63,287 bases of DNA, taken from a virus. Shown one piece after another: positions 1 to 63,287 of the stretch. Location: positions 1 through 63,287 of the IMG/VR virus record IMGVR_UViG_3300042868_006184. One strand, 5' to 3'. Below the pieces are notes generated by a model, which was not told the origin of the DNA, ran no database searches, and worked only from the letters and a program-made list of their open reading frames with translations. The position numbers and the translations under genes are program-made. Positions within the stretch are counted from its first letter, which is position 1. Each line of letters begins with the position of its first letter.

Positions 1-127
1 CTATTGATTATCAATAAGTTAAGATATTAATGCAAAATATATTCGCAGGAAAGTTGCAATTAAAGAAAAAGTTTATATCTTTGTATCACCAAAGCAATTA
101 CGCAATGGGTAAATTAAATAATTATGA
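1..127. repeat. Left terminal inverted repeat, 127 bp
   Basis: The first 127 bases are the exact reverse complement of the last 127. Identity stops one base into codon 2 of the first gene, so each copy holds a whole promoter, leader and ATG. The outermost bases hold a dyad, TATTGAT-T-ATCAATA (2-16). This fits a linear genome with terminal repeats, a hairpin telomere, or a divergent control region of a circular genome cut here by assembly. Confidence 0.97.
54..123 (+). promoter_or_regulatory. Early promoter and structured leader, copy 1
   Basis: TTG at 54-56, a 19-base spacer and TATCTTTG at 76-83 match the Bacteroidota sigma consensus (TTTG / TAnnTTTG). The leader continues with CACCAAAGCAATTACGCAATGG and then AAATTAAAT just before the ATG at 124. 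The pattern CCA-AA-GC-N6-GC-RA-TGG can fold into a small two-part hairpin. It recurs in all four copies of this unit. Confidence 0.85.
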
Positions 128-513
128 AAATTCAATTAGAACAAAACGAATCAGAGGAATACTTTTACAATGCACTTTGCAATGGACTTAGCTACATTAG
201 TGACTATGGTCTTGCTCTTGACTTTGATAAAGGAGCATACAAAGATGCTAAAGAAAGCCTTGTAGCTAAACAAAAAGATACTTGCTTTGAGGACGTACTT
301 ATGGAATTGCTTAGAATGGGTGGTACTCTAACAATGATTGATGAAGAAGGTGAAGGAGATATGACTAAATCAATCACAATCAAAGAAGTACACGAAAGAG
401 TGGCTCAAACTCCTTTTAGTCACCTTGTAAACATGGTAGATGGTAATGACGATGCAGAAACGGCTGACGTTATTCTTCAAACAGTTTTCTTTCAAGAAAT
501 AGTATTCGGATAA
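124..513 (+). CDS. Hypothetical early protein, 129 aa
   Basis: First gene from the left end. Its ATG lies inside the terminal repeat and is expressed from promoter copy 1. The protein is acidic, mostly helical in pattern, with no signal peptide or membrane segment, and has a Glu/Asp-rich stretch near residues 72-80. I do not recognise a domain. Its position in an early operon next to a methyltransferase suggests a host-takeover or anti-defence role, which is inference only. Confidence 0.8.
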   Translation: MKIQLEQNESEEYFYNALCNGLSYISDYGLALDFDKGAYKDAKESLVAKQKDTCFEDVLMELLRMGGTLTMIDEEGEGDMTKSITIKEVHERVAQTPFSHLVNMVDGNDDAETADVILQTVFFQEIVFG

Positions 514-573
514 CAAAAAATACAGGGATGCGACTTGATACGCATAATTTTTTAAATATAACATAAAAAAATC

Positions 574-813
574 ATGGACTGGAAAAATAGCCTAGACAAA
601 TATCTTACCACCGAACCTCAAGACAATTTTGAGGATTGGTGTGAAGAAGTAGTAAATAGCTTTAGCGATGCGTTTTATACGCAAAATGAAGCATGGATTG
701 AAGAACATAGTGGGCAATGCAATAAATGGCTCAATTCATTGTATAATCGTAACAAGGACGCAAGTGAATCGTCACTAATAATACAACGGGCATTTAATAA
801 TTATGGCAGGTAA
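574..813 (+). CDS. Hypothetical acidic protein, 79 aa
   Basis: Small acidic, tryptophan-rich cytoplasmic protein (W3, W22, W41, W52) lying 60 bases after the first gene. I see no known motif. The 115 bases that follow hold only a weak CTGCT/AGCAG hairpin and no gene. Confidence 0.7.
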   Translation: MDWKNSLDKYLTTEPQDNFEDWCEEVVNSFSDAFYTQNEAWIEEHSGQCNKWLNSLYNRNKDASESSLIIQRAFNNYGR

Positions 814-928
814 CGGACGAGGCTAAACAATCGTTTTAATGTGGTTTATACCTTGTTAACTGCTGGTGTGGTTTATTTAGCAGGATTTTGATTTGAAAAC
901 GAATAGAAAATTTAAAAAGTTTTAGAGT

Positions 929-1681
929 ATGAAATATATGGGAAGTAAGGCGAGATTTAGTAAAGAGATTTTGCCGATAATATTAAAAGACAGAACATCC
1001 GAACAATGGTATATTGAGCCATTTGCAGGAGGTATGAACGCAATTTGTGAAGTAGGTGGCAATAGACTTGCTAATGACAAAAATTTGCACCTAATAGCAA
1101 TGTGGAAAGGTTTATCAGAAAATCGTGAAAGACCTACTGAAATATCAAAGGAACTTTATAACAAAGCAAGAACTGAATATAATAACGGAACTAATATAGA
1201 ATTTGACGATTTTATGATTGGGTGGATTGGTTGGATGGGTTCTGCAAATGGTAGATTTTTTGATGGTGGATATTCTGGTAAATCAAATACAAAAATTGGA
1301 ACGGTAAGAGATTACATTAAGGAAGCAATAAGTAATATTAAAAAGCAATTACCAAAGATGATAGGCGTTCAATTTGAGAACAAAGATTATACTGAATTGG
1401 AAATACCCGCAAACAGTATTATTTATTGCGACATTCCATATCAAGGAACTAAACAATATTCCACATCAAAAGACTTTAATCATTCAAATTTTTGGATTTG
1501 GTGCAGAGAAAAGGCAAAACAAGGACACACAATTTTCGTAAGTGAATATGAAGCACCTACTGACTTTGAATGTGTTTGGCAAACGGAAGCAAAATCTTCT
1601 TTATCGGCAAATGGTGTGATAGGTGGAAACAAGGTGAGTGTGGAAAAACTTTTTAAATTTTCTCCCACAAATGCTAATTAG
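929..1681 (+). CDS. D12-class adenine DNA methyltransferase
   Basis: Probable N6-adenine DNA methyltransferase of the Dam/D12 class, which moves a methyl group from S-adenosylmethionine to DNA adenine. The N-terminus has the KYMGSKxR start typical of this class. It is followed by a FAGG S-adenosylmethionine-binding motif (near residue 32). The catalytic DPPY motif appears as CDIPYQGTKQY around residue 170. At 250 aa it is close to the usual length. No cognate nuclease sits beside it, so protection from host restriction or epigenetic regulation is the likely role. It is one of three unrelated DNA methyltransferases in the window. Confidence 0.88.
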   Translation: MKYMGSKARFSKEILPIILKDRTSEQWYIEPFAGGMNAICEVGGNRLANDKNLHLIAMWKGLSENRERPTEISKELYNKARTEYNNGTNIEFDDFMIGWIGWMGSANGRFFDGGYSGKSNTKIGTVRDYIKEAISNIKKQLPKMIGVQFENKDYTELEIPANSIIYCDIPYQGTKQYSTSKDFNHSNFWIWCREKAKQGHTIFVSEYEAPTDFECVWQTEAKSSLSANGVIGGNKVSVEKLFKFSPTNAN

Positions 1682-1750
1682 AAGCACTATCGTAGCACTT
1701 GCAGGTAACTACCTATCTCCAAAAATTACTCACAAAGCAAAAATAAACAC

Positions 1751-2317
1751 ATGGAAAGCATAGAACCAATAGTCAGTATAATTATTCTAAAAAATAGAGA
1801 GAATGAGAATATAAGCCATTGTTATAGTAGCATGAATGTTGTTCAAAATAGTAACAGGTTTGAGTTTAACGAAGATAAAAAAGTAATTGATGAAGTATGT
1901 GGGATTCATGTAAATGTCAAGGAATGCACCATTAAAACGCTATTAAGCACTTTACTTGAATGCCAAACTAGATATGCTTGTATTATAAAATCAAATGTGT
2001 TGGTGGAGGATAATTTTTTAACTGAAATGTTATTTCACTATGAGAATATCAAGAACTCTGGTATCGTATATTTGCTTGAAGATATGAAAGAACACGAAAT
2101 TACTCCCATGCCAAACAATGATGATGAATTTACTCCTTTGCTTTTAGGTATCAATAGTGGTGCAATTAAAAGAGATATTTTCTTCTTTAGAACGTATGTT
2201 GTTCACGAATTAGAAAATAGGGATTGCGATACTATCATTGATAATATCTTCAAATATTGTGTTAATAATGGGAGATTCATCTATGCAATTACAAGCAGTT
2301 TTATACTTAAAAAGTAG
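1751..2317 (+). CDS. Glycosyltransferase-2-like protein
   Basis: 188-aa protein beginning with a VSIIILKNR strand typical of GT-A-fold enzymes. It later has an IIKSNVLVEDNFL segment that resembles the nucleotide-sugar binding region in position, although a clear DxD is missing. It is short for a family 2 glycosyltransferase and may be degenerate. The TAG stop shows that TAG is not recoded. Three better glycosyltransferases occur elsewhere (6560, 31340, 39528). Confidence 0.5.
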   Translation: MESIEPIVSIIILKNRENENISHCYSSMNVVQNSNRFEFNEDKKVIDEVCGIHVNVKECTIKTLLSTLLECQTRYACIIKSNVLVEDNFLTEMLFHYENIKNSGIVYLLEDMKEHEITPMPNNDDEFTPLLLGINSGAIKRDIFFFRTYVVHELENRDCDTIIDNIFKYCVNNGRFIYAITSSFILKK

Positions 2318-2356
2318 GTAATTTTAGTATGTTAATAACTTTATATAAAATAAAAG

Positions 2357-2426
2357 TTGTAATTAAATAAAAAGATATTATATTTGTATCACCAAAGCAA
2401 TTCAGCGATGGTTAAATTAAATAAAA
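2357..2426 (+). promoter_or_regulatory. Early promoter and structured leader, copy 2
   Basis: TTG at 2357-2359, a 19-base spacer and TATATTTG at 2379-2386 are followed by a leader nearly identical to that of the terminal repeat, including CCAAAGC-N6-GCGATGG and AAATTAAAT. It sits directly upstream of the small gene at 2427 and should drive the recombination genes after it. Confidence 0.83.
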
Positions 2427-2606
2427 ATGAAAGCAACAAATTGGATTCCAAAACCTAGCGACTTAGTTAGATGGGAAGGTAAAATTTTTAAAGTTGTTAG
2501 TATTGATTTCGGAGGTAAGTGTAGAATCAAACAATTTACAACTACAAAAAGAATTGGCAAGACATTTACAGATATTGATGTATCTGAACTTAAAAAAGTG
2601 AGTTAA
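2427..2606 (+). CDS. Small basic beta-rich protein, 59 aa
   Basis: Short gene directly after promoter/leader copy 2, starting at the ATG that follows the conserved AAATTAAAT tract. The product alternates hydrophobic and basic residues and looks like a small SH3/KOW-type barrel, similar in pattern to the small minus-strand genes at 32167 and 62979. Function unknown. Confidence 0.68.
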   Translation: MKATNWIPKPSDLVRWEGKIFKVVSIDFGGKCRIKQFTTTKRIGKTFTDIDVSELKKVS

Positions 2607-2635
2607 AAATTTTAAAAATAACTAAATTATAAATT

Positions 2636-2908
2636 ATGACAAAAATACTCCAAACAACAATCGTAAACGATAACGATGTTCAGATTATCGTAGATTTTGA
2701 AGCTACTCAAAACTATAATGAAATTGAGTATCCAGATGAGCAACCGAACAGCATGGAAATGACCTATATTTATAGAATCCTTCGTGTATCGTTGGTAATG
2801 GGTAAGAATACCTTAGATATTACCAACAAATGCAAGGATACAGACTTTAGGGAGTTCCTACATGAGCAGATTGATATAGATATTCACGACTTGTTTGAAC
2901 CTAGATAA
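2636..2908 (+). CDS. Hypothetical protein, 90 aa
   Basis: Acidic 90-aa protein with a predicted beta-rich N-terminal half and a helical C-terminus ending in an acidic IDIDIHDLF stretch. No domain recognised. It sits 30 bases after the small gene at 2427 and just ahead of the recombination genes, so it is probably co-transcribed from copy 2. Confidence 0.72.
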   Translation: MTKILQTTIVNDNDVQIIVDFEATQNYNEIEYPDEQPNSMEMTYIYRILRVSLVMGKNTLDITNKCKDTDFREFLHEQIDIDIHDLFEPR

Positions 2909-2916
2909 TTGATAGC

Positions 2917-3138
2917 ATGAAGAAACTACTTTATAGCAAGATAATTAAATTACTTAGCGAAAACAATTTAGTGCAGGATGCTATCATGGATTCACTCCAA
3001 CAATCAAAGTTTATAATATCAAAAGATTCACTTTATAGCACTTTGCGAGAGATGGTAAGAAAGAACCTTATTCAGAGGTTAGATAGTCCATTAGGCTTTA
3101 AAAATAACATTTATTATATCACAAAAAAAACCAATTAA
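2917..3138 (+). CDS. Small winged-helix-like protein, 73 aa
   Basis: A helix-turn-helix-like arrangement (residues 5-55) is followed by a short wing ending in NNIYYITKK, which resembles a winged-helix DNA-binding domain. It is eight bases from its upstream neighbour and six from recT, so it is likely in the same operon. A local regulator or replication accessory is possible. Confidence 0.65.
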   Translation: MKKLLYSKIIKLLSENNLVQDAIMDSLQQSKFIISKDSLYSTLREMVRKNLIQRLDSPLGFKNNIYYITKKTN

Positions 3139-3144
3139 AAAATT

Positions 3145-4101
3145 ATGGCAAAATCACAAGAGAGCAATGCTCCAGCGAAAGCACAAGAAACGCAAACAAC
3201 ACAAGTTGCAAATCCAAATACCAAAATGTCAAATTTAGGTGTAAAAGACTTATTTAGTCAGCCAATGATTAAAGCAAAGTTTTCGGAGTTATTAGGCAAA
3301 AGAGCAAGTCAGTTTATGACAAGTGTATTACAAATCGTAGCAAGTAACGATATGCTAAAAAATGCAGATGCAGTTACTATCTTTAATGCCTCGTTAATGA
3401 GTGCAACACTAGACCTACCAATTAACAACAATTTAGGCTTTGCTTATATCGTTCCATTCAATAATCGTCAAAAGGATGGCAATTTTAAAGTAGAAGCATC
3501 GTTTCAGATAGGTTATAAAGGATTCAAGCAATTAGCAATTAGAAGTGGGCAATATCTTAGCTTGGATTCAAAGCCAGTGTTTGAGGGACAAAAAATTCAA
3601 GACAACACGTTCTTGGGTTATCACTTTGATTGGTCAGCTAAAACAAGCGATAAAATCGTAGGATATGCAAGTAATTTCGTATTACACAATGGATTTGAAA
3701 GTACATTCTATATGGATTTCGCAGATGTAGAAGCACACGCAAAGAAGTATTCTCAAAGTTACAAAAAAGGATATGGCTTTTGGGCAGATGGATTCGATAA
3801 AATGGCTTTAAAAACTGTTACCAAGCTACATTTGAATAGTGGTGAAGCACCTTTGTCAATAGAGATGCAAACAGCGATAGAAAGCGACTTATCAATCGTT
3901 AGAGAGGATGGTGCAATCACTTACCCAGATAATGAACATAAATTGCCATCAATTGCAGAGGTTTCAGCAGATAAAGAGAAAGCAAGGGTTATAGAGCATA
4001 TAAACTCACTTACAACTATTGAGCAACTTCAAGCATTTAGAGATACGGCAAAAGCCAATGGATGCGAAACTGAATTAAACGACAAAATTTTATCAATCTA
4101 A
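3145..4101 (+). CDS. recT: RecT family single-strand annealing protein
   Basis: RecT-like recombinase (318 aa) that binds single-stranded DNA and anneals complementary strands during phage recombination and repair. After a disordered Ala/Gln/Thr-rich N-terminus (1-25), the conserved core runs to about residue 230 and includes LPINNNLGFAYIVPF and FQIGYKGFKQLAIRSG, hallmarks of the family. A C-terminal helical tail follows. The partner exonuclease is two genes downstream, giving a RecET-like pair split by a small regulator-like gene. Confidence 0.93.
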   Translation: MAKSQESNAPAKAQETQTTQVANPNTKMSNLGVKDLFSQPMIKAKFSELLGKRASQFMTSVLQIVASNDMLKNADAVTIFNASLMSATLDLPINNNLGFAYIVPFNNRQKDGNFKVEASFQIGYKGFKQLAIRSGQYLSLDSKPVFEGQKIQDNTFLGYHFDWSAKTSDKIVGYASNFVLHNGFESTFYMDFADVEAHAKKYSQSYKKGYGFWADGFDKMALKTVTKLHLNSGEAPLSIEMQTAIESDLSIVREDGAITYPDNEHKLPSIAEVSADKEKARVIEHINSLTTIEQLQAFRDTAKANGCETELNDKILSI

Positions 4102-4116
4102 TAAATAAAAATAATC

Positions 4117-4398
4117 ATGCAAGTAAATAAAATAGCACTAACAAAAAGTCTAAAAGTATTAAGAGCAATTAAGCACCCACTAAGACAACAAATTATAAAC
4201 AAAATAGAAAGCGAAGGTTCAATAAATGTCACTCAATTGATAGCATCATTTGATTTAGTGCAGTCGGTTGTTTCACAACAACTAGCTATACTTAGAAATG
4301 CAGAACTTGTTATTGCAAAAAGAGATGGTAAGCAAGTATTCTACTCAATAAACTTAGAGAGAATAGAATTAATCAATAACTTAATTAGCCAATTTTAA
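4117..4398 (+). CDS. ArsR-like winged-helix regulator
   Basis: 93-aa winged helix of the ArsR type. IKHPLRQQII, a recognition helix around QSVVSQQLAILRNAEL and a wing with KRDGKQVFYSI match the family. The metal-binding cysteines of classical ArsR/SmtB sensors are absent, so it is not a metal sensor. Lying between recT and the exonuclease gene, it probably regulates the early operon or acts as a DNA-binding accessory. Confidence 0.82.
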   Translation: MQVNKIALTKSLKVLRAIKHPLRQQIINKIESEGSINVTQLIASFDLVQSVVSQQLAILRNAELVIAKRDGKQVFYSINLERIELINNLISQF

Positions 4399-4403
4399 TT
4401 ATC

Positions 4404-5120
4404 ATGCCAAGCGAAATATTGTTTCGTGCATCCAAAGTAGGTGCATTAACGACTAATCCTAAAAGTGTTGAGGACAAAAAAGCAAATAACCTTTCAGAAG
4501 GTGCTAAGACGTTTGTAGAAGAGGTTTGGTTGCAAAAGAATCATAATTATAGAGAAGTAGTGGTTACAGACCAAATGATTAAAGGAAACGAGGGTGAGCA
4601 GGATGCTATGGACTTAATTCTTAAAGTACGCAAAGATGGTATCTTTAGAGAGAAGTACAAGGGTGAGCAGTTATACAACAAGTTTGTGACAGGCAATCCA
4701 GATATAGTAATTCCACAAATCAAAGTTGTTGAGGATACAAAATGTTCTTTTACCATCAAAACATTCATGTCTTCTGAAATGAAAGTTATTTACGAATGGC
4801 AATTACGTTCTTATATGTCTTTACTTCGTGATAATGGAATTGATGTCGATACCGCTCGTTTAATGTATTGCTTAGTTCAAACACCTCAAAGAGTTATTGA
4901 GGAAGAGAAAAAGCGTTACTACTTTAAGTTCGGATGCGATGAAGATAATCAAGATTACATTGATATTTGCAAACAAATTGACCTTAACCATAACATTGAC
5001 CACATACCTTTAGAAAAGCGTTTAAAGACCTTTGAAATCAAGCATGACGAGGAGAAAATTAAGTTGTTGGAAGCAAAGATTTGGAAGGCAAGGGAGTATT
5101 ATGATACAATAAGTTTATAA
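4404..5120 (+). CDS. YqaJ-like PD-(D/E)XK exonuclease
   Basis: 238-aa nuclease of the YqaJ/lambda-exonuclease-like group, expected to resect double-stranded DNA and hand single strands to RecT. Visible motifs are GNEGEQDAM (the Glu helix, near residue 63), GNPDIV (acidic metal ligand, near 96) and VEDTKCS (the D/E-x-K motif, near 107). These are followed by WQLRSYM, the Gln motif helix usual in this family. The gene starts five bases after the ArsR-like gene. Confidence 0.85.
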   Translation: MPSEILFRASKVGALTTNPKSVEDKKANNLSEGAKTFVEEVWLQKNHNYREVVVTDQMIKGNEGEQDAMDLILKVRKDGIFREKYKGEQLYNKFVTGNPDIVIPQIKVVEDTKCSFTIKTFMSSEMKVIYEWQLRSYMSLLRDNGIDVDTARLMYCLVQTPQRVIEEEKKRYYFKFGCDEDNQDYIDICKQIDLNHNIDHIPLEKRLKTFEIKHDEEKIKLLEAKIWKAREYYDTISL

Positions 5121-5200
5121 AACAATATAGGTGTGTCCAAACATTACAGAAAATAAGCGAAGAATAAGTATGTCAGCAGAGTAATGATGTGGTAATTTCT

Positions 5201-5320
5201 ATGAAGCCAATGATTTTAATACTTTCTTGTTGGTGGAGAACAAGCACACTTATAAATTTATTATGTGTCAAAGCATATAAAATAGCAATTATCAATCAAA
5301 TCATATTTAAAAACATATAA
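5201..5320 (+). CDS. Possible 39-aa peptide in an intergenic stretch
   Basis: The 200 bases between the exonuclease gene and the gene at 5323 hold one open frame with an ATG at 5201, ending three bases before the next gene. The peptide is hydrophobic, with two tryptophans and one possible membrane segment. No homology is recognised and it may be chance. Confidence 0.3.
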   Translation: MKPMILILSCWWRTSTLINLLCVKAYKIAIINQIIFKNI

Positions 5321-5322
5321 AA

Positions 5323-5541
5323 ATGGAAAAGCAAACAGCAGTAGAATGGTTAGAAATGCAGATAGTTAAACTTGAAAAAGATTATGCTATCCCACATAAA
5401 ATTTATAAGTTATGCGAACAAGCCAAAGAAATGGAAAAAAAACAGATAATAGATGCCGTATATGATGGTATGGGAACAAATTTTGACCCTAACATGGGTA
5501 GAGCAAGACAATATTACAATCAAAAATATAAACAAGACTAA
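5323..5541 (+). CDS. Small conserved-type phage protein, 72 aa
   Basis: Helical protein with a TAVEWLE start and an EQAKEMEKKQIIDAV core, ending in a Tyr-rich RQYYNQKY tail. This pattern is common in short proteins of Bacteroidota phages and prophages. Function is unknown. Confidence 0.8.
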   Translation: MEKQTAVEWLEMQIVKLEKDYAIPHKIYKLCEQAKEMEKKQIIDAVYDGMGTNFDPNMGRARQYYNQKYKQD

Positions 5542-5542
5542 G

Positions 5543-5839
5543 ATGCAAAAGATATACATAAGTGGTAAGATTACTGGCATGGTCGATGAAGCAAGAGTTT
5601 TATTCGACAAAGCAGAAATTAAACTTAAAGAGATGGGGTTTCATCCTATCAATCCAATGAATTTACCAGATAATCACGATAAAAAATGGACTTCATATCT
5701 AAAAGTATGTATCAAGGCTATGTGTGATTGCGATTCTATTTATATGCTTGAAAATTGGAGAATGAGTAAGGGTGCAGGTTTAGAATATTTTTTAGCGAAA
5801 AAACTTAACATGGATATTATCTATGAATCTCAAAAGTAA
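5543..5839 (+). CDS. DUF4406 protein, nucleoside deoxyribosyltransferase-like
   Basis: 98-aa protein of the DUF4406 type, a compact relative of nucleoside 2-deoxyribosyltransferases. It begins YISGKITG, has the HPINPMNLPD loop, and contains the CDSIYMLENWRMSKGAGLE segment with the Ser-x-Gly-Ala-x-x-Glu signature. The frame is open further upstream to 5453, but the start at 5543 gives the conserved N-terminus and avoids overlap. It may act in nucleotide salvage or modification. Confidence 0.83.
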   Translation: MQKIYISGKITGMVDEARVLFDKAEIKLKEMGFHPINPMNLPDNHDKKWTSYLKVCIKAMCDCDSIYMLENWRMSKGAGLEYFLAKKLNMDIIYESQK

Positions 5840-6056
5840 AACCAATATACACTTCCTTCAGCACTTATTATTTAGACTTCATTATAGGTTATTTCTCATA
5901 GGAACAAACAAAGCAAACAAGAGTGACTACGAAATTAATGAGGATGAAATTACAAAAATGAAAACAATAGTTGAAATAAGTAAGTGCGAAAACGAATTGA
6001 TTAAGCAAAAAGTTATATTTTTGTCACAGATTAAATCAATAAAAAGTGAAGATTAA
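5823..6056 (+). CDS. Hypothetical protein, 77 aa
   Basis: Overlaps the end of the DUF4406 gene by 17 bases. A basic, histidine/leucine-rich N-terminus precedes a charged helical C-terminal half. A later ATG inside the frame could give only the helical 32-residue part. Nothing recognised. Confidence 0.45.
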   Translation: MNLKSKTNIHFLQHLLFRLHYRLFLIGTNKANKSDYEINEDEITKMKTIVEISKCENELIKQKVIFLSQIKSIKSED

Positions 6057-6075
6057 GTGTGTAAGGCAAATAGCA

Positions 6076-6249
6076 ATGATAGATATAACTAAGGAGTTAA
6101 GGAGATGTCAAAAAAGAACTCAATATGCAATAGATGGGGTGAAATACTTTGAATATTGGAATCTTAATGCAAAGGATGTTTTTACAAAAAAACAAGCAAA
6201 ATTGAATAGATTACTTAAAATAAACGTATTAAATTATCAAAAGAAATAG
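6076..6249 (+). CDS. Small basic protein, 57 aa
   Basis: Basic helical protein, rich in Lys and Arg. I chose the ATG at 6076. A GTG at 6046 would add ten residues but overlaps the previous gene. No known domain. Confidence 0.5.
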   Translation: MIDITKELRRCQKRTQYAIDGVKYFEYWNLNAKDVFTKKQAKLNRLLKINVLNYQKK

Positions 6250-6251
6250 AG

Positions 6252-6539
6252 ATGGAAACCTTTGAAGCAACAAAAGAAAAATTAACAGAATTTATTGCAA
6301 ACACAATACTTGCTCAAAGTGGTAATGTTGAAAAGCCAAACTTTACTAATAGGCACTTTATGAATACTATAATTATCTTCCAAAACGCATTGATGGATAA
6401 GATGTATGATAATCAAAACTACGATGATATGGATATTGAAGACCGCTTAAAGATGGTTGAAACTTGTGGTAACGAATTAAGAAAATTGATACATACCTAT
6501 ACAGGATTAGATACACATAAAATAGAAGATTTCCTTTAA
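6252..6539 (+). CDS. Hypothetical protein, 95 aa
   Basis: All-helical, mildly acidic protein starting three bases after the previous stop. No motif recognised. It is cytoplasmic by composition. Confidence 0.72.
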   Translation: METFEATKEKLTEFIANTILAQSGNVEKPNFTNRHFMNTIIIFQNALMDKMYDNQNYDDMDIEDRLKMVETCGNELRKLIHTYTGLDTHKIEDFL

Positions 6540-6559
6540 ACATTAATAAATTAACAATT

Positions 6560-7273
6560 ATGAAATTAGCAGTATTAATACCTACCTACCAGCGTTCAGA
6601 TGGCAAAACACCTTTCTACTTAAAAAGAGCCATTGATTCAGTAATGGAACAACACCACGAAGACTTCAAAATATTTGTTATTGGTGATAGATACGAGAAT
6701 AATTTGGAATTTGAATCCATATTAAGCCAATACGACAAAGATAAACTTGAATATATCAATTTGCCTATTGCATTAGAAAGAGATGCTTACGGACACAATA
6801 AACTAGCTTTATGGAACTATGGAGGGGTTAATGCAAATAACGTAGGAGTTGAAATGATACTCAAACAAGGATTAAAGTATGTATGCCATTTAGACCATGA
6901 CGATAGATGGGCAAAACGACACCTAAAAGCTATTAATGATTGCATAGAAAGTACAGGTGCAGACTTTATATGCACTAAATCAACTTACAAAGATGTAGGA
7001 ACATTGCCACAATTGTACACAGATAAAAAGTTTGTAAAGATTAGTCCACGTCCAGAAACATTGATTCATTCAAGCACTTGCATAAACTTTGAAACGATAC
7101 ATTTTAGATATAGGGATTTGTTTACCGAAAGAGGTAGTGTAGGTATGCCTAGCGATGCTGATATGTGGTTGCGAATAGGTGCTTATGTAGATATTCTCCC
7201 ACAAATAAATGCCTACATGGTAAATGAGGTTACTTGTATGCACGATGAAGAGGGATTTGAACGATTAAAATAA
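6560..7273 (+). CDS. Family 2 glycosyltransferase
   Basis: 237-aa GT-A-fold enzyme that would move a sugar from a nucleotide donor to a protein, lipid or glycan acceptor. The N-terminal LAVLIPTYQRSD strand-loop and a DxD-type metal and nucleotide-sugar site in HLDHDDRW (near residues 113-120) are typical of family 2. No membrane segment is present. With the other glycosyltransferases and the PglD-like and DegT-like genes it suggests glycan decoration of virion proteins or of the host surface. Confidence 0.87.
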   Translation: MKLAVLIPTYQRSDGKTPFYLKRAIDSVMEQHHEDFKIFVIGDRYENNLEFESILSQYDKDKLEYINLPIALERDAYGHNKLALWNYGGVNANNVGVEMILKQGLKYVCHLDHDDRWAKRHLKAINDCIESTGADFICTKSTYKDVGTLPQLYTDKKFVKISPRPETLIHSSTCINFETIHFRYRDLFTERGSVGMPSDADMWLRIGAYVDILPQINAYMVNEVTCMHDEEGFERLK

Positions 7274-7300
7274 TAAATATTAAAAAAAAACTTAAAAATT

Positions 7301-7540
7301 ATGTTAGAAGAAAAAAAACAATCAGAAGTAAGAAAGTCGTGGGAATACGAAAATGGAGTTCCTACTAACTTTAAAGTTACAACAGTAGACAAAGAATATG
7401 ATTTTGTGCATCCAGATAAAGTGAAGGAAATTGTTAGTAGATTTGAGAAAAGAATACTTGATTTAGAACAAAGCATAGCCTTTCAAAAAGCTACTTTAAA
7501 CAAAATAAATAGATTGATTTCAGACACTAATCCTTTCTAA
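7301..7540 (+). CDS. Small coiled-coil protein, 79 aa
   Basis: An N-terminal beta-like part is followed by a heptad-patterned helix (residues 45-75). No domain recognised. It is six bases from the next gene, so probably co-transcribed. Confidence 0.68.
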   Translation: MLEEKKQSEVRKSWEYENGVPTNFKVTTVDKEYDFVHPDKVKEIVSRFEKRILDLEQSIAFQKATLNKINRLISDTNPF

Positions 7541-7545
7541 AAGCC

Positions 7546-8106
7546 ATGAGAAAATATAACATAAAAAGGCTTAGATTCCTTCAAGAGAACGAATGGAAGT
7601 GTAGTTGCATAACTCTAGTGGGAACATATATTATTAACTTGAATCAAATGGGTATTTATAGTTTATTAGAACCAATGCACAATTTTAATATAGGCAATTT
7701 TGATGAATTGTTTGAGGCAAAAGACAAAGCACAAGAACATTTTGAAAACCTGCTAATGCCATATCTTCAAGAAGTACAAGACAAAAACCATTTAGATATT
7801 CATTATCATGCAAACGAATGGATAAAAAATATACATGAGATAGAGATTGCCAGAGAACGATTGATAAGAGAAACAAACCTTGAATGGACTAGCGAATATG
7901 TAGTACAAGCAATACAAATGTTCGTCAAAAACTTAGTTTCAGAGGGTGATACAAATAAAACCCTTGTTGACTTTAGAAAATATTTTTATAACTTTACAAA
8001 ATATAGAATTAATAATGCTTCCACAAATAGTAAAAAAGGAAAAGGAACAAATGACACTCGCAATAGCGAACAAAGATTGCAAGATGCTTTTCAAATGTTT
8101 GACTAA
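7546..8106 (+). CDS. Hypothetical protein, 186 aa
   Basis: The N-terminal 80 residues are mixed. The C-terminal part has a helical WTSEYVVQAIQMFVKNL segment and a polar Lys/Gly/Thr-rich tail. This resembles small replication-associated proteins of Bacteroidota phages in pattern, but I cannot name a family. Its end overlaps the next gene in another frame. Confidence 0.7.
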   Translation: MRKYNIKRLRFLQENEWKCSCITLVGTYIINLNQMGIYSLLEPMHNFNIGNFDELFEAKDKAQEHFENLLMPYLQEVQDKNHLDIHYHANEWIKNIHEIEIARERLIRETNLEWTSEYVVQAIQMFVKNLVSEGDTNKTLVDFRKYFYNFTKYRINNASTNSKKGKGTNDTRNSEQRLQDAFQMFD

Positions 8107-8677
8107 CATTGAAATAACAGGAACAACAACCCTAGACCAAGTTAGATTAATGAAAACAGAACCATTAACCTCAATGATTGTTAAAAAACAAGATGGTACG
8201 GCAGACAAAAAAGGTTGTTACACAATGATTTATCTTTGTTTGGAGAATATATTTCAACATTTCGGAGAAGATACCACAAATGATGCTTTAAAAAGCCAGT
8301 TAAAGAGTGCATCGATAACTATTTATAGCGAATATTACTATATGAAAATTGCCGAGTGGAGTTATTTTATGCAGAAAGCAAAAGCATTAAAGTTTGGTGA
8401 GAATAAATTGTATGGTAAATTGACTATTGCCACCATTATATCGTGGTTATTGGATTATAGTTCGCAAATGGATGAAGTTATTGTCAATTCTCAATACTTA
8501 GAACATGATAAAAATACACATAGTGAGAAAGTGCCACAAATTGAACGTGTAAAAGATAAAAATGATAAAGAGGTTTTGCTTCGTGAAAATATGGCAAAAG
8601 CTATGAGTGGTGATTTTCGTAGCCATGAGGAGAAGTTGGCAGATTTTAAACAAAAAATATCGAACAATGAAATCTAA
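8015..8677 (+). CDS. Hypothetical helical protein, 220 aa
   Basis: Helical protein with a conserved-looking aromatic core (YYYMKIAEWSYFMQKAKALKFG) and a long polar C-terminus. The frame is open from 7946. I prefer the ATG at 8015, though 8051 is also possible. Both overlap the previous gene, which suggests translational coupling. It may belong to replication initiation, but no motif proves it. Confidence 0.7.
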   Translation: MLPQIVKKEKEQMTLAIANKDCKMLFKCLTNIEITGTTTLDQVRLMKTEPLTSMIVKKQDGTADKKGCYTMIYLCLENIFQHFGEDTTNDALKSQLKSASITIYSEYYYMKIAEWSYFMQKAKALKFGENKLYGKLTIATIISWLLDYSSQMDEVIVNSQYLEHDKNTHSEKVPQIERVKDKNDKEVLLRENMAKAMSGDFRSHEEKLADFKQKISNNEI

Positions 8678-8756
8678 AATGCCTTTAATAGTAGAAGCGT
8701 TTGTAATAGCATTCTTTCTATACCTTTTAATTCAAATAATCTTTATTTTAATATAA
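8667..8756 (+). CDS. Tiny membrane protein, 29 aa
   Basis: Overlaps the end of the previous gene by 11 bases. After a short basic start, nearly the whole peptide is a single hydrophobic helix (residues 6-29). This is typical of coupled phage micro-proteins, but no function can be given. Confidence 0.5.
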   Translation: MKSKMPLIVEAFVIAFFLYLLIQIIFILI

Positions 8757-8774
8757 AAAACATTATGTACGGAG
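8752..8774 (+). repeat. 23-bp direct repeat, copy A
   Basis: The 23 bases across the start of the DNA methyltransferase gene (ending ATGTACGGAG) recur exactly at 9513-9535 across the start of the next gene. The two copies bracket the methyltransferase like a cassette. Confidence 0.9.
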
Positions 8775-9517
8775 GCAAAAAAGAAATATTAATAGGTGAT
8801 TGTTTGGAACTTATGAAGGATATACAAACAGCAAGTATTGATATGATACTTTGTGATTTGCCTTATGGGACTACTCAAAACAAATGGGATAGCGTGATTG
8901 ATTTGAACTTACTTTGGGAGCAATACAAACGGATTATAAAAGAAAATGGAGCAATAGTTTTAACAGCACAAACACCATTTGATAAAGTGCTTGGTTGTTC
9001 TAATTTAGAAATGCTAAAATATGAATGGATTTGGAGAAAAAGCAGACCAACAGGACATTTAAACGCCAATAAGATGCCTATGAAAGCACACGAAAATATT
9101 TTAGTGTTTTATAAAAAACCACCGACTTTTAACAAGCAAATGACAATAGGGAAACCTAACCACGTAAAAGATGGAAGCATAAGAAAATCAAAAGCAACTA
9201 ATAATAATTACGGACATTTTGAAAATGTGGTGCAAAAAGCAACTAACCTTAAAAACCCAATAACGGTTTTAGAGTTTTCACAACAAGACCCAAATAAGAT
9301 TTTACACCCAACTCAAAAACCAATTGATTTAATGGAGTATTTTATTAATACTTACACAAATGAAAATGATTTGGTACTTGATAATTGTGCTGGAAGTGGA
9401 ACAACTGCAATAGCTTGTTTGAATACAAATAGGCAATTTATTGTAATGGAACAAGAACAAAAGTATTACAACATAATTTTGAAGAGGGTAGCAGATTTTA
9501 ATAACAAAGAATTATAA
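8765..9517 (+). CDS. DNA methyltransferase, DNA_methylase (N4/N6) class
   Basis: 250-aa amino-methyltransferase of the permuted beta type, methylating N4-cytosine or N6-adenine. The catalytic motif appears as CDLPYGTTQNKWD (near residue 30). The cofactor-binding motif lies near the C-terminus as LDNCAGSGTTAIAC, preceded by HPTQKPIDLMEYFI. The order catalytic-then-cofactor defines the class. The gene is bracketed by 23-bp direct repeats, so it may have been inserted or swapped as a unit. Unrelated in sequence to the D12 enzyme at 929. Confidence 0.92.
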   Translation: MYGGKKEILIGDCLELMKDIQTASIDMILCDLPYGTTQNKWDSVIDLNLLWEQYKRIIKENGAIVLTAQTPFDKVLGCSNLEMLKYEWIWRKSRPTGHLNANKMPMKAHENILVFYKKPPTFNKQMTIGKPNHVKDGSIRKSKATNNNYGHFENVVQKATNLKNPITVLEFSQQDPNKILHPTQKPIDLMEYFINTYTNENDLVLDNCAGSGTTAIACLNTNRQFIVMEQEQKYYNIILKRVADFNNKEL

Positions 9518-9535
9518 AAAACATTATGTACGGAG
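9513..9535 (+). repeat. 23-bp direct repeat, copy B
   Basis: Exact second copy of the sequence at 8752-8774. Here it spans the start codon of the VRR-type nuclease, so both proteins begin with Met-Tyr-Gly. Confidence 0.9.
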
Positions 9536-10005
9536 CAGATTCATCAAACCCATTCTACAAATATCTTACTAGAGAGGATAAAGAACACGTCATGGTTGTT
9601 AATTACATGAAGTCAAGGCATCCAGAAGTAATTTGTTTCCATGTTCCAAACGAGGGTACAAAAAGCAACTTTGAAAGGTACAAATATTCAATTATGGGTG
9701 CATTGAGTGGTGTTAGTGATTTCGTTATATTAAAGCCAAAATATGTTCTTAAAAGAGATTTAGGAGGTGAGCAATATAGAGAATTGATATATCATGGTAT
9801 GTTAATCGAACTTAAAGCACCATCAGAAAAGAGAGTAGTAATGCAAGGTAAGAACGCTGGTAAGGTTCGTAAAATAGCAGAGGGTAAGATGTCAGACCAT
9901 CAAATTGAGTTTCTTGAAAGGTGCAATAAAGAGAAATATTATGGTATATGTTGCGTAGGTTTTGAAAATGCAGTCAAAGAAATTGAAGGATTTTTAAGTA
10001 AATAA
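9526..10005 (+). CDS. VRR-NUC domain nuclease
   Basis: 159-aa PD-(D/E)XK nuclease of the VRR-NUC group. It has an early Glu (EHVMVVNYM), the HVPNEG motif, GVSDFVIL supplying the acidic metal ligand and MLIELKAP supplying the E-x-K. Phage members are thought to cut branched or flapped DNA during replication. Lying right after a methyltransferase, it could also be read as part of a restriction-like pair, but the family and the phage setting favour DNA processing. Confidence 0.85.
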   Translation: MYGADSSNPFYKYLTREDKEHVMVVNYMKSRHPEVICFHVPNEGTKSNFERYKYSIMGALSGVSDFVILKPKYVLKRDLGGEQYRELIYHGMLIELKAPSEKRVVMQGKNAGKVRKIAEGKMSDHQIEFLERCNKEKYYGICCVGFENAVKEIEGFLSK

Positions 10006-10009
10006 AAAG

Positions 10010-10038
10010 TTGTAAAATAACAAATTAGGTTATATTTG
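10010..10038 (+). promoter_or_regulatory. Promoter for the polyvalent protein operon
   Basis: TTG at 10010-10012 and TATATTTG at 10031-10038 with an 18-base spacer match the Bacteroidota consensus. It lies in the gap directly ahead of the first giant gene (ATG 10056). Confidence 0.72.
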
Positions 10039-10055
10039 CAACATAATTTACAAAA

Positions 10056-13000
10056 ATGGGCAATATTTCATCTAATTCAAAAGGAATGTATAAGGGTAAA
10101 AGTCATGCACAAGGTGGAATACCTGTTGTTGTTGATGGCAATACTAACGTAGAAATAGAAGGAAACGAGTATCATTTATGTAGAGATGCAATGTCAAGTG
10201 CCAAGATATATTCGTTCAAAAACAAATCAAACAAAGAAATTTTAGATAGCATATACTCTTCAGAAGGGTGTAAATTCGTGCAAGGAATCGCTAATAGTGG
10301 CGATTTTATTGTTTGTAAGCTAGTTGTGTTAGATGACACAAAAAGAACTATTACAGGTACAGTTAAAAGCATAATTGATACAATGCAAAGCGAGAAGAGT
10401 TGTAATGTTAGTGAGGGTGGTAATAAAATGGAGAAAGGTGGTGGTATTAAAAGCGAATGGCTAATAGATGGCAAAGATGCTACTTTTGAAGACTTTAAAG
10501 AAATATACCAACGTCAAATGTCAGAACAAATATTCAATTTTAACCCTAAAAAAGTAGAATATTTTGGTAGTAATGAACAGAATATTAGAGCAGTTGAAGA
10601 CTATAAAAGTAGAGCTACTATCTATAACAAAAAAGGAGAGTTAAAGAGATTCTATATGGAATCTATTATACGAAAGGCTTTTAATGACTTCTCACTTGTG
10701 AAATTTGGAAATGCTTTTAGAAAACATATTGACACATCTTTTCAACCAAAAGGTAAAGAACTAAACAATATGAAGTGGTCTGAATTAGCTGGGTACATTA
10801 TTGGGGATAATGGTTACTATATTTCCAAAGAAGATGACTTTAGGGGTTTTGCGAAACAGTTAGGAATACAAATTCCAGAAAAAGAAGTTGTCGAAAATGA
10901 ATCAGATAAAATGGAGAAAGGTGGTTCAATTGACGAACACAAAGAAACCTACCAAAAATGGAAGTCTTTAGTCAACATGAGCAAAAGTGAATTAGAAGAT
11001 TTTTATAATAGTCAAGAGGGCAAAGATGCTGGATTAAGCGACAAAGAATCAAACGATTTAGGAATTAGTAATGGTAGAGAATCTGCTCGTTGGATAATGA
11101 GAATGAAAGATACTCCTGTTTCCGATTGGACACCTAAAATGTGGGAATGGGCAAATAAGCAAATATCTTTTATCTCTCGAATGAGTGGCAATAAAGGTAG
11201 CTTGTATGACGATAAAGGCAATAAAACAAGGAAACATACATCTTTGCTAATTTGGGGGCATAATCCAAAGAAAATGGGTAATGGTGGTGAGATTAAAGAC
11301 CTTATCCTATCCAAAAAGATTGAGTTGAACTTTTATAGAACTACTCCAGACCATGCTTTAGAATACGGAATTGAAGCTAAAAATCCTTTGTACTTAAAGA
11401 ATTTTCATGTTACCAAAACTGAAAGACTAAAAGGTATAGGCAAAATGATGTTGAAATATCTTGACGATTATGCTATTGAAAATGGAAACGATGTTATATT
11501 TGGATATATTAACCAAAAAGCTACTTTCAGTAAAAACAAAGAAACCAATTTTAACGATACCCAATTAATCAAATATTGGTTACACGATAATGGTTATGCA
11601 ATCAATGATGACGATAATAACTTTCATAAGGTTGTAGGTGCTAAAATGAAACAAGGTGGTGAAGTTATTACATACAGAAACAAGTTTAACAAAAAGTATG
11701 GTTTTGACTTAAATGAAAGCCATAGCCTTGAAGAAATTGCAAAATTGACTATCTTAAAACTATCTGCATTACAAGATATTTACAATAAAGGTATTGGTGC
11801 ATATAAAACTAATCCAGAAAGTGTCAGACCTAATGTTAAATCAAAAGAACAATGGGCAATGGCAAGGGTTTATTCTGCTGTAATGGGAGGTAAAGCGTCA
11901 AAAGTAGATGCTAATGAATTGGAGCGTGGAAAAATGGCTGATGGGGGTGAAGTATCTGATATTTCTAAAGTATATAGTTCTTCATCAAGATTTAAGCCGA
12001 GTGAAACTATCGTATTTAATCCACCTCTTATTGGGACTAATGGTGCGAAATTAACCGCTTACACATGGGCATATGAGATGACCATGAAACCAAACTACGA
12101 AGGCGAATTGGTAGGGAAGCGTGTTTCTGATTGGACTCAAGCGGATAGTAGTGCAGAAACTGGTAGAGATATAGTTCACAAATACACAATTGAATTGCCT
12201 AATGGAAATATAAAAGTTGTTAGTAGCGAATCCGTTCCTATTTTATTAGGTTTTGAAGATAGAAGTCAAGCAAAGGTTTTTGGTAATTTAGCAACAGCAT
12301 CTAAAACACTTGCAAAGCAACAAATGAAACTAGCTATCATGGAGGCTCAAAAGAAAGAATATGATGATTTGAAAGAGAAATTCACTAAAGAACCAAAGCC
12401 AAATATAAGGATAGCCACAACTGAAGAATTGCCTTATATATACCGAAAAAAGATAGATAGAAATGAACTTATTCAATATACATTTTTTACTATGGGTGAT
12501 GTTACTCAATCTCAATACAACCAAGCAATATATAAGGACGGAAAAACAATATTTATTCCTTCTGAAAGACCATCACAATCTACAATAAATGATTTGACAT
12601 CAAGTTGGATAGACAAAAGGGTAAAAGAAGCAGGTGGCGAATACCCAAGAGAATTGTATGACCTTAAAAATAGAGTTGAAAGACAAAAGCGTAAAGTAGA
12701 ACAAATGCTTAATCCTAAAATGGAGGATGGTGGGGAAATTGATAATTTCAAAATGGTTTCATTTCCAGAAGATAAGAATTATAAATATTATGTAGTTGAT
12801 GAAGACGAGGATAATTATTTAACGGTTCAAGAAGATATGTATCATAAATGGAAAAACGCAAATAAAATAGAAAGAGCAGAATATTATTCGGAATGGATTC
12901 CAAAAGAAGATATGGTTGACACAATGGAAGATGGAGGTGAAATAGATAACATTTTTGAATTATCAATTTACAATGTAATTGCAGGTGGCAACAATGATAG

Positions 13001-16000
13001 CGACACTCTTTACTATGGAACTAATTTAAAAGATGCAGAAGATAAGTATGATTATTCAGATTTAGATGATTTATCAGAATCAGACCAATTTAATGGTGGA
13101 TTGATTGAATTACAGAAACAAACAAATACCTATAAATTCGTTTATGAATTAGACAAAGAATACAATGAAGAAATTTCAGACTACCCAATTGAAGAATATT
13201 ATGAAGATAGAAAATACTACAAATTAGTTGAGGAAGGTGAGTTTGAAACAATAAAGGAAAAACAAATTGTTGGTACAAATGAGGTAGAATCAGAAAATAA
13301 AAACAAAGCGATTGATTTACTCGATGAAGTAGTTTCTATTTTTAAGAAAAAATACCCAAGATATACTAATGCTGGTTATATTGTAAAAAATAGCCATTAC
13401 TTTTTAATACCTATTGATGATACCGATAAGACTATTGAGTTAAGAGTATCAGACCATTCTCCAAATTTTAGAAATATTGATGCCAATGCCAATGAAATTT
13501 TATTTACTGAACTTGTTAAAATAGGAGAAGAGCCTAAAAAAGTTGATAGGACAAATGAGGATAATTATGATGTTAAGGCATTAAACGAAAATTATGTTGA
13601 ATATCAACAAATAAAGCCTAAAAATAGAGTTGCATTAATAAATTGTGTCATTTATTATGGTAAAGATGAAACTTATAAAAAGTTTGATAAAAACACAGAA
13701 TATAATGTAATTACAGAATATTTTGACTTAGATAATTACGATTATGATGTTAGTGATATTGTTGAAAAAATAGATGAATTGATTGAAGATGAAATTTATC
13801 AGTTTGAAAATGGCAAAAATGAAGTTAATGTTTTTCAAGATGGTGGCAATATTCCAAATTCCAATATCGAATTACTTGCACCGAATGGCAATAAGTCTAA
13901 TCTAAATCACGAACAATGGCATATAGTAAGAACTCCTGCTTTTAAACAATGGTTTGGTGACTGGGAGAAACTTGCAATGGCGAAAATTAAAGATTCTGCT
14001 ATGGATGAAGTCACTTTGGCTAATATATCTAAGGACGTTTCGAAAATAGTTGATGAAAATGGTGAGCCGTTAGTTTGTAATCATTCTTCGAGAGAAAAAG
14101 ATATTGATATTTTTTATGGTGGAAGAATATTTCGGACTAAATCAAATGAAGTAAAACCAATATGGTTTACATATAAACAAGGGAATGTTTATGCAGAGGA
14201 TGAAGATATTTTTCAGTATCAATCATTTTTGAACATTAGGAATTTATTTGATTATTCAAATCAAAAAGATGTAAGTGAATTGAGTGATTACTTTTTTCAA
14301 AATAACGACAAAAAATTGCCCGATTATGATTTTGATATGGATTGGGAAGCACAAGAACAATTTAATTTACCTGCATATATATATGAAATGGGCTATGATG
14401 GGTATAAATTTACTGATGAATATTCCATAGTAATTTTCAATTCAAACCAAATCAAACTTGCAGATGGAACTAACACTACTTTTGATGGGAACAATGACGA
14501 TATAAGGTATAAGGTTGGTGGCAAATTAAAAAAGGGCGAGGTAGAAGATGAACATAAGTTAAATGACGTAATAGTGTACCACGAAAAAAATGGAAATTGG
14601 TTTATACCTAAAAATAATATTTATGCGTGGTTATATGATGTAGAAGATGCTCCTGCAAAATTAAAGAGTAAAGAGTTTGATTATATATTTTTCCCATCAA
14701 CTCCAAGTTTGTCTATGGCTTTTCAAAAAGGGTATGTTCCACCATTGTTGAGAATATGGACACCTAAATACCAAAAAGAAACTAAGGGCAGTAAGAACTT
14801 AATGGGAATAGTACAAGCGTGGTATGACGAAGATAAAAAAAAGCTTTATGTCGAAATGATGACCACAAATCCGAAGCATAGGCGAAAAGGTATAAATGGT
14901 CATATTATTAAAGAAATAAGAGAAATGCTTGGATTGACAAAAGACGATGTAATATTTGACAAACCTACCGATATGGGTAAATCATTTATGAAGGCTGGAA
15001 AGTTTGAAGATGGTGGCGAGGTTTCTTCAAGCGAATATCTTAATGTTTTGCAAAAGCTAGGTATTACGGAAGAAGAACGAGAAAATTGGAGAGAATTGCA
15101 TAAGGTAAATCAAAAGCAGATAAGAAACGACAAAGTAAAGGAATCAGCAGAGAAACTTAAAAATGGTACAATACAGCAAAGTGAATATTTAAAAGTAGTA
15201 GCAAAGGAGCAACCTATTAAGTTATTTACAGAAGTGCCTAAATTACCTACTCCCAAAGAAATAATTTGTGCAGTAAATTCAAATATGGTCGCAAAAGGAA
15301 TAGTTGGATATACTAAGCACATAGAAGATGGCACTAATGTAGCATCAAGACTTGATATACCTGCATACGAAAATTACGATACTTGGGTTGTTTCAATACA
15401 CGATGGAATAACAGAAAAAATTATTACCTATGGTCAAACTGCATATTTAAAAAATGTAGAATTTAAGACGTTTCCAAAAACGGCATTAAATATTGCAACT
15501 GGTTCTGCTAAATCTACAATTGGGAGAATGTATGGAACATGGGAAAATAAATCTCCAGAAGATGTTCGAAACATGGCAGTTAAATATATGAATGACCCTA
15601 ATTGGGTGCAAATAGGTATGAATCCTTTTAGACATAGTTGGTTTTACGATAAGAATGATAGTATGCCTTTAATTTCAGCTAAAGAGGTTATTCAAGTTGG
15701 AGCATTAGTACTTGCTAAGAATCCAGTTAAGACAACACCCTACAACGATATGTTTATTGCTGATAGGAGAAACCCAAGTATAAAATTTAAGCAAGGTGGT
15801 GAAATTAAAACGGCTTTAAAAGAAGTTGAAAGTGCAAGAAGTGTAAAATATTGGATGCAACCAGAGTTTCCTGCTGAAAGTAACCGATATGAACAAAAGG
15901 GCAAACCAGATTCATTTGTGAAAATTTATGATGAAAAATACAACGGTGATACTATACTTGCTTATAATAAAAGAGGTAATCTTGTAGGCTTATTCAGTAT

Positions 16001-16598
16001 ATCAAAAGGCGGTAAAGAACAAGGAGCATTTAAAATAGTTGTTCGTGAAGATTCTATGAATAAAGGATGGGGTAAAAAGTTACTTGACGAAGCAGAAAAG
16101 CAAGGTATTGATATTGTAGGCAATATAAAACATAACTCGTTTTCTTTTAGTGGTAGAAACTTGCTAAGAAGTTGGTTGGAAAAGAAAATGGAAAGCAAAA
16201 TGAAAGATGGAGGGGAGATAAAAAAAGAAAATAAGGGTGGAGATTGTTATGTGTCGGCAGGTAATATTGTAATTAAGGATTATAATAACATAGACTTTAT
16301 GGGTACTCCTTATTTAATTCATGCAGAGGTAACAGGTCAAGGTGCAATTTCTGGTATTAAATACGGACACGCTTGGATTGAAGATGATGTTTTAGTTTAC
16401 GATTATTCAAACGGAAGGAAATTAGAGATTCCGAAAGACTTTTATTATGCAATTGGAAATATCAAAACATCAAACCCTAAAAAATATCGAAAGTACACTT
16501 TTTTAGAAGCAAAACGAAAAATGGTCAAAACTGGAAATTATGGTTGCTGGGATTTAGACGTTCAGTTTGAAGATGGAGGGCAAATAATTAATAACTAA
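10056..16598 (+). CDS. Giant polyvalent protein 1 (ART, three GNAT, peptidase-like)
   Basis: A 2180-aa string of small domains separated by about thirteen [MFY]xxGG[x][IV] linkers (near residues 125, 286, 407, 531, 627, 889, 957, 1260, 1486, 1650, 1911, 2050 and 2172). The N-terminus has a KSHAQGGIPV segment seen in phage-delivered proteins. Recognisable parts are GNAT acetyltransferase folds at about 410-530, 1490-1650 and 1915-2050, and a DUF5824-like unit (KYGF...GIGAYKTNPESVRP) at 531-627. There is also an ADP-ribosyltransferase-like polyvalent domain at 1266-1487 (RTPAFKQWFGDWE, VDENGEPLV, IKLADGTNTTF) and a conserved polyvalent domain with SRLDIPAYENYDTWVVSIHDG at 1655-1910. A C-terminal peptidase-like domain has C2064, H2105 and D2116. 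Proteins of this class are thought to enter the cell with the genome and counter defences. Whether it is cut at the GG linkers is inference. Confidence 0.9.
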   Translation: MGNISSNSKGMYKGKSHAQGGIPVVVDGNTNVEIEGNEYHLCRDAMSSAKIYSFKNKSNKEILDSIYSSEGCKFVQGIANSGDFIVCKLVVLDDTKRTITGTVKSIIDTMQSEKSCNVSEGGNKMEKGGGIKSEWLIDGKDATFEDFKEIYQRQMSEQIFNFNPKKVEYFGSNEQNIRAVEDYKSRATIYNKKGELKRFYMESIIRKAFNDFSLVKFGNAFRKHIDTSFQPKGKELNNMKWSELAGYIIGDNGYYISKEDDFRGFAKQLGIQIPEKEVVENESDKMEKGGSIDEHKETYQKWKSLVNMSKSELEDFYNSQEGKDAGLSDKESNDLGISNGRESARWIMRMKDTPVSDWTPKMWEWANKQISFISRMSGNKGSLYDDKGNKTRKHTSLLIWGHNPKKMGNGGEIKDLILSKKIELNFYRTTPDHALEYGIEAKNPLYLKNFHVTKTERLKGIGKMMLKYLDDYAIENGNDVIFGYINQKATFSKNKETNFNDTQLIKYWLHDNGYAINDDDNNFHKVVGAKMKQGGEVITYRNKFNKKYGFDLNESHSLEEIAKLTILKLSALQDIYNKGIGAYKTNPESVRPNVKSKEQWAMARVYSAVMGGKASKVDANELERGKMADGGEVSDISKVYSSSSRFKPSETIVFNPPLIGTNGAKLTAYTWAYEMTMKPNYEGELVGKRVSDWTQADSSAETGRDIVHKYTIELPNGNIKVVSSESVPILLGFEDRSQAKVFGNLATASKTLAKQQMKLAIMEAQKKEYDDLKEKFTKEPKPNIRIATTEELPYIYRKKIDRNELIQYTFFTMGDVTQSQYNQAIYKDGKTIFIPSERPSQSTINDLTSSWIDKRVKEAGGEYPRELYDLKNRVERQKRKVEQMLNPKMEDGGEIDNFKMVSFPEDKNYKYYVVDEDEDNYLTVQEDMYHKWKNANKIERAEYYSEWIPKEDMVDTMEDGGEIDNIFELSIYNVIAGGNNDSDTLYYGTNLKDAEDKYDYSDLDDLSESDQFNGGLIELQKQTNTYKFVYELDKEYNEEISDYPIEEYYEDRKYYKLVEEGEFETIKEKQIVGTNEVESENKNKAIDLLDEVVSIFKKKYPRYTNAGYIVKNSHYFLIPIDDTDKTIELRVSDHSPNFRNIDANANEILFTELVKIGEEPKKVDRTNEDNYDVKALNENYVEYQQIKPKNRVALINCVIYYGKDETYKKFDKNTEYNVITEYFDLDNYDYDVSDIVEKIDELIEDEIYQFENGKNEVNVFQDGGNIPNSNIELLAPNGNKSNLNHEQWHIVRTPAFKQWFGDWEKLAMAKIKDSAMDEVTLANISKDVSKIVDENGEPLVCNHSSREKDIDIFYGGRIFRTKSNEVKPIWFTYKQGNVYAEDEDIFQYQSFLNIRNLFDYSNQKDVSELSDYFFQNNDKKLPDYDFDMDWEAQEQFNLPAYIYEMGYDGYKFTDEYSIVIFNSNQIKLADGTNTTFDGNNDDIRYKVGGKLKKGEVEDEHKLNDVIVYHEKNGNWFIPKNNIYAWLYDVEDAPAKLKSKEFDYIFFPSTPSLSMAFQKGYVPPLLRIWTPKYQKETKGSKNLMGIVQAWYDEDKKKLYVEMMTTNPKHRRKGINGHIIKEIREMLGLTKDDVIFDKPTDMGKSFMKAGKFEDGGEVSSSEYLNVLQKLGITEEERENWRELHKVNQKQIRNDKVKESAEKLKNGTIQQSEYLKVVAKEQPIKLFTEVPKLPTPKEIICAVNSNMVAKGIVGYTKHIEDGTNVASRLDIPAYENYDTWVVSIHDGITEKIITYGQTAYLKNVEFKTFPKTALNIATGSAKSTIGRMYGTWENKSPEDVRNMAVKYMNDPNWVQIGMNPFRHSWFYDKNDSMPLISAKEVIQVGALVLAKNPVKTTPYNDMFIADRRNPSIKFKQGGEIKTALKEVESARSVKYWMQPEFPAESNRYEQKGKPDSFVKIYDEKYNGDTILAYNKRGNLVGLFSISKGGKEQGAFKIVVREDSMNKGWGKKLLDEAEKQGIDIVGNIKHNSFSFSGRNLLRSWLEKKMESKMKDGGEIKKENKGGDCYVSAGNIVIKDYNNIDFMGTPYLIHAEVTGQGAISGIKYGHAWIEDDVLVYDYSNGRKLEIPKDFYYAIGNIKTSNPKKYRKYTFLEAKRKMVKTGNYGCWDLDVQFEDGGQIINN

Positions 16599-16613
16599 AA
16601 ATATAAAACAAGA

Positions 16614-19600
16614 ATGACACCAAACGATGAATACCAAAAAGCTAAATATAATTTAGAAGAGGCTGAAAAGTTACAAGAAAGAATGAAGACAGTAAATGCA
16701 ATTATTCGTTCTAAAAAGAATGTAACAGAACGATTAATTAGCGAGGCTGGTTTGTCTGAATCAAATGCAATGCAAATACAAGAGAAAGATTTTGCAGGAA
16801 GAGTAGGGTTTTCAACATATAAGCTAACAAATAACAACGCCAATATATCTAGGTTAAGAGAAAGAGTTAATATGCTTAGTGATAAACTTGAAAGTGCAGA
16901 AAAGGGTAACGAAACTTATACTTTTAGCGAAATAGGTGGTGGTGGTACAATAGAAATCAATTACGATATTGATAGAGTACAGTTGTTGTTTCCTAATGGA
17001 AGAGTGGATAATGAAGTTTATAAGCTATTAAGAAAGAATGGATATGTCTATTCTCCTACAAATAAAGCGTTCCAAAGGAAGATAACACCACAGGCAATAA
17101 GTAATGCAATTTACTTGACAAAAGCTACCAGAGGTGAAGTTGCTGAACAAAGAGATGTTTCATTATCTAATTTAACAGATGCAGACCGCCAAAATATGCT
17201 AGAAAATAAGAAATTTAGTTATGTAACTGGCAGTTTATATAATGCACTACCTCCTTCTTTTAAGGAATATACTGGAGCAAAAACATTTGAATTGGTATAT
17301 TTTAGCACTAATAGGGAAAATGTAAAAGATGCAATAAAAAGATACTTTAAAGAGAATATGCCTATTGTCGATATAGAAAAAATGACAATTAATGTATATA
17401 CACAAACATATATTAGAGAATCAAAATTATTGTATAAACGAGGTGATTTTATGCCATCTAATACCGAACCTAATGTTTTATTAAGATTAAAAAACGAAAT
17501 TAATTCATATCAAAATATGAGTGATAGGGTTGACAAAGAAGAACCAAAAGCAGAAACGCCATTTTTTACTGAAATTGGTAGTGATGGTTATGATAGCAGA
17601 GTAGATAATAATGAAATGGATTATGACGCAGAAGAGGAGGTTTTAAAAGACTTACAAAAATATTCTTCTCCTAAAAAATATAACTCCGAAATTGAAGTAG
17701 GGCAAAGGTATTACGATAATCGTTATGCGGATTATTATACTATTGAAAAAATGACGGAAGTAATTAGTGGTGGCGATGTTAACGCAACATTGAAATATGA
17801 TAAAGGTGCAACAAGAACAGAAAGTGGGGATTTTATCTTGTATCATATAGACGCAAAGCAACATAGTCTATCTAAAGAAGAGCCAAAAGAAACCATTGAA
17901 ACAATAGAACCAAATAGTTCAGATGAATTTGACGAAATTATTATGGCAAATATTGACCCTAAAGATGACTGGATTGGCAATTTGGTGAAGGAACGTGACG
18001 TAAAACAACAAATTTACAAACAATTAAGTGGTGATGAGCAGGAAAAAGAAGCAGAAACAAATAGAATTTTCTATCTTTATGCTGAAAAGAATAAAAATAA
18101 TCGAGAATTACACGAAATGAACAATAAAAACTTTGAAGAGATTAAAAGATTAAAGAAAGAAATTGCCAATGGTGAAAGGCTTATGTCTAATATAAACTTT
18201 AGTGGTGATGTAACAAATGAAATAAATAGATGGAAAAAGCAATTAGCAGAATTAGAAGGAAAAGAAAATTCAAATAGTGGCAAAATTCCTGCAAAACTTA
18301 TTACCTTACAAATAAGGGACGATAGAACTACTCAACAAAAATATACCGATTATGATTACGATGGGGCGAATGATAAAATGCGTTGGATACTTGACAATAA
18401 AAAGTTTTCAGACCTTAATTACAATATCCAATTTGAGGATGGAGAAACTTTAAGTGGCGTAATTGATTGCGAACCTAGAGAGTTTTTTGATGGAGTTTCT
18501 AATCCACTAACTCGCCACTTGAATACATTTTGGGGCAATGTAGCTAAAGGTAAAGGTGCGTTCATTGGAGCAGAAGAAACGCAACAAGCAAAAGACCTTA
18601 TTGAAAAATATGATTTAGGTGAAGTTAAAGTAGGTGCATCACAAATAGAACCAAAAGCCAAAGAATTAGTAAAACTTCCTCAATCAATTATTAATCTAAT
18701 TGACTATTTGAACAAAGAAGATGATGCTAAGAAAAAAGCAGAAAGATGGAATGAACAAAGAGGGTTATTGTTGCCAAAACTTGGTCGAACTTTATGGCAA
18801 ATTGTAATGAATGTTCCTTATATTGAGGTACAAAGAAGTGGTGATGAATCAAGAGTACATTTTTCTGGAAATGACCTTTTAAGAGCAATAGACAAAGTAT
18901 ATAAAGAAAACGATGTTGAGTTTGACCAATATGATTATGGTACAACTTCCGAACAACCAAAAGCTAAAGAATCAAAACCATTTGGATTAACAACTATTGA
19001 ATATCTTGATAGTGGCAAAACTGTTACTTGGGGAACAAAAACAAGAAGAGGTAGAGAAACCGTAATAGGCAAAAGTAATTCAGATATTAATGAGGAAATA
19101 GAAAGCCTAAAAGAATATATTGTAATTGGAGAAATTGAACTAAAAAAAGCACAAGAACAATATGATAAAGTAAAAGGAATGGGTAGTCCAACAATGTATA
19201 AAAATGTTGCTGATGCTCTTTCTCATTTAAAAATGATTGAAAGAACGCTCTATGTAAATAAAAACATATTGCTTCCGTTTTTTGAAAAAAATATTGGAGA
19301 AGGAGAAGAAAAATCCGACTATCAAAAAGAACTAGATAGGCAAGTTAATGAAGGTGAAATAGAAGATGATAGTCAAGGAATAAGCCTATATCATTTAGCA
19401 AAGAATATTGAAGAAACTACAAATAACCAATTTAAAGGTATTCATCACAACTATAAAAATCAATATGTCTTAAACAAGGCTATTGAGGAATTATTAATGA
19501 CAAAAGATAATAATTATAGTTCAGAAGAGAAAGTATTTATTCGTAAATACTCTGGTTATGGTGGATTAGATAAGTATGGTAAAGGAGGCAAAGGTTCTTT

Positions 19601-20222
19601 CTTTGAATTTTATACGCCAACCGAAATCATTGAACGTATGTGGGGATTAGCTTACAAATATGGATATGATAATGGTTCTGTTTTAGAAACTTCAGTTGGA
19701 ACAGGTGAGTTTTTTAGATATGCACCGAAAGATGCAAGATTAGTAGGTTATGAAATAAGCGAATATTCGGGCAAAATTTGTAAAATACTTTATCCAACAG
19801 CAGAAATAAACATACAGCCTTTTGAGAAAACATTTATCAAAAACAATTATACTATAAAAGGTAGATTAGACGATTTGGAGAAGTTTAGCCTAGTAATTGG
19901 CAATCCTCCTTATGGTGATTTTTCAAAAGTAGAAAGCCGTTATATGTCTGGTATGGGTGAAAAGGATTATACACACGCAAGAAATTATGTCGAATATTTC
20001 ATAAGAAGAGGTATGGACTTATTGGAATCGGGAGGTTTGTTAGTTTTTATCGTTGGAGCAAGTTTACAAAATGGAGGCACAATGTTCTTAGATTCTGGTA
20101 TGTCACCAGTAAAAAAATGGCTTTCTGAAAATTGCACTTTAGAAACAGCATATAGATTACCCGATTCAGTATTTGAAAGAACAGGAGTTACGGCAGACAT
20201 CATTGTATTAAAGAAAAACTAA
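16614..20222 (+). CDS. Polyvalent protein 2 with C-terminal N6 DNA methylase
   Basis: 1202-aa protein. Residues 1-100 are coiled coil. Residues 105-180 hold a domain ending NGYVYSPTNKAFQRKIT, matching the SPxxxAWQRxLT module of polyvalent proteins. The middle contains further conserved polyvalent modules separated by acidic linkers. The last 270 residues are an adenine-N6 methyltransferase: a YSGYGGLDKYGK lead-in, the cofactor motif SVGTGEF (about 1027-1033) and the catalytic NPPY (1097-1100). It starts 15 bases after polyvalent protein 1 and continues the same operon. Likely role: methylation of incoming viral DNA or occupation of host restriction systems. Confidence 0.92.
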   Translation: MTPNDEYQKAKYNLEEAEKLQERMKTVNAIIRSKKNVTERLISEAGLSESNAMQIQEKDFAGRVGFSTYKLTNNNANISRLRERVNMLSDKLESAEKGNETYTFSEIGGGGTIEINYDIDRVQLLFPNGRVDNEVYKLLRKNGYVYSPTNKAFQRKITPQAISNAIYLTKATRGEVAEQRDVSLSNLTDADRQNMLENKKFSYVTGSLYNALPPSFKEYTGAKTFELVYFSTNRENVKDAIKRYFKENMPIVDIEKMTINVYTQTYIRESKLLYKRGDFMPSNTEPNVLLRLKNEINSYQNMSDRVDKEEPKAETPFFTEIGSDGYDSRVDNNEMDYDAEEEVLKDLQKYSSPKKYNSEIEVGQRYYDNRYADYYTIEKMTEVISGGDVNATLKYDKGATRTESGDFILYHIDAKQHSLSKEEPKETIETIEPNSSDEFDEIIMANIDPKDDWIGNLVKERDVKQQIYKQLSGDEQEKEAETNRIFYLYAEKNKNNRELHEMNNKNFEEIKRLKKEIANGERLMSNINFSGDVTNEINRWKKQLAELEGKENSNSGKIPAKLITLQIRDDRTTQQKYTDYDYDGANDKMRWILDNKKFSDLNYNIQFEDGETLSGVIDCEPREFFDGVSNPLTRHLNTFWGNVAKGKGAFIGAEETQQAKDLIEKYDLGEVKVGASQIEPKAKELVKLPQSIINLIDYLNKEDDAKKKAERWNEQRGLLLPKLGRTLWQIVMNVPYIEVQRSGDESRVHFSGNDLLRAIDKVYKENDVEFDQYDYGTTSEQPKAKESKPFGLTTIEYLDSGKTVTWGTKTRRGRETVIGKSNSDINEEIESLKEYIVIGEIELKKAQEQYDKVKGMGSPTMYKNVADALSHLKMIERTLYVNKNILLPFFEKNIGEGEEKSDYQKELDRQVNEGEIEDDSQGISLYHLAKNIEETTNNQFKGIHHNYKNQYVLNKAIEELLMTKDNNYSSEEKVFIRKYSGYGGLDKYGKGGKGSFFEFYTPTEIIERMWGLAYKYGYDNGSVLETSVGTGEFFRYAPKDARLVGYEISEYSGKICKILYPTAEINIQPFEKTFIKNNYTIKGRLDDLEKFSLVIGNPPYGDFSKVESRYMSGMGEKDYTHARNYVEYFIRRGMDLLESGGLLVFIVGASLQNGGTMFLDSGMSPVKKWLSENCTLETAYRLPDSVFERTGVTADIIVLKKN

Positions 20223-20234
20223 ATAAAAAACATC

Positions 20235-20468
20235 ATGGAAAAAATTAAAATTTTAATTGAACAAGTAAGGCAATCAGCAGAAAAAGAACTTGAATTTTGC
20301 AATGTAATTGATACTCCTAATGTTTGTGCTATCATACATAGTAGCGAAACAAACAAGAAAAAAGTAATTGATTTAATTGTTCAATATGTAGGTAAAAATG
20401 GTATGTCTATTGGAGAAGCTATAAACTATATCGAAAGGGATAATAACCCTAATTCAAACAACTATTAA
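20235..20468 (+). CDS. Small protein between giant genes, 77 aa
   Basis: Helical protein inside the polyvalent operon, one base before the ATG of the next giant gene. It contains two internal cysteines and a polar Asn-rich tail. No domain recognised. Its placement suggests stoichiometric co-expression with the methylase or helicase. Confidence 0.72.
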   Translation: MEKIKILIEQVRQSAEKELEFCNVIDTPNVCAIIHSSETNKKKVIDLIVQYVGKNGMSIGEAINYIERDNNPNSNNY

Positions 20469-20469
20469 A

Positions 20470-23400
20470 ATGACTGAACAAATTAATCAAAAATACCCAA
20501 TAGGGTATAGGTCTAGCTTTCTTAAAACTCCTATTGCTTATGGTAAAAACATAACATTAGAGATGCCTAATAATGAAAAGTACAAAGGGCAATTTGTAGT
20601 TGTTGAACTAGATAATATTTTAGCTAGTCATAATGAGCGTAGTTATTCAACAACAGAGGGGTATCCGCTTGATGCAAATGGCGAAAATGTTAATGATAGA
20701 AACTATCAAGGAGATAAAGCTAGTCAAAATGCAATATCTAATATTGCACAAAATTTATCGCCAAGCAGATTAATTACAACAAGTCGTACTCCTTCTGGTA
20801 CGCCAATTATTTCAGTCGATGGAATAGTCGTAAGTGGCAACAATAGGGTAATGAGTATTAAACTTGCAGTAGTTGATTTTCCTAATGGATATAAAGAATA
20901 TTGTGATTTCCTTAAAGAAGAAATAGATGCTTTTGGCTTTGAAAACATGACAAGTTATAATGGGGAATATACAGTTACAAATAGAGATAATGTAACCATA
21001 AAATTCAATCATCCTGTACTTGTTCGTATAAACTATGATTTTCCTGCATACAACACGTTAGAGTTATCAAAATATAATAAAGATAATAAGAAGTCGGAAC
21101 GTCCAATCGACAAAGCACTTAAATTAGGTAAAATATTAGAAAGTTCAAAAACTTGTACAACTATTATTTCTGACATCGTTGGTAGATATGAAACATTCAG
21201 CGAGTTTTATGCTAATAGAAATGACCAAAACGAAATAAAAAATACTTTGGTAGATTGCAATATACTTACTAAACAAGAATTACCATCATATTATACCGAA
21301 CTAGGATTTACAGAACAGGGCAAAGAATTGATAGAAAATTTACTAGCAGGATTGGTTCTTTCAAAAGATGCACTAATAACATCAAATGAAGGAGGTGCAA
21401 GGAAATTTAGACAAACAATAATTACGAGTTTGCCAATATTAACGGCAAACAAATCTTTGCCAGAAAATAGCCTTAATGATGCTTTAAACGAGGCTTTAAT
21501 TATGGAAGGTGCAATGAGTTCAAACAACATACCTTTTATTGACTATGTAGGGCAAATTGATATGTTTGGAGTAGTTATAAGTGAAGAGGGTAAGTTCTTA
21601 AATAGACTTCTTGCTTCTGGTAGAAACAACTTTAAACGCTCAATAGAAGCATATAATCAAAGTGTTTTAGATAATCAAGGAGAAAGCCTTTTTGGAGAAA
21701 AACCATCAAAAGAAGAGATATTTACAGTTCATATAAAAAATAAGATAGATAAAGAAGATAGATTATTGATAGAAAATTCAGTCAAAAAATTAAAACAAAA
21801 TAACGTAATGGACAAAGAACCAAGCATTATAACATCAAAAGAAAGCCTAAAAACAAACCCATTTACTAATGGAAACTTTTTTGCTTCAAATCCAGATAAT
21901 ATATTAGCAGAAACAAAAGAATCTGTCGATAGGTGGAAAAAGCCAATTATTACATATAAAGGAACTATTGCCAATGTTCAAAGAATAGATGTACCACTAA
22001 CACAAATTGTTTTTACACCAGAAACAACAAATCCAATAGTAAGCATTGTTGAAGAATCCGTAGAGGAAGCAACGGACACTAATACGCAAGTAATTGAGAA
22101 TTTAGGTAATGCAAAAAAAGGAAGCGATAAAGAAGTTCAAAAAAAGACTGTAAGAAAAGCAAAAGCAAAAAAAGAAAAGAATGCAGTAGCAGTAGAAGAA
22201 TTGATAGACGAATATAGCGTAAGAGAAGTTTACGATATGCTTAATCCAGAAGTATCTATTGAAGAATTGCGTGTATTTATGTGGTGGAAAAACAAAAGTG
22301 GCTCACCTATATTAAGCAAGGAATGGCTTTCATTAACCGAAATGACAGAAAATGAATTATATAATGATAGCGATTTAGTTTATAGTTGGATTGAACAAGG
22401 TTTGTTATATTATTTTGATGGAGAACTTTTACCTGCATATCTTTATTTAGCAGAAAATATTTATGATAAAAAGAATAGACTTCAAGTGGTAGAAGTTAAA
22501 TCAGAAGATGGTGAAGAAACTACTTCTCGTTCTGGTGCTGATGCTGATTACATAATAAGAAAGTATGGTCAAAAAGTTTACGACAACCAATTAAAAGCGT
22601 TAGAAGATGTATTTAAGGTTAAATACAATAATAGGTTATTAATTAAAGGTGAAAAAACAAAAGATGGAGAGGAATTGATTATTAATCCTGTATCTAAGTT
22701 TGCAAAAGAATTTATGATAAAATCTCTTGTAGAGGGAAATCCTTTTATGTGGAAAAGAATTACAGCAGGAGGAAATAAAAGATATGGCAAACCCGATTTT
22801 TTAGAAATTAAATATGACAAAAATGATAAGCACCTATTTAAAGAATTAAGTTTGACAGATGCCTTTTGTTATTGGTTACGAACTGACGATACTATCCAAT
22901 ATAAAAGAGGAATGAACTATGCAGATATTATTAGAATTTACATTCAGTCTGGAAACCAACCAAGCACTTCTGCTGTAAAGGTGGAAGGTGTATATTCGCC
23001 TATTCAAATGGCTATAAAAAAGAAAGAAACTGCCGAATGGGAAAGATTAAAAAGTAGAGCAAAAGAAGAAGGTGATAGATTATTTTTGGTGTTTTTAGAT
23101 AAGCAATTAACATTAAATGATAAAGTTGCTATTGAAACTAAATGGAATAGAGTATTTAATGGCTATGTAAAGATAAATTATAATAAAGTACCTGTTGCTT
23201 TCCCATGTAATAAATACGATATGGGCAAACCAATGGAAATTAAACCAGAAAAACGTGAAGCGGTTGCATTTACTTTTAGCGAAGGAAGTGGATTGTTGGC
23301 TTATGATGTAGGAGTAGGTAAAACGCCATCTGCAATATTTACAATTTGTCAATTCTTAGAAACAAAAAAATGTCTTAGACCATTGCTAATTGTTCCAAAT

Positions 23401-26400
23401 CAAACATACAAACAATGGATTGCTGAATTTAAGAAATTTGCAAACCATGTTAGAATAAATGAATTTTATAATTTATCAACAGGTTATTTTGAAGATTGGC
23501 AAGACGTGAATGGCGTTACTAAAATGGTTGCCGAAGGTTCAGTTTCAATTATGACTTATGAGGGGATGCTAAAAATAGGATTCAATGACGATACGGTAAC
23601 TAGAATAAAGCCACAAATATCTGATATTTTAAAACAACAGACAAAATCTGATGATTCTAATAAAAAACAAGATGCAAACGCAGAAAAATTAGAAAGCAAG
23701 ATTGAAGAAATGATTGGCAAATTACTTGCTAAAACGACTACAAATATTGAAGATTTAGGGTTTGACTTTTTATTGTTTGACGAAGCACACGCTTGTAAAA
23801 AAGTATTTACTAATGTGGCAGGTGAAAAAGAAGAAAATTTAGGCAACTCTGGTAAAGAAACAAAAGCTATTGTAAAATATAAAATTCAAAGTGGAGAACC
23901 ATCTAGTAGAGGTGTTAAAGCATTTATGCTTTGCCAATATATACAGACAACATTTAAAGGCAATACGCTACTTTTAACAGCAACACCGTTTACAAATAGT
24001 CCCTTAGAGGTTTATTCAATGTTGGCTATGATAGGATATAATAAACTAAAAACGCTTGGATTAGACAATTTAAACGTGTTTTTCGATACTTATGTTGCTA
24101 CATCATACGAAATGATTATTAACTCTAAATTAAAGCCAGAACGTAGACAGGTTATTCTTGGTTTTAATAATTTAGTATCTCTTCAGACATTGATTCGTAG
24201 ATTTATGAACTATAAAACTGGTGAAGAGGTAAAAGTACCACGTCCAAATAAGATAGTGTTACCATTAAAAACTAAATTAGTCGATGGCTTATTGATTAAT
24301 TTGCCAGAAGACGAACAAGTTAATACCATTTTGCCATTATCTCCTCTACAATCACAATTTATGAATGATGTTATGGAATATGCAAACGGGAATATTAGCG
24401 AAGAAGAAATGTGTAGTGGAGGTGGGTTATTTGAAGAAACGGATGGAGATACAGCTAGAGCAGAAGGTATTGAGATTGACGAAGATTCAATGACTAATGA
24501 AGAAAGGGTTGGTGTAAGATTATTAAAAGCAATGGCTCATGGTAGAAATCTTGCATTAAGTCCTTACATATTTAAGTGTTCAGGATTAGGTAGACCGACA
24601 GCACAACAATACATAGAAACATCAAATAAGTTAAGTTATGTGATGGAATGTATAAAAACAATAAAAGAATATCATAAAAAAGAAGGTACTCCTATGTCTG
24701 GAGTAGTTATTTATATGGATAGAGGAGTTGAATATTTTAATTTGATTAGAGAATATTTAATAACAAATGTTGGTTTTGAAAAACATGAAGTTGGTGTAAT
24801 ATCTGCAAAATTAATAACTCCTGTTCCCTCTGGAATACCAAAAGATGAACAAAAAGAGTATGTAAAAAATCTATTTTTAGGTGAGAGATTTAACGAATCA
24901 ACATTAGAAATGGAAAAACTTTCGGATGATGAAAGATGCAAAATTTTAATTGGCTCTTCTACTATTAAAGAAGGTATTAACCTGCAAAAACATTCATCAA
25001 CATTGTTTAATTGTTGGATAGATTGGAATCCAACAGACATACAGCAGTTAGAGGGAAGGATATATCGTCAAGGAAATAAATTTAATACAGTAAGAATAGT
25101 CAATCCATTAATGATTAATAGCATAGATATTTTTATGTTCCAAAAATTAGAGGAGAAAACAAATCGTATAAACGATATATGGTCAAATGAAGGTAAAACA
25201 AACGTACTTCATACAGAAGAGTTTAATCCAAAAGACTTAAAATATTCGCTAATTAAGGATGCTTATATTCTTGCCGAAATGGAATTGTTGGAAATAGCAG
25301 AAACTATAAATGAAGATATTGTTGATGCAGAAAACAAGATTAAAAGGAATGAAAGGATTAAATCTTATGACTATACATTAAAACTTAGAGAAAAAGATTT
25401 AGAAAAAAGAGTTGAGATGTATAGACCATTGGCAGAAGGTCAACCCAAAAGAAGCATTGAAACATTGATAAGATTATATCAAGATGTTTTAAGAAATCAA
25501 ATGGATGGTCAAGGCAAAAAAATGGAAACAGAATGGAGGCAAGATAAAAAGAAAAGGGAGGAAGGATATTATTCTAATTTTGAACCAGAACATAAGCAAT
25601 TTTGGTTTGACGATTTTAATTATGCTAATCGTGGAATGGTTCACGAAACAAGGAACTACTTAATACCAAACGGAATTACTATTGAAACACTTGACGATTA
25701 TACCAAAAAAATAGAGAATGACATTATAAAGTTAAAAGAACAAAAACAATTGCTTTCTTCTGAAGATGCCATCAAAATTAAGGCGAATCAAATTAATGAT
25801 GAAAGAGTAGCAAATAACATAGTTGAAAGAACATTACCAGAAGTTGTAAATGATTTCACAAAATTAAATTATTTGCTTAGTGATACTAAGATTACAGCAA
25901 CAGACAAATCAATAGAAGTGCCTACAATACAATGCCCTCCTTTAGATGGCGAAGGTAAGGTAAGAATAGACGAAGAAGGGTTGGTTTTGCTTGGTAGATG
26001 TATAGATAATGATGCAGATACAAAAAGACTACATACTAACGAGGCAGGTGAATACACAGAAGAGAGAATGAAATTACATGAATACATCATTCATGACATG
26101 ACTTCAAAAACAATATGTATTCCACAAGAAAAAGGTCACCCAATAGCTGTTTTAATGGGAGGTGCGCCAGGAAGTGGTAAGTCTACATACATTAAGAAAA
26201 ATGCAAAATATTTAGAAAGCGACAAGATATGGAAGGTCGATGCAGATGCAGTAAGAGAATACCTACCAGAATATGAAGGTTGGAATAGTCCATCAACACA
26301 TCAAGAATCGAGGGATATTGTTAACGAACTTATTAGCACTTTTGACAAACCATGTAAGCATGACTTGTTGTATGATGGCACTATGAGTAATTCATCAAAA

Positions 26401-26880
26401 TACATATCTTTAATTAAGGAATTAAAGAGGATTGGATATTTGGTATTTATTATCTATATGGATGTGCCAAAAGAGGTGAGCATTCAAAGAGCAATGAATA
26501 GATATAGAAATTATAGTGGTGGCAAGATTAAATATGGTCGTTATGTGCCTATGTCAGTTATTGACGATTTCTACAAAACAGGTAAAGAAGGGTTGGATGA
26601 GATAAAAAAATCAGTAGATGGATATGTTGTTGTTGATTCATTAACTGAAAAGATTATCGAAAAAGGAGGTATTCCATTACCTAAAGATAGATATTACGAA
26701 AATATGGTTAATGATAGTCCTAAAACTGAATACAAAGAAGAATCAATATCAGATGATAAACGAAGGGTACTTGAAGCTATTGAAACTATTGAGGGATTGT
26801 TGGGTATTGTTGATGGAAAAGATTTGATTAAACTCCAAAAAAGAAAAAGCAGTTTAGAAGAATTAGTTGACATATTATAA
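20470..26880 (+). CDS. Polyvalent protein 3 (ParB-like nuclease, SNF2 helicase, zeta kinase)
   Basis: 2136-aa protein. Residues 30-135 form a DdrB/ParB-like nuclease module ending SVDGIVVSGNNRVMSI. A Lys/Ala-rich linker sits near 555-575. The SNF2-type ATPase has motif I AYDVGVGKT (about 944-952), DEAH (1104-1107), LLLTATPF and motif VI QLEGRIYRQG (about 1526-1535). A P-loop kinase of the zeta-toxin type follows (GGAPGSGKST, about 1896-1905), with downstream DADAVRE and YDGTMSN segments. This order is typical of phage and conjugative-element polyvalent proteins. The helicase probably remodels protein on DNA. The zeta-like kinase could phosphorylate UDP-N-acetylamino sugars or another nucleotide substrate. 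The [MFY]xxGG linkers of proteins 1 and 4 are absent here. Confidence 0.92.
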   Translation: MTEQINQKYPIGYRSSFLKTPIAYGKNITLEMPNNEKYKGQFVVVELDNILASHNERSYSTTEGYPLDANGENVNDRNYQGDKASQNAISNIAQNLSPSRLITTSRTPSGTPIISVDGIVVSGNNRVMSIKLAVVDFPNGYKEYCDFLKEEIDAFGFENMTSYNGEYTVTNRDNVTIKFNHPVLVRINYDFPAYNTLELSKYNKDNKKSERPIDKALKLGKILESSKTCTTIISDIVGRYETFSEFYANRNDQNEIKNTLVDCNILTKQELPSYYTELGFTEQGKELIENLLAGLVLSKDALITSNEGGARKFRQTIITSLPILTANKSLPENSLNDALNEALIMEGAMSSNNIPFIDYVGQIDMFGVVISEEGKFLNRLLASGRNNFKRSIEAYNQSVLDNQGESLFGEKPSKEEIFTVHIKNKIDKEDRLLIENSVKKLKQNNVMDKEPSIITSKESLKTNPFTNGNFFASNPDNILAETKESVDRWKKPIITYKGTIANVQRIDVPLTQIVFTPETTNPIVSIVEESVEEATDTNTQVIENLGNAKKGSDKEVQKKTVRKAKAKKEKNAVAVEELIDEYSVREVYDMLNPEVSIEELRVFMWWKNKSGSPILSKEWLSLTEMTENELYNDSDLVYSWIEQGLLYYFDGELLPAYLYLAENIYDKKNRLQVVEVKSEDGEETTSRSGADADYIIRKYGQKVYDNQLKALEDVFKVKYNNRLLIKGEKTKDGEELIINPVSKFAKEFMIKSLVEGNPFMWKRITAGGNKRYGKPDFLEIKYDKNDKHLFKELSLTDAFCYWLRTDDTIQYKRGMNYADIIRIYIQSGNQPSTSAVKVEGVYSPIQMAIKKKETAEWERLKSRAKEEGDRLFLVFLDKQLTLNDKVAIETKWNRVFNGYVKINYNKVPVAFPCNKYDMGKPMEIKPEKREAVAFTFSEGSGLLAYDVGVGKTPSAIFTICQFLETKKCLRPLLIVPNQTYKQWIAEFKKFANHVRINEFYNLSTGYFEDWQDVNGVTKMVAEGSVSIMTYEGMLKIGFNDDTVTRIKPQISDILKQQTKSDDSNKKQDANAEKLESKIEEMIGKLLAKTTTNIEDLGFDFLLFDEAHACKKVFTNVAGEKEENLGNSGKETKAIVKYKIQSGEPSSRGVKAFMLCQYIQTTFKGNTLLLTATPFTNSPLEVYSMLAMIGYNKLKTLGLDNLNVFFDTYVATSYEMIINSKLKPERRQVILGFNNLVSLQTLIRRFMNYKTGEEVKVPRPNKIVLPLKTKLVDGLLINLPEDEQVNTILPLSPLQSQFMNDVMEYANGNISEEEMCSGGGLFEETDGDTARAEGIEIDEDSMTNEERVGVRLLKAMAHGRNLALSPYIFKCSGLGRPTAQQYIETSNKLSYVMECIKTIKEYHKKEGTPMSGVVIYMDRGVEYFNLIREYLITNVGFEKHEVGVISAKLITPVPSGIPKDEQKEYVKNLFLGERFNESTLEMEKLSDDERCKILIGSSTIKEGINLQKHSSTLFNCWIDWNPTDIQQLEGRIYRQGNKFNTVRIVNPLMINSIDIFMFQKLEEKTNRINDIWSNEGKTNVLHTEEFNPKDLKYSLIKDAYILAEMELLEIAETINEDIVDAENKIKRNERIKSYDYTLKLREKDLEKRVEMYRPLAEGQPKRSIETLIRLYQDVLRNQMDGQGKKMETEWRQDKKKREEGYYSNFEPEHKQFWFDDFNYANRGMVHETRNYLIPNGITIETLDDYTKKIENDIIKLKEQKQLLSSEDAIKIKANQINDERVANNIVERTLPEVVNDFTKLNYLLSDTKITATDKSIEVPTIQCPPLDGEGKVRIDEEGLVLLGRCIDNDADTKRLHTNEAGEYTEERMKLHEYIIHDMTSKTICIPQEKGHPIAVLMGGAPGSGKSTYIKKNAKYLESDKIWKVDADAVREYLPEYEGWNSPSTHQESRDIVNELISTFDKPCKHDLLYDGTMSNSSKYISLIKELKRIGYLVFIIYMDVPKEVSIQRAMNRYRNYSGGKIKYGRYVPMSVIDDFYKTGKEGLDEIKKSVDGYVVVDSLTEKIIEKGGIPLPKDRYYENMVNDSPKTEYKEESISDDKRRVLEAIETIEGLLGIVDGKDLIKLQKRKSSLEELVDIL

Positions 26881-26914
26881 TATTTGTATAAAAACTATTT
26901 AAAAAACAAACAAT

Positions 26915-26939
26915 TCGCAAATCTTTACTAAATTTGCGA
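26915..26939. promoter_or_regulatory. Inverted repeat ahead of polyvalent protein 4
   Basis: Perfect 8-bp arms TCGCAAAT (26915-26922) and ATTTGCGA (26932-26939) with a 9-base loop, in the 75-base gap between two giant genes. The right arm overlaps a TAAATTTG -7-like box, so it may be an operator. There is no T-tract, so it is not a standard terminator. Confidence 0.5.
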
Positions 26940-26955
26940 CAAAACAAAAAAATCA

Positions 26956-29900
26956 ATGAAAAATAACTACAATAAAAAAGCAAATGTAACAAATGACATG
27001 AGGGGTGAAGATTCCGATGACTATGGAACTTTTGAGATTTACAAAAATGGAGGTAATATTGAGGTTAAAGTTGTAAATAGCGACAAACAATATAATGAGA
27101 AACAATACGATTGGATTTTAGGTGATAAGGATAAGGATAGTGTTGCTAACGCAGACGATGTAAAACCTCTTGACAAAAATATAAAGGAGCGTATAGACGA
27201 ACCAACTATTACAACTGGAATAAAGAATTTAATATCATTAAAGAAATCTTTGGATAGCACAATGTATTCATTCATTGAAGACCTTAAAAATGTTGCTCCA
27301 AACAATAGCAAGATTTATGCTCGGACAAAAACACCTTATAGTGTACTTGATAAGTTAATCAAAAAGCGACTTTCAACTATTACAGATTTGATTGGAACAA
27401 CTATTGTTACAAATGATAAAAAGGAATTAGATGCTATAAAGAATTATGTTGAATCTGGTAAAATTGGTAAGGTTGTCGAGATGGAAGATATGTACGAAAA
27501 ACCAAAACAAGGTTATAGAGCGTATCATTTTTTGATTGAAAGAAATGGAATGACGATTGAATTGCAGGTAAAAACAAAACGTCAAAAAGCGTTAAACGAA
27601 TTAAGTCACGAACCATACAAATTAGGTAAATTAAATTCAACAGTAAACCTTAAAATGACAGAATTGGCAAATCGTGCTGATGAAGGTGATAAGAATGCTA
27701 TAAAAGAATATAATGACTTTATGAATCAACCAAATGTAGAGAAACTATTTTATGCAGATGGACAAATGATGGCTAAAGGAGGCACATTGACCAAATCACA
27801 ATTAAAGCACTTTAAAGAATGGATGGAAGATGGTAATGTTAGTAAAAACAACGATGGTACATATTCTACACAAGATGCTCAATTTAGTAACAAATTGAAA
27901 GACTTTAACGAACTTAAAAAGTATTTTAAAAGAGAATTTGCTATTGATGAATATGCTGATGGTGGTGGAGTAGATGATATTCAAAAGAAAATAGAGTACG
28001 CAAAAACGCTAAAAGTGGGTGACGAATTTAGCTATAAAGATTCTGGTAGATTACGACCAACAAAAGATATAGTTTACTATATATTTAATGATGACCCAAT
28101 TAATTTTATTGGCATCAAAGAAAGAGATGAAGACGATAGAAGCTATGTGGAAAAAGTCCAAACAATCAAAATATTTGTTCCAGAGAAAGATAGCGATACC
28201 AAAATGGCAAATGGTGGGAGCGTAAGTAAAAGAGGAGGTAATTTTAATGTAGGTGATAAAGTAATGGTTGACGATAGTGGTTACATCAAGTCTTTTCAAG
28301 GATTTGACTTATCGAAACCAGCTACTATTTTGACTAAAAATAAAGTAAAAACAAGTCAAGGTATTAAATATTCTTATAGTATTGAGTTGGCAGATGGCAG
28401 AAAACCATTTAATAATGCGATGGAAAATAAATTAACTTTAGCAGATACATATTATGCTAAAGGTGGCGAAGTAAATAATCCAAGTAAAAAAGAAATGCTT
28501 AATTATTTGAATATGTATTTTGATAATTATTCAGAATTAAGAACAATAGCTGTTGAAGAAGACAATATATTGACAAGAAAAATGTTAAATTCATTAGATG
28601 ACGAATTATTGGAATTGGCTTATGAAGATGCAAAATATGAAATAAAAGCAGATACACAATATGCTGATGGTGGTAAAATGGCAAAAGGTGGAGGAGTTAA
28701 AAAAAGAATAGTAGTTGTATGGGATGAGGGCTATGGCAAAGTTATTAACGATTTGTACAATCAATGGAATAACGTTAAAACTCAAGTGCAATATGACAAA
28801 TGGGTTAGTAAAGTTAAAGAAACCAAATTTGGTACTTATGGAAATATACCATTTGAAGAGGTTTTGGAAAAGTTTGATTTCGATAACGCACCTATCAATA
28901 GTTTCCATCTAAAAACCTTCAAAGTCGAACTTAAAAATGCTTTGAATAAATACGAAGATGGCGGTTTAATGGATTCACAACAAGGCATTGACTTGTTTGA
29001 AGACTACGAAAATATCCCAGCAAATGTTCAATCTATTTTAGATAACCATGAAGATGCTTTTATGGATGGTGATTACAAAGAATTGCAGAAAGCATTAACT
29101 CAATTAAAGAAAATAGGGTACACTTTTGAATATGACTTAGACGGTCAAGCATACGACTTACGTCCAATAGGAACTAAAGGTAAAAGTGAAATGGAAGAAT
29201 ATGAAGAGGGAACAGAAGCATTCAAACAAGGCGGTAATGTAGATAGTTCTGTAACAAAACTAAATAAATTGGGTATTAGAACTTCAGATGAATTTGGAGA
29301 TGAATTTAGGGATTTCCTTGACGATTTAGAAGAAAAAAATGATGGAGAATATATTGGTTATAGATTAGATTTACCAAATAATGAATTAACGCTCATACAA
29401 GAAAAAGCAACTAAAACAGTTTCAATATTAGACTATTCAGAATTTCCTAAAGATAAAACATGGAGAATAGAAAAACATTCAATTATACATTACAAAGAAG
29501 GCGGTTCAATGACAAACAAAAATCAAACAACAATGACACAAGAACACATAGACAAATTTGTACGAGGTGCAAATAGTACAGATGAAACAGCAAGAGAAAT
29601 TAGCACTAGAAAGCTAAAAGAAGCAGGACTTGACAAAAATGGTAAGCCTCTTGAAAGCAAACTATCAAAACCTAAAACTTCAAAAAAAGTAAAAGTAACT
29701 CCAATGGAAAAATTGGATAAAGAAACAAAAACCTCTATGGAGGATTATTTTGATAAATCAAAAGAAGATGCAGAAGATGATGAAGGCAAGACTTTAATAA
29801 GTTACGATGAATTTAACAAAATGTGGAATACTATGCCACATGATACATTTCTTTTTTGGGTAGGTTGGGACACATATAGCTATAACGAGTTTGAAGTAAT

Positions 29901-30339
29901 GGGAGATGGTGATTTCAAAAAAGGAATTGAGAAATTTTATAAAGACTATAAAGTGCTTGTAGATTTTCAAATTGATGGAAGTGATAAAACATATAGAATT
30001 GATATTAGGAAAAGTTCTAAACCTACTACATCAGAAAAAAAAGCAAAGGCAACTAACACTTCTAAAGCACCAATGACAGACAGCAAAGAAACAGAAGACG
30101 AATATTGTAAAAGAATTATAGCTGAAGCAAGAGCAAGAAAATTAAAAGCTAAAAAAATTGCTAAAAAATCTGCAAACAAACCAGCAGTTACAAAAGCGAC
30201 TGAAAGAGTTGAAAGAACGCATGAATCTATTGAAAAGCAAATTGAAACAGGTAAATTAAAAAAGGAACAAATTGAAAAAATTATCGCAGAAACAGAAGAT
30301 TTATTAAGAATGTTAAAAAAAGCATTAAAATCTTTGTAA
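26956..30339 (+). CDS. Polyvalent protein 4 with RelA/SpoT synthetase domain
   Basis: 1127-aa multidomain protein. Residues about 90-230 form a RelA/SpoT-type nucleotidyltransferase with the expected residues: ARTKTPYSVLDK (near 122), DLIGTTIV (near 145), EDMYEKPKQGYRAYH (177-191) and IELQVKT (near 201). This domain makes (p)ppGpp or related pyrophosphorylated products. The rest is a chain of small modules separated by about ten [MFY]xxGG linkers (for example AKGGTL, DGGGVD, ANGGSV, AKGGEV, EDGGLM, KQGGNV and KEGGSM). It ends in a Lys/Ala-rich and coiled-coil tail. One module near residue 720 (FEYDLDGQAYDLRPIG) resembles a short conserved phage domain. A separate HD hydrolase at 62392 could reverse the synthetase. 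Confidence 0.88.
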   Translation: MKNNYNKKANVTNDMRGEDSDDYGTFEIYKNGGNIEVKVVNSDKQYNEKQYDWILGDKDKDSVANADDVKPLDKNIKERIDEPTITTGIKNLISLKKSLDSTMYSFIEDLKNVAPNNSKIYARTKTPYSVLDKLIKKRLSTITDLIGTTIVTNDKKELDAIKNYVESGKIGKVVEMEDMYEKPKQGYRAYHFLIERNGMTIELQVKTKRQKALNELSHEPYKLGKLNSTVNLKMTELANRADEGDKNAIKEYNDFMNQPNVEKLFYADGQMMAKGGTLTKSQLKHFKEWMEDGNVSKNNDGTYSTQDAQFSNKLKDFNELKKYFKREFAIDEYADGGGVDDIQKKIEYAKTLKVGDEFSYKDSGRLRPTKDIVYYIFNDDPINFIGIKERDEDDRSYVEKVQTIKIFVPEKDSDTKMANGGSVSKRGGNFNVGDKVMVDDSGYIKSFQGFDLSKPATILTKNKVKTSQGIKYSYSIELADGRKPFNNAMENKLTLADTYYAKGGEVNNPSKKEMLNYLNMYFDNYSELRTIAVEEDNILTRKMLNSLDDELLELAYEDAKYEIKADTQYADGGKMAKGGGVKKRIVVVWDEGYGKVINDLYNQWNNVKTQVQYDKWVSKVKETKFGTYGNIPFEEVLEKFDFDNAPINSFHLKTFKVELKNALNKYEDGGLMDSQQGIDLFEDYENIPANVQSILDNHEDAFMDGDYKELQKALTQLKKIGYTFEYDLDGQAYDLRPIGTKGKSEMEEYEEGTEAFKQGGNVDSSVTKLNKLGIRTSDEFGDEFRDFLDDLEEKNDGEYIGYRLDLPNNELTLIQEKATKTVSILDYSEFPKDKTWRIEKHSIIHYKEGGSMTNKNQTTMTQEHIDKFVRGANSTDETAREISTRKLKEAGLDKNGKPLESKLSKPKTSKKVKVTPMEKLDKETKTSMEDYFDKSKEDAEDDEGKTLISYDEFNKMWNTMPHDTFLFWVGWDTYSYNEFEVMGDGDFKKGIEKFYKDYKVLVDFQIDGSDKTYRIDIRKSSKPTTSEKKAKATNTSKAPMTDSKETEDEYCKRIIAEARARKLKAKKIAKKSANKPAVTKATERVERTHESIEKQIETGKLKKEQIEKIIAETEDLLRMLKKALKSL

Positions 30340-30355
30340 ATTTGCACAATCACAT

Positions 30356-30427
30356 TGCCCTTTCGTCTAACTGGCAGGACAAATGTTTTTGGTACATTGA
30401 ATCGAAGTTCAAATCTTTGAGGGGCAA
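30356..30427 (+). tRNA. tRNA-Gln (UUG)
   Basis: 72-base cloverleaf. Acceptor arms are TGCCCTT and AGGGGCA. The D stem is GTCT/GGAC with an AACTGGCA loop. The anticodon stem is AATGT/ACATT with loop TTTTGGT, giving anticodon TTG at 30389-30391. The variable region is 4 bases, and the T stem is CGAAG/CTTTG with loop TTCAAAT. The discriminator is A and CCA is not encoded. It sits right after the last giant gene. CAA is the natural Gln codon in this AT-rich genome, so it probably supports translation. Confidence 0.9.
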
Positions 30428-30476
30428 CAATTTTTAAACACATAAAAAATATTAATTAACCTAAAAAAAAATAATA

Positions 30477-30971
30477 ATGTACGCTTACGAAAAATTAATG
30501 CAAGAATACAACTTGAAAGAATCTGACCTTACAAAAAAAGCAAAAGTAGCAATAACAGCTATCAAAAATATTGAGAAATCATTGGTAAGGCAGAAAGGTA
30601 AATCCAACTTTAAAGGTATGTCTGATGAAACAAGAGAAAAGATTGAAGTAAACGACCAATTTGCTGTTGATGAAATAGAAATGATGATGGATAATGATGA
30701 TGATGATTCCAATGCAGACAATCAAAAAAAAGAAACAATAGTTACCCTTACCGAAGAAGAAAAGAAAGGAAACGAAATCGAAAGTGAGTTAAAAAAACTA
30801 GTTGAAAGCAATAAACTTTCATATAGCATTGACGAACTTAGAAACCTTGCACCAACTACTTATGAAGAGATTTGGGATAACTACGAAGATGACGAAGAAA
30901 ATGGTGTAGGAACGTCTAATTTTAAAATCATGGAAGATTCAAACAATTTATTTACAGTAACAAAAAAATAA
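30477..30971 (+). CDS. Hypothetical acidic protein, 164 aa
   Basis: An N-terminal helical region precedes a low-complexity acidic stretch of Asp and Asn (about residues 69-80) and a second small folded part. No known domain. It lies 50 bases downstream of the tRNA and seven before a small membrane-protein gene. Confidence 0.7.
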   Translation: MYAYEKLMQEYNLKESDLTKKAKVAITAIKNIEKSLVRQKGKSNFKGMSDETREKIEVNDQFAVDEIEMMMDNDDDDSNADNQKKETIVTLTEEEKKGNEIESELKKLVESNKLSYSIDELRNLAPTTYEEIWDNYEDDEENGVGTSNFKIMEDSNNLFTVTKK

Positions 30972-30977
30972 CATATT

Positions 30978-31133
30978 ATGGCATTTAAAACATTCCCAAC
31001 AAAAAATCTATCTAACTCTAATGGAGGTGGAGGTATATTTGGAACATTAATTATCATAGCTGGAGTATTAGGCTTAGGCTATCTTTTCAAAACCCAAGTC
31101 CTAGACAAAAAAGATACGGACGATAAAAAGTAA
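30978..31133 (+). CDS. Small membrane protein, 51 aa
   Basis: Gly-rich N-terminal part, then one membrane segment (about 20-37, FGTLIIIAGVLGLGYLF) and a strongly charged Asp/Lys tail. This architecture repeats in the late virion genes, so it may be a minor virion membrane protein. Seven bases separate it from the next gene. Confidence 0.65.
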   Translation: MAFKTFPTKNLSNSNGGGGIFGTLIIIAGVLGLGYLFKTQVLDKKDTDDKK

Positions 31134-31139
31134 AACACC

Positions 31140-31337
31140 ATGACTTTAGGAAACGAACTTAAACAAAATACTACTCTAATTATTGCCCTTGCTACGTTTG
31201 GAGGACTTATCTTAGGTTGTATGACGTTCTTTAATAGTAGAGAGCATATAAAGATGCAAAAAGAGGTTCTTGCAATTGATAAGCAAATGAAGGAACTTCA
31301 GCTAGATAGAGAGAAGAAAGCTAGTTTGATAAAATAA
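31140..31337 (+). CDS. Small membrane protein with coiled-coil tail, 65 aa
   Basis: One membrane segment (about 12-30) is followed by a charged helix of about 30 residues rich in Lys, Glu and Gln. The layout recalls small holin or spanin accessory proteins, but no family is recognised. It is closely spaced with both neighbours. Confidence 0.65.
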   Translation: MTLGNELKQNTTLIIALATFGGLILGCMTFFNSREHIKMQKEVLAIDKQMKELQLDREKKASLIK

Positions 31338-31339
31338 GT

Positions 31340-32074
31340 ATGTTTCCTAAAGTCTTAATATCCTCACCTACTGCATCTGCCAAAAACTATTGCTTTGATA
31401 AATTCATTTTGAATATATCGAAGTTTACTTACCCTAATTTTGAGGTTGTTTTATTCGATAATACCCTTGACAAAGGAGAGAATGTAGAATACCTTAATAA
31501 TCGTTTCTATGAATTGTTCGGTCATAATAAATGGTTCAAAGCAATAAAGACTAATTGTGATAGTCGTTCTGTAATTGAGAGAATGGCACAAAGCCATAAT
31601 GATTTAGTAAATTATGCCAAAGAAAATAACTATCCACTAATACTACATTTAGAAACGGACGTAATGCCACCTAGTGACGTTATAGAGCGTTTATTTGTAC
31701 AAAGAAAGCAAGTTATAGGTTCTGTCTATTATCGTGACGAGGGACTATGGAGAAAGCCAATGATTCAGCAAAGATTAGAGATAGCACCACGCAATATCAA
31801 AACATACAATTTAGAACCTAATGAAGATGCTACATTTTTGGATGGTACGACTAAATTAGTTGCTCATGTAGGATTAGGATGCGTCTTGATGCAAACAAGG
31901 ATATTTATAAATCTAAAATTTAGGTTTATTGAAAATATAGATATGCACCCAGATAGCTATTTTGCAGAGGATTGTTTTAGAAACAACATACCTATCTATT
32001 GTGATACGTCAATTATATGCGAACATGATAATAAGAATTGGCTTGACGTTTATAGGAGTATGAACAAGAACTAA
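31340..32074 (+). CDS. Glycosyltransferase, GT-A type
   Basis: 244-aa GT-A-fold protein. The N-terminal KVLISSPTASAKNYCFDKF strand-loop, a central LHLETDVMPP acidic motif (near residue 113) and a late CEHDNKNW segment are typical of the small glycosyltransferases found in Bacteroidota phages. It could glycosylate virion or host surface molecules. It is the last plus-strand gene before a convergent minus-strand block. Confidence 0.78.
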   Translation: MFPKVLISSPTASAKNYCFDKFILNISKFTYPNFEVVLFDNTLDKGENVEYLNNRFYELFGHNKWFKAIKTNCDSRSVIERMAQSHNDLVNYAKENNYPLILHLETDVMPPSDVIERLFVQRKQVIGSVYYRDEGLWRKPMIQQRLEIAPRNIKTYNLEPNEDATFLDGTTKLVAHVGLGCVLMQTRIFINLKFRFIENIDMHPDSYFAEDCFRNNIPIYCDTSIICEHDNKNWLDVYRSMNKN

Positions 32075-32166
32075 TTTTATACTAAATGGTATAATACCTT
32101 ATCGTATAATATCGCATCATATCGTATTAAATTGCTTTCATATTCTGTTACAGATAGTGTTTCCAT

Positions 32167-32334
32167 TTATTTTACTATTATTAAATCTTCTTTTAAATAT
32201 CTTTTATTTGATGGTGTTTCGCTTATATGGTAAGCGATGAATGATTTTGATTTTGGAGGATTTACATCAAATACAGCAGTAATAGTATGTATTTTTTTAT
32301 ATCCTTTAATTTTAACTTTAGTACCTTTTTTCAT
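32167..32334 (-). CDS. Small basic beta-rich protein, 55 aa
   Basis: Minus-strand gene in an apparently empty interval. It begins KKGTKVKIKGYKK and continues in alternating strands ending YLKEDLIIVK, a pattern like a small SH3/KOW barrel. Similar in style to the products at 2427 and 62979. The 92 bases between it and the convergent glycosyltransferase gene hold only a short GGTAT/ATACC dyad. Confidence 0.62.
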   Translation of the reverse strand: MKKGTKVKIKGYKKIHTITAVFDVNPPKSKSFIAYHISETPSNKRYLKEDLIIVK

Positions 32335-32375
32335 TTTTTTTAATTTTTAATGTTAATAATTATCAAATATACTAA

Positions 32376-32819
32376 TTAAATTGCTTTCATTTGTTGCTTT
32401 ATTTCATAGATATTTTTCAACTGCTTATACAACTCCAGTTTAACCTGTAAATTCGTTTCAGCAATAGTAAAATTCATGTTCTTTAAAACCTTATCTACTA
32501 CATCATTTGTTGGTGCAATACCTTTAGCATGGATTAAATACTTATCGAAATTCTCATTCATTTCCTTTTCATCCAAAGCAAGTTGTTTCATGTAAGTATC
32601 AAAGTATTTTTGCTTTTCAAGAATTATCTTTTCAAGTGTTTGAATCTTGTTCTTTGTTTCGATAGCTAAAATATCCTCTTGCACATCTTCTAAGCATCTA
32701 TATTTTTGCTCCTTATTGCGTTTCCTATCTAAGAAAAAAACAACCTCATTTTGAAGTTTAAGCAATTCTTTATGTGTTTTTATGCTATTTTCTAGTGTTT
32801 CTCTATATGGGTGATTCAT
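32376..32819 (-). CDS. Coiled-coil protein, 147 aa
   Basis: Almost entirely helical with heptad-like spacing, basic and acidic residues mixed. No membrane segment. No family recognised. It belongs to a four-gene leftward group that interrupts the otherwise rightward genome. Confidence 0.72.
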   Translation of the reverse strand: MNHPYRETLENSIKTHKELLKLQNEVVFFLDRKRNKEQKYRCLEDVQEDILAIETKNKIQTLEKIILEKQKYFDTYMKQLALDEKEMNENFDKYLIHAKGIAPTNDVVDKVLKNMNFTIAETNLQVKLELYKQLKNIYEIKQQMKAI

Positions 32820-32824
32820 AGTGA

Positions 32825-32956
32825 TTATTTATCTTTTAAAAGTTTAATTATCTCAACAATAGTTGCACAAAGAACAAAAATAATAAGAATAACAGAAAAT
32901 CCTATTGCCAATGATTCTTTAGGGTATTTATGTACTATTTCTATTAATTTTATCAT
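32825..32956 (-). CDS. Small membrane protein, 43 aa
   Basis: Minus-strand gene with one membrane segment (about 15-35, IGFSVILIIFVLCATIV) and basic flanks. It is tightly packed between its two neighbours. Function unknown. Confidence 0.6.
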   Translation of the reverse strand: MIKLIEIVHKYPKESLAIGFSVILIIFVLCATIVEIIKLLKDK

Positions 32957-32959
32957 AGT

Positions 32960-33328
32960 TTAAGGCAACATTTCCATTTGAATAAGTGAACAAACTGTGT
33001 ACCATTTCTTAACAGTTTGATTAATTGGTGGCTTTGTACCTTCAAAAGAAGCAACGTAGAATTTAACATTAACTTTATCTTCTACACAAAATTTATTCGT
33101 TATAGCAAAATAGCAATCTTTCTTAATTGATATGTAGATATGTCTTTTCCTTTGTCTTCCACTTACAAGTATTACCCAGCAATGCTTTTCTCCTTCACCA
33201 AACTCTAAGATAGTTCCTTTAATTTGGTTAAATTCTGTTTGTGATTCGTTCTTATTGAAACTTACTGATGTTTCAGCTATTATATCCTCGCTTATATTGT
33301 AGTTTGGTTCGTTTAATTCGTCTTGCAT
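32960..33328 (-). CDS. Hypothetical protein, 122 aa
   Basis: Beta-rich protein with a region (about 35-100) that could be a cold-shock or OB-like nucleic-acid-binding fold: GTILEFGEGEKHCWVILV, then a basic RQRKRHIYI strand. The frame is open up to 33367, but a minus-strand TATGTTTG box (plus-strand 33343-33350) lies inside that extension. I therefore place the start at the Met at 33328. Confidence 0.65.
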   Translation of the reverse strand: MQDELNEPNYNISEDIIAETSVSFNKNESQTEFNQIKGTILEFGEGEKHCWVILVSGRQRKRHIYISIKKDCYFAITNKFCVEDKVNVKFYVASFEGTKPPINQTVKKWYTVCSLIQMEMLP

Positions 33329-33373
33329 ACATTTTATTTTTGCAAACATACAAAAATTAATACGCAAATTTAA

Positions 33374-33406
33374 TTTGTTTTTTGTGATTATTTGTGTTTA
33401 TATTTG
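33374..33406 (+). promoter_or_regulatory. Rightward promoter in a divergent gene gap
   Basis: TTTG at 33374-33377 and TATATTTG at 33399-33406, spacer 21 bases, read toward the DnaA-C-like gene. A minus-strand -7-like box (TATGTTTG) lies at 33343-33350, so the gap is a divergent control region. Confidence 0.65.
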
Positions 33407-33472
33407 CAACGATTAAAAAACGTATGTCATAAATTATATCATAATGAAACCCATTTTATTTATGAAAACAAT

Positions 33473-33901
33473 ATGCCTAAAGGCTCAAACGATGTAAGAA
33501 ACATACTTACAGCAGTAATCAATGCGTGTGAAATAAACGACACAAAAGATGTAATAGATGCCTTAAATGGCTTATCTAACAACGAAAAAGACTCTACTTC
33601 TAAGATAACCTCCGATTTAATTATTGAGCATGTATGCTTAGAATATCAAATCTCAAAGAAAACACTAATCCATTCTACGGCTAGAGGTCATATAAACCAA
33701 GCCAAAAAGCAAGTTTGTTGTTTAATGAATCAACTATTAAATTCTAGTACAAGACGTACTGGAAAGGTATTGCTATGTGATGCCAATACAGTTAGTCGAG
33801 CATTAAAATACCAACGTGAATTGTCTATTAAGATACCAGAGGAGGTTCTATTTAAGCAAACTAATGAGAAATTATTCAATAAAATTAACCAATTAAAATA
33901 A
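33473..33901 (+). CDS. DnaA domain IV-like DNA-binding protein
   Basis: 142-aa protein resembling the C-terminal DNA-binding domain of DnaA. Helices around SDLIIEHVCLEYQISKKTLIHSTARGHINQAKKQVCC match the helix-turn-helix and basic-loop pattern. The frame is open from 33392 only through a TTG upstream of the predicted transcription start, so the ATG at 33473 is preferred. It may bind replication-origin or promoter sites. A second DnaA-C-like protein is encoded at 59190. Confidence 0.72.
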   Translation: MPKGSNDVRNILTAVINACEINDTKDVIDALNGLSNNEKDSTSKITSDLIIEHVCLEYQISKKTLIHSTARGHINQAKKQVCCLMNQLLNSSTRRTGKVLLCDANTVSRALKYQRELSIKIPEEVLFKQTNEKLFNKINQLK

Positions 33902-33905
33902 AACT

Positions 33906-34367
33906 ATGTTACAAGAACACAAAGACTACATTGAAAAAATGATTTTTGGGAATGAAATTGACGATACCCTACCTGCTATTGCAACTATGTTAGAGCAAAT
34001 TGTCACTAAAAAGAAACCTACATTCGATAGTAATGGATTGAGTTATGATTTGGACTTTTTAGAAGAAGTATCCTATGGTATTTTAGTTCTACCAATAGAT
34101 ATTCAGTCACATTTTGTAGATGAACAAACAAAGATGTTAGTAGATAATAACCAATTAACAATGGAAGACGATTTAAGCGAAGATATTATTGGTAGTGAAA
34201 GCATAGCAAGGCAACTAGACGAAAACCTCGTAAACGCTACTTCTATTGGCAATATAGCCTATGTATATGAATACACTAAGGATGAAAGAACAAAAGAGAT
34301 AGCAAAGCAATGGATAACAGCGTTTGCAGAACAATTAATGATTAAATTTAGTAAAAACAATAATTAA
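33906..34367 (+). CDS. Hypothetical acidic protein, 153 aa
   Basis: Acidic, helical protein, five bases after the DnaA-C-like gene. No motif recognised. It lies in the operon leading to the packaging ATPase, so a role in assembly or packaging is possible but unproved. Confidence 0.72.
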   Translation: MLQEHKDYIEKMIFGNEIDDTLPAIATMLEQIVTKKKPTFDSNGLSYDLDFLEEVSYGILVLPIDIQSHFVDEQTKMLVDNNQLTMEDDLSEDIIGSESIARQLDENLVNATSIGNIAYVYEYTKDERTKEIAKQWITAFAEQLMIKFSKNNN

Positions 34368-34384
34368 CAAATAAATTAACAAAA

Positions 34385-35470
34385 ATGGCTAACGCAATTT
34401 ATAAAAAGGAACATGGTAGACCAACCTATTTAGAAAATAAAATGGTTAAGGATATTGAGGATAAAAGAAGCAAAAACCCTAGTTCTTACAACTATGGTAC
34501 GGCAACAACAAAAGACGAATTACAAAAGATACATACCAACTATGTGTTGGCAGAGGAAACGGAGATAATTAGCGAAACAAAGAATCCATCTAGTGAAGAT
34601 AATAGTTATAGCGATATGGACGATATTAGTGACCCACATAATGAATCAGCACCACAGATTCGTGACTACGTTAAAGAAGAAGGATTTAGTAGAGATGGCA
34701 ATAATGACAAAAAGGTTATTACTAACGACTTTGCACAACCAACAAACTTTAAAGAAGCGTATAATTTGCCAGATGATGACGATATAGAGGATGACTACAA
34801 ACCAAAAGACAAAGGAAATGATAAGTCTACTAATAATTCTAGTGATAAGAGTTCTACTAAAAGAAAAGAATCGGTTAATCCAGATTTTGATGACATGTCA
34901 CCTTCTGCTCAAAAGAAAGAAACCAAAGAGTTTGCCAAAATATTAGTAGATGGTGGTTGTGCTATTTTAGAACAAGGGATTGTTTGGTACACTACAAAAG
35001 ACTTTACCGATTCTAAATTGATACAAATGTCACTTGATGGTGAGATTGATTTGGACTTATTAATAAGCCTTGATAGTAGACAACAAGCAACTGTTCGTGA
35101 GTTCTTTAATCAAATGGAGGTTAGTGTTAAAGAGGGTGCAAAATTTACTGACGAATACAAAGAAAGCCTTACACGTTCACTTTATAAGGTGATGCTAGAA
35201 AAGGGTATTGCACCTACTCCTATGCAAAGTTTATTGGCAAATATAGGTAAAGGACTTTTTGAGAAATTTGGCTTAATCGTAGCTACAAAAATACAAGCAA
35301 ATAGCGTATTACAACAATTAAAAGAAATGAAAATAAATAGTGGTGATTATAATGTAAATCGTGCAACAGATAGCAATGAACAACCATTAACGGCAGAAGG
35401 AGTAGAGGAATTGTTCAAGGAAGAGGAAAGTAATCAATCAGCACCAACAAATGATGAAGGCGAGGAATAA
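34385..35470 (+). CDS. Hypothetical protein next to packaging ATPase, 361 aa
   Basis: The N-terminal 180 residues are polar, acidic and probably disordered (Asp, Ser, Asn and Lys rich). The C-terminal part (about 180-335) is a helical domain containing LVDGGCAILEQGIVW and SRQQATVREFFNQME. It ends in a Glu-rich tail. No family is recognised. Immediate adjacency to the packaging ATPase suggests a virion or packaging partner. Confidence 0.72.
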   Translation: MANAIYKKEHGRPTYLENKMVKDIEDKRSKNPSSYNYGTATTKDELQKIHTNYVLAEETEIISETKNPSSEDNSYSDMDDISDPHNESAPQIRDYVKEEGFSRDGNNDKKVITNDFAQPTNFKEAYNLPDDDDIEDDYKPKDKGNDKSTNNSSDKSSTKRKESVNPDFDDMSPSAQKKETKEFAKILVDGGCAILEQGIVWYTTKDFTDSKLIQMSLDGEIDLDLLISLDSRQQATVREFFNQMEVSVKEGAKFTDEYKESLTRSLYKVMLEKGIAPTPMQSLLANIGKGLFEKFGLIVATKIQANSVLQQLKEMKINSGDYNVNRATDSNEQPLTAEGVEELFKEEESNQSAPTNDEGEE

Positions 35471-35485
35471 TTAATTAATTAAGTT

Positions 35486-35493
35486 TATATTTG
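35486..35493 (+). promoter_or_regulatory. -7-like box ahead of packaging ATPase
   Basis: TATATTTG sits 18 bases before the ATPase start, but no TTG lies at the expected distance, so this is a weak or activated promoter. The following TAAGAGAATTTTTAA recurs near 40334 ahead of the virion genes. Confidence 0.4.
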
Positions 35494-35511
35494 TAAGAGA
35501 ATTTTTAAAAA

Positions 35512-36372
35512 ATGGCTGAAACAAAAGAAAATATACCCGAAATAAAGCAAAGAGAGGCTGGTATGACCTTGTGTGTAGGTGCGCAGGGTGTTGGTAAAAC
35601 TTACTTACACATGTACGTTATTCGTGACTATGTTAGAGATAAGATAGAAAGCAAGGTTAAAGGTAGAAAGTGTTTAATATTTGACACTAATGGCGAGTTC
35701 ACACAAAAGCAGTTTGAGGAGAATGGAATACCTAATTTCCCTATACAAACGATAAAGATGCGAGATATTGAAGCATGGGGATTAAGCAATAGAGTAGAAT
35801 GTCGTAGAGTAGATGCAAAAGCATTAAGCATAGACGAAAAGATAAAATGTGTAAGTTATATCATTAACAAATATCGTGATGGTATGTTGGTATTAGAGGA
35901 TATAAATACCTATATTTTAAGTGTTACTCACATGGGCGATATTATTAGTGGTCTTGTAAATTTACGTCATAGAGGGGTGGATATTCTTATTTCATACCAA
36001 GATTTTAGAGCAGTAGAGCCTAGAATATTTTCAAATAGTAGATGGTTTAGATTTCACTATCAATCTGTTGACGTAATGGAGGTTAAAGCAAAGATACCTA
36101 ACGTAGAGTTATGTTCTATTGCTCAAATAATTGTCAATAACAAGTATTTTAACGATGACATACGATTCTATCTATATGTTTATAAGAACATAAATAAGGT
36201 ACGAGGTAAGTTCTCAAAGGATGAATTTTATGTAGCCTGTAAAGAGTATCTTAATGGTTCAAGAAGTCTGATTAAGACATTGATGAATCGTAAGAAAATT
36301 AGTGAAGAAGAGGCAATAAAATTTCAAAGTGATTTATACTATAAGATGTATTATGGTAACGACAACAAATAA
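35512..36372 (+). CDS. FtsK/HerA-type packaging ATPase
   Basis: 286-aa P-loop ATPase. Walker A is GAQGVGKT (residues 23-30). Walker B is LVLED (126-130). A downstream RHRGVDILISYQDFRAVEPRI segment (152-172) matches the sensor/arginine region of HerA/FtsK enzymes. Its small size and the absence of any large terminase point to the genome-packaging ATPases of the PRD1-adenovirus lineage (P9/A32-like), which pump DNA into preformed, membrane-lined capsids. A host-type DNA translocase would be larger, with an extra C-terminal domain. This is the strongest single marker for a tailless membrane-containing virus. Confidence 0.82.
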   Translation: MAETKENIPEIKQREAGMTLCVGAQGVGKTYLHMYVIRDYVRDKIESKVKGRKCLIFDTNGEFTQKQFEENGIPNFPIQTIKMRDIEAWGLSNRVECRRVDAKALSIDEKIKCVSYIINKYRDGMLVLEDINTYILSVTHMGDIISGLVNLRHRGVDILISYQDFRAVEPRIFSNSRWFRFHYQSVDVMEVKAKIPNVELCSIAQIIVNNKYFNDDIRFYLYVYKNINKVRGKFSKDEFYVACKEYLNGSRSLIKTLMNRKKISEEEAIKFQSDLYYKMYYGNDNK

Positions 36373-36381
36373 AATACTATA

Positions 36382-36765
36382 ATGATAACATATTTAAGAG
36401 AACAACATTTACATAATTTACAACTAAAGATTAACGATTTACGTCCAGAGTATAAAGGTAAAATTAGTGATGGCTACCATACGTTTGATGAATTGTACGA
36501 ACATAGAATTACACTATATATAGCACTATGCAAATCTTTAAGAATGGAAGAAGATATTTGGAAATCTAAACAACATTCAGATGGCAGTCGTATTGAGGGT
36601 TGGTTTATCTTAGGTATTAATAAAGAAGAAGGCAAACAAATTACTTATCATTTACCATTATCGAAATGGGATGAATGTAATTTTGCAACAACATTAGCAA
36701 CAGCACCTAGCTTTGATGGACATAATTCAAATGATGTTTTAGAACGATTAAAAAATTTATTATGA
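36382..36765 (+). CDS. WDGH-type conserved phage protein
   Basis: 127-aa protein with DGYHTFDELYEHRITLYIAL, a SKQHSDGS loop, GWFILGI and a C-terminal DGHNSNDVLERL, matching the small WDGH-motif phage proteins (here FDGH). The biochemical role of the family is not known to me. It overlaps the next gene by four bases. Confidence 0.78.
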   Translation: MITYLREQHLHNLQLKINDLRPEYKGKISDGYHTFDELYEHRITLYIALCKSLRMEEDIWKSKQHSDGSRIEGWFILGINKEEGKQITYHLPLSKWDECNFATTLATAPSFDGHNSNDVLERLKNLL

Positions 36766-37391
36766 CAAATCCACACGATATAACCAAAGCCTTTGAGCAA
36801 AGACTTAGCGACTATACAAACGCACCTTACGTTGTTTGCGTAGATAATCAAAGCAATGCTTTATTTTTAGCACTCACATACGTTGGAATTAAAGGCAAAG
36901 AAATTTCTATACCCTCACATACATACCCAAGTGTTCCTGCTGAAATAATACACGCTGGTGGTAAGGTTAAGTTTCTTAACTCTTCTCCTATCTTACAAGG
37001 TGAATATCAATTAGGCGATACAATAGTTTGGGATAGTGCATTACGTTTTACTGCTGATATGTACCAAAAAGGAATGATGCAATGTATATCGTTCACAGGT
37101 GCATACAAGCACTTAAAATTAGGTAAAGGTGGTGCAATACTAACTGACGATAAAAATGCCTATGAGTGGTTTAAAAAAGCAAGGTTTAGTGGACGTTCAG
37201 AATGTAGCTACCACGAAGATAATTTTGACGATAATCCTGTTTTAGGTTGGAACTTTTATATGCCTGTTGAAACCTCTGCAAGAGGATTACACATGATGCC
37301 ACAATTTTATACCCACGATGGACGAAAGAAACATAATTTAGATTTATCACTACCTTATCCAAATTTGAGTACCTTTGATATTTATAAATAA
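36762..37391 (+). CDS. Short DegT/DnrJ-type sugar aminotransferase
   Basis: Aminotransferase-like protein of the DegT/DnrJ/EryC1 family, which puts an amino group on nucleotide-linked keto-sugars using pyridoxal phosphate. The cofactor lysine is likely K116 in SFTGAYKHLKLGKGG, and D91 fits the ring-binding aspartate. At 209 aa it is little more than half the usual 350-400, lacking the C-terminal small domain, so it may be a minimal or degenerate enzyme. With the PglD-like acyltransferase at 61480 it suggests acylated amino-sugar synthesis. Confidence 0.78.
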   Translation: MTNPHDITKAFEQRLSDYTNAPYVVCVDNQSNALFLALTYVGIKGKEISIPSHTYPSVPAEIIHAGGKVKFLNSSPILQGEYQLGDTIVWDSALRFTADMYQKGMMQCISFTGAYKHLKLGKGGAILTDDKNAYEWFKKARFSGRSECSYHEDNFDDNPVLGWNFYMPVETSARGLHMMPQFYTHDGRKKHNLDLSLPYPNLSTFDIYK

Positions 37392-37396
37392 TTATT

Positions 37397-38620
37397 ATGA
37401 AGTCAAAGTATGCTATTTACGATGAAGAAATTAAGCGAATATTTTTATCGAATCCAAATTTTGATACAGAATACACAAAGGTTGCCCAATTAATATTAAA
37501 AACTAAACAAACAGCACCTCAAAATGCTGATGTAAACGCTTTAAAAGTATATGTTCGTAGGAATAAAAAACGTATCTTAGATTTAAACGAGGGTATTTAT
37601 AATGCTACTGATGAATTAGATGTTGCCTTCACCTCTGCAAAGAATCTATGGATAAAAACAAAACGTAAGGATGGTGGTGTAAGTGGCTTTATTGTTAATC
37701 CTAACTATGTAGCACCAGAAGAAAAGCAAATTAAAGATATTGACTTTGAAAGTATTTTTAATGGCAAAATAAAGCCAATAGAAGTAATATCAAATTGCAT
37801 AAATGAGGGGTTGTTTGATAGATTAGTATATACCGATGTGCATATAGGTATGAATGTAAATCCAGATGGATATAGCCTTTATGGTGGTAAGTGGGATGAG
37901 CATGAGATAGAAGAAAGGCTGACAATGATAGTTAGTCATGTAGTTAATAATAAAAAGTCTGAAACACTATATATTGATGAGTTAGGGGACTTTATGGATG
38001 GTTGGGATGCACAAACTGTAAGGAAAGGACATGAGTTACCACAAAATATGGATAATCAAAAAGCCTATGATGTAGGTGTTAGCTTTAAGATTAGAATGAT
38101 TGACGAGTTGGTAAAACACTATAAGAATATCATTTGCAATAATATCTGTAATGATAATCATGCTGGTGCATTTGGATATGTGGTCAATAGTGCATTTAAG
38201 ACTATTATCGAATTGAAGTATAGCAATGTGAAGGTAAATAATTTGCGTAAATTTATTAACCATTATTCTTTTGGTAATTATACTTTTATTCTTACTCATG
38301 GAAAGGATGCCAAGAATTTAAAGTTTGGTTTCAAAGCAAAATTAGATATTGTTGCTATGGAGAAAATTGATAATTACATCAAAGAACATTATCTTTACAA
38401 GGAGAATGTAGTTATTGAATTTAGCAAAGGAGATAGCCATCAATATGTGTTTGATAATAGTACAAGTCAAACATATAGCTATTGTAGTTATCCTGCATTA
38501 AGTCCAAGTAGTGAATGGGTGCAGACTAATTTTAAAAAGGGTATAAGTGGTTTTGTGTTCTTTAATTTTTACGAGGATAGAAAGGTGTTACAAGAGTATT
38601 TTTTCAAGTGGAAAAACTAA
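37397..38620 (+). CDS. Calcineurin-type metallophosphoesterase
   Basis: 407-aa protein. The N-terminal 140 residues are a helical DNA-binding-like region. The C-terminal domain has the metallophosphoesterase ligand set: YTDVHIG (DxH), GDFMDGWD (GDxxD), CNDNHAG (the N-H motif) and LTHGKD (the GH motif). It may act on nucleic acid or a phosphorylated small molecule. Proteins of this layout occur in phages of this host group. Confidence 0.8.
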   Translation: MKSKYAIYDEEIKRIFLSNPNFDTEYTKVAQLILKTKQTAPQNADVNALKVYVRRNKKRILDLNEGIYNATDELDVAFTSAKNLWIKTKRKDGGVSGFIVNPNYVAPEEKQIKDIDFESIFNGKIKPIEVISNCINEGLFDRLVYTDVHIGMNVNPDGYSLYGGKWDEHEIEERLTMIVSHVVNNKKSETLYIDELGDFMDGWDAQTVRKGHELPQNMDNQKAYDVGVSFKIRMIDELVKHYKNIICNNICNDNHAGAFGYVVNSAFKTIIELKYSNVKVNNLRKFINHYSFGNYTFILTHGKDAKNLKFGFKAKLDIVAMEKIDNYIKEHYLYKENVVIEFSKGDSHQYVFDNSTSQTYSYCSYPALSPSSEWVQTNFKKGISGFVFFNFYEDRKVLQEYFFKWKN

Positions 38621-38661
38621 AAAATGCTTACATTTACAATTAATAAAAAAGAAATAAGTAT

Positions 38662-39273
38662 ATGTATAATTTACCAGCACTTCCTTATGAATATTCAGCA
38701 TTAGAGCCATATATTGATGCTAAAACTATGTTTATTCACTACAACAAACACTTTAAAACCTATTTAGATAACCTAAACGCTAAGTTAAGTGAAGAAAACA
38801 TACAACAACAAAGCATTGAAAATCTTATTAAAAACATATCTTTTTATTCAGAAGATGTAAGAAATAATGGTGGTGGTTATTATAATCATCTTTTATTTTG
38901 GAAAATGCTAATGCCTTTTGATGAAATGGATATAAACAAGCCTCCAACATTAGTAGAGAATATAATTAAAAGAGATTTTGGTAGCCTAGCTAATTTTAAA
39001 AAACAGATTGTGGCACAAGCAAAAAAAAGGTTTGGGTCGGGTTGGATATGGTGGATTATTTTACCTTCTGGAAAAACCGAAATAGTCAATACGGCAAATC
39101 AAGATAACCCTCAAATGTTTTATTCGTGTACAATCCTTCTTGGTATTGATGTATGGGAACACGCTTATTATTTAAAATATCAATCCGAAAGGGTAAAGTA
39201 TGTGGAAAACATTTTTAATGTAATTAATTGGAACTATCCTTATAAAATATTAAATAAATATTATAAAAAGTAG
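38662..39273 (+). CDS. sod: Fe/Mn superoxide dismutase
   Basis: 203-aa enzyme that converts superoxide to oxygen and hydrogen peroxide. All four metal ligands are present: H26, H76, D163 (GIDVWEHAYY) and H167. The GSGW and NQDNP signatures are intact. The Gln in the NQDNP position and the NNGGG segment favour a manganese or cambialistic type. No signal peptide, so cytoplasmic or virion-borne. A viral superoxide dismutase is unusual and may protect the cell or virion during infection. Confidence 0.93.
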   Translation: MYNLPALPYEYSALEPYIDAKTMFIHYNKHFKTYLDNLNAKLSEENIQQQSIENLIKNISFYSEDVRNNGGGYYNHLLFWKMLMPFDEMDINKPPTLVENIIKRDFGSLANFKKQIVAQAKKRFGSGWIWWIILPSGKTEIVNTANQDNPQMFYSCTILLGIDVWEHAYYLKYQSERVKYVENIFNVINWNYPYKILNKYYKK

Positions 39274-39317
39274 GCTATTGAAATTTTTGATTCACTAACC
39301 AATAAAAACTAATAAAT

Positions 39318-39521
39318 ATGGAAGATAAAAAAATCATTAAAAGTAAATTTGGTTTAACAGATAACGAAATCAAAGCACTTTTAAAAGAACAAAAAATAAA
39401 GGATAAAGATTTTTATAAAGCGTTAGGCATAAATACTTGTATGATAATAAATGGAGAAACGATTACATACCATACCGACATTGATAGAGCATTAAGATTA
39501 ATAACAAATAAAAATAAATAA
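39318..39521 (+). CDS. Hypothetical protein, 67 aa
   Basis: Small Lys-rich, helical then beta-patterned protein between the superoxide dismutase and a glycosyltransferase. No known domain. Confidence 0.68.
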   Translation: MEDKKIIKSKFGLTDNEIKALLKEQKIKDKDFYKALGINTCMIINGETITYHTDIDRALRLITNKNK

Positions 39522-39527
39522 ACAAAC

Positions 39528-40301
39528 ATGAAAAAACACTTAGTAGTCCTATTCGTCTATAATAACATAGAACACGTTAAAACTTGCTTTGAATCGCTTT
39601 ATTTAGATGAAGTAGACTATTTCATAGTTGAGAACAAAAGTCCTAATAGCAAAGAGATAGAAGAGTATTTTAAAGACAAAAGACTTGTTGGTCATATTTG
39701 TTTTGAAGAAAATATATCAGCTACGGCAGTAAACATTTTTATCAAAGATTATTTTGAAACAATGCGTGAATATGAATACGTTTCTATTAGCGATGGAGAT
39801 ATTTATGTTAGTGATGCTAGAGCAACTTACAAAGAGATAATTGATAATTTAGATAGAGAGCCAAGTGCATTTGTTTCTTCGGTAGATTTATGGTTAGGCA
39901 ATCATTATGAAAACGAAAGCAAAGTGAGTGGAACAAATCATTTAGACTGGTATATGCAACACACTACAAACGTAGATGGGTATAAGTTAGGTGCTACTGC
40001 CTGTCATCTATTAACAGTAAAAAATCAAAGATTAGATATTTTACAAGATATTCATTTCATTGATACAATACTTTACAATAAGGTTATGAATATGGGTGGT
40101 CGTTGGATTTCAACATTAAGAAATTTAGCCTATCATTTAACGTGGGATTTGTATGTAGAAGGTAATGAGTATTACGAATTTAAGAAAGCAACTTACCCTC
40201 AAATATGGGATGAGAAAGAGCCTTGCGATTATGATGTATTAGTGCCTAGAGGTATTATGAAAGCAAGTGAAGGAGTGTTTAATAAGTTCTTTAAAGTTTA
40301 A
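39528..40301 (+). CDS. Glycosyltransferase-like protein, 257 aa
   Basis: GT-A-type protein with an N-terminal HLVVLFVYNN strand-loop, a SISDGDIYV acidic motif (near residue 86, DxD-like) and Trp/Tyr-rich acceptor regions. It is the last gene before the late control region and terminator at 40349, so it closes the middle operon. Virion or host-surface glycosylation is the likely use. Confidence 0.75.
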   Translation: MKKHLVVLFVYNNIEHVKTCFESLYLDEVDYFIVENKSPNSKEIEEYFKDKRLVGHICFEENISATAVNIFIKDYFETMREYEYVSISDGDIYVSDARATYKEIIDNLDREPSAFVSSVDLWLGNHYENESKVSGTNHLDWYMQHTTNVDGYKLGATACHLLTVKNQRLDILQDIHFIDTILYNKVMNMGGRWISTLRNLAYHLTWDLYVEGNEYYEFKKATYPQIWDEKEPCDYDVLVPRGIMKASEGVFNKFFKV

Positions 40302-40348
40302 ATATAAAAATCTCGCCAAGCAATAAATAGTTATAAGAGAATTTTTAA

Positions 40349-40379
40349 GCCATCTAGCGTAAGTTAGGTGGCTTTTTTT
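40349..40379 (+). terminator. Rho-independent terminator before the late region
   Basis: 8-bp stem GCCATCTA (40349-40356) / TAGGTGGC (40365-40372) with one G-T pair, an 8-base loop and a T7 run. It separates the middle operon from the virion genes. Confidence 0.85.
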
Positions 40380-40421
40380 AGTTACACAATAACCTTTATA
40401 TATAAACGATTACAACAAATA

Positions 40422-40438
40422 GTTACACATAGTGTAAC
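40422..40438. promoter_or_regulatory. Palindromic operator-like site ahead of virion genes
   Basis: Perfect dyad GTTACAC-ATA-GTGTAAC. A further GTTACAC half-site lies at 40381. A TAATTTTG -7-like box lies downstream at 40472-40479. It is probably the binding site of a late-gene activator or repressor. Confidence 0.6.
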
Positions 40439-40471
40439 ACTTAAATGAACCAATCATTTTTGTTTCTTATA

Positions 40472-40479
40472 TAATTTTG
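40472..40479 (+). promoter_or_regulatory. Late promoter -7 box
   Basis: TAATTTTG fits TAnnTTTG and lies 36 bases before the first late gene. No TTG occurs at the right spacing, which suggests dependence on an activator at the upstream GTTACAC dyad. Confidence 0.5.
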
Positions 40480-40515
40480 TTTCGTAAAAAGATTATTCAC
40501 CTAAAAACATAAGCT

Positions 40516-40653
40516 ATGAAATTATTCTCAAAAGAAAATGGAATCGCATTTGTTGTTACACTTACTGCCGTAATGGTAGGTTTAGCTGTACACCAAGTAT
40601 ATGTTGCACCAATGCTCGTTAAAAAAGCATCTGCAACTCCAGTAGGAAAATAA
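40516..40653 (+). CDS. Small virion-type membrane protein, 45 aa
   Basis: First gene of the late module. Short basic start, one membrane segment (about 10-27, IAFVVTLTAVMVGLAV), then a Lys/Ala/Pro tail. Its place directly before the capsid gene suggests a small membrane component of the virion. The 159 bases up to the capsid gene hold no convincing gene. Confidence 0.7.
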   Translation: MKLFSKENGIAFVVTLTAVMVGLAVHQVYVAPMLVKKASATPVGK

Positions 40654-40770
40654 TCAAGGAAAACATGTTACTTCCTATTGATGAAATGGCACTTACTTAT
40701 ATAGTAATGTACGCTTAGTAATTGATAAAGTCGTTCTAGGAATGGCAGTAACGTAAAAGCAAAACAAAAC

Positions 40771-40788
40771 AGGAACTAAACAATTTTT
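40771..40788 (+). repeat. 18-bp leader repeat ahead of the capsid gene
   Basis: AGGAACTAAACAATTTTT recurs exactly at 50033-50050 ahead of the membrane protein starting at 50076. Both copies are followed by A/C-rich unstructured leader before the ATG, perhaps a translation enhancer for abundant virion proteins. Confidence 0.75.
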
Positions 40789-40812
40789 AAAACAAAACAA
40801 AATTTCAATAAA

Positions 40813-41553
40813 ATGAATAACAAAGAAAAAGAATTGCATGATGCAATTGCTCGTACAGAGAGATTCTCTGGCTACGATGGTTACGATAGTTATGAGAGTG
40901 CAGAAGGCGATATGGGAATGTTCGATTCGGACGATTTCAATAACTTCGATGCTGACTACTCTAACGCAGGTGGAAACAAAGCACAAGAAACATCTGACCC
41001 TTATATCTTACAGTATGTTAACTCAACTACTGCTGACGTAACGGCTATTTTATTTGGTGCGAATGATTACGCACAATCTACTAACTTTGGTAATCCTACT
41101 GCCGTAACAATTACTTCTCTTCAAGGAGGTACTTATGGTCGTATGTTGAACCAGTCTAGCACTAAGGCATTTAAAATTGGTGAGTTCAGATTTATTTCTT
41201 CTACTGCATCTCAATTGAGCCAAACTTTAACCCAAAACATCGTTGATGCGAATGGTTTAGTTGCTCAAAAACCATTGAACATGGCTGTGTTAAAAGACAT
41301 CTACCAATATTCAACAGATACTATTGTAGTGAAAAAAGTTGTTACTATTGATGGTAATACTTTCTTTACTTTCCCATTGAAAGCATCTGCTACTTTGGTA
41401 ATTGCAATGTATCCTACTCAAATCGTTTCTGCTCGTAGACGTCTTAATGGCGGTCCGTCTATTGGAAGCGTAAGAGTACCTAGAATTGATGGACAAAACA
41501 CTTCTCCAGTGATTATCCAAACAAATCAAGGTGTTAGAGGTATTAACGGATAG
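40813..41553 (+). CDS. Major capsid protein candidate, 246 aa
   Basis: The acidic, Tyr/Asp-rich first 50 residues end in DADYSNAGG (46-54). A beta-rich domain follows (about 62-215) with LFGANDYAQSTNFGNP, KAFKIGEFRF and DGNTFFTFPLKASATLVIAMYPTQ, strand-turn patterns expected for a jelly-roll coat protein. It has its own long leader and a strong terminator directly after, a layout typical of the most abundant virion protein. It is unlike HK97-fold capsids, which usually have scaffold and protease neighbours. Cutting after the GG would leave a mature protein of about 192 residues. The identity is inferred from context and fold pattern. Confidence 0.65.
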   Translation: MNNKEKELHDAIARTERFSGYDGYDSYESAEGDMGMFDSDDFNNFDADYSNAGGNKAQETSDPYILQYVNSTTADVTAILFGANDYAQSTNFGNPTAVTITSLQGGTYGRMLNQSSTKAFKIGEFRFISSTASQLSQTLTQNIVDANGLVAQKPLNMAVLKDIYQYSTDTIVVKKVVTIDGNTFFTFPLKASATLVIAMYPTQIVSARRRLNGGPSIGSVRVPRIDGQNTSPVIIQTNQGVRGING

Positions 41554-41589
41554 TATTCTTTAAGAATCTGTCACAATCACAACTATTAG

Positions 41590-41621
41590 GGGCAAAGGTT
41601 CACGCCTTTGCCCTTTTTTTT
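41590..41621 (+). terminator. Strong terminator after the capsid candidate
   Basis: Perfect 9-bp stem GGGCAAAGG (41590-41598) / CCTTTGCCC (41605-41613), 6-base loop and T8 tail. It would make the capsid transcript discrete, with read-through feeding the membrane-protein genes. Confidence 0.95.
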
Positions 41622-41636
41622 AAACAATAATTTTAA

Positions 41637-42125
41637 ATGGGTAGCAATAAAAAAAGAGGTCAAGTTTTAATGAGAACAATAGCTTTAGGTTCAACTAATG
41701 AAGCAAGGAAATTGTTACTTGAAAAAAACGTAGAACCTGCTACAAATTTACCAGACCTAGAGTATAAGTTGGCTTTGTTATACCAATCCACTCCTAATAA
41801 AACGGAGATTGAAAAGGAACTAGCAAATATTCACCCTCACAAAGATTTTATCTTAAAATATTTGTCACCAAAAGAAGTAGATAAGCAAGTGCCAATGAAC
41901 AATGAAGCAGAAAATAAGATAGTGGCAATGGCAACAGATAGCAAAACATCTAGTTGCGAAGGCAATCCTAATTGTACTTGCAACAAATCAAATATCAATG
42001 GTGATTATTTAAACGTAGGAGGTGAAACACAAAATAGTCAAACCAGCCGTAATCAAGTATATATGCTAGGCTTTGTAAGTATAGTCGCAATATTTGGAAT
42101 GGCTTTAATATACAAACAAAAATAA
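41637..42125 (+). CDS. Virion-type membrane protein, 162 aa
   Basis: Soluble basic N-terminal part, a Cys-rich SSCEGNPNCTCN stretch, then NGDYLNVGG (near residue 121), a variant of the DYSNAxG motif. A C-terminal membrane segment (about 142-158) ends in YKQK. First gene of the membrane-protein series after the capsid terminator. Role in the virion inferred. Confidence 0.7.
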   Translation: MGSNKKRGQVLMRTIALGSTNEARKLLLEKNVEPATNLPDLEYKLALLYQSTPNKTEIEKELANIHPHKDFILKYLSPKEVDKQVPMNNEAENKIVAMATDSKTSSCEGNPNCTCNKSNINGDYLNVGGETQNSQTSRNQVYMLGFVSIVAIFGMALIYKQK

Positions 42126-42129
42126 AGTT

Positions 42130-42606
42130 ATGATAGAAACCGAATTGATTGAAGATGCCGTAGTATTGATTCCTAACAAGGAACATCAAAATTTTACTGA
42201 AACAGATGAGGTTATTAGTGCAGGAACAAAAATAAGTGGTGATGCCAAAATAGTTAAGGGATTAAGAAGAGGTAAGCCTTATGATTATAGGTTATTTGTA
42301 ACGGACGATAATAAAATAATTTTTTTAAATAAAACCAAAATCAAAACAAATATGGAAACTAGAGAAGTAACATTAGGAGTAGGAGGAGAAAAATCAATTG
42401 TGGTAAATAACACACTACCAAAAACTTTAGGTAGACCTATCGTATTAGGTGCTATTGGTGGTGCATTGGCAGGATATGCTTATTGTAAATACAAAAACCA
42501 TGACATGAAAACAACGGGTATTTATACTCTTGTTGGTGGTGCTATTGGTTATGTAGCTGGTTATCTTTACGAAAACAAAGGACTTTCAATTAAAATCAAT
42601 AAATAA
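42130..42606 (+). CDS. Two-span membrane protein, 158 aa
   Basis: The first 90 residues are soluble and beta-like. Two glycine-rich membrane segments (about 100-117 and 129-147) follow, with a short basic tail. It lacks the DYSNA motif. Probably a structural protein of the virion membrane. Confidence 0.7.
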   Translation: MIETELIEDAVVLIPNKEHQNFTETDEVISAGTKISGDAKIVKGLRRGKPYDYRLFVTDDNKIIFLNKTKIKTNMETREVTLGVGGEKSIVVNNTLPKTLGRPIVLGAIGGALAGYAYCKYKNHDMKTTGIYTLVGGAIGYVAGYLYENKGLSIKINK

Positions 42607-42614
42607 CAAACAAC

Positions 42615-43940
42615 ATGAGTAATGTAAGAGTAATTAAACTTGACAATATAAATGGTCAAGAAAACATTCAAGTTTCTTCTTATGAAGATGCTTTTGAAGG
42701 CTATTCAAATGCTAGAGGAGGTCGTAAAAAAGCAAGACAAGATAAAAGATTGCAAAAATTTGCAGATAGAACTGAATTTAAGAAATCTAAGTCAGAAGTA
42801 AGAAGACAAAGGAGAGAAGACCCAGCATTGATGGCAGATAGAGAACGTAGACGTAAGAACGCAGAAAGAGGATTGTTAGGTGTTTTTACTGGAGGTTTGA
42901 GCGAAATTGGTTATAAGGCAAGTAAATCTCGTAAAGCTAGAAAACAAAGAGAGAGAGAAGAAGAAGAAGCAATGCCACAAGAGGTTAGAGAAGAAGCAAC
43001 TATGGGTGAAACAAGTCCAAAGCCACAACCTCCACAATATAATGAGGATTATTCTCAACAAGAGGATAGTGGCTATGTGGATAATAGTCAACAAGAGCAA
43101 GGTTATGATGAACCAAGACCACAAGGTTATGACGATAGAGATGTTCCTAGAGATAATAGTGCTGACAATTATCGTGATGAGCAATTAGAAGATGCAGGAT
43201 ATGATGCAGAACAAAATAATGCAGAGGATATAAGCAATGATGAAAGTGGCTTTAATGAAGAGTATGGTAGCTTGACTGGTATTGATGAAACAAATGTAAC
43301 TTTAGAAGTACAAAAAGTACCTAAGCCTGTTTTAGAAGCAGTAAAGGGTATTCAAGACCACAAAAATCGTATTGCTATTTTAATGTTACAAAAGGAAAAA
43401 GGCAAAACGGAATTACCACAAGTATTTTGCAAGTTTGATGGCGAAGGTGACGATATAGATGCTATGATTAACACATCTAATGAAAGGATTATTGATTTAG
43501 AAGGTAAAGTTGAAAGCTATCAAAATGCTAATGGTGTACAAGCAAAAAGAAATGTAGCCGTTGCAAGACAATATTGCCAAAGAAGAAAAACAAAACCAAC
43601 TTTAGTTAATCCGAAATTAGGTGCAATAATTGAAAGTCAAAGAATTGTTGTTCCTGCAAGAAGAGATGGTGACAATAGACGTTTTAGTAGTGAACAAGCA
43701 CGAGCAAATTTTTTAGCCAAACAAAATCAAAAATCAAGTTTTGATGCAATAGATAGTGATGGTAGAGTTCATCCTAATTATGAAATTGATATTGATGGAA
43801 CGCAAGGCAGAAAATTTGATATTTATTCTAATGCTGATGGAACAAGTGGCAACATGGATATTATTAAGCCTATCGTAATTGGTGCTATTGTTTCTATTGG
43901 TGCTATCTATTTAGTAAACTATTTCAAACTAATCAAGTAA
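42615..43940 (+). CDS. Large virion-type membrane protein, 441 aa
   Basis: The N-terminus carries EGYSNARGG (near 33-41), followed by a highly basic region (40-110, Arg/Lys-rich, DNA-binding-like). A disordered Gln/Asp/Glu/Tyr-rich stretch (about 120-215) comes next, then a soluble domain and a C-terminal membrane segment (about 418-436) ending in KLIK. The basic part could contact packaged DNA beneath the membrane. No family recognised. Confidence 0.72.
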   Translation: MSNVRVIKLDNINGQENIQVSSYEDAFEGYSNARGGRKKARQDKRLQKFADRTEFKKSKSEVRRQRREDPALMADRERRRKNAERGLLGVFTGGLSEIGYKASKSRKARKQREREEEEAMPQEVREEATMGETSPKPQPPQYNEDYSQQEDSGYVDNSQQEQGYDEPRPQGYDDRDVPRDNSADNYRDEQLEDAGYDAEQNNAEDISNDESGFNEEYGSLTGIDETNVTLEVQKVPKPVLEAVKGIQDHKNRIAILMLQKEKGKTELPQVFCKFDGEGDDIDAMINTSNERIIDLEGKVESYQNANGVQAKRNVAVARQYCQRRKTKPTLVNPKLGAIIESQRIVVPARRDGDNRRFSSEQARANFLAKQNQKSSFDAIDSDGRVHPNYEIDIDGTQGRKFDIYSNADGTSGNMDIIKPIVIGAIVSIGAIYLVNYFKLIK

Positions 43941-43943
43941 GCG

Positions 43944-44570
43944 ATGTTTTATTCTAATCTAACAAGTGCAATAAAAAATAGGGATATATCTACGGCTAAC
44001 AAAGTTATTATGTCGGAGGTTGGTGATTCTATTGTAAATGATAGAGAGAATTTTATTGAGGTTTTAAGGAGTTCTAATATTCATATAGAGGATGGTGCAA
44101 GTGATTCAGATATAGTTAATTCATTTATTGGCGAATTGCCTACTAATGATGACTTAATGGTAAATACTTCATACTATGTAAATCATAAGAATAGCGACCT
44201 TAATTTCGATGGTAGTAGGGATATTGATGGTTTGGGAGTAAAAGCGTGTCACAAGGCTATGAAAATGAATTTTAGTGGATATTCTAATGCAGGTGGATGG
44301 GGTGATTTTGCTAACACACTTGCTCAAACAGGTTCTGGTATCTACCAAGATATTAAGAATAAGAAAAATTATGTTAGCGACACAATTACAAAACAAAAAG
44401 AAGCAAAGAAAGAAATTGTAAACAAGGTATTAGCACAAAGACAAGCACAAGTTGACGCAAAGAATAAGCAAATACTTGACAAACAAAAGACACAAAGAAC
44501 AATGCTTATCGTTGGTAGTGTAGGTATTGTGTTATTATTAGGATTCGCAATTTACAAATTAAACAAATAA
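43944..44570 (+). CDS. Virion-type membrane protein, 208 aa
   Basis: The soluble first half ends in NFSGYSNAGGWGD (near residue 110). A Lys/Gln-rich coiled coil and a C-terminal membrane segment (about 188-204, IVGSVGIVLLLGFAIY) with a KLNK tail follow. If cut at the motif, the membrane-anchored coiled coil would be released from the N-domain. Confidence 0.72.
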   Translation: MFYSNLTSAIKNRDISTANKVIMSEVGDSIVNDRENFIEVLRSSNIHIEDGASDSDIVNSFIGELPTNDDLMVNTSYYVNHKNSDLNFDGSRDIDGLGVKACHKAMKMNFSGYSNAGGWGDFANTLAQTGSGIYQDIKNKKNYVSDTITKQKEAKKEIVNKVLAQRQAQVDAKNKQILDKQKTQRTMLIVGSVGIVLLLGFAIYKLNK

Positions 44571-44574
44571 GCAA

Positions 44575-45273
44575 ATGAATATCATAACAAATAGACCAAT
44601 TGATACAGTAAATATTGACGATAGTGATGATTTCTATTCTTTAGAAGGCGATTATTCTAATGCTAAGGGTGATAGAAAAATGAAAGCACCTAGAGTAAAA
44701 AAAAGTAAAGAAGAAAAACAAACTATTAAAGATACGAGAAAGTCAACACGTGAAACAAACAAAGCAAAACGACAAAAAGATAAAGTTAATAGTAGATTAA
44801 CAAAAGCTAATGCTAAACTAAAGGCAGGTGCAACACCATTAACAGCAGAAACTCTTCCAAGTAGATTGACTGTATTTAAAGAAAATATAAAGGCTTTATT
44901 TAAACGTAAAAACCCAACAACAGGCAAAGATGAATTTGTGAAGAAAAATGAGAATGGGGTTGAAAGCGTAGTAGACCCTAAAGATATTGAAATGAAAAAC
45001 AATGTTCCGTTTTTAAAAGAAGAAATTAAGGAGGCGATTAATGATGGTGCTACTTTCGTAAGTAATGCAAGTGGATTGGTAGCTGAATATACGGCAGACG
45101 ATGTAATAGCAGTTGAAGATGAGGCAACAGATGACACAGAATATTACAAAAAAAGTGACGTTGAGGGCAATTGGTGGACAAAGCAAAGCACTACAATAAA
45201 GATAGCGATAGTTGGTGGTTCACTTGCACTTGTTGGATTTATAGGATATATGATTTACAAATCAAAAAAATAA
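44575..45273 (+). CDS. Virion-type membrane protein, 232 aa
   Basis: Short acidic leader with SLEGDYSNAKGD (near 22-34), then a long Lys/Arg-rich helical stretch, a folded middle and a C-terminal membrane segment (about 208-228) with YKSKK. The motif block is nearly identical to that of the protein at 52679. Confidence 0.74.
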   Translation: MNIITNRPIDTVNIDDSDDFYSLEGDYSNAKGDRKMKAPRVKKSKEEKQTIKDTRKSTRETNKAKRQKDKVNSRLTKANAKLKAGATPLTAETLPSRLTVFKENIKALFKRKNPTTGKDEFVKKNENGVESVVDPKDIEMKNNVPFLKEEIKEAINDGATFVSNASGLVAEYTADDVIAVEDEATDDTEYYKKSDVEGNWWTKQSTTIKIAIVGGSLALVGFIGYMIYKSKK

Positions 45274-45279
45274 CATAAA

Positions 45280-45621
45280 ATGAAAGTAATAACAAACAGA
45301 GAAATAGAATATTCAAACGCTTGTGGATGTAGTGCCATTGATGGTGATTATTCAAATGGAGAAGGAAAAGGAAAAGAAAAGGTGAAAAATATTGTTAGTG
45401 GCATCAAAGATTCTGGTGCATTAGATTTATTGGGTGGTTTATTTAAAGGCAAAGGCAAGGGTAAGGGTAAGGGTAAAGATGGTGGCAAAATTATTGAAAC
45501 TAACTATACTCCTGCTCCTGCTCAACCAATGGGAATGACAACAACTACAAAGATATTAATAGGTGTAGGAGTTGTAAGTGTTTTAGGTATAGGATATTAT
45601 TTATTTACTAAAAAGAAGTAA
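45280..45621 (+). CDS. Virion-type membrane protein with Gly-Lys repeats, 113 aa
   Basis: Carries two motif copies near the N-terminus (EYSNACG and DGDYSNGEG), then a (GK)n low-complexity run near residues 54-66. A C-terminal membrane segment (about 90-108) ends in FTKKK. Same architecture as its neighbours, smaller. Confidence 0.72.
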   Translation: MKVITNREIEYSNACGCSAIDGDYSNGEGKGKEKVKNIVSGIKDSGALDLLGGLFKGKGKGKGKGKDGGKIIETNYTPAPAQPMGMTTTTKILIGVGVVSVLGIGYYLFTKKK

Positions 45622-45622
45622 G

Positions 45623-46144
45623 ATGGCAGTCGAAAAAGGTCAAAAATATTATAGGGTAAAAGAGAAATTTAGTTGCCCAAAGGTTGTTGCGACACAAAAT
45701 CCAAATAACCCTATGCAGATAAGTAGCTATATGTTTAAACAAGGTCAAGTTATTACAGGTAAAATGATATTTGTAGATGGCAAACCTAGTTTCTTATTTG
45801 TTAATGGAATGTATCATGTACCTTTGAGTAAGATTCAAGAGATTCAATTAAAAAACATTGATGGTGTAAGTGGCAAAGTAAGTAACGCTACTGGTGACCC
45901 TATAAATGGCAATGCACCAGCAGGAACTGTTAAGAAAATTGAAATTAAAGATAATCCTAATGCAAAGTATTTAGATGCTATTGTTATTGGTGCGGTTATT
46001 GGTTTTGGAGTAACTTATTTTGCTGAAAAGAAGGGATGGTTGCCAGAAGACCAACCGAATAACAGATATTATGGCATGGGTATAGGTGCTATTGCTCTTA
46101 CATATTTGGCTTATAGATTAAAAACTAAAAACGTAGTAAAATAA
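45623..46144 (+). CDS. Membrane protein, 173 aa
   Basis: Beta-rich soluble N-terminal part (1-110), then two membrane segments (about 115-131 and 150-166) separated by a polar loop. Basic C-terminus. No DYSNA motif. Begins two bases after the previous gene. Confidence 0.7.
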   Translation: MAVEKGQKYYRVKEKFSCPKVVATQNPNNPMQISSYMFKQGQVITGKMIFVDGKPSFLFVNGMYHVPLSKIQEIQLKNIDGVSGKVSNATGDPINGNAPAGTVKKIEIKDNPNAKYLDAIVIGAVIGFGVTYFAEKKGWLPEDQPNNRYYGMGIGAIALTYLAYRLKTKNVVK

Positions 46145-46145
46145 C

Positions 46146-46616
46146 ATGGTAACAGTAACAACAAAACAACATATTATTGAAGATAACAATTATTCTAATT
46201 GTTGTGGATATAGTTCTTTAGATGGTGATTATTCAAACTTAGATGCTAATAGCACAATAGATGAGGTTAAAAGATTTCAATCTTGGCTTTATGCTAATAA
46301 AGAAATTAAGTTACTTGGTGGCAAATTTGATTCAGATACAAGTAGCAATTATCAAAAATATGGTAATGAGTACGAAACTACTTATAACAAGGATTTTGTA
46401 AAAACTAATGCCGAATTTGATAGTGGTGTAAATAATCCAGTAACAGGAGTTAAGGGTGGTGGTACTTTTAAGGAAACAGTAATTGTTACAAAAAAGAATC
46501 CAATTGGAGATGCTACCAAAAAGAAAAAAGGAATGTCGGACACAGCAAAGATATTAATAGGACTAGGTATTGCTTTGGTTCTTGGAACAACTATTTATTT
46601 TATAGCTAAAAAATAA
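46146..46616 (+). CDS. Virion-type membrane protein, 156 aa
   Basis: Two motif copies (NYSNCCG near 15-21 and DGDYSN near 27-32), a soluble polar middle and a C-terminal membrane segment (about 137-153) with an AKK tail. Residues around 41-70 (EVKRFQSWLYAN and onward) resemble the N-terminal part of the protein at 50308. Confidence 0.72.
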   Translation: MVTVTTKQHIIEDNNYSNCCGYSSLDGDYSNLDANSTIDEVKRFQSWLYANKEIKLLGGKFDSDTSSNYQKYGNEYETTYNKDFVKTNAEFDSGVNNPVTGVKGGGTFKETVIVTKKNPIGDATKKKKGMSDTAKILIGLGIALVLGTTIYFIAKK

Positions 46617-46620
46617 TAAC

Positions 46621-47025
46621 ATGATTGATGTAATAAATTCAATACCCGTTCAGTCTAGTCAGTCTGCTGATTGGATTCAATGGCACAAAGCATTAAAAAG
46701 TCGCTTTGGTAAATTAGAGGCAAACCAATTGTTTTTAAAGGCATGGGGATTTAGAGGAACATCAAAATCTAATACTGGTGAATTACGTTCATACATGAAA
46801 GATAATGGAGTTACTTTAGATACTAATGTGTTTGGCAAAGCAAAGGATATTCAAAATAGCGTTTTTGATACGATTGGTGGGGTATTAAAGGTTAGTACGG
46901 CAGTTACAACAGGTATCATGGTATTAGGTATTGTTGGTATAGGCTATATTATTTACAAAGTTGTTTCTCCTTCTGATAATCTTACAAGGGTTGTTGTTGC
47001 TGGAACATCATTAAAAAAAATGTAA
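46621..47025 (+). CDS. Virion-type membrane protein, 134 aa
   Basis: The N-terminal soluble domain (about 13-65) has WIQWHKALKSRFGKLEANQLFLKAWGFRG, a compact helical unit followed by STxELRSYM-like helices. A membrane segment is at about 93-115. No DYSNA motif. Probably a virion component; role unknown. Confidence 0.7.
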   Translation: MIDVINSIPVQSSQSADWIQWHKALKSRFGKLEANQLFLKAWGFRGTSKSNTGELRSYMKDNGVTLDTNVFGKAKDIQNSVFDTIGGVLKVSTAVTTGIMVLGIVGIGYIIYKVVSPSDNLTRVVVAGTSLKKM

Positions 47026-47029
47026 GAAA

Positions 47030-47461
47030 ATGAAACTAACAACAAACGAAAAAATAATTTATGGTGTAGGTCTTGGCTTAGTTGCTTTGACTGTCTATAT
47101 AGTTATCAATAGAAAAAGAAAGGCAAAAGAAATTAAAGCAATCAATGACATCTTAGATAGCAAGGTGGCTGACCCTAATAAGGATGGTGGTCAAGTAATT
47201 ATACAAAAAAGCGTTTATGATAAATTGCCAGATGGTAAGTTTCCTTTAAAATTCAAAGATATATCAAAAAAAGTATATGATTTACAAAAAGCATTAAATG
47301 TAAAATATAATTTATCAATAGACCAAGATGGTAAATTTGGACAATCTACTGCTTCTGCTTTATGTAAACATTATTTTGGCAGTTGCTTTACCGATGTTCA
47401 AAGTAGATTGTACGAGATAACCAATAACCAATTAACTGAAATTAAAGCTAGAAATAACTAA
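47030..47461 (+). CDS. Membrane-anchored peptidoglycan-binding-like protein
   Basis: N-terminal membrane segment (about 8-26), basic stop-transfer, linker, then a domain with DLQKALNVKYNLSIDQDGKFGQSTASAL (about 83-110) that fits the PG_binding_1 pattern (LQxxL ... DGxFGxxT). It could hold the virion membrane to the cell wall during entry. Its stop overlaps the start of the protease gene. Confidence 0.75.
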   Translation: MKLTTNEKIIYGVGLGLVALTVYIVINRKRKAKEIKAINDILDSKVADPNKDGGQVIIQKSVYDKLPDGKFPLKFKDISKKVYDLQKALNVKYNLSIDQDGKFGQSTASALCKHYFGSCFTDVQSRLYEITNNQLTEIKARNN

Positions 47462-48243
47462 TGGTACAACATCTTTGGCAATCAAATAACGAAACGGCTA
47501 CTATCTTTATTACCATTAAAACTAATGGCAAAAAGAAGTTATGCGTGTTTGCAGAAGATTTACAGAAGAAGAATAGCTATTATGCTAATAGAGAGGTTAT
47601 TGTTGATGGAACAAGAACTATATTCATGTCGTTTCCAATAACTCCTAAGAACGTAACTATTGGTGCTATAAACATGGCTGATTTTAATGACAAAGATATT
47701 CAAATGAGTTTTGATATTCAACCATTAAAACAATACGCTACATGGATGGATGAGCAAACTAGAGAATTTGTTGAGTTGGCTTTACCTTTTTGTCAAATAA
47801 GTGGATTTATCAATCCAAGTCCTAATGGCACTCTTTATACTTCTAAGCAAGGCAATATCAATATTAAGTATTTTCCTGTAATAAAGGACAAAGGAAAGCC
47901 TATAAGCACACCAGCGAGAATAGGACACAATACAGGTACTATGGAGGTTGCAAAATATTGTTTTGATAAATATACAATTCCTATGAGATTTATGATTTTA
48001 TGTCACGAATTTTCGCATAAATATCGTAATCCAAAAATGAATTTAGATATTTCTAATGAGTTTGGTGCAGACTTAAATGGCTTGTATATCTACTTAGGTA
48101 TGGGTTTTAGTAAGATAGATGCTATTTGTGTGTTTGCTAATGTTTTTTTGAAAGCACAAACTGACCAAAATATTTATCGAATGAGGAAAATAAATGAGTA
48201 TATTTCACGCTTTGAAAGGCAAGAGTATGCTAAGTTGGTTTAA
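47461..48243 (+). CDS. Zinc metalloprotease (HEFSH) of the virion module
   Basis: 260-aa protein. H182, E183 and H186 form the HExxH zinc site in CHEFSH. E200 in NEFGAD is the probable third ligand, a gluzincin-like arrangement. The N-terminal half is beta-rich. No signal peptide or membrane segment. It lies in the middle of the virion membrane-protein genes, so it is a good candidate for a maturation protease or an entry enzyme. The family is not one I can name. Confidence 0.78.
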   Translation: MVQHLWQSNNETATIFITIKTNGKKKLCVFAEDLQKKNSYYANREVIVDGTRTIFMSFPITPKNVTIGAINMADFNDKDIQMSFDIQPLKQYATWMDEQTREFVELALPFCQISGFINPSPNGTLYTSKQGNINIKYFPVIKDKGKPISTPARIGHNTGTMEVAKYCFDKYTIPMRFMILCHEFSHKYRNPKMNLDISNEFGADLNGLYIYLGMGFSKIDAICVFANVFLKAQTDQNIYRMRKINEYISRFERQEYAKLV

Positions 48244-48259
48244 CGATTAAAAACTTATA

Positions 48260-49222
48260 ATGATGGAAGTGAATGTAGGGAGTGAAGATATGAAAATACT
48301 ATACGACTTCGTAAATGAGAAGCCTAAAAAAAAGGTGGAAAATTACGACTTAGACGTATTCGACAATAGGAGGTCAGATTATGCACCTGCCCGTTATGAG
48401 GAGGATGAATGGCTTGGGAAACAAAAGGAGGAGAAGCCAGAATTTCTTGTCGATGATTTCGATTTTTCCGATATAAAGGGAGATTTGAAAGGTTCTTTGA
48501 AAAAAATTAAGAAGCGTAGAGCATTAAAAAACTTCGGAGTTAAGAAAAGTGCTACCATTGTTGCCAAAGAGGGTGTTATAAGAACGACTAACAAGATAAT
48601 TATTCCTAAAGATAGAAAGATAATCATTGAGGGAGTAGAGAATTTCATTACACAAGCAGACGAAAAATATAAGCAAATAGGTTACTATAAGGGCAATAAA
48701 CTAAAAGAGTTAATATTAATATTCAATAACGATTCTACTTTAGATTTTACTGTTGACTTATTTAGTCCTAGCTTTATAAACGACTACATGGTAAGTAATA
48801 CTGGCGATATTAACAACAAAATTGATGTTGAGGGTAGGAGTGTAACTTATAGAGATTTGGTTGCTTATATGTGTGGTGGAAATAGCACTTATATCCATAA
48901 TGGACGATTTGTTTTTGAAGGTTCAAACATATCAAATCAAGCGTCACAGCCATTGACTTTTAACAATAGAAATATAGAAGGAGATGCCAATATTCACCCT
49001 ATTAATCCAAGACAATTTATTGATATATACCAATACCAAAGTAACATTGTTTTAATTGACATTGATAGTGCATTGAATAGACCTTTTATACCAGATGGAT
49101 TGGATTCTTTACAATATAAGGTTTTGGCAGGTATGACCGTTACTTTCTGTTTTTATTTTGAAATCATTAAGTTGAAAGAGTTTTTTTATAACGAAGCAAG
49201 AAAAAGTAAAATTTTATTATAA
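48260..49222 (+). CDS. Probable minor virion protein, 320 aa
   Basis: Acidic, disordered first 70 residues, a basic patch (about 77-95), then a beta-rich domain to the end. No motif recognised. It overlaps the start of a spike-like gene by one base. Probably a vertex or penton-base-like structural protein, from position and fold pattern only. Confidence 0.65.
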   Translation: MMEVNVGSEDMKILYDFVNEKPKKKVENYDLDVFDNRRSDYAPARYEEDEWLGKQKEEKPEFLVDDFDFSDIKGDLKGSLKKIKKRRALKNFGVKKSATIVAKEGVIRTTNKIIIPKDRKIIIEGVENFITQADEKYKQIGYYKGNKLKELILIFNNDSTLDFTVDLFSPSFINDYMVSNTGDINNKIDVEGRSVTYRDLVAYMCGGNSTYIHNGRFVFEGSNISNQASQPLTFNNRNIEGDANIHPINPRQFIDIYQYQSNIVLIDIDSALNRPFIPDGLDSLQYKVLAGMTVTFCFYFEIIKLKEFFYNEARKSKILL

Positions 49223-50034
49223 TGCCAGAATTATTTTCAACAAAATACGCAAACAATAGTAGGACGATTAGTGGTACTTCAAACGTCATAAACAAAGATG
49301 ATACTATATTGCTTTGTGATACAACAAGTGGTGCAGTAGCGGTTACTATTGGTGAGATACCAAACGGATTTTGGGACACTAACTACAAATTGTATATAAG
49401 TGATTATTCTAACAATGCTGGAACGAATAACATAACTATAAATGCACCAAGTGGTTTTACTATTAACAATGCAAGTTCTTTGGTTATATCGACAAATGGT
49501 GGCTCTGTTTTAATACAAATTGCGTCAAGTACGGCTTATGTAGGTAATTTAAACTATTGTTGCAATACCAAGCAGATAAGTTTTTATGAGGCTAATGCTA
49601 TTTTGACCGATATTATATTGCCTATTGATAACAATAAGAACAATTTATTAGCTAGTCTTTTGCTTACCATTACAGGTGAAACAAGCACATTGGGTGAGCG
49701 TTACATAATAAACACTAACTTAAATAGATTTCGTTTTACAATAAGTCCTACGGCAAATAATGGAACTATGTATTTAGTGTCAATTGTAACAAACGAACTT
49801 GATGTGGTGCAAGAAACAAATAGACAAGCAATACTTATTTTCAATGGCTACGCTTCTTCTGGTAACAATAATTCATTGATGTTGAATTGGATGCCAGTAA
49901 CTCCATTGAAGGTGGGGTGGAAAATAAAAACATATATCAATGTTGCTAGTATAGGCAATGATGTTGAGGTTAAATTTGAAAATACTTCAACTGCATTTAG
50001 TCAATGCTACGCAACAAGAACAAAACTTTTATAG
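49222..50034 (+). CDS. Spike-like protein A, 270 aa
   Basis: The N-terminal 105 residues (KYANNSRTISG, NKDDTILLCDTTSGAVAVTIG, SSLVISTNGGSVLIQ) form a beta-rich domain sharing its pattern with the proteins at 54249 and 54973. The distinct C-terminal part (about 120-270) looks like a small jelly roll. Likely a receptor-binding or vertex protein, with the common N-domain as the attachment part. Confidence 0.68.
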   Translation: MPELFSTKYANNSRTISGTSNVINKDDTILLCDTTSGAVAVTIGEIPNGFWDTNYKLYISDYSNNAGTNNITINAPSGFTINNASSLVISTNGGSVLIQIASSTAYVGNLNYCCNTKQISFYEANAILTDIILPIDNNKNNLLASLLLTITGETSTLGERYIINTNLNRFRFTISPTANNGTMYLVSIVTNELDVVQETNRQAILIFNGYASSGNNNSLMLNWMPVTPLKVGWKIKTYINVASIGNDVEVKFENTSTAFSQCYATRTKLL

Positions 50035-50050
50035 GAACTAAACAATTTTT
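50033..50050 (+). repeat. 18-bp leader repeat, second copy
   Basis: Exact copy of AGGAACTAAACAATTTTT at 40771-40788. It overlaps the stop of the spike gene and leads into the membrane gene at 50076. Confidence 0.75.
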
Positions 50051-50075
50051 TTTAACAAACAAAAACAACAAACAA

Positions 50076-50303
50076 ATGGAACTAATTAACAGAAATGTGA
50101 GAAACATTCAAGCAAACCCATTAGCGTTTTTAGGTGGTGGTATCGCAGGATACTATGCTACATCTAAATTTATTAATGCGGACAACATGTGGTACAAATT
50201 AGGTGGTGCATTGTTAGGTGGTGTAATCGTTACGATGGTTGCTTCTTCTATGCAAGGTACAAAAGCCCAAATGGACACAAAGGCTATAATCGTAAAGAAA
50301 TAA
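50076..50303 (+). CDS. Small two-span membrane protein, 75 aa
   Basis: The frame is open from 50004, but the ATG at 50076 follows the 18-bp leader repeat and avoids overlap. Two Gly-rich membrane segments (about 17-30 and 44-60) and a polar, Lys-ended tail. The leader shared with the capsid gene suggests high expression, perhaps the main virion membrane protein. Confidence 0.74.
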   Translation: MELINRNVRNIQANPLAFLGGGIAGYYATSKFINADNMWYKLGGALLGGVIVTMVASSMQGTKAQMDTKAIIVKK

Positions 50304-50307
50304 GCCA

Positions 50308-50817
50308 ATGACACCACAAACAAAAAAAGTCGTGGTAATAACTATATCCCTGCTTTCATTAGCGGGGTTAAGTTATTTTGCTTACACTTACTTTAAAAAG
50401 AAAAAAGAAGAGGATGTTTTACCAACACCTTCAGATACTATACCAACACCAACAACAACAACAACAAGTGGTACTACAAATACTCTACCACCAATTAATG
50501 TAGAAAATGCTACAAGTGGATTAAAACCTTTAAGTAATGCAGAGATAGTTGGGGCAACTAAAGGATTCCAAAATTGGATGGATGCTTTCAATCCAAATTG
50601 GTTAGTTGGACGTAGTGATAAAAAGCAAAATTTGAATAAAGATATATCTTTAGGCTATGGAAAATTTGGTTCACAGACTAAAAAAGCTATTTCTAATTTA
50701 TCAAATGCAAAAGGATTTGCTAGTTATCTATTAAAAAATGGATACAATGTTAATAGTTTAAAAAGAATTGCTATGTGGTTAAGTACACAAGGTGTTAATT
50801 TCCCAATGGCAGTATAA
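50308..50817 (+). CDS. Membrane-anchored wall-binding-like protein, 169 aa
   Basis: N-terminal membrane segment (about 8-28), Thr/Pro-rich linker (about 35-65), then a C-terminal domain with GYGKFGSQTKKAIS, resembling the core of peptidoglycan-binding repeats. Precedes the lytic enzymes by a few bases. Probably helps dock the virion or lysin at the wall. Confidence 0.7.
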   Translation: MTPQTKKVVVITISLLSLAGLSYFAYTYFKKKKEEDVLPTPSDTIPTPTTTTTSGTTNTLPPINVENATSGLKPLSNAEIVGATKGFQNWMDAFNPNWLVGRSDKKQNLNKDISLGYGKFGSQTKKAISNLSNAKGFASYLLKNGYNVNSLKRIAMWLSTQGVNFPMAV

Positions 50818-50827
50818 AAAAAATAAA

Positions 50828-51391
50828 ATGACTAGAGAAGAGTTTAAGAGATTAGTTCCAAGTAACCCATCGTTGGCAGATAGATATTATCAGCCTATTA
50901 AAGATACTATGAATAAATTTAATATTGACACTCCTTTACGACAAAGTCATTTTGTTGCACAATTACTACATGAAACGGGCAATTTGCAATATAACCAAGA
51001 AATTGCTAGTGGTAAAGCATACGAGGGTAGAAAAGACTTAGGCAATACAAGTGTTGGTGATGGAGTAAAATACAAGGGAAGAGGCTTGTTTCAACTTACA
51101 GGCAAAGCAAATTATAAAGCCTTTGGTGATTATATTGGAGTTGACTTGTTAAAGAATCCAGAGTTGGTTGCTAATGACCCAAAAATAAGTTCATTGGTAG
51201 CAGGATGGTTTTGGAATGCAAAAGGATTGAATAGAAAGGCAGACAATGATGATGTTCTTTCTGTAACTAAAAGTATTAATGGAGGCTTAAATGGATTAGC
51301 AGATAGGGTTAATAAATTAAAAAATGCCAAAGCCGTTATTACTGAACCTTATTATTTGGACTTAGGATTTATGAAGATTAAATTAAACTAA
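50828..51391 (+). CDS. GH19 chitinase/lysozyme-like enzyme, copy 1
   Basis: 187-aa glycoside hydrolase family 19 enzyme, cleaving peptidoglycan glycan strands. Catalytic Glu is E49 in LLHETGN, followed by the conserved EGRKDLGNT, GDGVKYKGRGLFQLTG and NY segments. The ATG at 50828 is preferred over an upstream in-frame start that overlaps the previous gene. No membrane segment, so this copy may act as the soluble endolysin. A related copy lies at 52035. Confidence 0.92.
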   Translation: MTREEFKRLVPSNPSLADRYYQPIKDTMNKFNIDTPLRQSHFVAQLLHETGNLQYNQEIASGKAYEGRKDLGNTSVGDGVKYKGRGLFQLTGKANYKAFGDYIGVDLLKNPELVANDPKISSLVAGWFWNAKGLNRKADNDDVLSVTKSINGGLNGLADRVNKLKNAKAVITEPYYLDLGFMKIKLN

Positions 51392-51394
51392 ACC

Positions 51395-52024
51395 ATGAAA
51401 AGCACAATAGATTGGATATACGATAAAAAATGGTGGTTTTTAGGTGGTGTCGTATTAATCGGAGGTGTTTTAATTTATGTAAATAGAGATAAAGAAAAAG
51501 CTATGGCAAAAGAATTATTTGGAGGGCAAAAATGGTTTGACGAAAGTCTTAAATGGTATCGTGATAATAACACGAAAGGTATCGTGAGTAAACTTCATCC
51601 TCAATTTAGAGAAAAAGTAAAAGAGTTCTTTTCAAGAGTAGAAAAAGAGTTAGGTTTACAAATGTACGCAACAAGTGGTTATAGGACTTTTGAAGAACAA
51701 GCGATTTTAAAACGTAATAATAAGAATAATGCAGAGGCAGGATTTTCAGACCATAACTATGGTTTTGCTATTGACGTGAATGTTATTGACCCTAAAACAG
51801 GCAAAATAATCCTAAAGAAGGCAAATACTTCAAAAGATTGGGAAAATTCTGGAGTAGTTAAAATTGCAAAAGAAATGGGATTTAAGTGGGGAGGTGGAGG
51901 TGCTTTTGGTTCGTATCATGACCCTGTTCATTTTTATGAGAATCCAAAAGGTCTAAGTACAGCAAGTATGAGGGAATTACATAATTCGGGAAAAATTGAT
52001 AGCAATGGCTATGTTATAGTTTAA
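51395..52024 (+). CDS. Membrane-anchored M15-type peptidase
   Basis: 209-aa protein. N-terminal membrane segment (about 13-29), then a VanY/M15 D,D- or L,D-peptidase domain. Ligands are H120 and D127 in SDHNYGFAIDV and H179 in DPVHF, with TSGYRT upstream. It cuts peptide stems of peptidoglycan. The anchor suggests a virion-membrane enzyme for entry, or an inner-membrane-bound lysin. Confidence 0.9.
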   Translation: MKSTIDWIYDKKWWFLGGVVLIGGVLIYVNRDKEKAMAKELFGGQKWFDESLKWYRDNNTKGIVSKLHPQFREKVKEFFSRVEKELGLQMYATSGYRTFEEQAILKRNNKNNAEAGFSDHNYGFAIDVNVIDPKTGKIILKKANTSKDWENSGVVKIAKEMGFKWGGGGAFGSYHDPVHFYENPKGLSTASMRELHNSGKIDSNGYVIV

Positions 52025-52034
52025 AAGAAAAAAA

Positions 52035-52673
52035 ATGACATTAGAAGAATTAAAAAAACTTGTTAAACCTGCATTGGCAGAAAAATATTATCAGCCATTG
52101 GTTGATACTATGAAGAAGTATAATATTAATACTCCTTTAAGAATGCAACATTTTTTAGCACAAGTTTTACATGAGAGTGGAGGTTTCCAATTTACAAAAG
52201 AACGAGGTAATGATGCTTATTTCAATAAATATGAGGGTAGAGCAAGTTTAGGTAATACGCAAGTTGGTGATGGTAAAAAATTTAAGGGAAGAGGTCTTAT
52301 CCAATTAACAGGTAGGGCAAACTATCAAAAGTTTAAAGAAGATAGTGGCATAGATGTAATAGCGAATCCAGACTTAGTGTCAGATGACCCAAAATTATCG
52401 GCATTAGTATCTGGTTACTTTTGGAATAGTAGAAACTTAAATGCTTTGGCAGATAAAGACGATGTAAAGGGGATTACTAAAAAAATAAATGGTGGCTATA
52501 ATGGTCTTGCAGAAAGACAAAGCTACTTAGCAAAAGCAAAAAGCATAGTTAGTGGATTAGTGGATACGGCAACCGAAACTGTAAAAAAAAACCCTATAAT
52601 AATAGCTAGTCTAACATTTGGAATAATAATAACATCATATATATTTTACAAAACAATAACTAAAAACAAATAA
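52035..52673 (+). CDS. GH19 enzyme with C-terminal membrane anchor, copy 2
   Basis: 212-aa paralogue of the enzyme at 50828. Catalytic E47 in VLHESGG, then EGRASLGNT and GRGLIQLTG. Unlike copy 1 it ends in a membrane segment (about 190-206) with a KTITKNK tail, matching the virion membrane proteins. This suggests copy 2 is virion-bound for entry and copy 1 serves lysis. Confidence 0.92.
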   Translation: MTLEELKKLVKPALAEKYYQPLVDTMKKYNINTPLRMQHFLAQVLHESGGFQFTKERGNDAYFNKYEGRASLGNTQVGDGKKFKGRGLIQLTGRANYQKFKEDSGIDVIANPDLVSDDPKLSALVSGYFWNSRNLNALADKDDVKGITKKINGGYNGLAERQSYLAKAKSIVSGLVDTATETVKKNPIIIASLTFGIIITSYIFYKTITKNK

Positions 52674-52678
52674 AAAAA

Positions 52679-53167
52679 ATGGCACAAAAATCCGATTTGT
52701 ATTCAACTAACAATTTTGTTGTTACAACTGCTTCAACAGACATTAACGAAAAGTTAAACGAGCCTTATGGTGATAGTAATTTCTCATGGGCAAGTGGAGA
52801 AGGTTCAGACGATGATTTTTACTCTTTAGAGGGTGATTATTCAAACGCTAAAGGCGATAAAAAAAGTAAAAATAAGGCTGGTGGCTATGCAGATAGAAGA
52901 GATAAACGTGTAGAATCTGTTGCTAAAGCAAGAGAGGCTAAAGCACAAGCTAAACTTGAAGAGGCAAAAGCAAAAGGAGAATTGGCAAAACAAAGTGGCA
53001 AAGACGATGGTACTACTGCTTTGTTGTCACAAAATTTAACTCCTACTGATGTATCTTTAGCTGATACAGGAATGCCTTCTAAAAATATAATGATAGGTGT
53101 GGGAGTAGTAGCCTTATTAGGTATAGCATACTTTGGCTTTGGTAAACAATTAGGAATAAGAAAATAA
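52679..53167 (+). CDS. Virion-type membrane protein, 162 aa
   Basis: Acidic leader with SLEGDYSNAKGDKKSK (near 47-62), Lys/Ala-rich coiled coil (about 65-110) and C-terminal membrane segment (about 137-155) ending in GIRK. The motif block is almost identical to that at 44575, far away in the module. Confidence 0.75.
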   Translation: MAQKSDLYSTNNFVVTTASTDINEKLNEPYGDSNFSWASGEGSDDDFYSLEGDYSNAKGDKKSKNKAGGYADRRDKRVESVAKAREAKAQAKLEEAKAKGELAKQSGKDDGTTALLSQNLTPTDVSLADTGMPSKNIMIGVGVVALLGIAYFGFGKQLGIRK

Positions 53168-53173
53168 AATAAC

Positions 53174-53362
53174 ATGAAAAAGTTAAAAAATACAACGACA
53201 AACAAATTGCTTGTTATTGGTGGAACTGTTGCATTAACATCAGCTATTGGCTATTATGTAGGAAAGAAAAATGGTGATGAAAAAACACTAATGTACGCTG
53301 GTGCTTTTGTTGGCTTACTTATATCGCAAGGAATAGTTACTAACGTAGTCGATTTGAAATAA
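53174..53362 (+). CDS. Small two-span membrane protein, 62 aa
   Basis: Two hydrophobic segments (about 11-28 and 39-55) with a basic N-terminus and a polar GKKNGDEK loop. Virion membrane protein or holin; position cannot decide. Confidence 0.66.
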   Translation: MKKLKNTTTNKLLVIGGTVALTSAIGYYVGKKNGDEKTLMYAGAFVGLLISQGIVTNVVDLK

Positions 53363-53363
53363 T

Positions 53364-53873
53364 ATGGAGTTAAGCAATAAAAATATAGCAATTGGCTTAG
53401 GTATTATTGGTGCTGGTGTTGGTGCTTTTTTGTACTATCAATACTTGCAACTTATGAAATACGTTATTAAGGTAAAAGGCATAAGTGTAAGAAGGTTAGG
53501 CTTAAAAGACATAAACTTTGATATATTTCTTAATTTTAGAAACGAATCAGATGTCAAGATAGATATTATTGAGCAAAAGCATAAAGTATATATAAACGAT
53601 ATAGAAATATCAAATATTCTAAATTACAATACCAATATTATTCAACCTAATTCAACGTCTGTAATAGGCTTTAATGTATCTATTGACCCTACAAAGATAT
53701 TGAACATCTTAAAGGTTAATTATATGGAGTTATTGGCAGACCCTAACAAAGTTACTTTATTGATTGATATGAATTTTAAAGTTAGGTTATATTTCTTTAA
53801 TGTAAACATCAATTATGGTTATACGATTGGCTTAAAAGATTTGATTGAACTAGCAAAAAAACCTAAACAATAA
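53364..53873 (+). CDS. LEA2-like membrane-anchored protein, 169 aa
   Basis: N-terminal membrane segment (about 8-27), then a beta-sandwich domain with INFDIFLNFRNESDVKIDI and SVIGFNVSIDP, resembling LEA type 2 domains. Such domains occur in several Bacteroidota phages with no known role. It may form a periplasm-facing or capsid-lumen structural part. Confidence 0.72.
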   Translation: MELSNKNIAIGLGIIGAGVGAFLYYQYLQLMKYVIKVKGISVRRLGLKDINFDIFLNFRNESDVKIDIIEQKHKVYINDIEISNILNYNTNIIQPNSTSVIGFNVSIDPTKILNILKVNYMELLADPNKVTLLIDMNFKVRLYFFNVNINYGYTIGLKDLIELAKKPKQ

Positions 53874-53918
53874 AATTAATTTTAGTAGTTTTGTAATTCA
53901 TCAAAAAAAATATAAATT

Positions 53919-54236
53919 ATGAGTGGTTTTAGAGATTTTTTAGGCAAAGCAATGGAGAGTGTCGCAGAGAATATAATGACACCAGAGAAGTTAGAAGAGG
54001 TATTGACAAGTCACATTACTAATATCTTGACTAACATAAAAAATGGTGATGTAGAGGGTTTTTCTTTTGATAATACAAGAGATTTTTATGTGACGATATT
54101 ACCTTCAGATAAGGCAAGTGGAGAGGGGTTAGATTTTGATTTTGTTTTGCATGGCAGAGATAGTAAAACGAATGAGATTATACCATTAAAAAAACTATCA
54201 AAAAAACGAATAGCACGAATGTGTAAACAACAATAA
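53919..54236 (+). CDS. Hypothetical protein, 105 aa
   Basis: Soluble, acidic then basic at the C-terminus (LKKLSKKRIARMCKQQ). No domain recognised. Separate A/T-rich leader with a TAGTTTTG -7-like box just upstream (near 53884). Sits ahead of two spike-like genes. Confidence 0.7.
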   Translation: MSGFRDFLGKAMESVAENIMTPEKLEEVLTSHITNILTNIKNGDVEGFSFDNTRDFYVTILPSDKASGEGLDFDFVLHGRDSKTNEIIPLKKLSKKRIARMCKQQ

Positions 54237-54248
54237 AAAAAACAAAAC

Positions 54249-54968
54249 ATGAACACTACAACAACATTAAATACAAAATACATTGGTGGATTCGGAATAA
54301 TCTATTTAGTTGATTGCAAAGACGATATAATTAACGTAGATACCTCGCAAGGTGCTTGTACAATTATTTTGCCTAATATAATTCAGAATGGATTAAATTC
54401 TATACCTAAGTCATTTTTTATTAATGATATAACAAATAAAGCTGAGACAAGTAATATTACAATTCTTCCAACACCAACTGACGTAGTTAATTCAGCTACC
54501 TCGTTTGTAATATCTAACAATGGTGGTACTGTAATTTGTAGTCCATCTTCTGCTAATGAATGGTTTATAAATTCTGCAATACCTACTGGAATGATTAGTG
54601 CATTTAGTAATGGATGGATTGATTATAGTTCTATATCTACTGTAACTGGTTGGGCTGCTTTACCTGCTCCTACAAAACAAATATTTTATAAAATTATTGA
54701 CAACAATAAGACATTACTTATCAATTTTGCAATTGGTGGCACATCAAATAGTGCAACAACAAATTTTACTTTACCTGCAACTCCTTTAGCTGGTATTACA
54801 GGTCGAGATTTAATTACTTGTGTAAATGCTGGACTTAATACCGTTGGTAGATTTGCTTATAGTTCTGCATCAAACATAATATCTTTTGTTCAAGATAATA
54901 GTGGTACACCATTTACTGCGGCAGGTACTAAACAAATCTATGGAACTATCATAATACCTATCGGATAA
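54249..54968 (+). CDS. Spike-like protein B, 239 aa
   Basis: The N-terminal 105 residues (NTKYIGG, DDIINVDTSQGACTIILPNIIQNGL, SFVISNNGGTV) closely match those of the next protein and, more loosely, the one at 49222. The C-terminal domain is beta-rich and Thr/Ser/Asn-rich, like fibre tips. Probably a receptor-binding protein using a common base. Confidence 0.74.
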   Translation: MNTTTTLNTKYIGGFGIIYLVDCKDDIINVDTSQGACTIILPNIIQNGLNSIPKSFFINDITNKAETSNITILPTPTDVVNSATSFVISNNGGTVICSPSSANEWFINSAIPTGMISAFSNGWIDYSSISTVTGWAALPAPTKQIFYKIIDNNKTLLINFAIGGTSNSATTNFTLPATPLAGITGRDLITCVNAGLNTVGRFAYSSASNIISFVQDNSGTPFTAAGTKQIYGTIIIPIG

Positions 54969-54972
54969 CTAA

Positions 54973-57189
54973 ATGCTATCTACGAATCCACATAATACTA
55001 AGTATCTAAGTGGCACTCAAACATATAATTTGAATTGCCAAGATGACGTATTAAATGTAGATACTTCTAGTGGATTAATTACTATCGTTTTACCAAACAT
55101 TATAAATAATGGTTTAGATTCTATTCCAAAGAGATTCTATGTTAATGATGTTGGTGGCTATGCTAGTGTCAATGGCATAACAATAGTATGTTTACAAGGA
55201 AATAGCGTTAATGGTAGTACGTCACTTATTTTATCGACAAACGATATAAGTGCAGAGTTGTTTCAATCTTCAAATACGGAATGGTTTGTTAGCAAGTCAA
55301 GTAGTGGTGGTGGTGGTGGAACAACTATAACCGTTGTTGCCAATTATAGTGCTTTGCCTAGTCCATCAACTGCAATGGGTCAATTCTATTGGTGTAGTGC
55401 ATCACAAGGCACTAAATGGCTTCCTTATTCATTAGGTGGTACATACTATCCTTTAGGACTTTATTACTCAAATGGTGTAACGTGGGAGTTCTTAGAAGTT
55501 CCTTATCAAAGTACACAAGCACAAGTAGATGCTGGAACAAACACAGATACTTTTGTAACTCCTAATACCTTTTCAAATGCAAGTAAATGGCTTACAAAAG
55601 AGGATATAGCAAATAAGTCTAGTTCATATACTCTTAGTTCTACGACTACCTATGCAAATACAAAAGCATTGGTGGATGGATTAGCTACAAAGCAAAATAT
55701 AATTACTCCACAACCATTTTCTAAGACAGATGACGTAAATGTAACCGCAACGCTTGGTGGTTCTTTTGCTACTGCTTTACTTAACGCAATGTCAATTACG
55801 CTTGGATGGACAGGCATACTTTCTATTGCTAGAGGTGGAACGGGATTAGGTTCTTTAGGTTCTGCATTACAATCCATTAGGGTAAATTCTTTAGCAACTG
55901 GATTAGAATATTTCACTCCTGCAAATACTTCTCCTCTTACAACTAAGGGTGATTTATATACATACGACACAACGAATACAAGATTGCCCGTAGGACTTGA
56001 CACGCAAGTTTTGTTGGCAGATAGTTCGACAACAACAGGATTAAAATGGGGAACAAATAGTGCTTCCACTCCTTTAGGTTATTATGGTGCTTGGCAAGAT
56101 GATATTACACAAACTGCTTTAGCAAATAACACAGGTTATCCAATGAAGTTTAGGATAGCAGATATTCCTCCTAACGGCATATCTATTGTTAGTGATAGTC
56201 AAATAACTTTTGCAAATACTGGCATATATAATATTCAATTTAGTTCACAATTTCAAAATTTAGATAATAGTCCGCAAGACGTTACTATTTGGTTAAGGTT
56301 AAATGGAGTAGATGTTGTTGGAAGTGCTGGTAATATAGGCTTAGAGGCAAGAAAAAACATAACAGACCCTTATCATACTATTGCATCATGGAATTATTTA
56401 TTAAGTGTAGTGGCAGGACAATATTATGAATTAGTTTGGAGTACAACAGATTATGTAAACGTAACTATGCCTTTTTATCCAGCAGGTTCTCCTCCTCCTT
56501 CATGTGCATCGGTTATATTAACTGTTACTCAACAAAGTGGTATAATGGCTGGTACGGGAATAACATCTATTAATTCACTAACGGGAGCAACACAAACAAT
56601 GGTAGCAGGAACAAGTGGAACGGACTTTGTTGTTAGTTCTCTTGGCACTACTCATACATTTAATTTACCTACCGCATCGGCTACTAATAGAGGTGCTTTA
56701 TCTACTACCGATTGGAGTGCATTTAATGGCAAGTTAGGTACTACCTTGGCAACAGGTAAAATATTCTTAGGTGTTGGTGGTGTCGCTACTGCTTCATCGA
56801 ATCCAAGAGCAATTTTAAATACAATGCTTGGCACATCTGTAGTTTTATCTACTACTATTTATTTTCTTCCTGCTTCTACTGGTGCTGGTAGTACTACTAG
56901 TGAAAGCGCAAGGACTTATTACTTAACCAATGATTGTACTTTAGGTAGATTATTAGTGGCTACTGCGGGTACGCAAAGTAGTACAGGTTCAGCTGTTCTA
57001 ACTATTAGACATAATGGTGTATCAAGTGGTATTTCAATAACTATTGCAGCAGGGTCAGCAATAGGTACTTTTACTGATTATGTAAATACAAGAACTTGTG
57101 CAGTAGGAGATGGTATTTCAATTCAAATAGTCAATAATGCAACAACAAATAGTGCTAACTTTAGACAAATAACTTTTAACATATTCTAA
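54973..57189 (+). CDS. Long spike/fibre protein C, 738 aa
   Basis: The N-terminal domain is shared with protein B (NTKYLSG, DDVLNVDTSSGLITIVLPNIINNGL), then a Gly run at about 113-117. A phage-fibre-like repeat region (ARGGTGLGSLG, SPLTTKGDLYTYD, LPVGLDTQVLLADSST) spans about 285-360. Next is a C1q/TNF-like jelly roll (about 370-525), a further fibre repeat (ATNRGALSTTDW) and a C-terminal beta domain. Such fibres bind host receptors. It is the longest virion protein here. Confidence 0.82.
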   Translation: MLSTNPHNTKYLSGTQTYNLNCQDDVLNVDTSSGLITIVLPNIINNGLDSIPKRFYVNDVGGYASVNGITIVCLQGNSVNGSTSLILSTNDISAELFQSSNTEWFVSKSSSGGGGGTTITVVANYSALPSPSTAMGQFYWCSASQGTKWLPYSLGGTYYPLGLYYSNGVTWEFLEVPYQSTQAQVDAGTNTDTFVTPNTFSNASKWLTKEDIANKSSSYTLSSTTTYANTKALVDGLATKQNIITPQPFSKTDDVNVTATLGGSFATALLNAMSITLGWTGILSIARGGTGLGSLGSALQSIRVNSLATGLEYFTPANTSPLTTKGDLYTYDTTNTRLPVGLDTQVLLADSSTTTGLKWGTNSASTPLGYYGAWQDDITQTALANNTGYPMKFRIADIPPNGISIVSDSQITFANTGIYNIQFSSQFQNLDNSPQDVTIWLRLNGVDVVGSAGNIGLEARKNITDPYHTIASWNYLLSVVAGQYYELVWSTTDYVNVTMPFYPAGSPPPSCASVILTVTQQSGIMAGTGITSINSLTGATQTMVAGTSGTDFVVSSLGTTHTFNLPTASATNRGALSTTDWSAFNGKLGTTLATGKIFLGVGGVATASSNPRAILNTMLGTSVVLSTTIYFLPASTGAGSTTSESARTYYLTNDCTLGRLLVATAGTQSSTGSAVLTIRHNGVSSGISITIAAGSAIGTFTDYVNTRTCAVGDGISIQIVNNATTNSANFRQITFNIF

Positions 57190-57416
57190 TGACATACAAA
57201 TATTATTCAAGTCAAGATGGTATATACCACATGGAAATTGAAATAGAAAGTGGTTCTATTGGTATGTGCTTAGACCCTAATGATAGCGAACATTCTCAAA
57301 TTATAAATGCTATTGGTACAAGTGAAGAAAAGGCATTAAAATACGCTACTTATTTATCCAATGGAGGATGCAATTACTTTGATTTAACTGAAATTCTAAA
57401 AACTATAAACACATGA
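57189..57416 (+). CDS. Hypothetical protein, 75 aa
   Basis: Small soluble acidic protein. Starts one base into the fibre stop region and its TGA overlaps the ATG of the next gene, so translation is probably coupled. No motif. Confidence 0.7.
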   Translation: MTYKYYSSQDGIYHMEIEIESGSIGMCLDPNDSEHSQIINAIGTSEEKALKYATYLSNGGCNYFDLTEILKTINT

Positions 57417-57970
57417 ACATTACGAGATTATTTATCTACTTGGTTCTAGCATTTATGCTATCATTAATTTATTCATGTAGCACTACAAAGCAATGTGAAA
57501 GAAACGTCAAAAAGGCTATTGCTTGTGGACTTATTAAGGATTCTATATCTTATAGGGTAACGACAAAAGATTCTTTGGTATTTATCAAAGGTGACAATAT
57601 AGAAACTCACGACACGTTGACAAAGTATGTTGAATGTCCAGATGGTAAGAAACCTATATTTCATGCTCATACATCTACTACGAGAAAAAATAATTCTACG
57701 TCTACTACAACTATTGATACTAATGGCAAAATAACTATTGAATGTGATTGTGCTGATTCTATATTGAAATTTCAAGCAATAATTACAGAAAAGGATAGAT
57801 TTATTTCAACAATTAACACTATAAATACAAAGCAATTAACACATTGGCAACGCTTTAAGAAGGATTTTAAATTATTTCTGTCATCTTTTGTTTTAGGGAT
57901 GTTATTCATGTTTCTACTGCCTTATATTTACAAGCTAACTAAACCACTAATAAAAACACTTTTTGTCTAA
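57413..57970 (+). CDS. Lipoprotein with C-terminal membrane segment, 185 aa
   Basis: The N-terminus is a lipoprotein signal (hydrophobic 6-20, lipobox LIYSC with Cys22). It is followed by a Ser/Thr-rich middle and a C-terminal membrane segment (about 160-176). A lipid anchor at one end and a membrane span at the other is what a single-protein spanin linking outer and inner membranes would need. It is followed by two holin-like genes, supporting a lysis role. Confidence 0.72.
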   Translation: MNITRLFIYLVLAFMLSLIYSCSTTKQCERNVKKAIACGLIKDSISYRVTTKDSLVFIKGDNIETHDTLTKYVECPDGKKPIFHAHTSTTRKNNSTSTTTIDTNGKITIECDCADSILKFQAIITEKDRFISTINTINTKQLTHWQRFKKDFKLFLSSFVLGMLFMFLLPYIYKLTKPLIKTLFV

Positions 57971-57987
57971 AAATAACACACGAAACT

Positions 57988-58353
57988 ATGGAATTGAACG
58001 TAAGACCTATATCTGATTCACTAATTGCCTTTATAAGCAAATATTCATCAATAATAATTTTGTCGATTGTGGTAGCAGTAGTAGAGATGTACTATGCAAT
58101 AAAGAATGATGAAACATTGTCTTATACCTATGTGATTATGTTAGGTATGGCGAGTATATTTGTTGGTGTAGGTATTGGTTATTCGATAGGTCATAATTAT
58201 GGCTTAAACGCAGGATTATACGCTTGTGCTATTACTACTTATTGTGGTAAGGAGTTTATCATTTTAATGATTCAGAAAAGAACGGAGATTGTAGATAAAA
58301 TTGTAAGTTATATTCAAAAATTAGTAACTAAAAAAACTAAAATAAATGACTAA
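57988..58353 (+). CDS. Multi-span membrane protein, holin-like, 121 aa
   Basis: Three hydrophobic segments (about 20-36, 48-68 and 74-93) and a Lys-rich C-terminal tail. Size and topology fit a holin, which makes membrane holes for lysins. Its end overlaps the next gene by eight bases. Confidence 0.62.
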   Translation: MELNVRPISDSLIAFISKYSSIIILSIVVAVVEMYYAIKNDETLSYTYVIMLGMASIFVGVGIGYSIGHNYGLNAGLYACAITTYCGKEFIILMIQKRTEIVDKIVSYIQKLVTKKTKIND

Positions 58354-58723
58354 CCTAACAAAGAAAAAATTTAGCAAATCTTTATATGTAACTGGTATTA
58401 TCTTAGCTTGTTTGTCTTCTTTTGTGGTAAGCAATGGAGTTCCTTTTCTACATGGTCAACAAGTCATTGTGTTAGGAGGTGTTATTGGCTTTTTTAGTGC
58501 TATCAATACGACATGGTATCAATACATAACAGAATCAATACCTAGAAAGGTAGCTATGTATTCTATTTTGATTGCGATAGTATCTTCTTTTGGTGCTTTG
58601 AATGAGTTTATATCTCTTATTCCATTAGACGAACCTACGAGCAAATCTTTGACGTGGCTTGTTTCTTTATTTGCTTTGATATTCCAAGTGTGGAGTAAGA
58701 TGAAGTATGTACCTAAAAAGTAG
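58346..58723 (+). CDS. Multi-span membrane protein, holin-like, 125 aa
   Basis: Four hydrophobic segments and basic ends (KKKFSK and KMKYVPKK). It overlaps the previous gene and ends the rightward genome. Probable holin or antiholin partner. TAG stop. Confidence 0.62.
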   Translation: MTNLTKKKFSKSLYVTGIILACLSSFVVSNGVPFLHGQQVIVLGGVIGFFSAINTTWYQYITESIPRKVAMYSILIAIVSSFGALNEFISLIPLDEPTSKSLTWLVSLFALIFQVWSKMKYVPKK

Positions 58724-58728
58724 GGTAT

Positions 58729-58745
58729 ACGCTACTTTATAGCGT
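58729..58745. other. Hairpin at the convergent gene junction
   Basis: Perfect 6-bp hairpin ACGCTA-CTTTA-TAGCGT in the 33-base gap between converging genes. It may help end transcription from both sides, although there is no long T-tract. Confidence 0.5.
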
Positions 58746-58756
58746 GGATTAGGTAG

Positions 58757-59170
58757 TTATATGCCATTAATCAAATCAGCAACTTTTTTCCAATCCTCAG
58801 TTGATGCTATGCTTTTGTTTTTATATAATTCACGCAAACCATTTAAAGCATTATTTACCCTGTCTTTTTTAGAATTAGAAGATGTTTTTATTTCTATTGG
58901 CAATCTATCTGTTAAATCCCATTCTATTGAAGTTCGACCCGTAATACTACATTTCCTATTTCCAACTTCATAAATAACTCCAAGATTTCTTAATTCAGTA
59001 AATCTTGTGGCTTCTTGTTTCTCAACATTCATAGTCGAATATACCTCTCTTGCTGTTGATGGCTTACCCATTTTTAATAAAGATGTATAAACTGCTAATC
59101 TTTGTTTTGAAAGCAACCCCTCTGCTTTTATTTGATTATAACACTCAATTGATGTTTGTCTTGTATTCAC
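58757..59170 (-). CDS. Winged-helix regulator-like protein, 137 aa
   Basis: The segment LSKQRLAVYTSLLKMGKPSTAREVYSTM followed by ATRFTELRNLGVIYEVG and CSITGRTSIEW matches small winged-helix phage proteins. A helical C-terminal region follows. DNA binding is likely. Last gene of the leftward cluster. Confidence 0.74.
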   Translation of the reverse strand: MNTRQTSIECYNQIKAEGLLSKQRLAVYTSLLKMGKPSTAREVYSTMNVEKQEATRFTELRNLGVIYEVGNRKCSITGRTSIEWDLTDRLPIEIKTSSNSKKDRVNNALNGLRELYKNKSIASTEDWKKVADLINGI

Positions 59171-59189
59171 TTATTTAAGTTTTAGATTG

Positions 59190-59648
59190 TTATATATGCC
59201 TTTCATTATAATCGTTCCAGTAATCAGCCAATAAATTATTTGTCCTATTGTTTTCAACCATATCAATCATTTTATCTCTCGCATTGATTATAGTGCTATG
59301 GTCTAAAGAAAATAATTTTGAAATATCTGTCAAAGACAAGAATCCATCTTTTTTCTCTCTAGTCTTATTGTCATAGCGTTTATGGTTAAATTCAATCCAA
59401 ATCATATAGATAGCAACATATCTAGGATATAGAAATTTATGCCTTCTAGTTCGCCCTTTAATATCGTTTTTTTGAATTTTAAACTTAGCACATACGCTTT
59501 CAATGATTCCTTCTGGAGTGCAAGTAAATTCGTTTATTATTTTATTCTTGCGACAAAACTCTATCCATTCAACATTGATTTCATTTAGTTCTTTACGCTT
59601 TAACTCTATTAGGTCAAGATAGTATTGTTTTTGTTCGTTTATGGTCAT
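59190..59648 (-). CDS. DnaA domain IV-like protein, 152 aa
   Basis: The C-terminal part contains LSLTDISKLFSLDHSTIINARDKM, the DnaA C-terminal helix-turn-helix with its DHST signature, preceded by KGRTRRHKFLYPRYVAIYMI. No AAA+ domain. It may bind DnaA-box-like sites at a viral origin or regulate early genes. Distinct from the DnaA-C-like protein at 33473. Confidence 0.8.
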   Translation of the reverse strand: MTINEQKQYYLDLIELKRKELNEINVEWIEFCRKNKIINEFTCTPEGIIESVCAKFKIQKNDIKGRTRRHKFLYPRYVAIYMIWIEFNHKRYDNKTREKKDGFLSLTDISKLFSLDHSTIINARDKMIDMVENNRTNNLLADYWNDYNERHI

Positions 59649-59651
59649 GTG

Positions 59652-59957
59652 CTATGAGTTGTTTAAGTTTAACTCCCAAATATGATTAGGAGTATCGTAT
59701 ATTCCGTTTCTTTTCTTTTCTGTCATAACTAGGTGGTTATCCTTTGTTAATTGCGTCATAGCTCTTCTAATTGACGTTATTGGTACTTTAGGGTATAATT
59801 TACTATATTCGGTATTTACGTCAAAAGGTGTCATTCCCTTTCTTTTGTTTTGCAGAAAAATAAGATAGACTTTCTCCTCTTGTGCTTTAGCGTTTCTTTG
59901 TGCTTCTACTAATTTTTTTCCTCGTAGCGAAATTGTGTTGAAGAATGATTTTAACAT
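59652..59957 (-). CDS. Winged-helix-like protein, 101 aa
   Basis: Helical N-terminus, then MTPFDVNTEYSKLYPKVPITSIRRAMTQLTKDNHLV and a wing with NGIYDT, a winged-helix pattern. Likely DNA-binding regulator in the early leftward operon. Confidence 0.72.
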   Translation of the reverse strand: MLKSFFNTISLRGKKLVEAQRNAKAQEEKVYLIFLQNKRKGMTPFDVNTEYSKLYPKVPITSIRRAMTQLTKDNHLVMTEKKRNGIYDTPNHIWELNLNNS

Positions 59958-59980
59958 TTTTATTTAATTTAATTTATTGA

Positions 59981-60178
59981 TTAATAAGTTTCTAATGTGT
60001 ACTTGTATTCGTTTGATAGATTTTTATGGAGTGTATTGATGAATGCTCCAGCAAGGTTTATATCCCTAAATTTTTTTGCACCTTTACGCTCTGTTGTCAT
60101 TCCAAAGTCTTTCTTTTCTTTGTAAAAGCAAACCTTTACATTTTCAATTTGTGCGGTTATTATATACTTTTTTTTCAT
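59981..60178 (-). CDS. Hypothetical basic protein, 65 aa
   Basis: Small basic beta-helix protein. No domain recognised. One of a run of short early genes typical of host-takeover regions. Confidence 0.68.
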   Translation of the reverse strand: MKKKYIITAQIENVKVCFYKEKKDFGMTTERKGAKKFRDINLAGAFINTLHKNLSNEYKYTLETY

Positions 60179-60198
60179 CTCTATTGATTTTAATTGAT

Positions 60199-60417
60199 TT
60201 AATAATTGATTAGTCCCATTAGACGTTTCGCTTCTAATACTCTGGCGAGATGGTCGTAATGTGTACGAGGTCTGCTTATATAGTCCAATTCTTGAATACT
60301 AGCCTTGTAGGTAGGTTCTTTTACCTCTTTAAGACTTCTATACTTCAAAGGTGGCATACAAGCCTGTGCTTTTCTTTCTGTTGATTCTTTTGGGTTTACG
60401 AATGTTATGTAGTTCAT
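60199..60417 (-). CDS. Hypothetical basic protein, 72 aa
   Basis: Basic, Tyr-containing soluble protein with a helical C-terminus (YDHLARVLEAKRLM). Four bases from its upstream neighbour. Function unknown. Confidence 0.66.
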   Translation of the reverse strand: MNYITFVNPKESTERKAQACMPPLKYRSLKEVKEPTYKASIQELDYISRPRTHYDHLARVLEAKRLMGLINY

Positions 60418-60421
60418 AATT

Positions 60422-60604
60422 TTATCTAGCTAAAAGTTGAATAATTAAAAAGTCCAATCTATCGTACTCTAAAGTTACATCGTACATTATACCATCCTTT
60501 ACTACTTTGGTAATATCTAATGTATTTTTGTCGCTATGTTGATTTACTACCTTGTTTAATCTTTGGTAGTTTAATTCTGTAAGGAAAATTGTAATTGAGT
60601 TCAT
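60422..60604 (-). CDS. Hypothetical protein, 60 aa
   Basis: Small mixed alpha/beta protein packed between close neighbours. No motif recognised. Confidence 0.65.
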   Translation of the reverse strand: MNSITIFLTELNYQRLNKVVNQHSDKNTLDITKVVKDGIMYDVTLEYDRLDFLIIQLLAR

Positions 60605-60606
60605 AA

Positions 60607-60852
60607 TTATTTATTATTATTTGGGTTAAAAAACGGGTTTAATACTTGTTGGAAAATTGGGTGCATATTGCTTTCTGCATACTTAGTGGTATCCATTTCC
60701 ACTACTTCACTTAATTGGAAATCTACTATTTGCGTTCCAAATTCTGCAAATATAGTCTTGATGGTTACTCTAGTACCTACTACTTCAACCAATTCTAGCC
60801 ATTGGTCGTTTAGGTTTCTGTAATTTGATTTTGTTTTTATTTTTACTCGCAT
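60607..60852 (-). CDS. Hypothetical beta-rich protein, 81 aa
   Basis: Alternating strands over residues 1-55, then a polar Asn-ended tail. May be a small nucleic-acid- or protein-binding fold. No family recognised. Confidence 0.66.
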   Translation of the reverse strand: MRVKIKTKSNYRNLNDQWLELVEVVGTRVTIKTIFAEFGTQIVDFQLSEVVEMDTTKYAESNMHPIFQQVLNPFFNPNNNK

Positions 60853-60883
60853 GATTAATTATTTATTTGTGATTAATAGTTTG

Positions 60884-61084
60884 TTATAGGTTGTTTTGTA
60901 ATTGAAATAATAACGAACCAGAAATATGTTCACCATTTTCATCCCAAATGTCGCTAGTTCTGTCTTTATCTTTTTTACCTAATCTTTTAAAAGCATCTTC
61001 AAATGAGTGTGCTTTCTTTTTTTGAATACCAAAACCCCAAATGGTTGCGTGTTGAATTGTAAATTCTTTTAATTTATTTTTCAT
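60884..61084 (-). CDS. Hypothetical basic protein, 66 aa
   Basis: First gene after promoter/leader copy 3, so the lead gene of the leftward operon. Basic protein with a FEDAFKRLGKKDKDRT segment. No domain recognised. Confidence 0.7.
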   Translation of the reverse strand: MKNKLKEFTIQHATIWGFGIQKKKAHSFEDAFKRLGKKDKDRTSDIWDENGEHISGSLLFQLQNNL

Positions 61085-61157
61085 CTTGATTTAATTTATC
61101 CCATCGCTGAACTGCTTTGGTAACACAAAGATAAATAAACTTATATTGTAATTGCAA
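61085..61157 (-). promoter_or_regulatory. Early promoter and structured leader, copy 3
   Basis: Read on the minus strand: TTG, a 21-base spacer, TATCTTTG (plus-strand 61126-61133), then the same leader with CCAAAGC-N6-GCGATGG and an AAATTAAAT tract ahead of the ATG at 61084. It drives the leftward cluster of small genes and lies just downstream of the XRE repressor gene. Confidence 0.82.
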
Positions 61158-61211
61158 ATATATTTTACATTATTTCATAACTAATTGATTTTCAACGAGA
61201 ATAATTTACAT

Positions 61212-61463
61212 TCATTGTGTATATTCAATAGATTTATGACGAATAAATAACCTCTCAATTGGCTCTTCTAATACCAAAGCTATATCAAATGCAAATGCTA
61301 AACTCATGTTTTGTCGCTTATTAGCAATAAAATTGCTTAAATAACTCCTTCCAATACCTGTTCTATCTGCTAATTCTTGTACAATGATTCCTTTCTCTTT
61401 CATTACTGATTTAAGATTGTTACCATACATCTTTGGTAGTGTTTTCTTTACTTTCTTTACCAT
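61212..61463 (-). CDS. XRE-family repressor-like protein, 83 aa
   Basis: Single helix-turn-helix domain of the Cro/C1/XRE type: NLKSVMKEKGIIVQELADRTGIGRSYLSNFIANKRQNMSL. It is small, with no C-terminal protease or dimerisation domain, so more like Cro than full C1. It sits just upstream of promoter copy 3 and about 1.8 kb from the terminal dyad, both possible targets. Confidence 0.88.
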   Translation of the reverse strand: MVKKVKKTLPKMYGNNLKSVMKEKGIIVQELADRTGIGRSYLSNFIANKRQNMSLAFAFDIALVLEEPIERLFIRHKSIEYTQ

Positions 61464-61479
61464 TTCTTTACTCTTTATA

Positions 61480-62118
61480 TTATTTCTTTACTAATTTCAT
61501 TACTGGGTTGCCTACATAAACACCTTTTTCTATTATATTCTTTACAACTACTCCTCCCATGCCTATTGTTACATCATTACAAATGTCTATTCCTTGTTTT
61601 ATTGAAGAGTTTGTTCCTAAGTAAACACAATCACCAATATTCGCATTACCACTTACATTACTCGCTGGTGCTGTTGTAAAGTAATCACCTATAATGCAAT
61701 CATGTCCTATTGTAGTGTTTAAATTTAGGTGAGCGTGTTTACCAATTGTTATATTGCAAGTTAAAATGGTATTAGCAGTAATAATAGAACCTTCACCAAT
61801 CTTTACCCATTTAGACATAATAACGCTTGGATGAATGATAGTGTTGTATGTGGTATTACTAGGAAGGCTATTTACGATTGTTTTTCGTTGTAATGGTTCA
61901 CCTATTGCAATTACGCAAGTATTTGTCAATGGATTAAACAATGATTGTTTAATTACTTCAATGCCCATTATTGTATTTTCTTTGTAATGGTTATCAGAAA
62001 CCATGAAACAAGCAATATCCTCAATTCTATTATTTGTTTTTTCAATCATGTCTATTATACAACATAATACTTCTCTTCCAAATCCTCCTGTACCAAATAT
62101 GCAAATTTTCTTTCTCAT
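61480..62118 (-). CDS. PglD/NeuD-type sugar O/N-acyltransferase
   Basis: 212-aa enzyme. The N-terminal Rossmann-like part has IFGTGGFGREVL (5-16). The C-terminal left-handed beta helix of hexapeptide repeats includes TTIGHDCIIGDY, with the catalytic-type His, and NIGDCVYLGTNSSI. The family acetylates amino sugars carried on nucleotides. Together with the DegT-like aminotransferase and four glycosyltransferases it suggests synthesis and attachment of a modified sugar. Confidence 0.88.
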   Translation of the reverse strand: MRKKICIFGTGGFGREVLCCIIDMIEKTNNRIEDIACFMVSDNHYKENTIMGIEVIKQSLFNPLTNTCVIAIGEPLQRKTIVNSLPSNTTYNTIIHPSVIMSKWVKIGEGSIITANTILTCNITIGKHAHLNLNTTIGHDCIIGDYFTTAPASNVSGNANIGDCVYLGTNSSIKQGIDICNDVTIGMGGVVVKNIIEKGVYVGNPVMKLVKK

Positions 62119-62123
62119 TATAA

Positions 62124-62372
62124 TTAATTTAATGATTTTATTACATCCTTAATGGTTTTATACAATAAGTAAGGGAATATTGCCCAACTAAATACAATAA
62201 TTGTAATACAATAAACTCCTAACACAAAATACATTAATTTCTTATTCTTAAATAAATAAGCGTATTCTGGAACAAGTCTGTCAAGTAATGGTAGCATATT
62301 GAAGTAATCATTTGCATAATATAATAAGCAAAGGAATGATGCAATAATCCAGTATTCTAATAATAATGTCAT
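62124..62372 (-). CDS. Two-span membrane protein, 82 aa
   Basis: Two hydrophobic segments (about 4-20 and 48-70) with a polar loop, basic C-terminus. Encoded between the acyltransferase and the HD hydrolase. Function unknown. Confidence 0.66.
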   Translation of the reverse strand: MTLLLEYWIIASFLCLLYYANDYFNMLPLLDRLVPEYAYLFKNKKLMYFVLGVYCITIIVFSWAIFPYLLYKTIKDVIKSLN

Positions 62373-62391
62373 AATGTTTGTTTTTTATTGG

Positions 62392-62892
62392 TTAATTAAT
62401 TAAATTAGTAAGATAGTTAAATAGTTCTTTATATCTGGCATCATATAATTTGTTTACAAATCCATTCATTTCTTTCTCATACATTTCAGCCATTCTACTT
62501 CCTTGTTGTTTTGAGTATTCATAATTTGCAATTCTATCGCAGACTTTTACAAATGTTGCAAATGGTGTTTGTTTAATACCTTCATAGTATTTATCATTTG
62601 CTCTTTCCTTTCTCGTCATGCCTTTTTCATTTGTGAGTGCATAAGCCAATTCAGCGACAGATTCATTTGTTTTTTCCTTTACGTCATTATAGGTTTGTCT
62701 GCAATCTTCAATAACATCATGCACCCAACAGGAAGCCAATACATTTTCCTGCATATCTTTCGGTATTAAGTGAATAAATTTTTTAGCTGTATCAAATACC
62801 ATTTGTAAGTGTGTGTCGTAAGGTTTGCCATCATATTTATGTGCCGTTATATTATGGCAATTAATAGCATATTCTTTTGCTTTTCCAATCAT
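62392..62892 (-). CDS. HD-domain (p)ppGpp-hydrolase-like enzyme
   Basis: 166-aa HD phosphohydrolase resembling SpoT/MESH1-type hydrolases: HKYDGKPYDTHL (first His), ASCWVHDVIEDC (HD motif) and FVKVCDRIANYEYS (late Asp and Asn). Such enzymes remove pyrophosphate from (p)ppGpp. As polyvalent protein 4 carries a RelA/SpoT synthetase domain, the virus may encode both directions of alarmone control. Other nucleotide substrates remain possible. Confidence 0.85.
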   Translation of the reverse strand: MIGKAKEYAINCHNITAHKYDGKPYDTHLQMVFDTAKKFIHLIPKDMQENVLASCWVHDVIEDCRQTYNDVKEKTNESVAELAYALTNEKGMTRKERANDKYYEGIKQTPFATFVKVCDRIANYEYSKQQGSRMAEMYEKEMNGFVNKLYDARYKELFNYLTNLIN

Positions 62893-62978
62893 AATTATTT
62901 ATTTAGTTGTTAAAAAATTGGAGTTTTAAGGATGCTCCACCCCTGCTTTATTAAATATACGCAATTACTTGTTTCATT

Positions 62979-63164
62979 TTATAATTCTTGTTTAATTTTA
63001 GTTTTATTCATATAAGTTGCCCAATTACTAATCCCTTCAACTGTAATACATTTAAAAGTAACTTTACTTGATTCATAATGTATTTCATCAATAGTTTGTA
63101 ATACTCTAAATTTTTTACTTTTTAATTTTTCACCTACTTTAAAATCTATTGCTATCTTTGTCAT
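62979..63164 (-). CDS. Small basic beta-rich early protein, 61 aa
   Basis: First leftward gene, with its start codon inside the right terminal repeat and driven by promoter copy 4. Basic, strand-rich pattern (FKVGEKLKSKKFRVLQ and onward) reminiscent of the small genes at 2427 and 32167. The 86 bases after it hold a weak GGAG/CTCC hairpin and no gene. Confidence 0.7.
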   Translation of the reverse strand: MTKIAIDFKVGEKLKSKKFRVLQTIDEIHYESSKVTFKCITVEGISNWATYMNKTKIKQEL

Positions 63165-63287
63165 AATTATTTAATTTACCCATTGCGTAATTGCTTTGGT
63201 GATACAAAGATATAAACTTTTTCTTTAATTGCAACTTTCCTGCGAATATATTTTGCATTAATATCTTAACTTATTGATAATCAATAG
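63161..63287. repeat. Right terminal inverted repeat, 127 bp
   Basis: Exact reverse complement of bases 1-127. It carries the promoter, leader and first codon of the inward-facing minus-strand gene that starts at 63164. Its edge has the same dyad (TATTGAT-T-ATCAATA on the minus strand). Confidence 0.97.
63165..63234 (-). promoter_or_regulatory. Early promoter and structured leader, copy 4
   Basis: This is the minus-strand image of copy 1 inside the right terminal repeat, with TATCTTTG at plus-strand 63205-63212 and TTG at 63232-63234. It reads into the gene starting at 63164. Confidence 0.85.

What the first reader, a model, noticed from the sequence alone, without database searches (positions are those of the whole stretch)
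35512..58723. Possible 63-kb tailless, membrane-containing Bacteroidota virus
Seen: a small FtsK/HerA-like ATPase, a short beta-rich capsid candidate with its own terminator, about twenty small membrane proteins, anchored lysins and spike proteins, and no recognisable terminase, portal, tape measure or tail gene. Known: PRD1-like, corticoviral and autolykiviral phages package DNA with such ATPases into membrane-lined capsids, but have genomes of roughly 10-18 kb. Inferred: this would be an unusually large member, or a separate lineage.
Basis: partly seen in the sequence, partly recalled or inferred. Interest (0 to 1): 0.9.

Follow-up and report, generated by a model that had tools for sequence, protein, structure and literature searches.

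The report
Large tailless virus lineage of Bacteroidota
The window is almost a whole genome from a previously unrecognised group of large bacterial viruses that appear to have no tail, package DNA with a small FtsK/HerA-type motor into a jelly-roll shell lined by many small membrane proteins, and are several times bigger than most known viruses built this way.

Summary
Observation confirmed; interpretation largely supported. The record (63,287 bp, ends forming a 127-nt perfect inverted repeat) encodes a 286-aa FtsK/HerA-family ATPase, a small beta-rich capsid candidate in its own transcription unit, 15-20 small membrane proteins, anchored lysins and spikes. I found no terminase, portal, HK97 capsid or tail gene. 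The same block occurs in 16 IMG/VR records (22-146 kb) and in seven of 395 sampled Bacteroidia genomes, including 40-45 kb elements with host genes on both sides. A family-based AlphaFold model of the capsid gives a confident all-beta core whose structural neighbours are mostly viral single jelly rolls. A second protein (48260-49222) is its paralogue, so this looks like a two-protein, single-jelly-roll shell. A [YFM]S[NFY]AxG motif recurs in shell and membrane proteins (41 against 0.8 expected) beside a conserved HExxH protein, suggesting proteolytic maturation. Best reading: a new, large-genome lineage of tailless membrane-containing phages, new in size and sequence though not in architecture. 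Virion, membrane and cleavage remain inferred.

The parts
1..130 (.). Left terminal inverted repeat (127 nt perfect, 130 nt 99%); inner border at the start codon of the first gene; contains a Bacteroidota-type promoter and leader, repeated at 2353-2432 (85%)
63158..63287 (.). Right terminal inverted repeat
10056..16598 (+). Large polyvalent protein, 2180 aa (GNAT, DUF5824), repeated (M/F)(A/E)(D/K)GG motifs
16614..20222 (+). Large polyvalent protein, 1202 aa (primase-like N-term, N6 methyltransferase C-term)
   Evidence: homologous in related elements
20470..26880 (+). Large polyvalent protein, 2136 aa (ParB-like, SNF2 helicase, zeta-toxin kinase; DarB-like)
   Evidence: 35-37% over 1,400 aa in related elements
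26956..30339 (+). Large polyvalent protein, 1127 aa (RelA/SpoT domain)
34385..35470 (+). Conserved protein directly upstream of the ATPase in the viral records
35512..36372 (+). FtsK/HerA-family ATPase, probable genome-packaging motor
40516..40653 (+). Overlooked 45-aa single-TM protein in the capsid leader; orthologues 260-350 nt upstream of the capsid gene in 11 of 11 relatives
40813..41553 (+). Major capsid protein candidate 1: acidic N-terminal arm, DYSNAGG motif, single jelly-roll core (residues 61-205)
41588..41615 (+). Terminator-like hairpin of the capsid transcription unit
41637..42125 (+). Membrane protein, C-terminal TM; conserved next to capsid
42130..42606 (+). Conserved hydrophobic structural-block protein
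42615..43940 (+). Structural-block membrane protein, motif near both ends, C-terminal TM
43944..44570 (+). Structural-block membrane protein, YSNAGG motif, C-terminal TM
44575..45273 (+). Membrane protein, YSNAKG motif, C-terminal TM
45280..45621 (+). Membrane protein, two YSN motifs, C-terminal TM
45623..46144 (+). Conserved membrane protein
46146..46616 (+). Membrane protein, YSN motif, C-terminal TM
46621..47025 (+). Conserved membrane protein
47030..47461 (+). N-terminally anchored peptidoglycan-binding protein
47461..48243 (+). HExxH...E..AD metallopeptidase-like protein, candidate maturation protease
   Evidence: catalytic residues conserved in 13 of 13 sequences
48260..49222 (+). Capsid protein candidate 2, paralogue of 40813-41553
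49222..50034 (+). Spike-like protein with N-terminal attachment domain shared with 54249 and 54973
50308..50817 (+). N-terminally anchored membrane protein
50792..51391 (+). GH19-type lysin
51395..52024 (+). Membrane-anchored M15/VanY peptidase
52035..52673 (+). GH19-type lysin with C-terminal TM
52679..53167 (+). Membrane protein, YSNAKG motif, C-terminal TM
53364..53873 (+). Membrane protein with LEA_2-like domain, conserved
54249..54968 (+). Spike-like protein
54973..57189 (+). Large spike/receptor-binding candidate

Best explanation
The window is nearly all of the genome of a tailless, icosahedral, membrane-containing dsDNA virus of Bacteroidota, from a lineage whose records and integrated elements run from about 40 kb to at least 84 kb (146 kb if one record is genuine). 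Two homologous single-jelly-roll proteins (40813-41553 and 48260-49222) build the shell. About 15-20 small, mostly C-terminally anchored proteins sit in an internal membrane. The HerA-family ATPase 35512-36372 pumps the DNA in without terminase or portal. The HExxH protein 47461-48243 probably processes shell and membrane proteins at the recurrent [YFM]S[NFY]A|xG motif. Spike proteins bind the cell, and membrane-anchored GH19 and M15 lysins open the wall for entry or exit. The giant polyvalent proteins probably travel in the virion and protect the DNA; SSIP-1's giant methyltransferase protein is likewise annotated as a structural protein. Shown: gene content, gene order, homology, motif enrichment, jelly-roll-like model of protein 1. 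Inferred: virion, membrane, packaging role, cleavage, roles of the lysins and giant proteins.
For: ATPase homologues in 7 of 395 Bacteroidia genomes; around them the same LPP-ATPase-capsid-membrane protein-protease module. 16 IMG/VR records with the ATPase, 14 of which also hold the capsid, with conserved order. AlphaFold core pLDDT about 86-94, all-beta; best Foldseek neighbours are picornavirus, TYMV, STMV and STNV jelly rolls and picorna-like and nepovirus coats. Protein 2 versus protein 1: hhalign P 90.6, E 1.3e-6, phmmer 2e-6. ATPase: 13 of 17 members match HerA. TerL absent in 13 of 13 records. Motif 41 versus 0.8 expected. Tiny TM gene conserved in 11 of 11.
Against: No particle, proteome or lipid data. 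Foldseek TM-scores are low (0.2-0.35; the tails are disordered) and carbohydrate-binding jelly rolls also match. The protein 2 model is poor (pLDDT 47). Neither capsid protein nor the ATPase shows sequence similarity to any solved tailless-virus protein or to SSIP-1. Motif cleavage is untested; it could be an interaction motif. Inverted repeats at contig ends may partly reflect assembly.
Confidence: 0.8

Rival explanations
1. A highly diverged tailed phage (Caudoviricetes) whose HK97 capsid, portal and terminase are too divergent to recognise; 40813 is a decoration or tail protein.
For: Some non-structural genes resemble those of Cellulophaga and other flavobacterial tailed phages; a PHROG named 'terminase large subunit' matches weakly.
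Against: No Terminase_6N match in 13 records; no portal, tape-measure or tail family in PHROGs or Pfam; the 'terminase' PHROG rings in all 14 control genomes and not in the real siphovirus Nekkels; the ATPase has no nuclease domain; capsid model is jelly-roll-like, no HK97 match among the listed hits; among the families shown for 35 proteins of the G172 element, terminase appears only as that PHROG, portal not at all, and the two tail-named hits look like lysin domains (25 of 38 families shown).
Confidence: 0.07
2. Not a virus but an integrative or conjugative element: the ATPase is a coupling protein, and the membrane proteins and lysins form a secretion channel.
For: Weak TrwB_AAD_bind match, polyvalent proteins common in conjugative elements (Iyer et al. 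2017, from memory), chromosomally integrated copies.
Against: No relaxase, VirB4/TraG or other T4SS family in Pfam scans; the ATPase is 286 aa without the TM domain of coupling proteins; two paralogous jelly-roll proteins, the first with its own transcription unit; spike proteins and lysins; IMG/VR sorted the records as viral.
Confidence: 0.05
3. A tailless virus as proposed, but without a lipid membrane; the hydrophobic segments act in the host envelope (assembly, entry or lysis).
For: TM segments are predicted only; no lipid data.
Against: At least 15 mostly single-TM proteins in the structural block, several sharing the motif with the capsid, as in known membrane-containing viruses.
Confidence: 0.08

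Closest known systems
[quoted passage not shown] unclassified; 43,788 bp)
   Same: Tailless, membrane-containing, two capsid protein types, giant methyltransferase protein listed as a structural protein, many small structural proteins, endolysin (PMC6356626, PMC6260650)
   Different: No detectable homology of capsids, ATPase or protease; its ATPase gp40 matches a different PHROG; circular 44 kb; T=49
Helvetiavirae: Sphaerolipoviridae (SH1), Simuloviridae (SNJ1), Thermus phage P23-77
   Same: Two single-jelly-roll capsid proteins, internal membrane, packaging ATPase; sphaerolipoviruses are linear with inverted terminal repeats (PMC12643093, PMC12642351)
   Different: Genomes about 16-30 kb; no sequence similarity detected; polyvalent proteins and a maturation protease not known there (own knowledge); the two capsid proteins here are recognisable paralogues
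Tectiviridae, Corticoviridae, Autolykiviridae (double jelly roll)
   Same: Tailless, membrane, FtsK-HerA packaging ATPase
   Different: Double jelly-roll capsid, genomes about 7-18 kb (PMC5894146); PRD1-type PolB not found here
Cellulophaga siphoviruses (Nekkels, phi46:3, phi19:1)
   Same: Share the 37397 phosphoesterase and a few lysin or methylase genes
   Different: Nekkels has a tape measure gene and other structural genes; morphogenesis genes unrelated

Membership tests
Helvetiavirae (two single-jelly-roll MCP viruses) | Major capsid protein with a single jelly roll | tested here: met
   AlphaFold core pLDDT 86-94, strand order fits one jelly roll; neighbours mostly viral jelly rolls; low TM-scores are a caveat
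Helvetiavirae (two single-jelly-roll MCP viruses) | Second MCP, also a single jelly roll | tested here: inconclusive
   48260-49222 is a paralogue by profile with similar strand order, but its own model is poor
Helvetiavirae (two single-jelly-roll MCP viruses) | Barrels vertical to the capsid surface | not testable with these tools
   Needs cryo-EM
Helvetiavirae (two single-jelly-roll MCP viruses) | FtsK-HerA-type packaging ATPase | tested here: met
   13 of 17 members match HerA DUF87; packaging role itself not tested
Helvetiavirae (two single-jelly-roll MCP viruses) | Sequence homology to known members' MCPs | tested here: not met
   No match of MCP profiles in PDB sequences or of single MCPs in phage records
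SSIP-1 | Homologous MCPs or ATPase | tested here: not met
Tectiliviricetes (PRD1, PM2, autolykiviruses) | Double jelly-roll MCP | tested here: not met
   246-aa protein with one barrel of about 145 residues
Tectiliviricetes (PRD1, PM2, autolykiviruses) | Protein-primed PolB (PRD1-like) | tested here: not met
   PF03175 0 of 13 records
Caudoviricetes | TerL, portal, HK97 MCP | tested here: not met
   capsid model not HK97
Any membrane-containing virus | Lipid bilayer in the virion | not testable with these tools
   Only predicted TM proteins
Conjugative element | Relaxase and VirB4-type ATPase | tested here: not met
   None in Pfam scans of the window; not every small gene outside the block was scanned

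The most novel reading that the evidence does not exclude
A realm- or kingdom-level lineage of large (at least 84 kb, possibly 146 kb) tailless bacterial viruses with independently assembled single-jelly-roll shells, linear genomes with long inverted terminal repeats but no recognised viral DNA polymerase, and protease-driven capsid maturation in a tailless bacterial virus; that is, a bacterial counterpart of the genome expansion seen in eukaryotic nucleocytoviruses.
Probability: 0.3. Interest if true: 0.92.

Novelty: new variant of a known kind. Interest (0 to 1): 0.8.

Why it matters
Prokaryotic double-jelly-roll viruses were described as having some of the smallest dsDNA genomes, 7-18 kb (PMC5894146), and named two-MCP families have about 16-30 kb, with SSIP-1 alone at 44 kb. 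A lineage present as free viruses and integrated elements in Bacteroidota at 40-84 kb or more would show that tailless jelly-roll viruses can carry large genomes in bacteria, with portal-free packaging of long DNA, polyvalent host-takeover proteins and apparently proteolytic maturation. It gives capsid, ATPase and protease profiles with which overlooked tailless viruses, now sorted as 'unknown', can be searched for, and integrated copies from which virions could be induced.

Tried and rejected
Single-protein searches with the capsid and ATPase in IMG/VR, the capsid in GTDB genomes, and both in phage records and plasmids found no relative (the ATPase had only marginal plasmid coupling-protein hits); relatives came only from scanning Bacteroidia genomes with the ATPase and then profile searches. 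A DNA pattern for the GDYSNA motif gave 51 hits, none of which proved related. Phosphoesterase relatives share accessory genes with tailed phages but none of the structural block apart from lysin and spike pieces. A 'terminase' PHROG hit was rejected as generic. Homology to SSIP-1 was tested and not found. The wider capsid search drawn from the phylum found only the known genome. att repeats were not found around the G172 and G006 elements. The poor protein 2 model (pLDDT 47) was not used for a fold search. The terminal repeat was first read as a genuine complete ITR, then qualified because 127 is a common assembler k-mer length.
Full report
WHAT WAS CHECKED. The window is a complete IMG/VR virus record (63,287 bp). 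PHROGs and Pfam scans found no terminase, portal, tape measure or tail protein.

RELATIVES. Single-sequence searches in phage, plasmid and IMG/VR collections found nothing usable. Searching 395 Bacteroidia genomes with the ATPase found seven homologues (two further matches near 1e-3 were not pursued). Six of the seven have a polyvalent methyltransferase/helicase protein nearby (35-37% over about 1,400 aa), and the better-covered ones also carry a capsid homologue, small C-terminally anchored proteins and an HExxH protein. Two lie within long chromosomal contigs with host genes on both sides (G172, about 41 kb with a serine recombinase; G006, about 45 kb near a tRNA-Arg); no att repeats were found. 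Profiles from these reached 16 IMG/VR records of 22-146 kb with the ATPase, 14 of which also encode the capsid. Order is conserved: 34385, ATPase, tiny TM protein, capsid, 41637, 42130, 42615, 43944, 45623, protease, 48260, 49222. Terminase_6N and PolB are absent from 13 records. An ATPase tree separates the window's clade, the integrated clade and a divergent clade containing G766.

CAPSID. Alignment of 18 family members gave an AlphaFold model with a confident all-beta core (residues 61-205, pLDDT mostly 86-94) and disordered acidic N-terminal arm and C-terminus. The nearest solved structures are mainly viral single jelly rolls (coxsackievirus, hepatitis A, TYMV, STMV, STNV) with CBM16 among them, E about 1e-3 and low TM-scores; BFVD gives picorna-like and nepovirus coats. 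No HK97 protein is among the listed hits. The product of 48260-49222 is a paralogue: hhalign probability 90.6%, E 1.3e-6 over 140 columns; phmmer hits a capsid at 2e-6. Its own model is weak, but with the same strand order. In integrated elements the protein at the same position carries a beta-propeller; homology there is only weakly supported. G766 has three tandem capsid paralogues.

ATPASE. 13 of 17 members match HerA DUF87, best 3.6e-7. The PHROG called terminase (phrog_2666) matches weakly, but it rings in all 14 control genomes and not in the siphovirus Nekkels, so its label is not informative. The protein is too short for a terminase nuclease domain or a coupling protein's TM domain.

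MATURATION. The motif [YFMW]S[NFYQ][AVS]xG occurs 41 times in the structural blocks of 12 viruses against 0.8 expected in shuffles (maximum 4 in 300). In nearly all main capsid proteins it sits directly before the barrel; in many membrane proteins it lies near the N-terminus or just before the C-terminal TM. The pattern was chosen after seeing these sequences, so the number overstates significance somewhat. The neighbouring 47461 family keeps HExxH in 13 of 13 sequences, with a downstream E..AD in 12 and E..CD in the most divergent, though no Pfam family is hit. I infer a maturation protease and its cleavage site; this is untested, and the motif could instead be an interaction signal. The integrated elements lack this exact motif.

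GENOME ENDS. The ends are a perfect 127-nt inverted repeat whose inner borders fall at the start codons of the first genes. 127 is a usual metaSPAdes k-mer (own knowledge), so the repeat is probably at least 127 nt and cut by the assembler. Inverted repeats also bound G770 (111 nt, same start-codon border) and the 146-kb G778 (48 nt), whereas G766 has a 228-bp direct repeat. A linear genome with inverted terminal repeats is likelier than not for the window's clade, but a circular genome with an inverted repeat is not excluded. No viral polymerase was seen (one family tested across records, PF03175), so end replication is unexplained.

COMPARISON. The closest known virion is SSIP-1: tailless, membrane-containing, two MCP types, T=49, 44 kb circular (PMC6356626, PMC6260650, PMC4958249), with a giant methyltransferase protein annotated as structural. 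No homology of capsids, ATPase or protease was detected by HMM or hhalign. Helvetiavirae share the two-single-jelly-roll plan (PMC10848233), with smaller genomes; the membership test on sequence homology is not met. So it works like a Helvetiavirae/SSIP-1-type virus, and is not filed as a member. Six literature searches in the open PMC library before the SSIP-1 query found no description of this lineage; subscription journals and most preprints were not covered.

VERDICT. Observation confirmed; interpretation mostly right but better stated as a separate, two-capsid-protein, single-jelly-roll lineage with large genomes.

Noticed in passing
window 40516-40653: A 45-aa single-TM protein (VMVGLAVHQVYVAP core) in the capsid leader, missed by ORF cut-offs; 33-41 aa orthologues at the same place in 11 of 11 relatives.
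   Followed up: partly
window 10056-16598 and 26956-30339: Seven [YMKF][AES][DKNEQ]GG motifs (for example KMADGGE, YADGGG) in each of two giant proteins, resembling repeated GG-type processing sites.
   Followed up: no
window 38662-39273: Fe/Mn superoxide dismutase gene inside a phage genome between the ATPase and the capsid.
   Followed up: no
G766 (L183: 6307-8612) and G778 (contig 103771-105062): Extra capsid paralogues in the same genome (three in tandem in G766, two more in G778), possibly additional shell proteins.
   Followed up: partly
L154:2253-3824: Protein at the position of capsid protein 2 in integrated elements contains a YNCE-like beta-propeller, possibly a surface tower.
   Followed up: partly
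G380 (L157) and G172 (L154): Variable cargo between ATPase and capsid in integrated copies, including an AbiEii-like nucleotidyltransferase and other genes that look defence-related (by eye).
   Followed up: no
window 1-130, 2353-2432, 63158-63287; G770 ends: Inverted terminal repeats end exactly at start codons of the first genes in two distant genomes; a third diverged copy lies at 2353 in the window.
   Followed up: partly
window 30356-30428: tRNA-Gln (ttg) gene between the giant proteins and the morphogenesis region.
   Followed up: no
window 36762-37391: DegT/DnrJ aminotransferase-like gene of 209 aa, shorter than the full family, possibly truncated.
   Followed up: no
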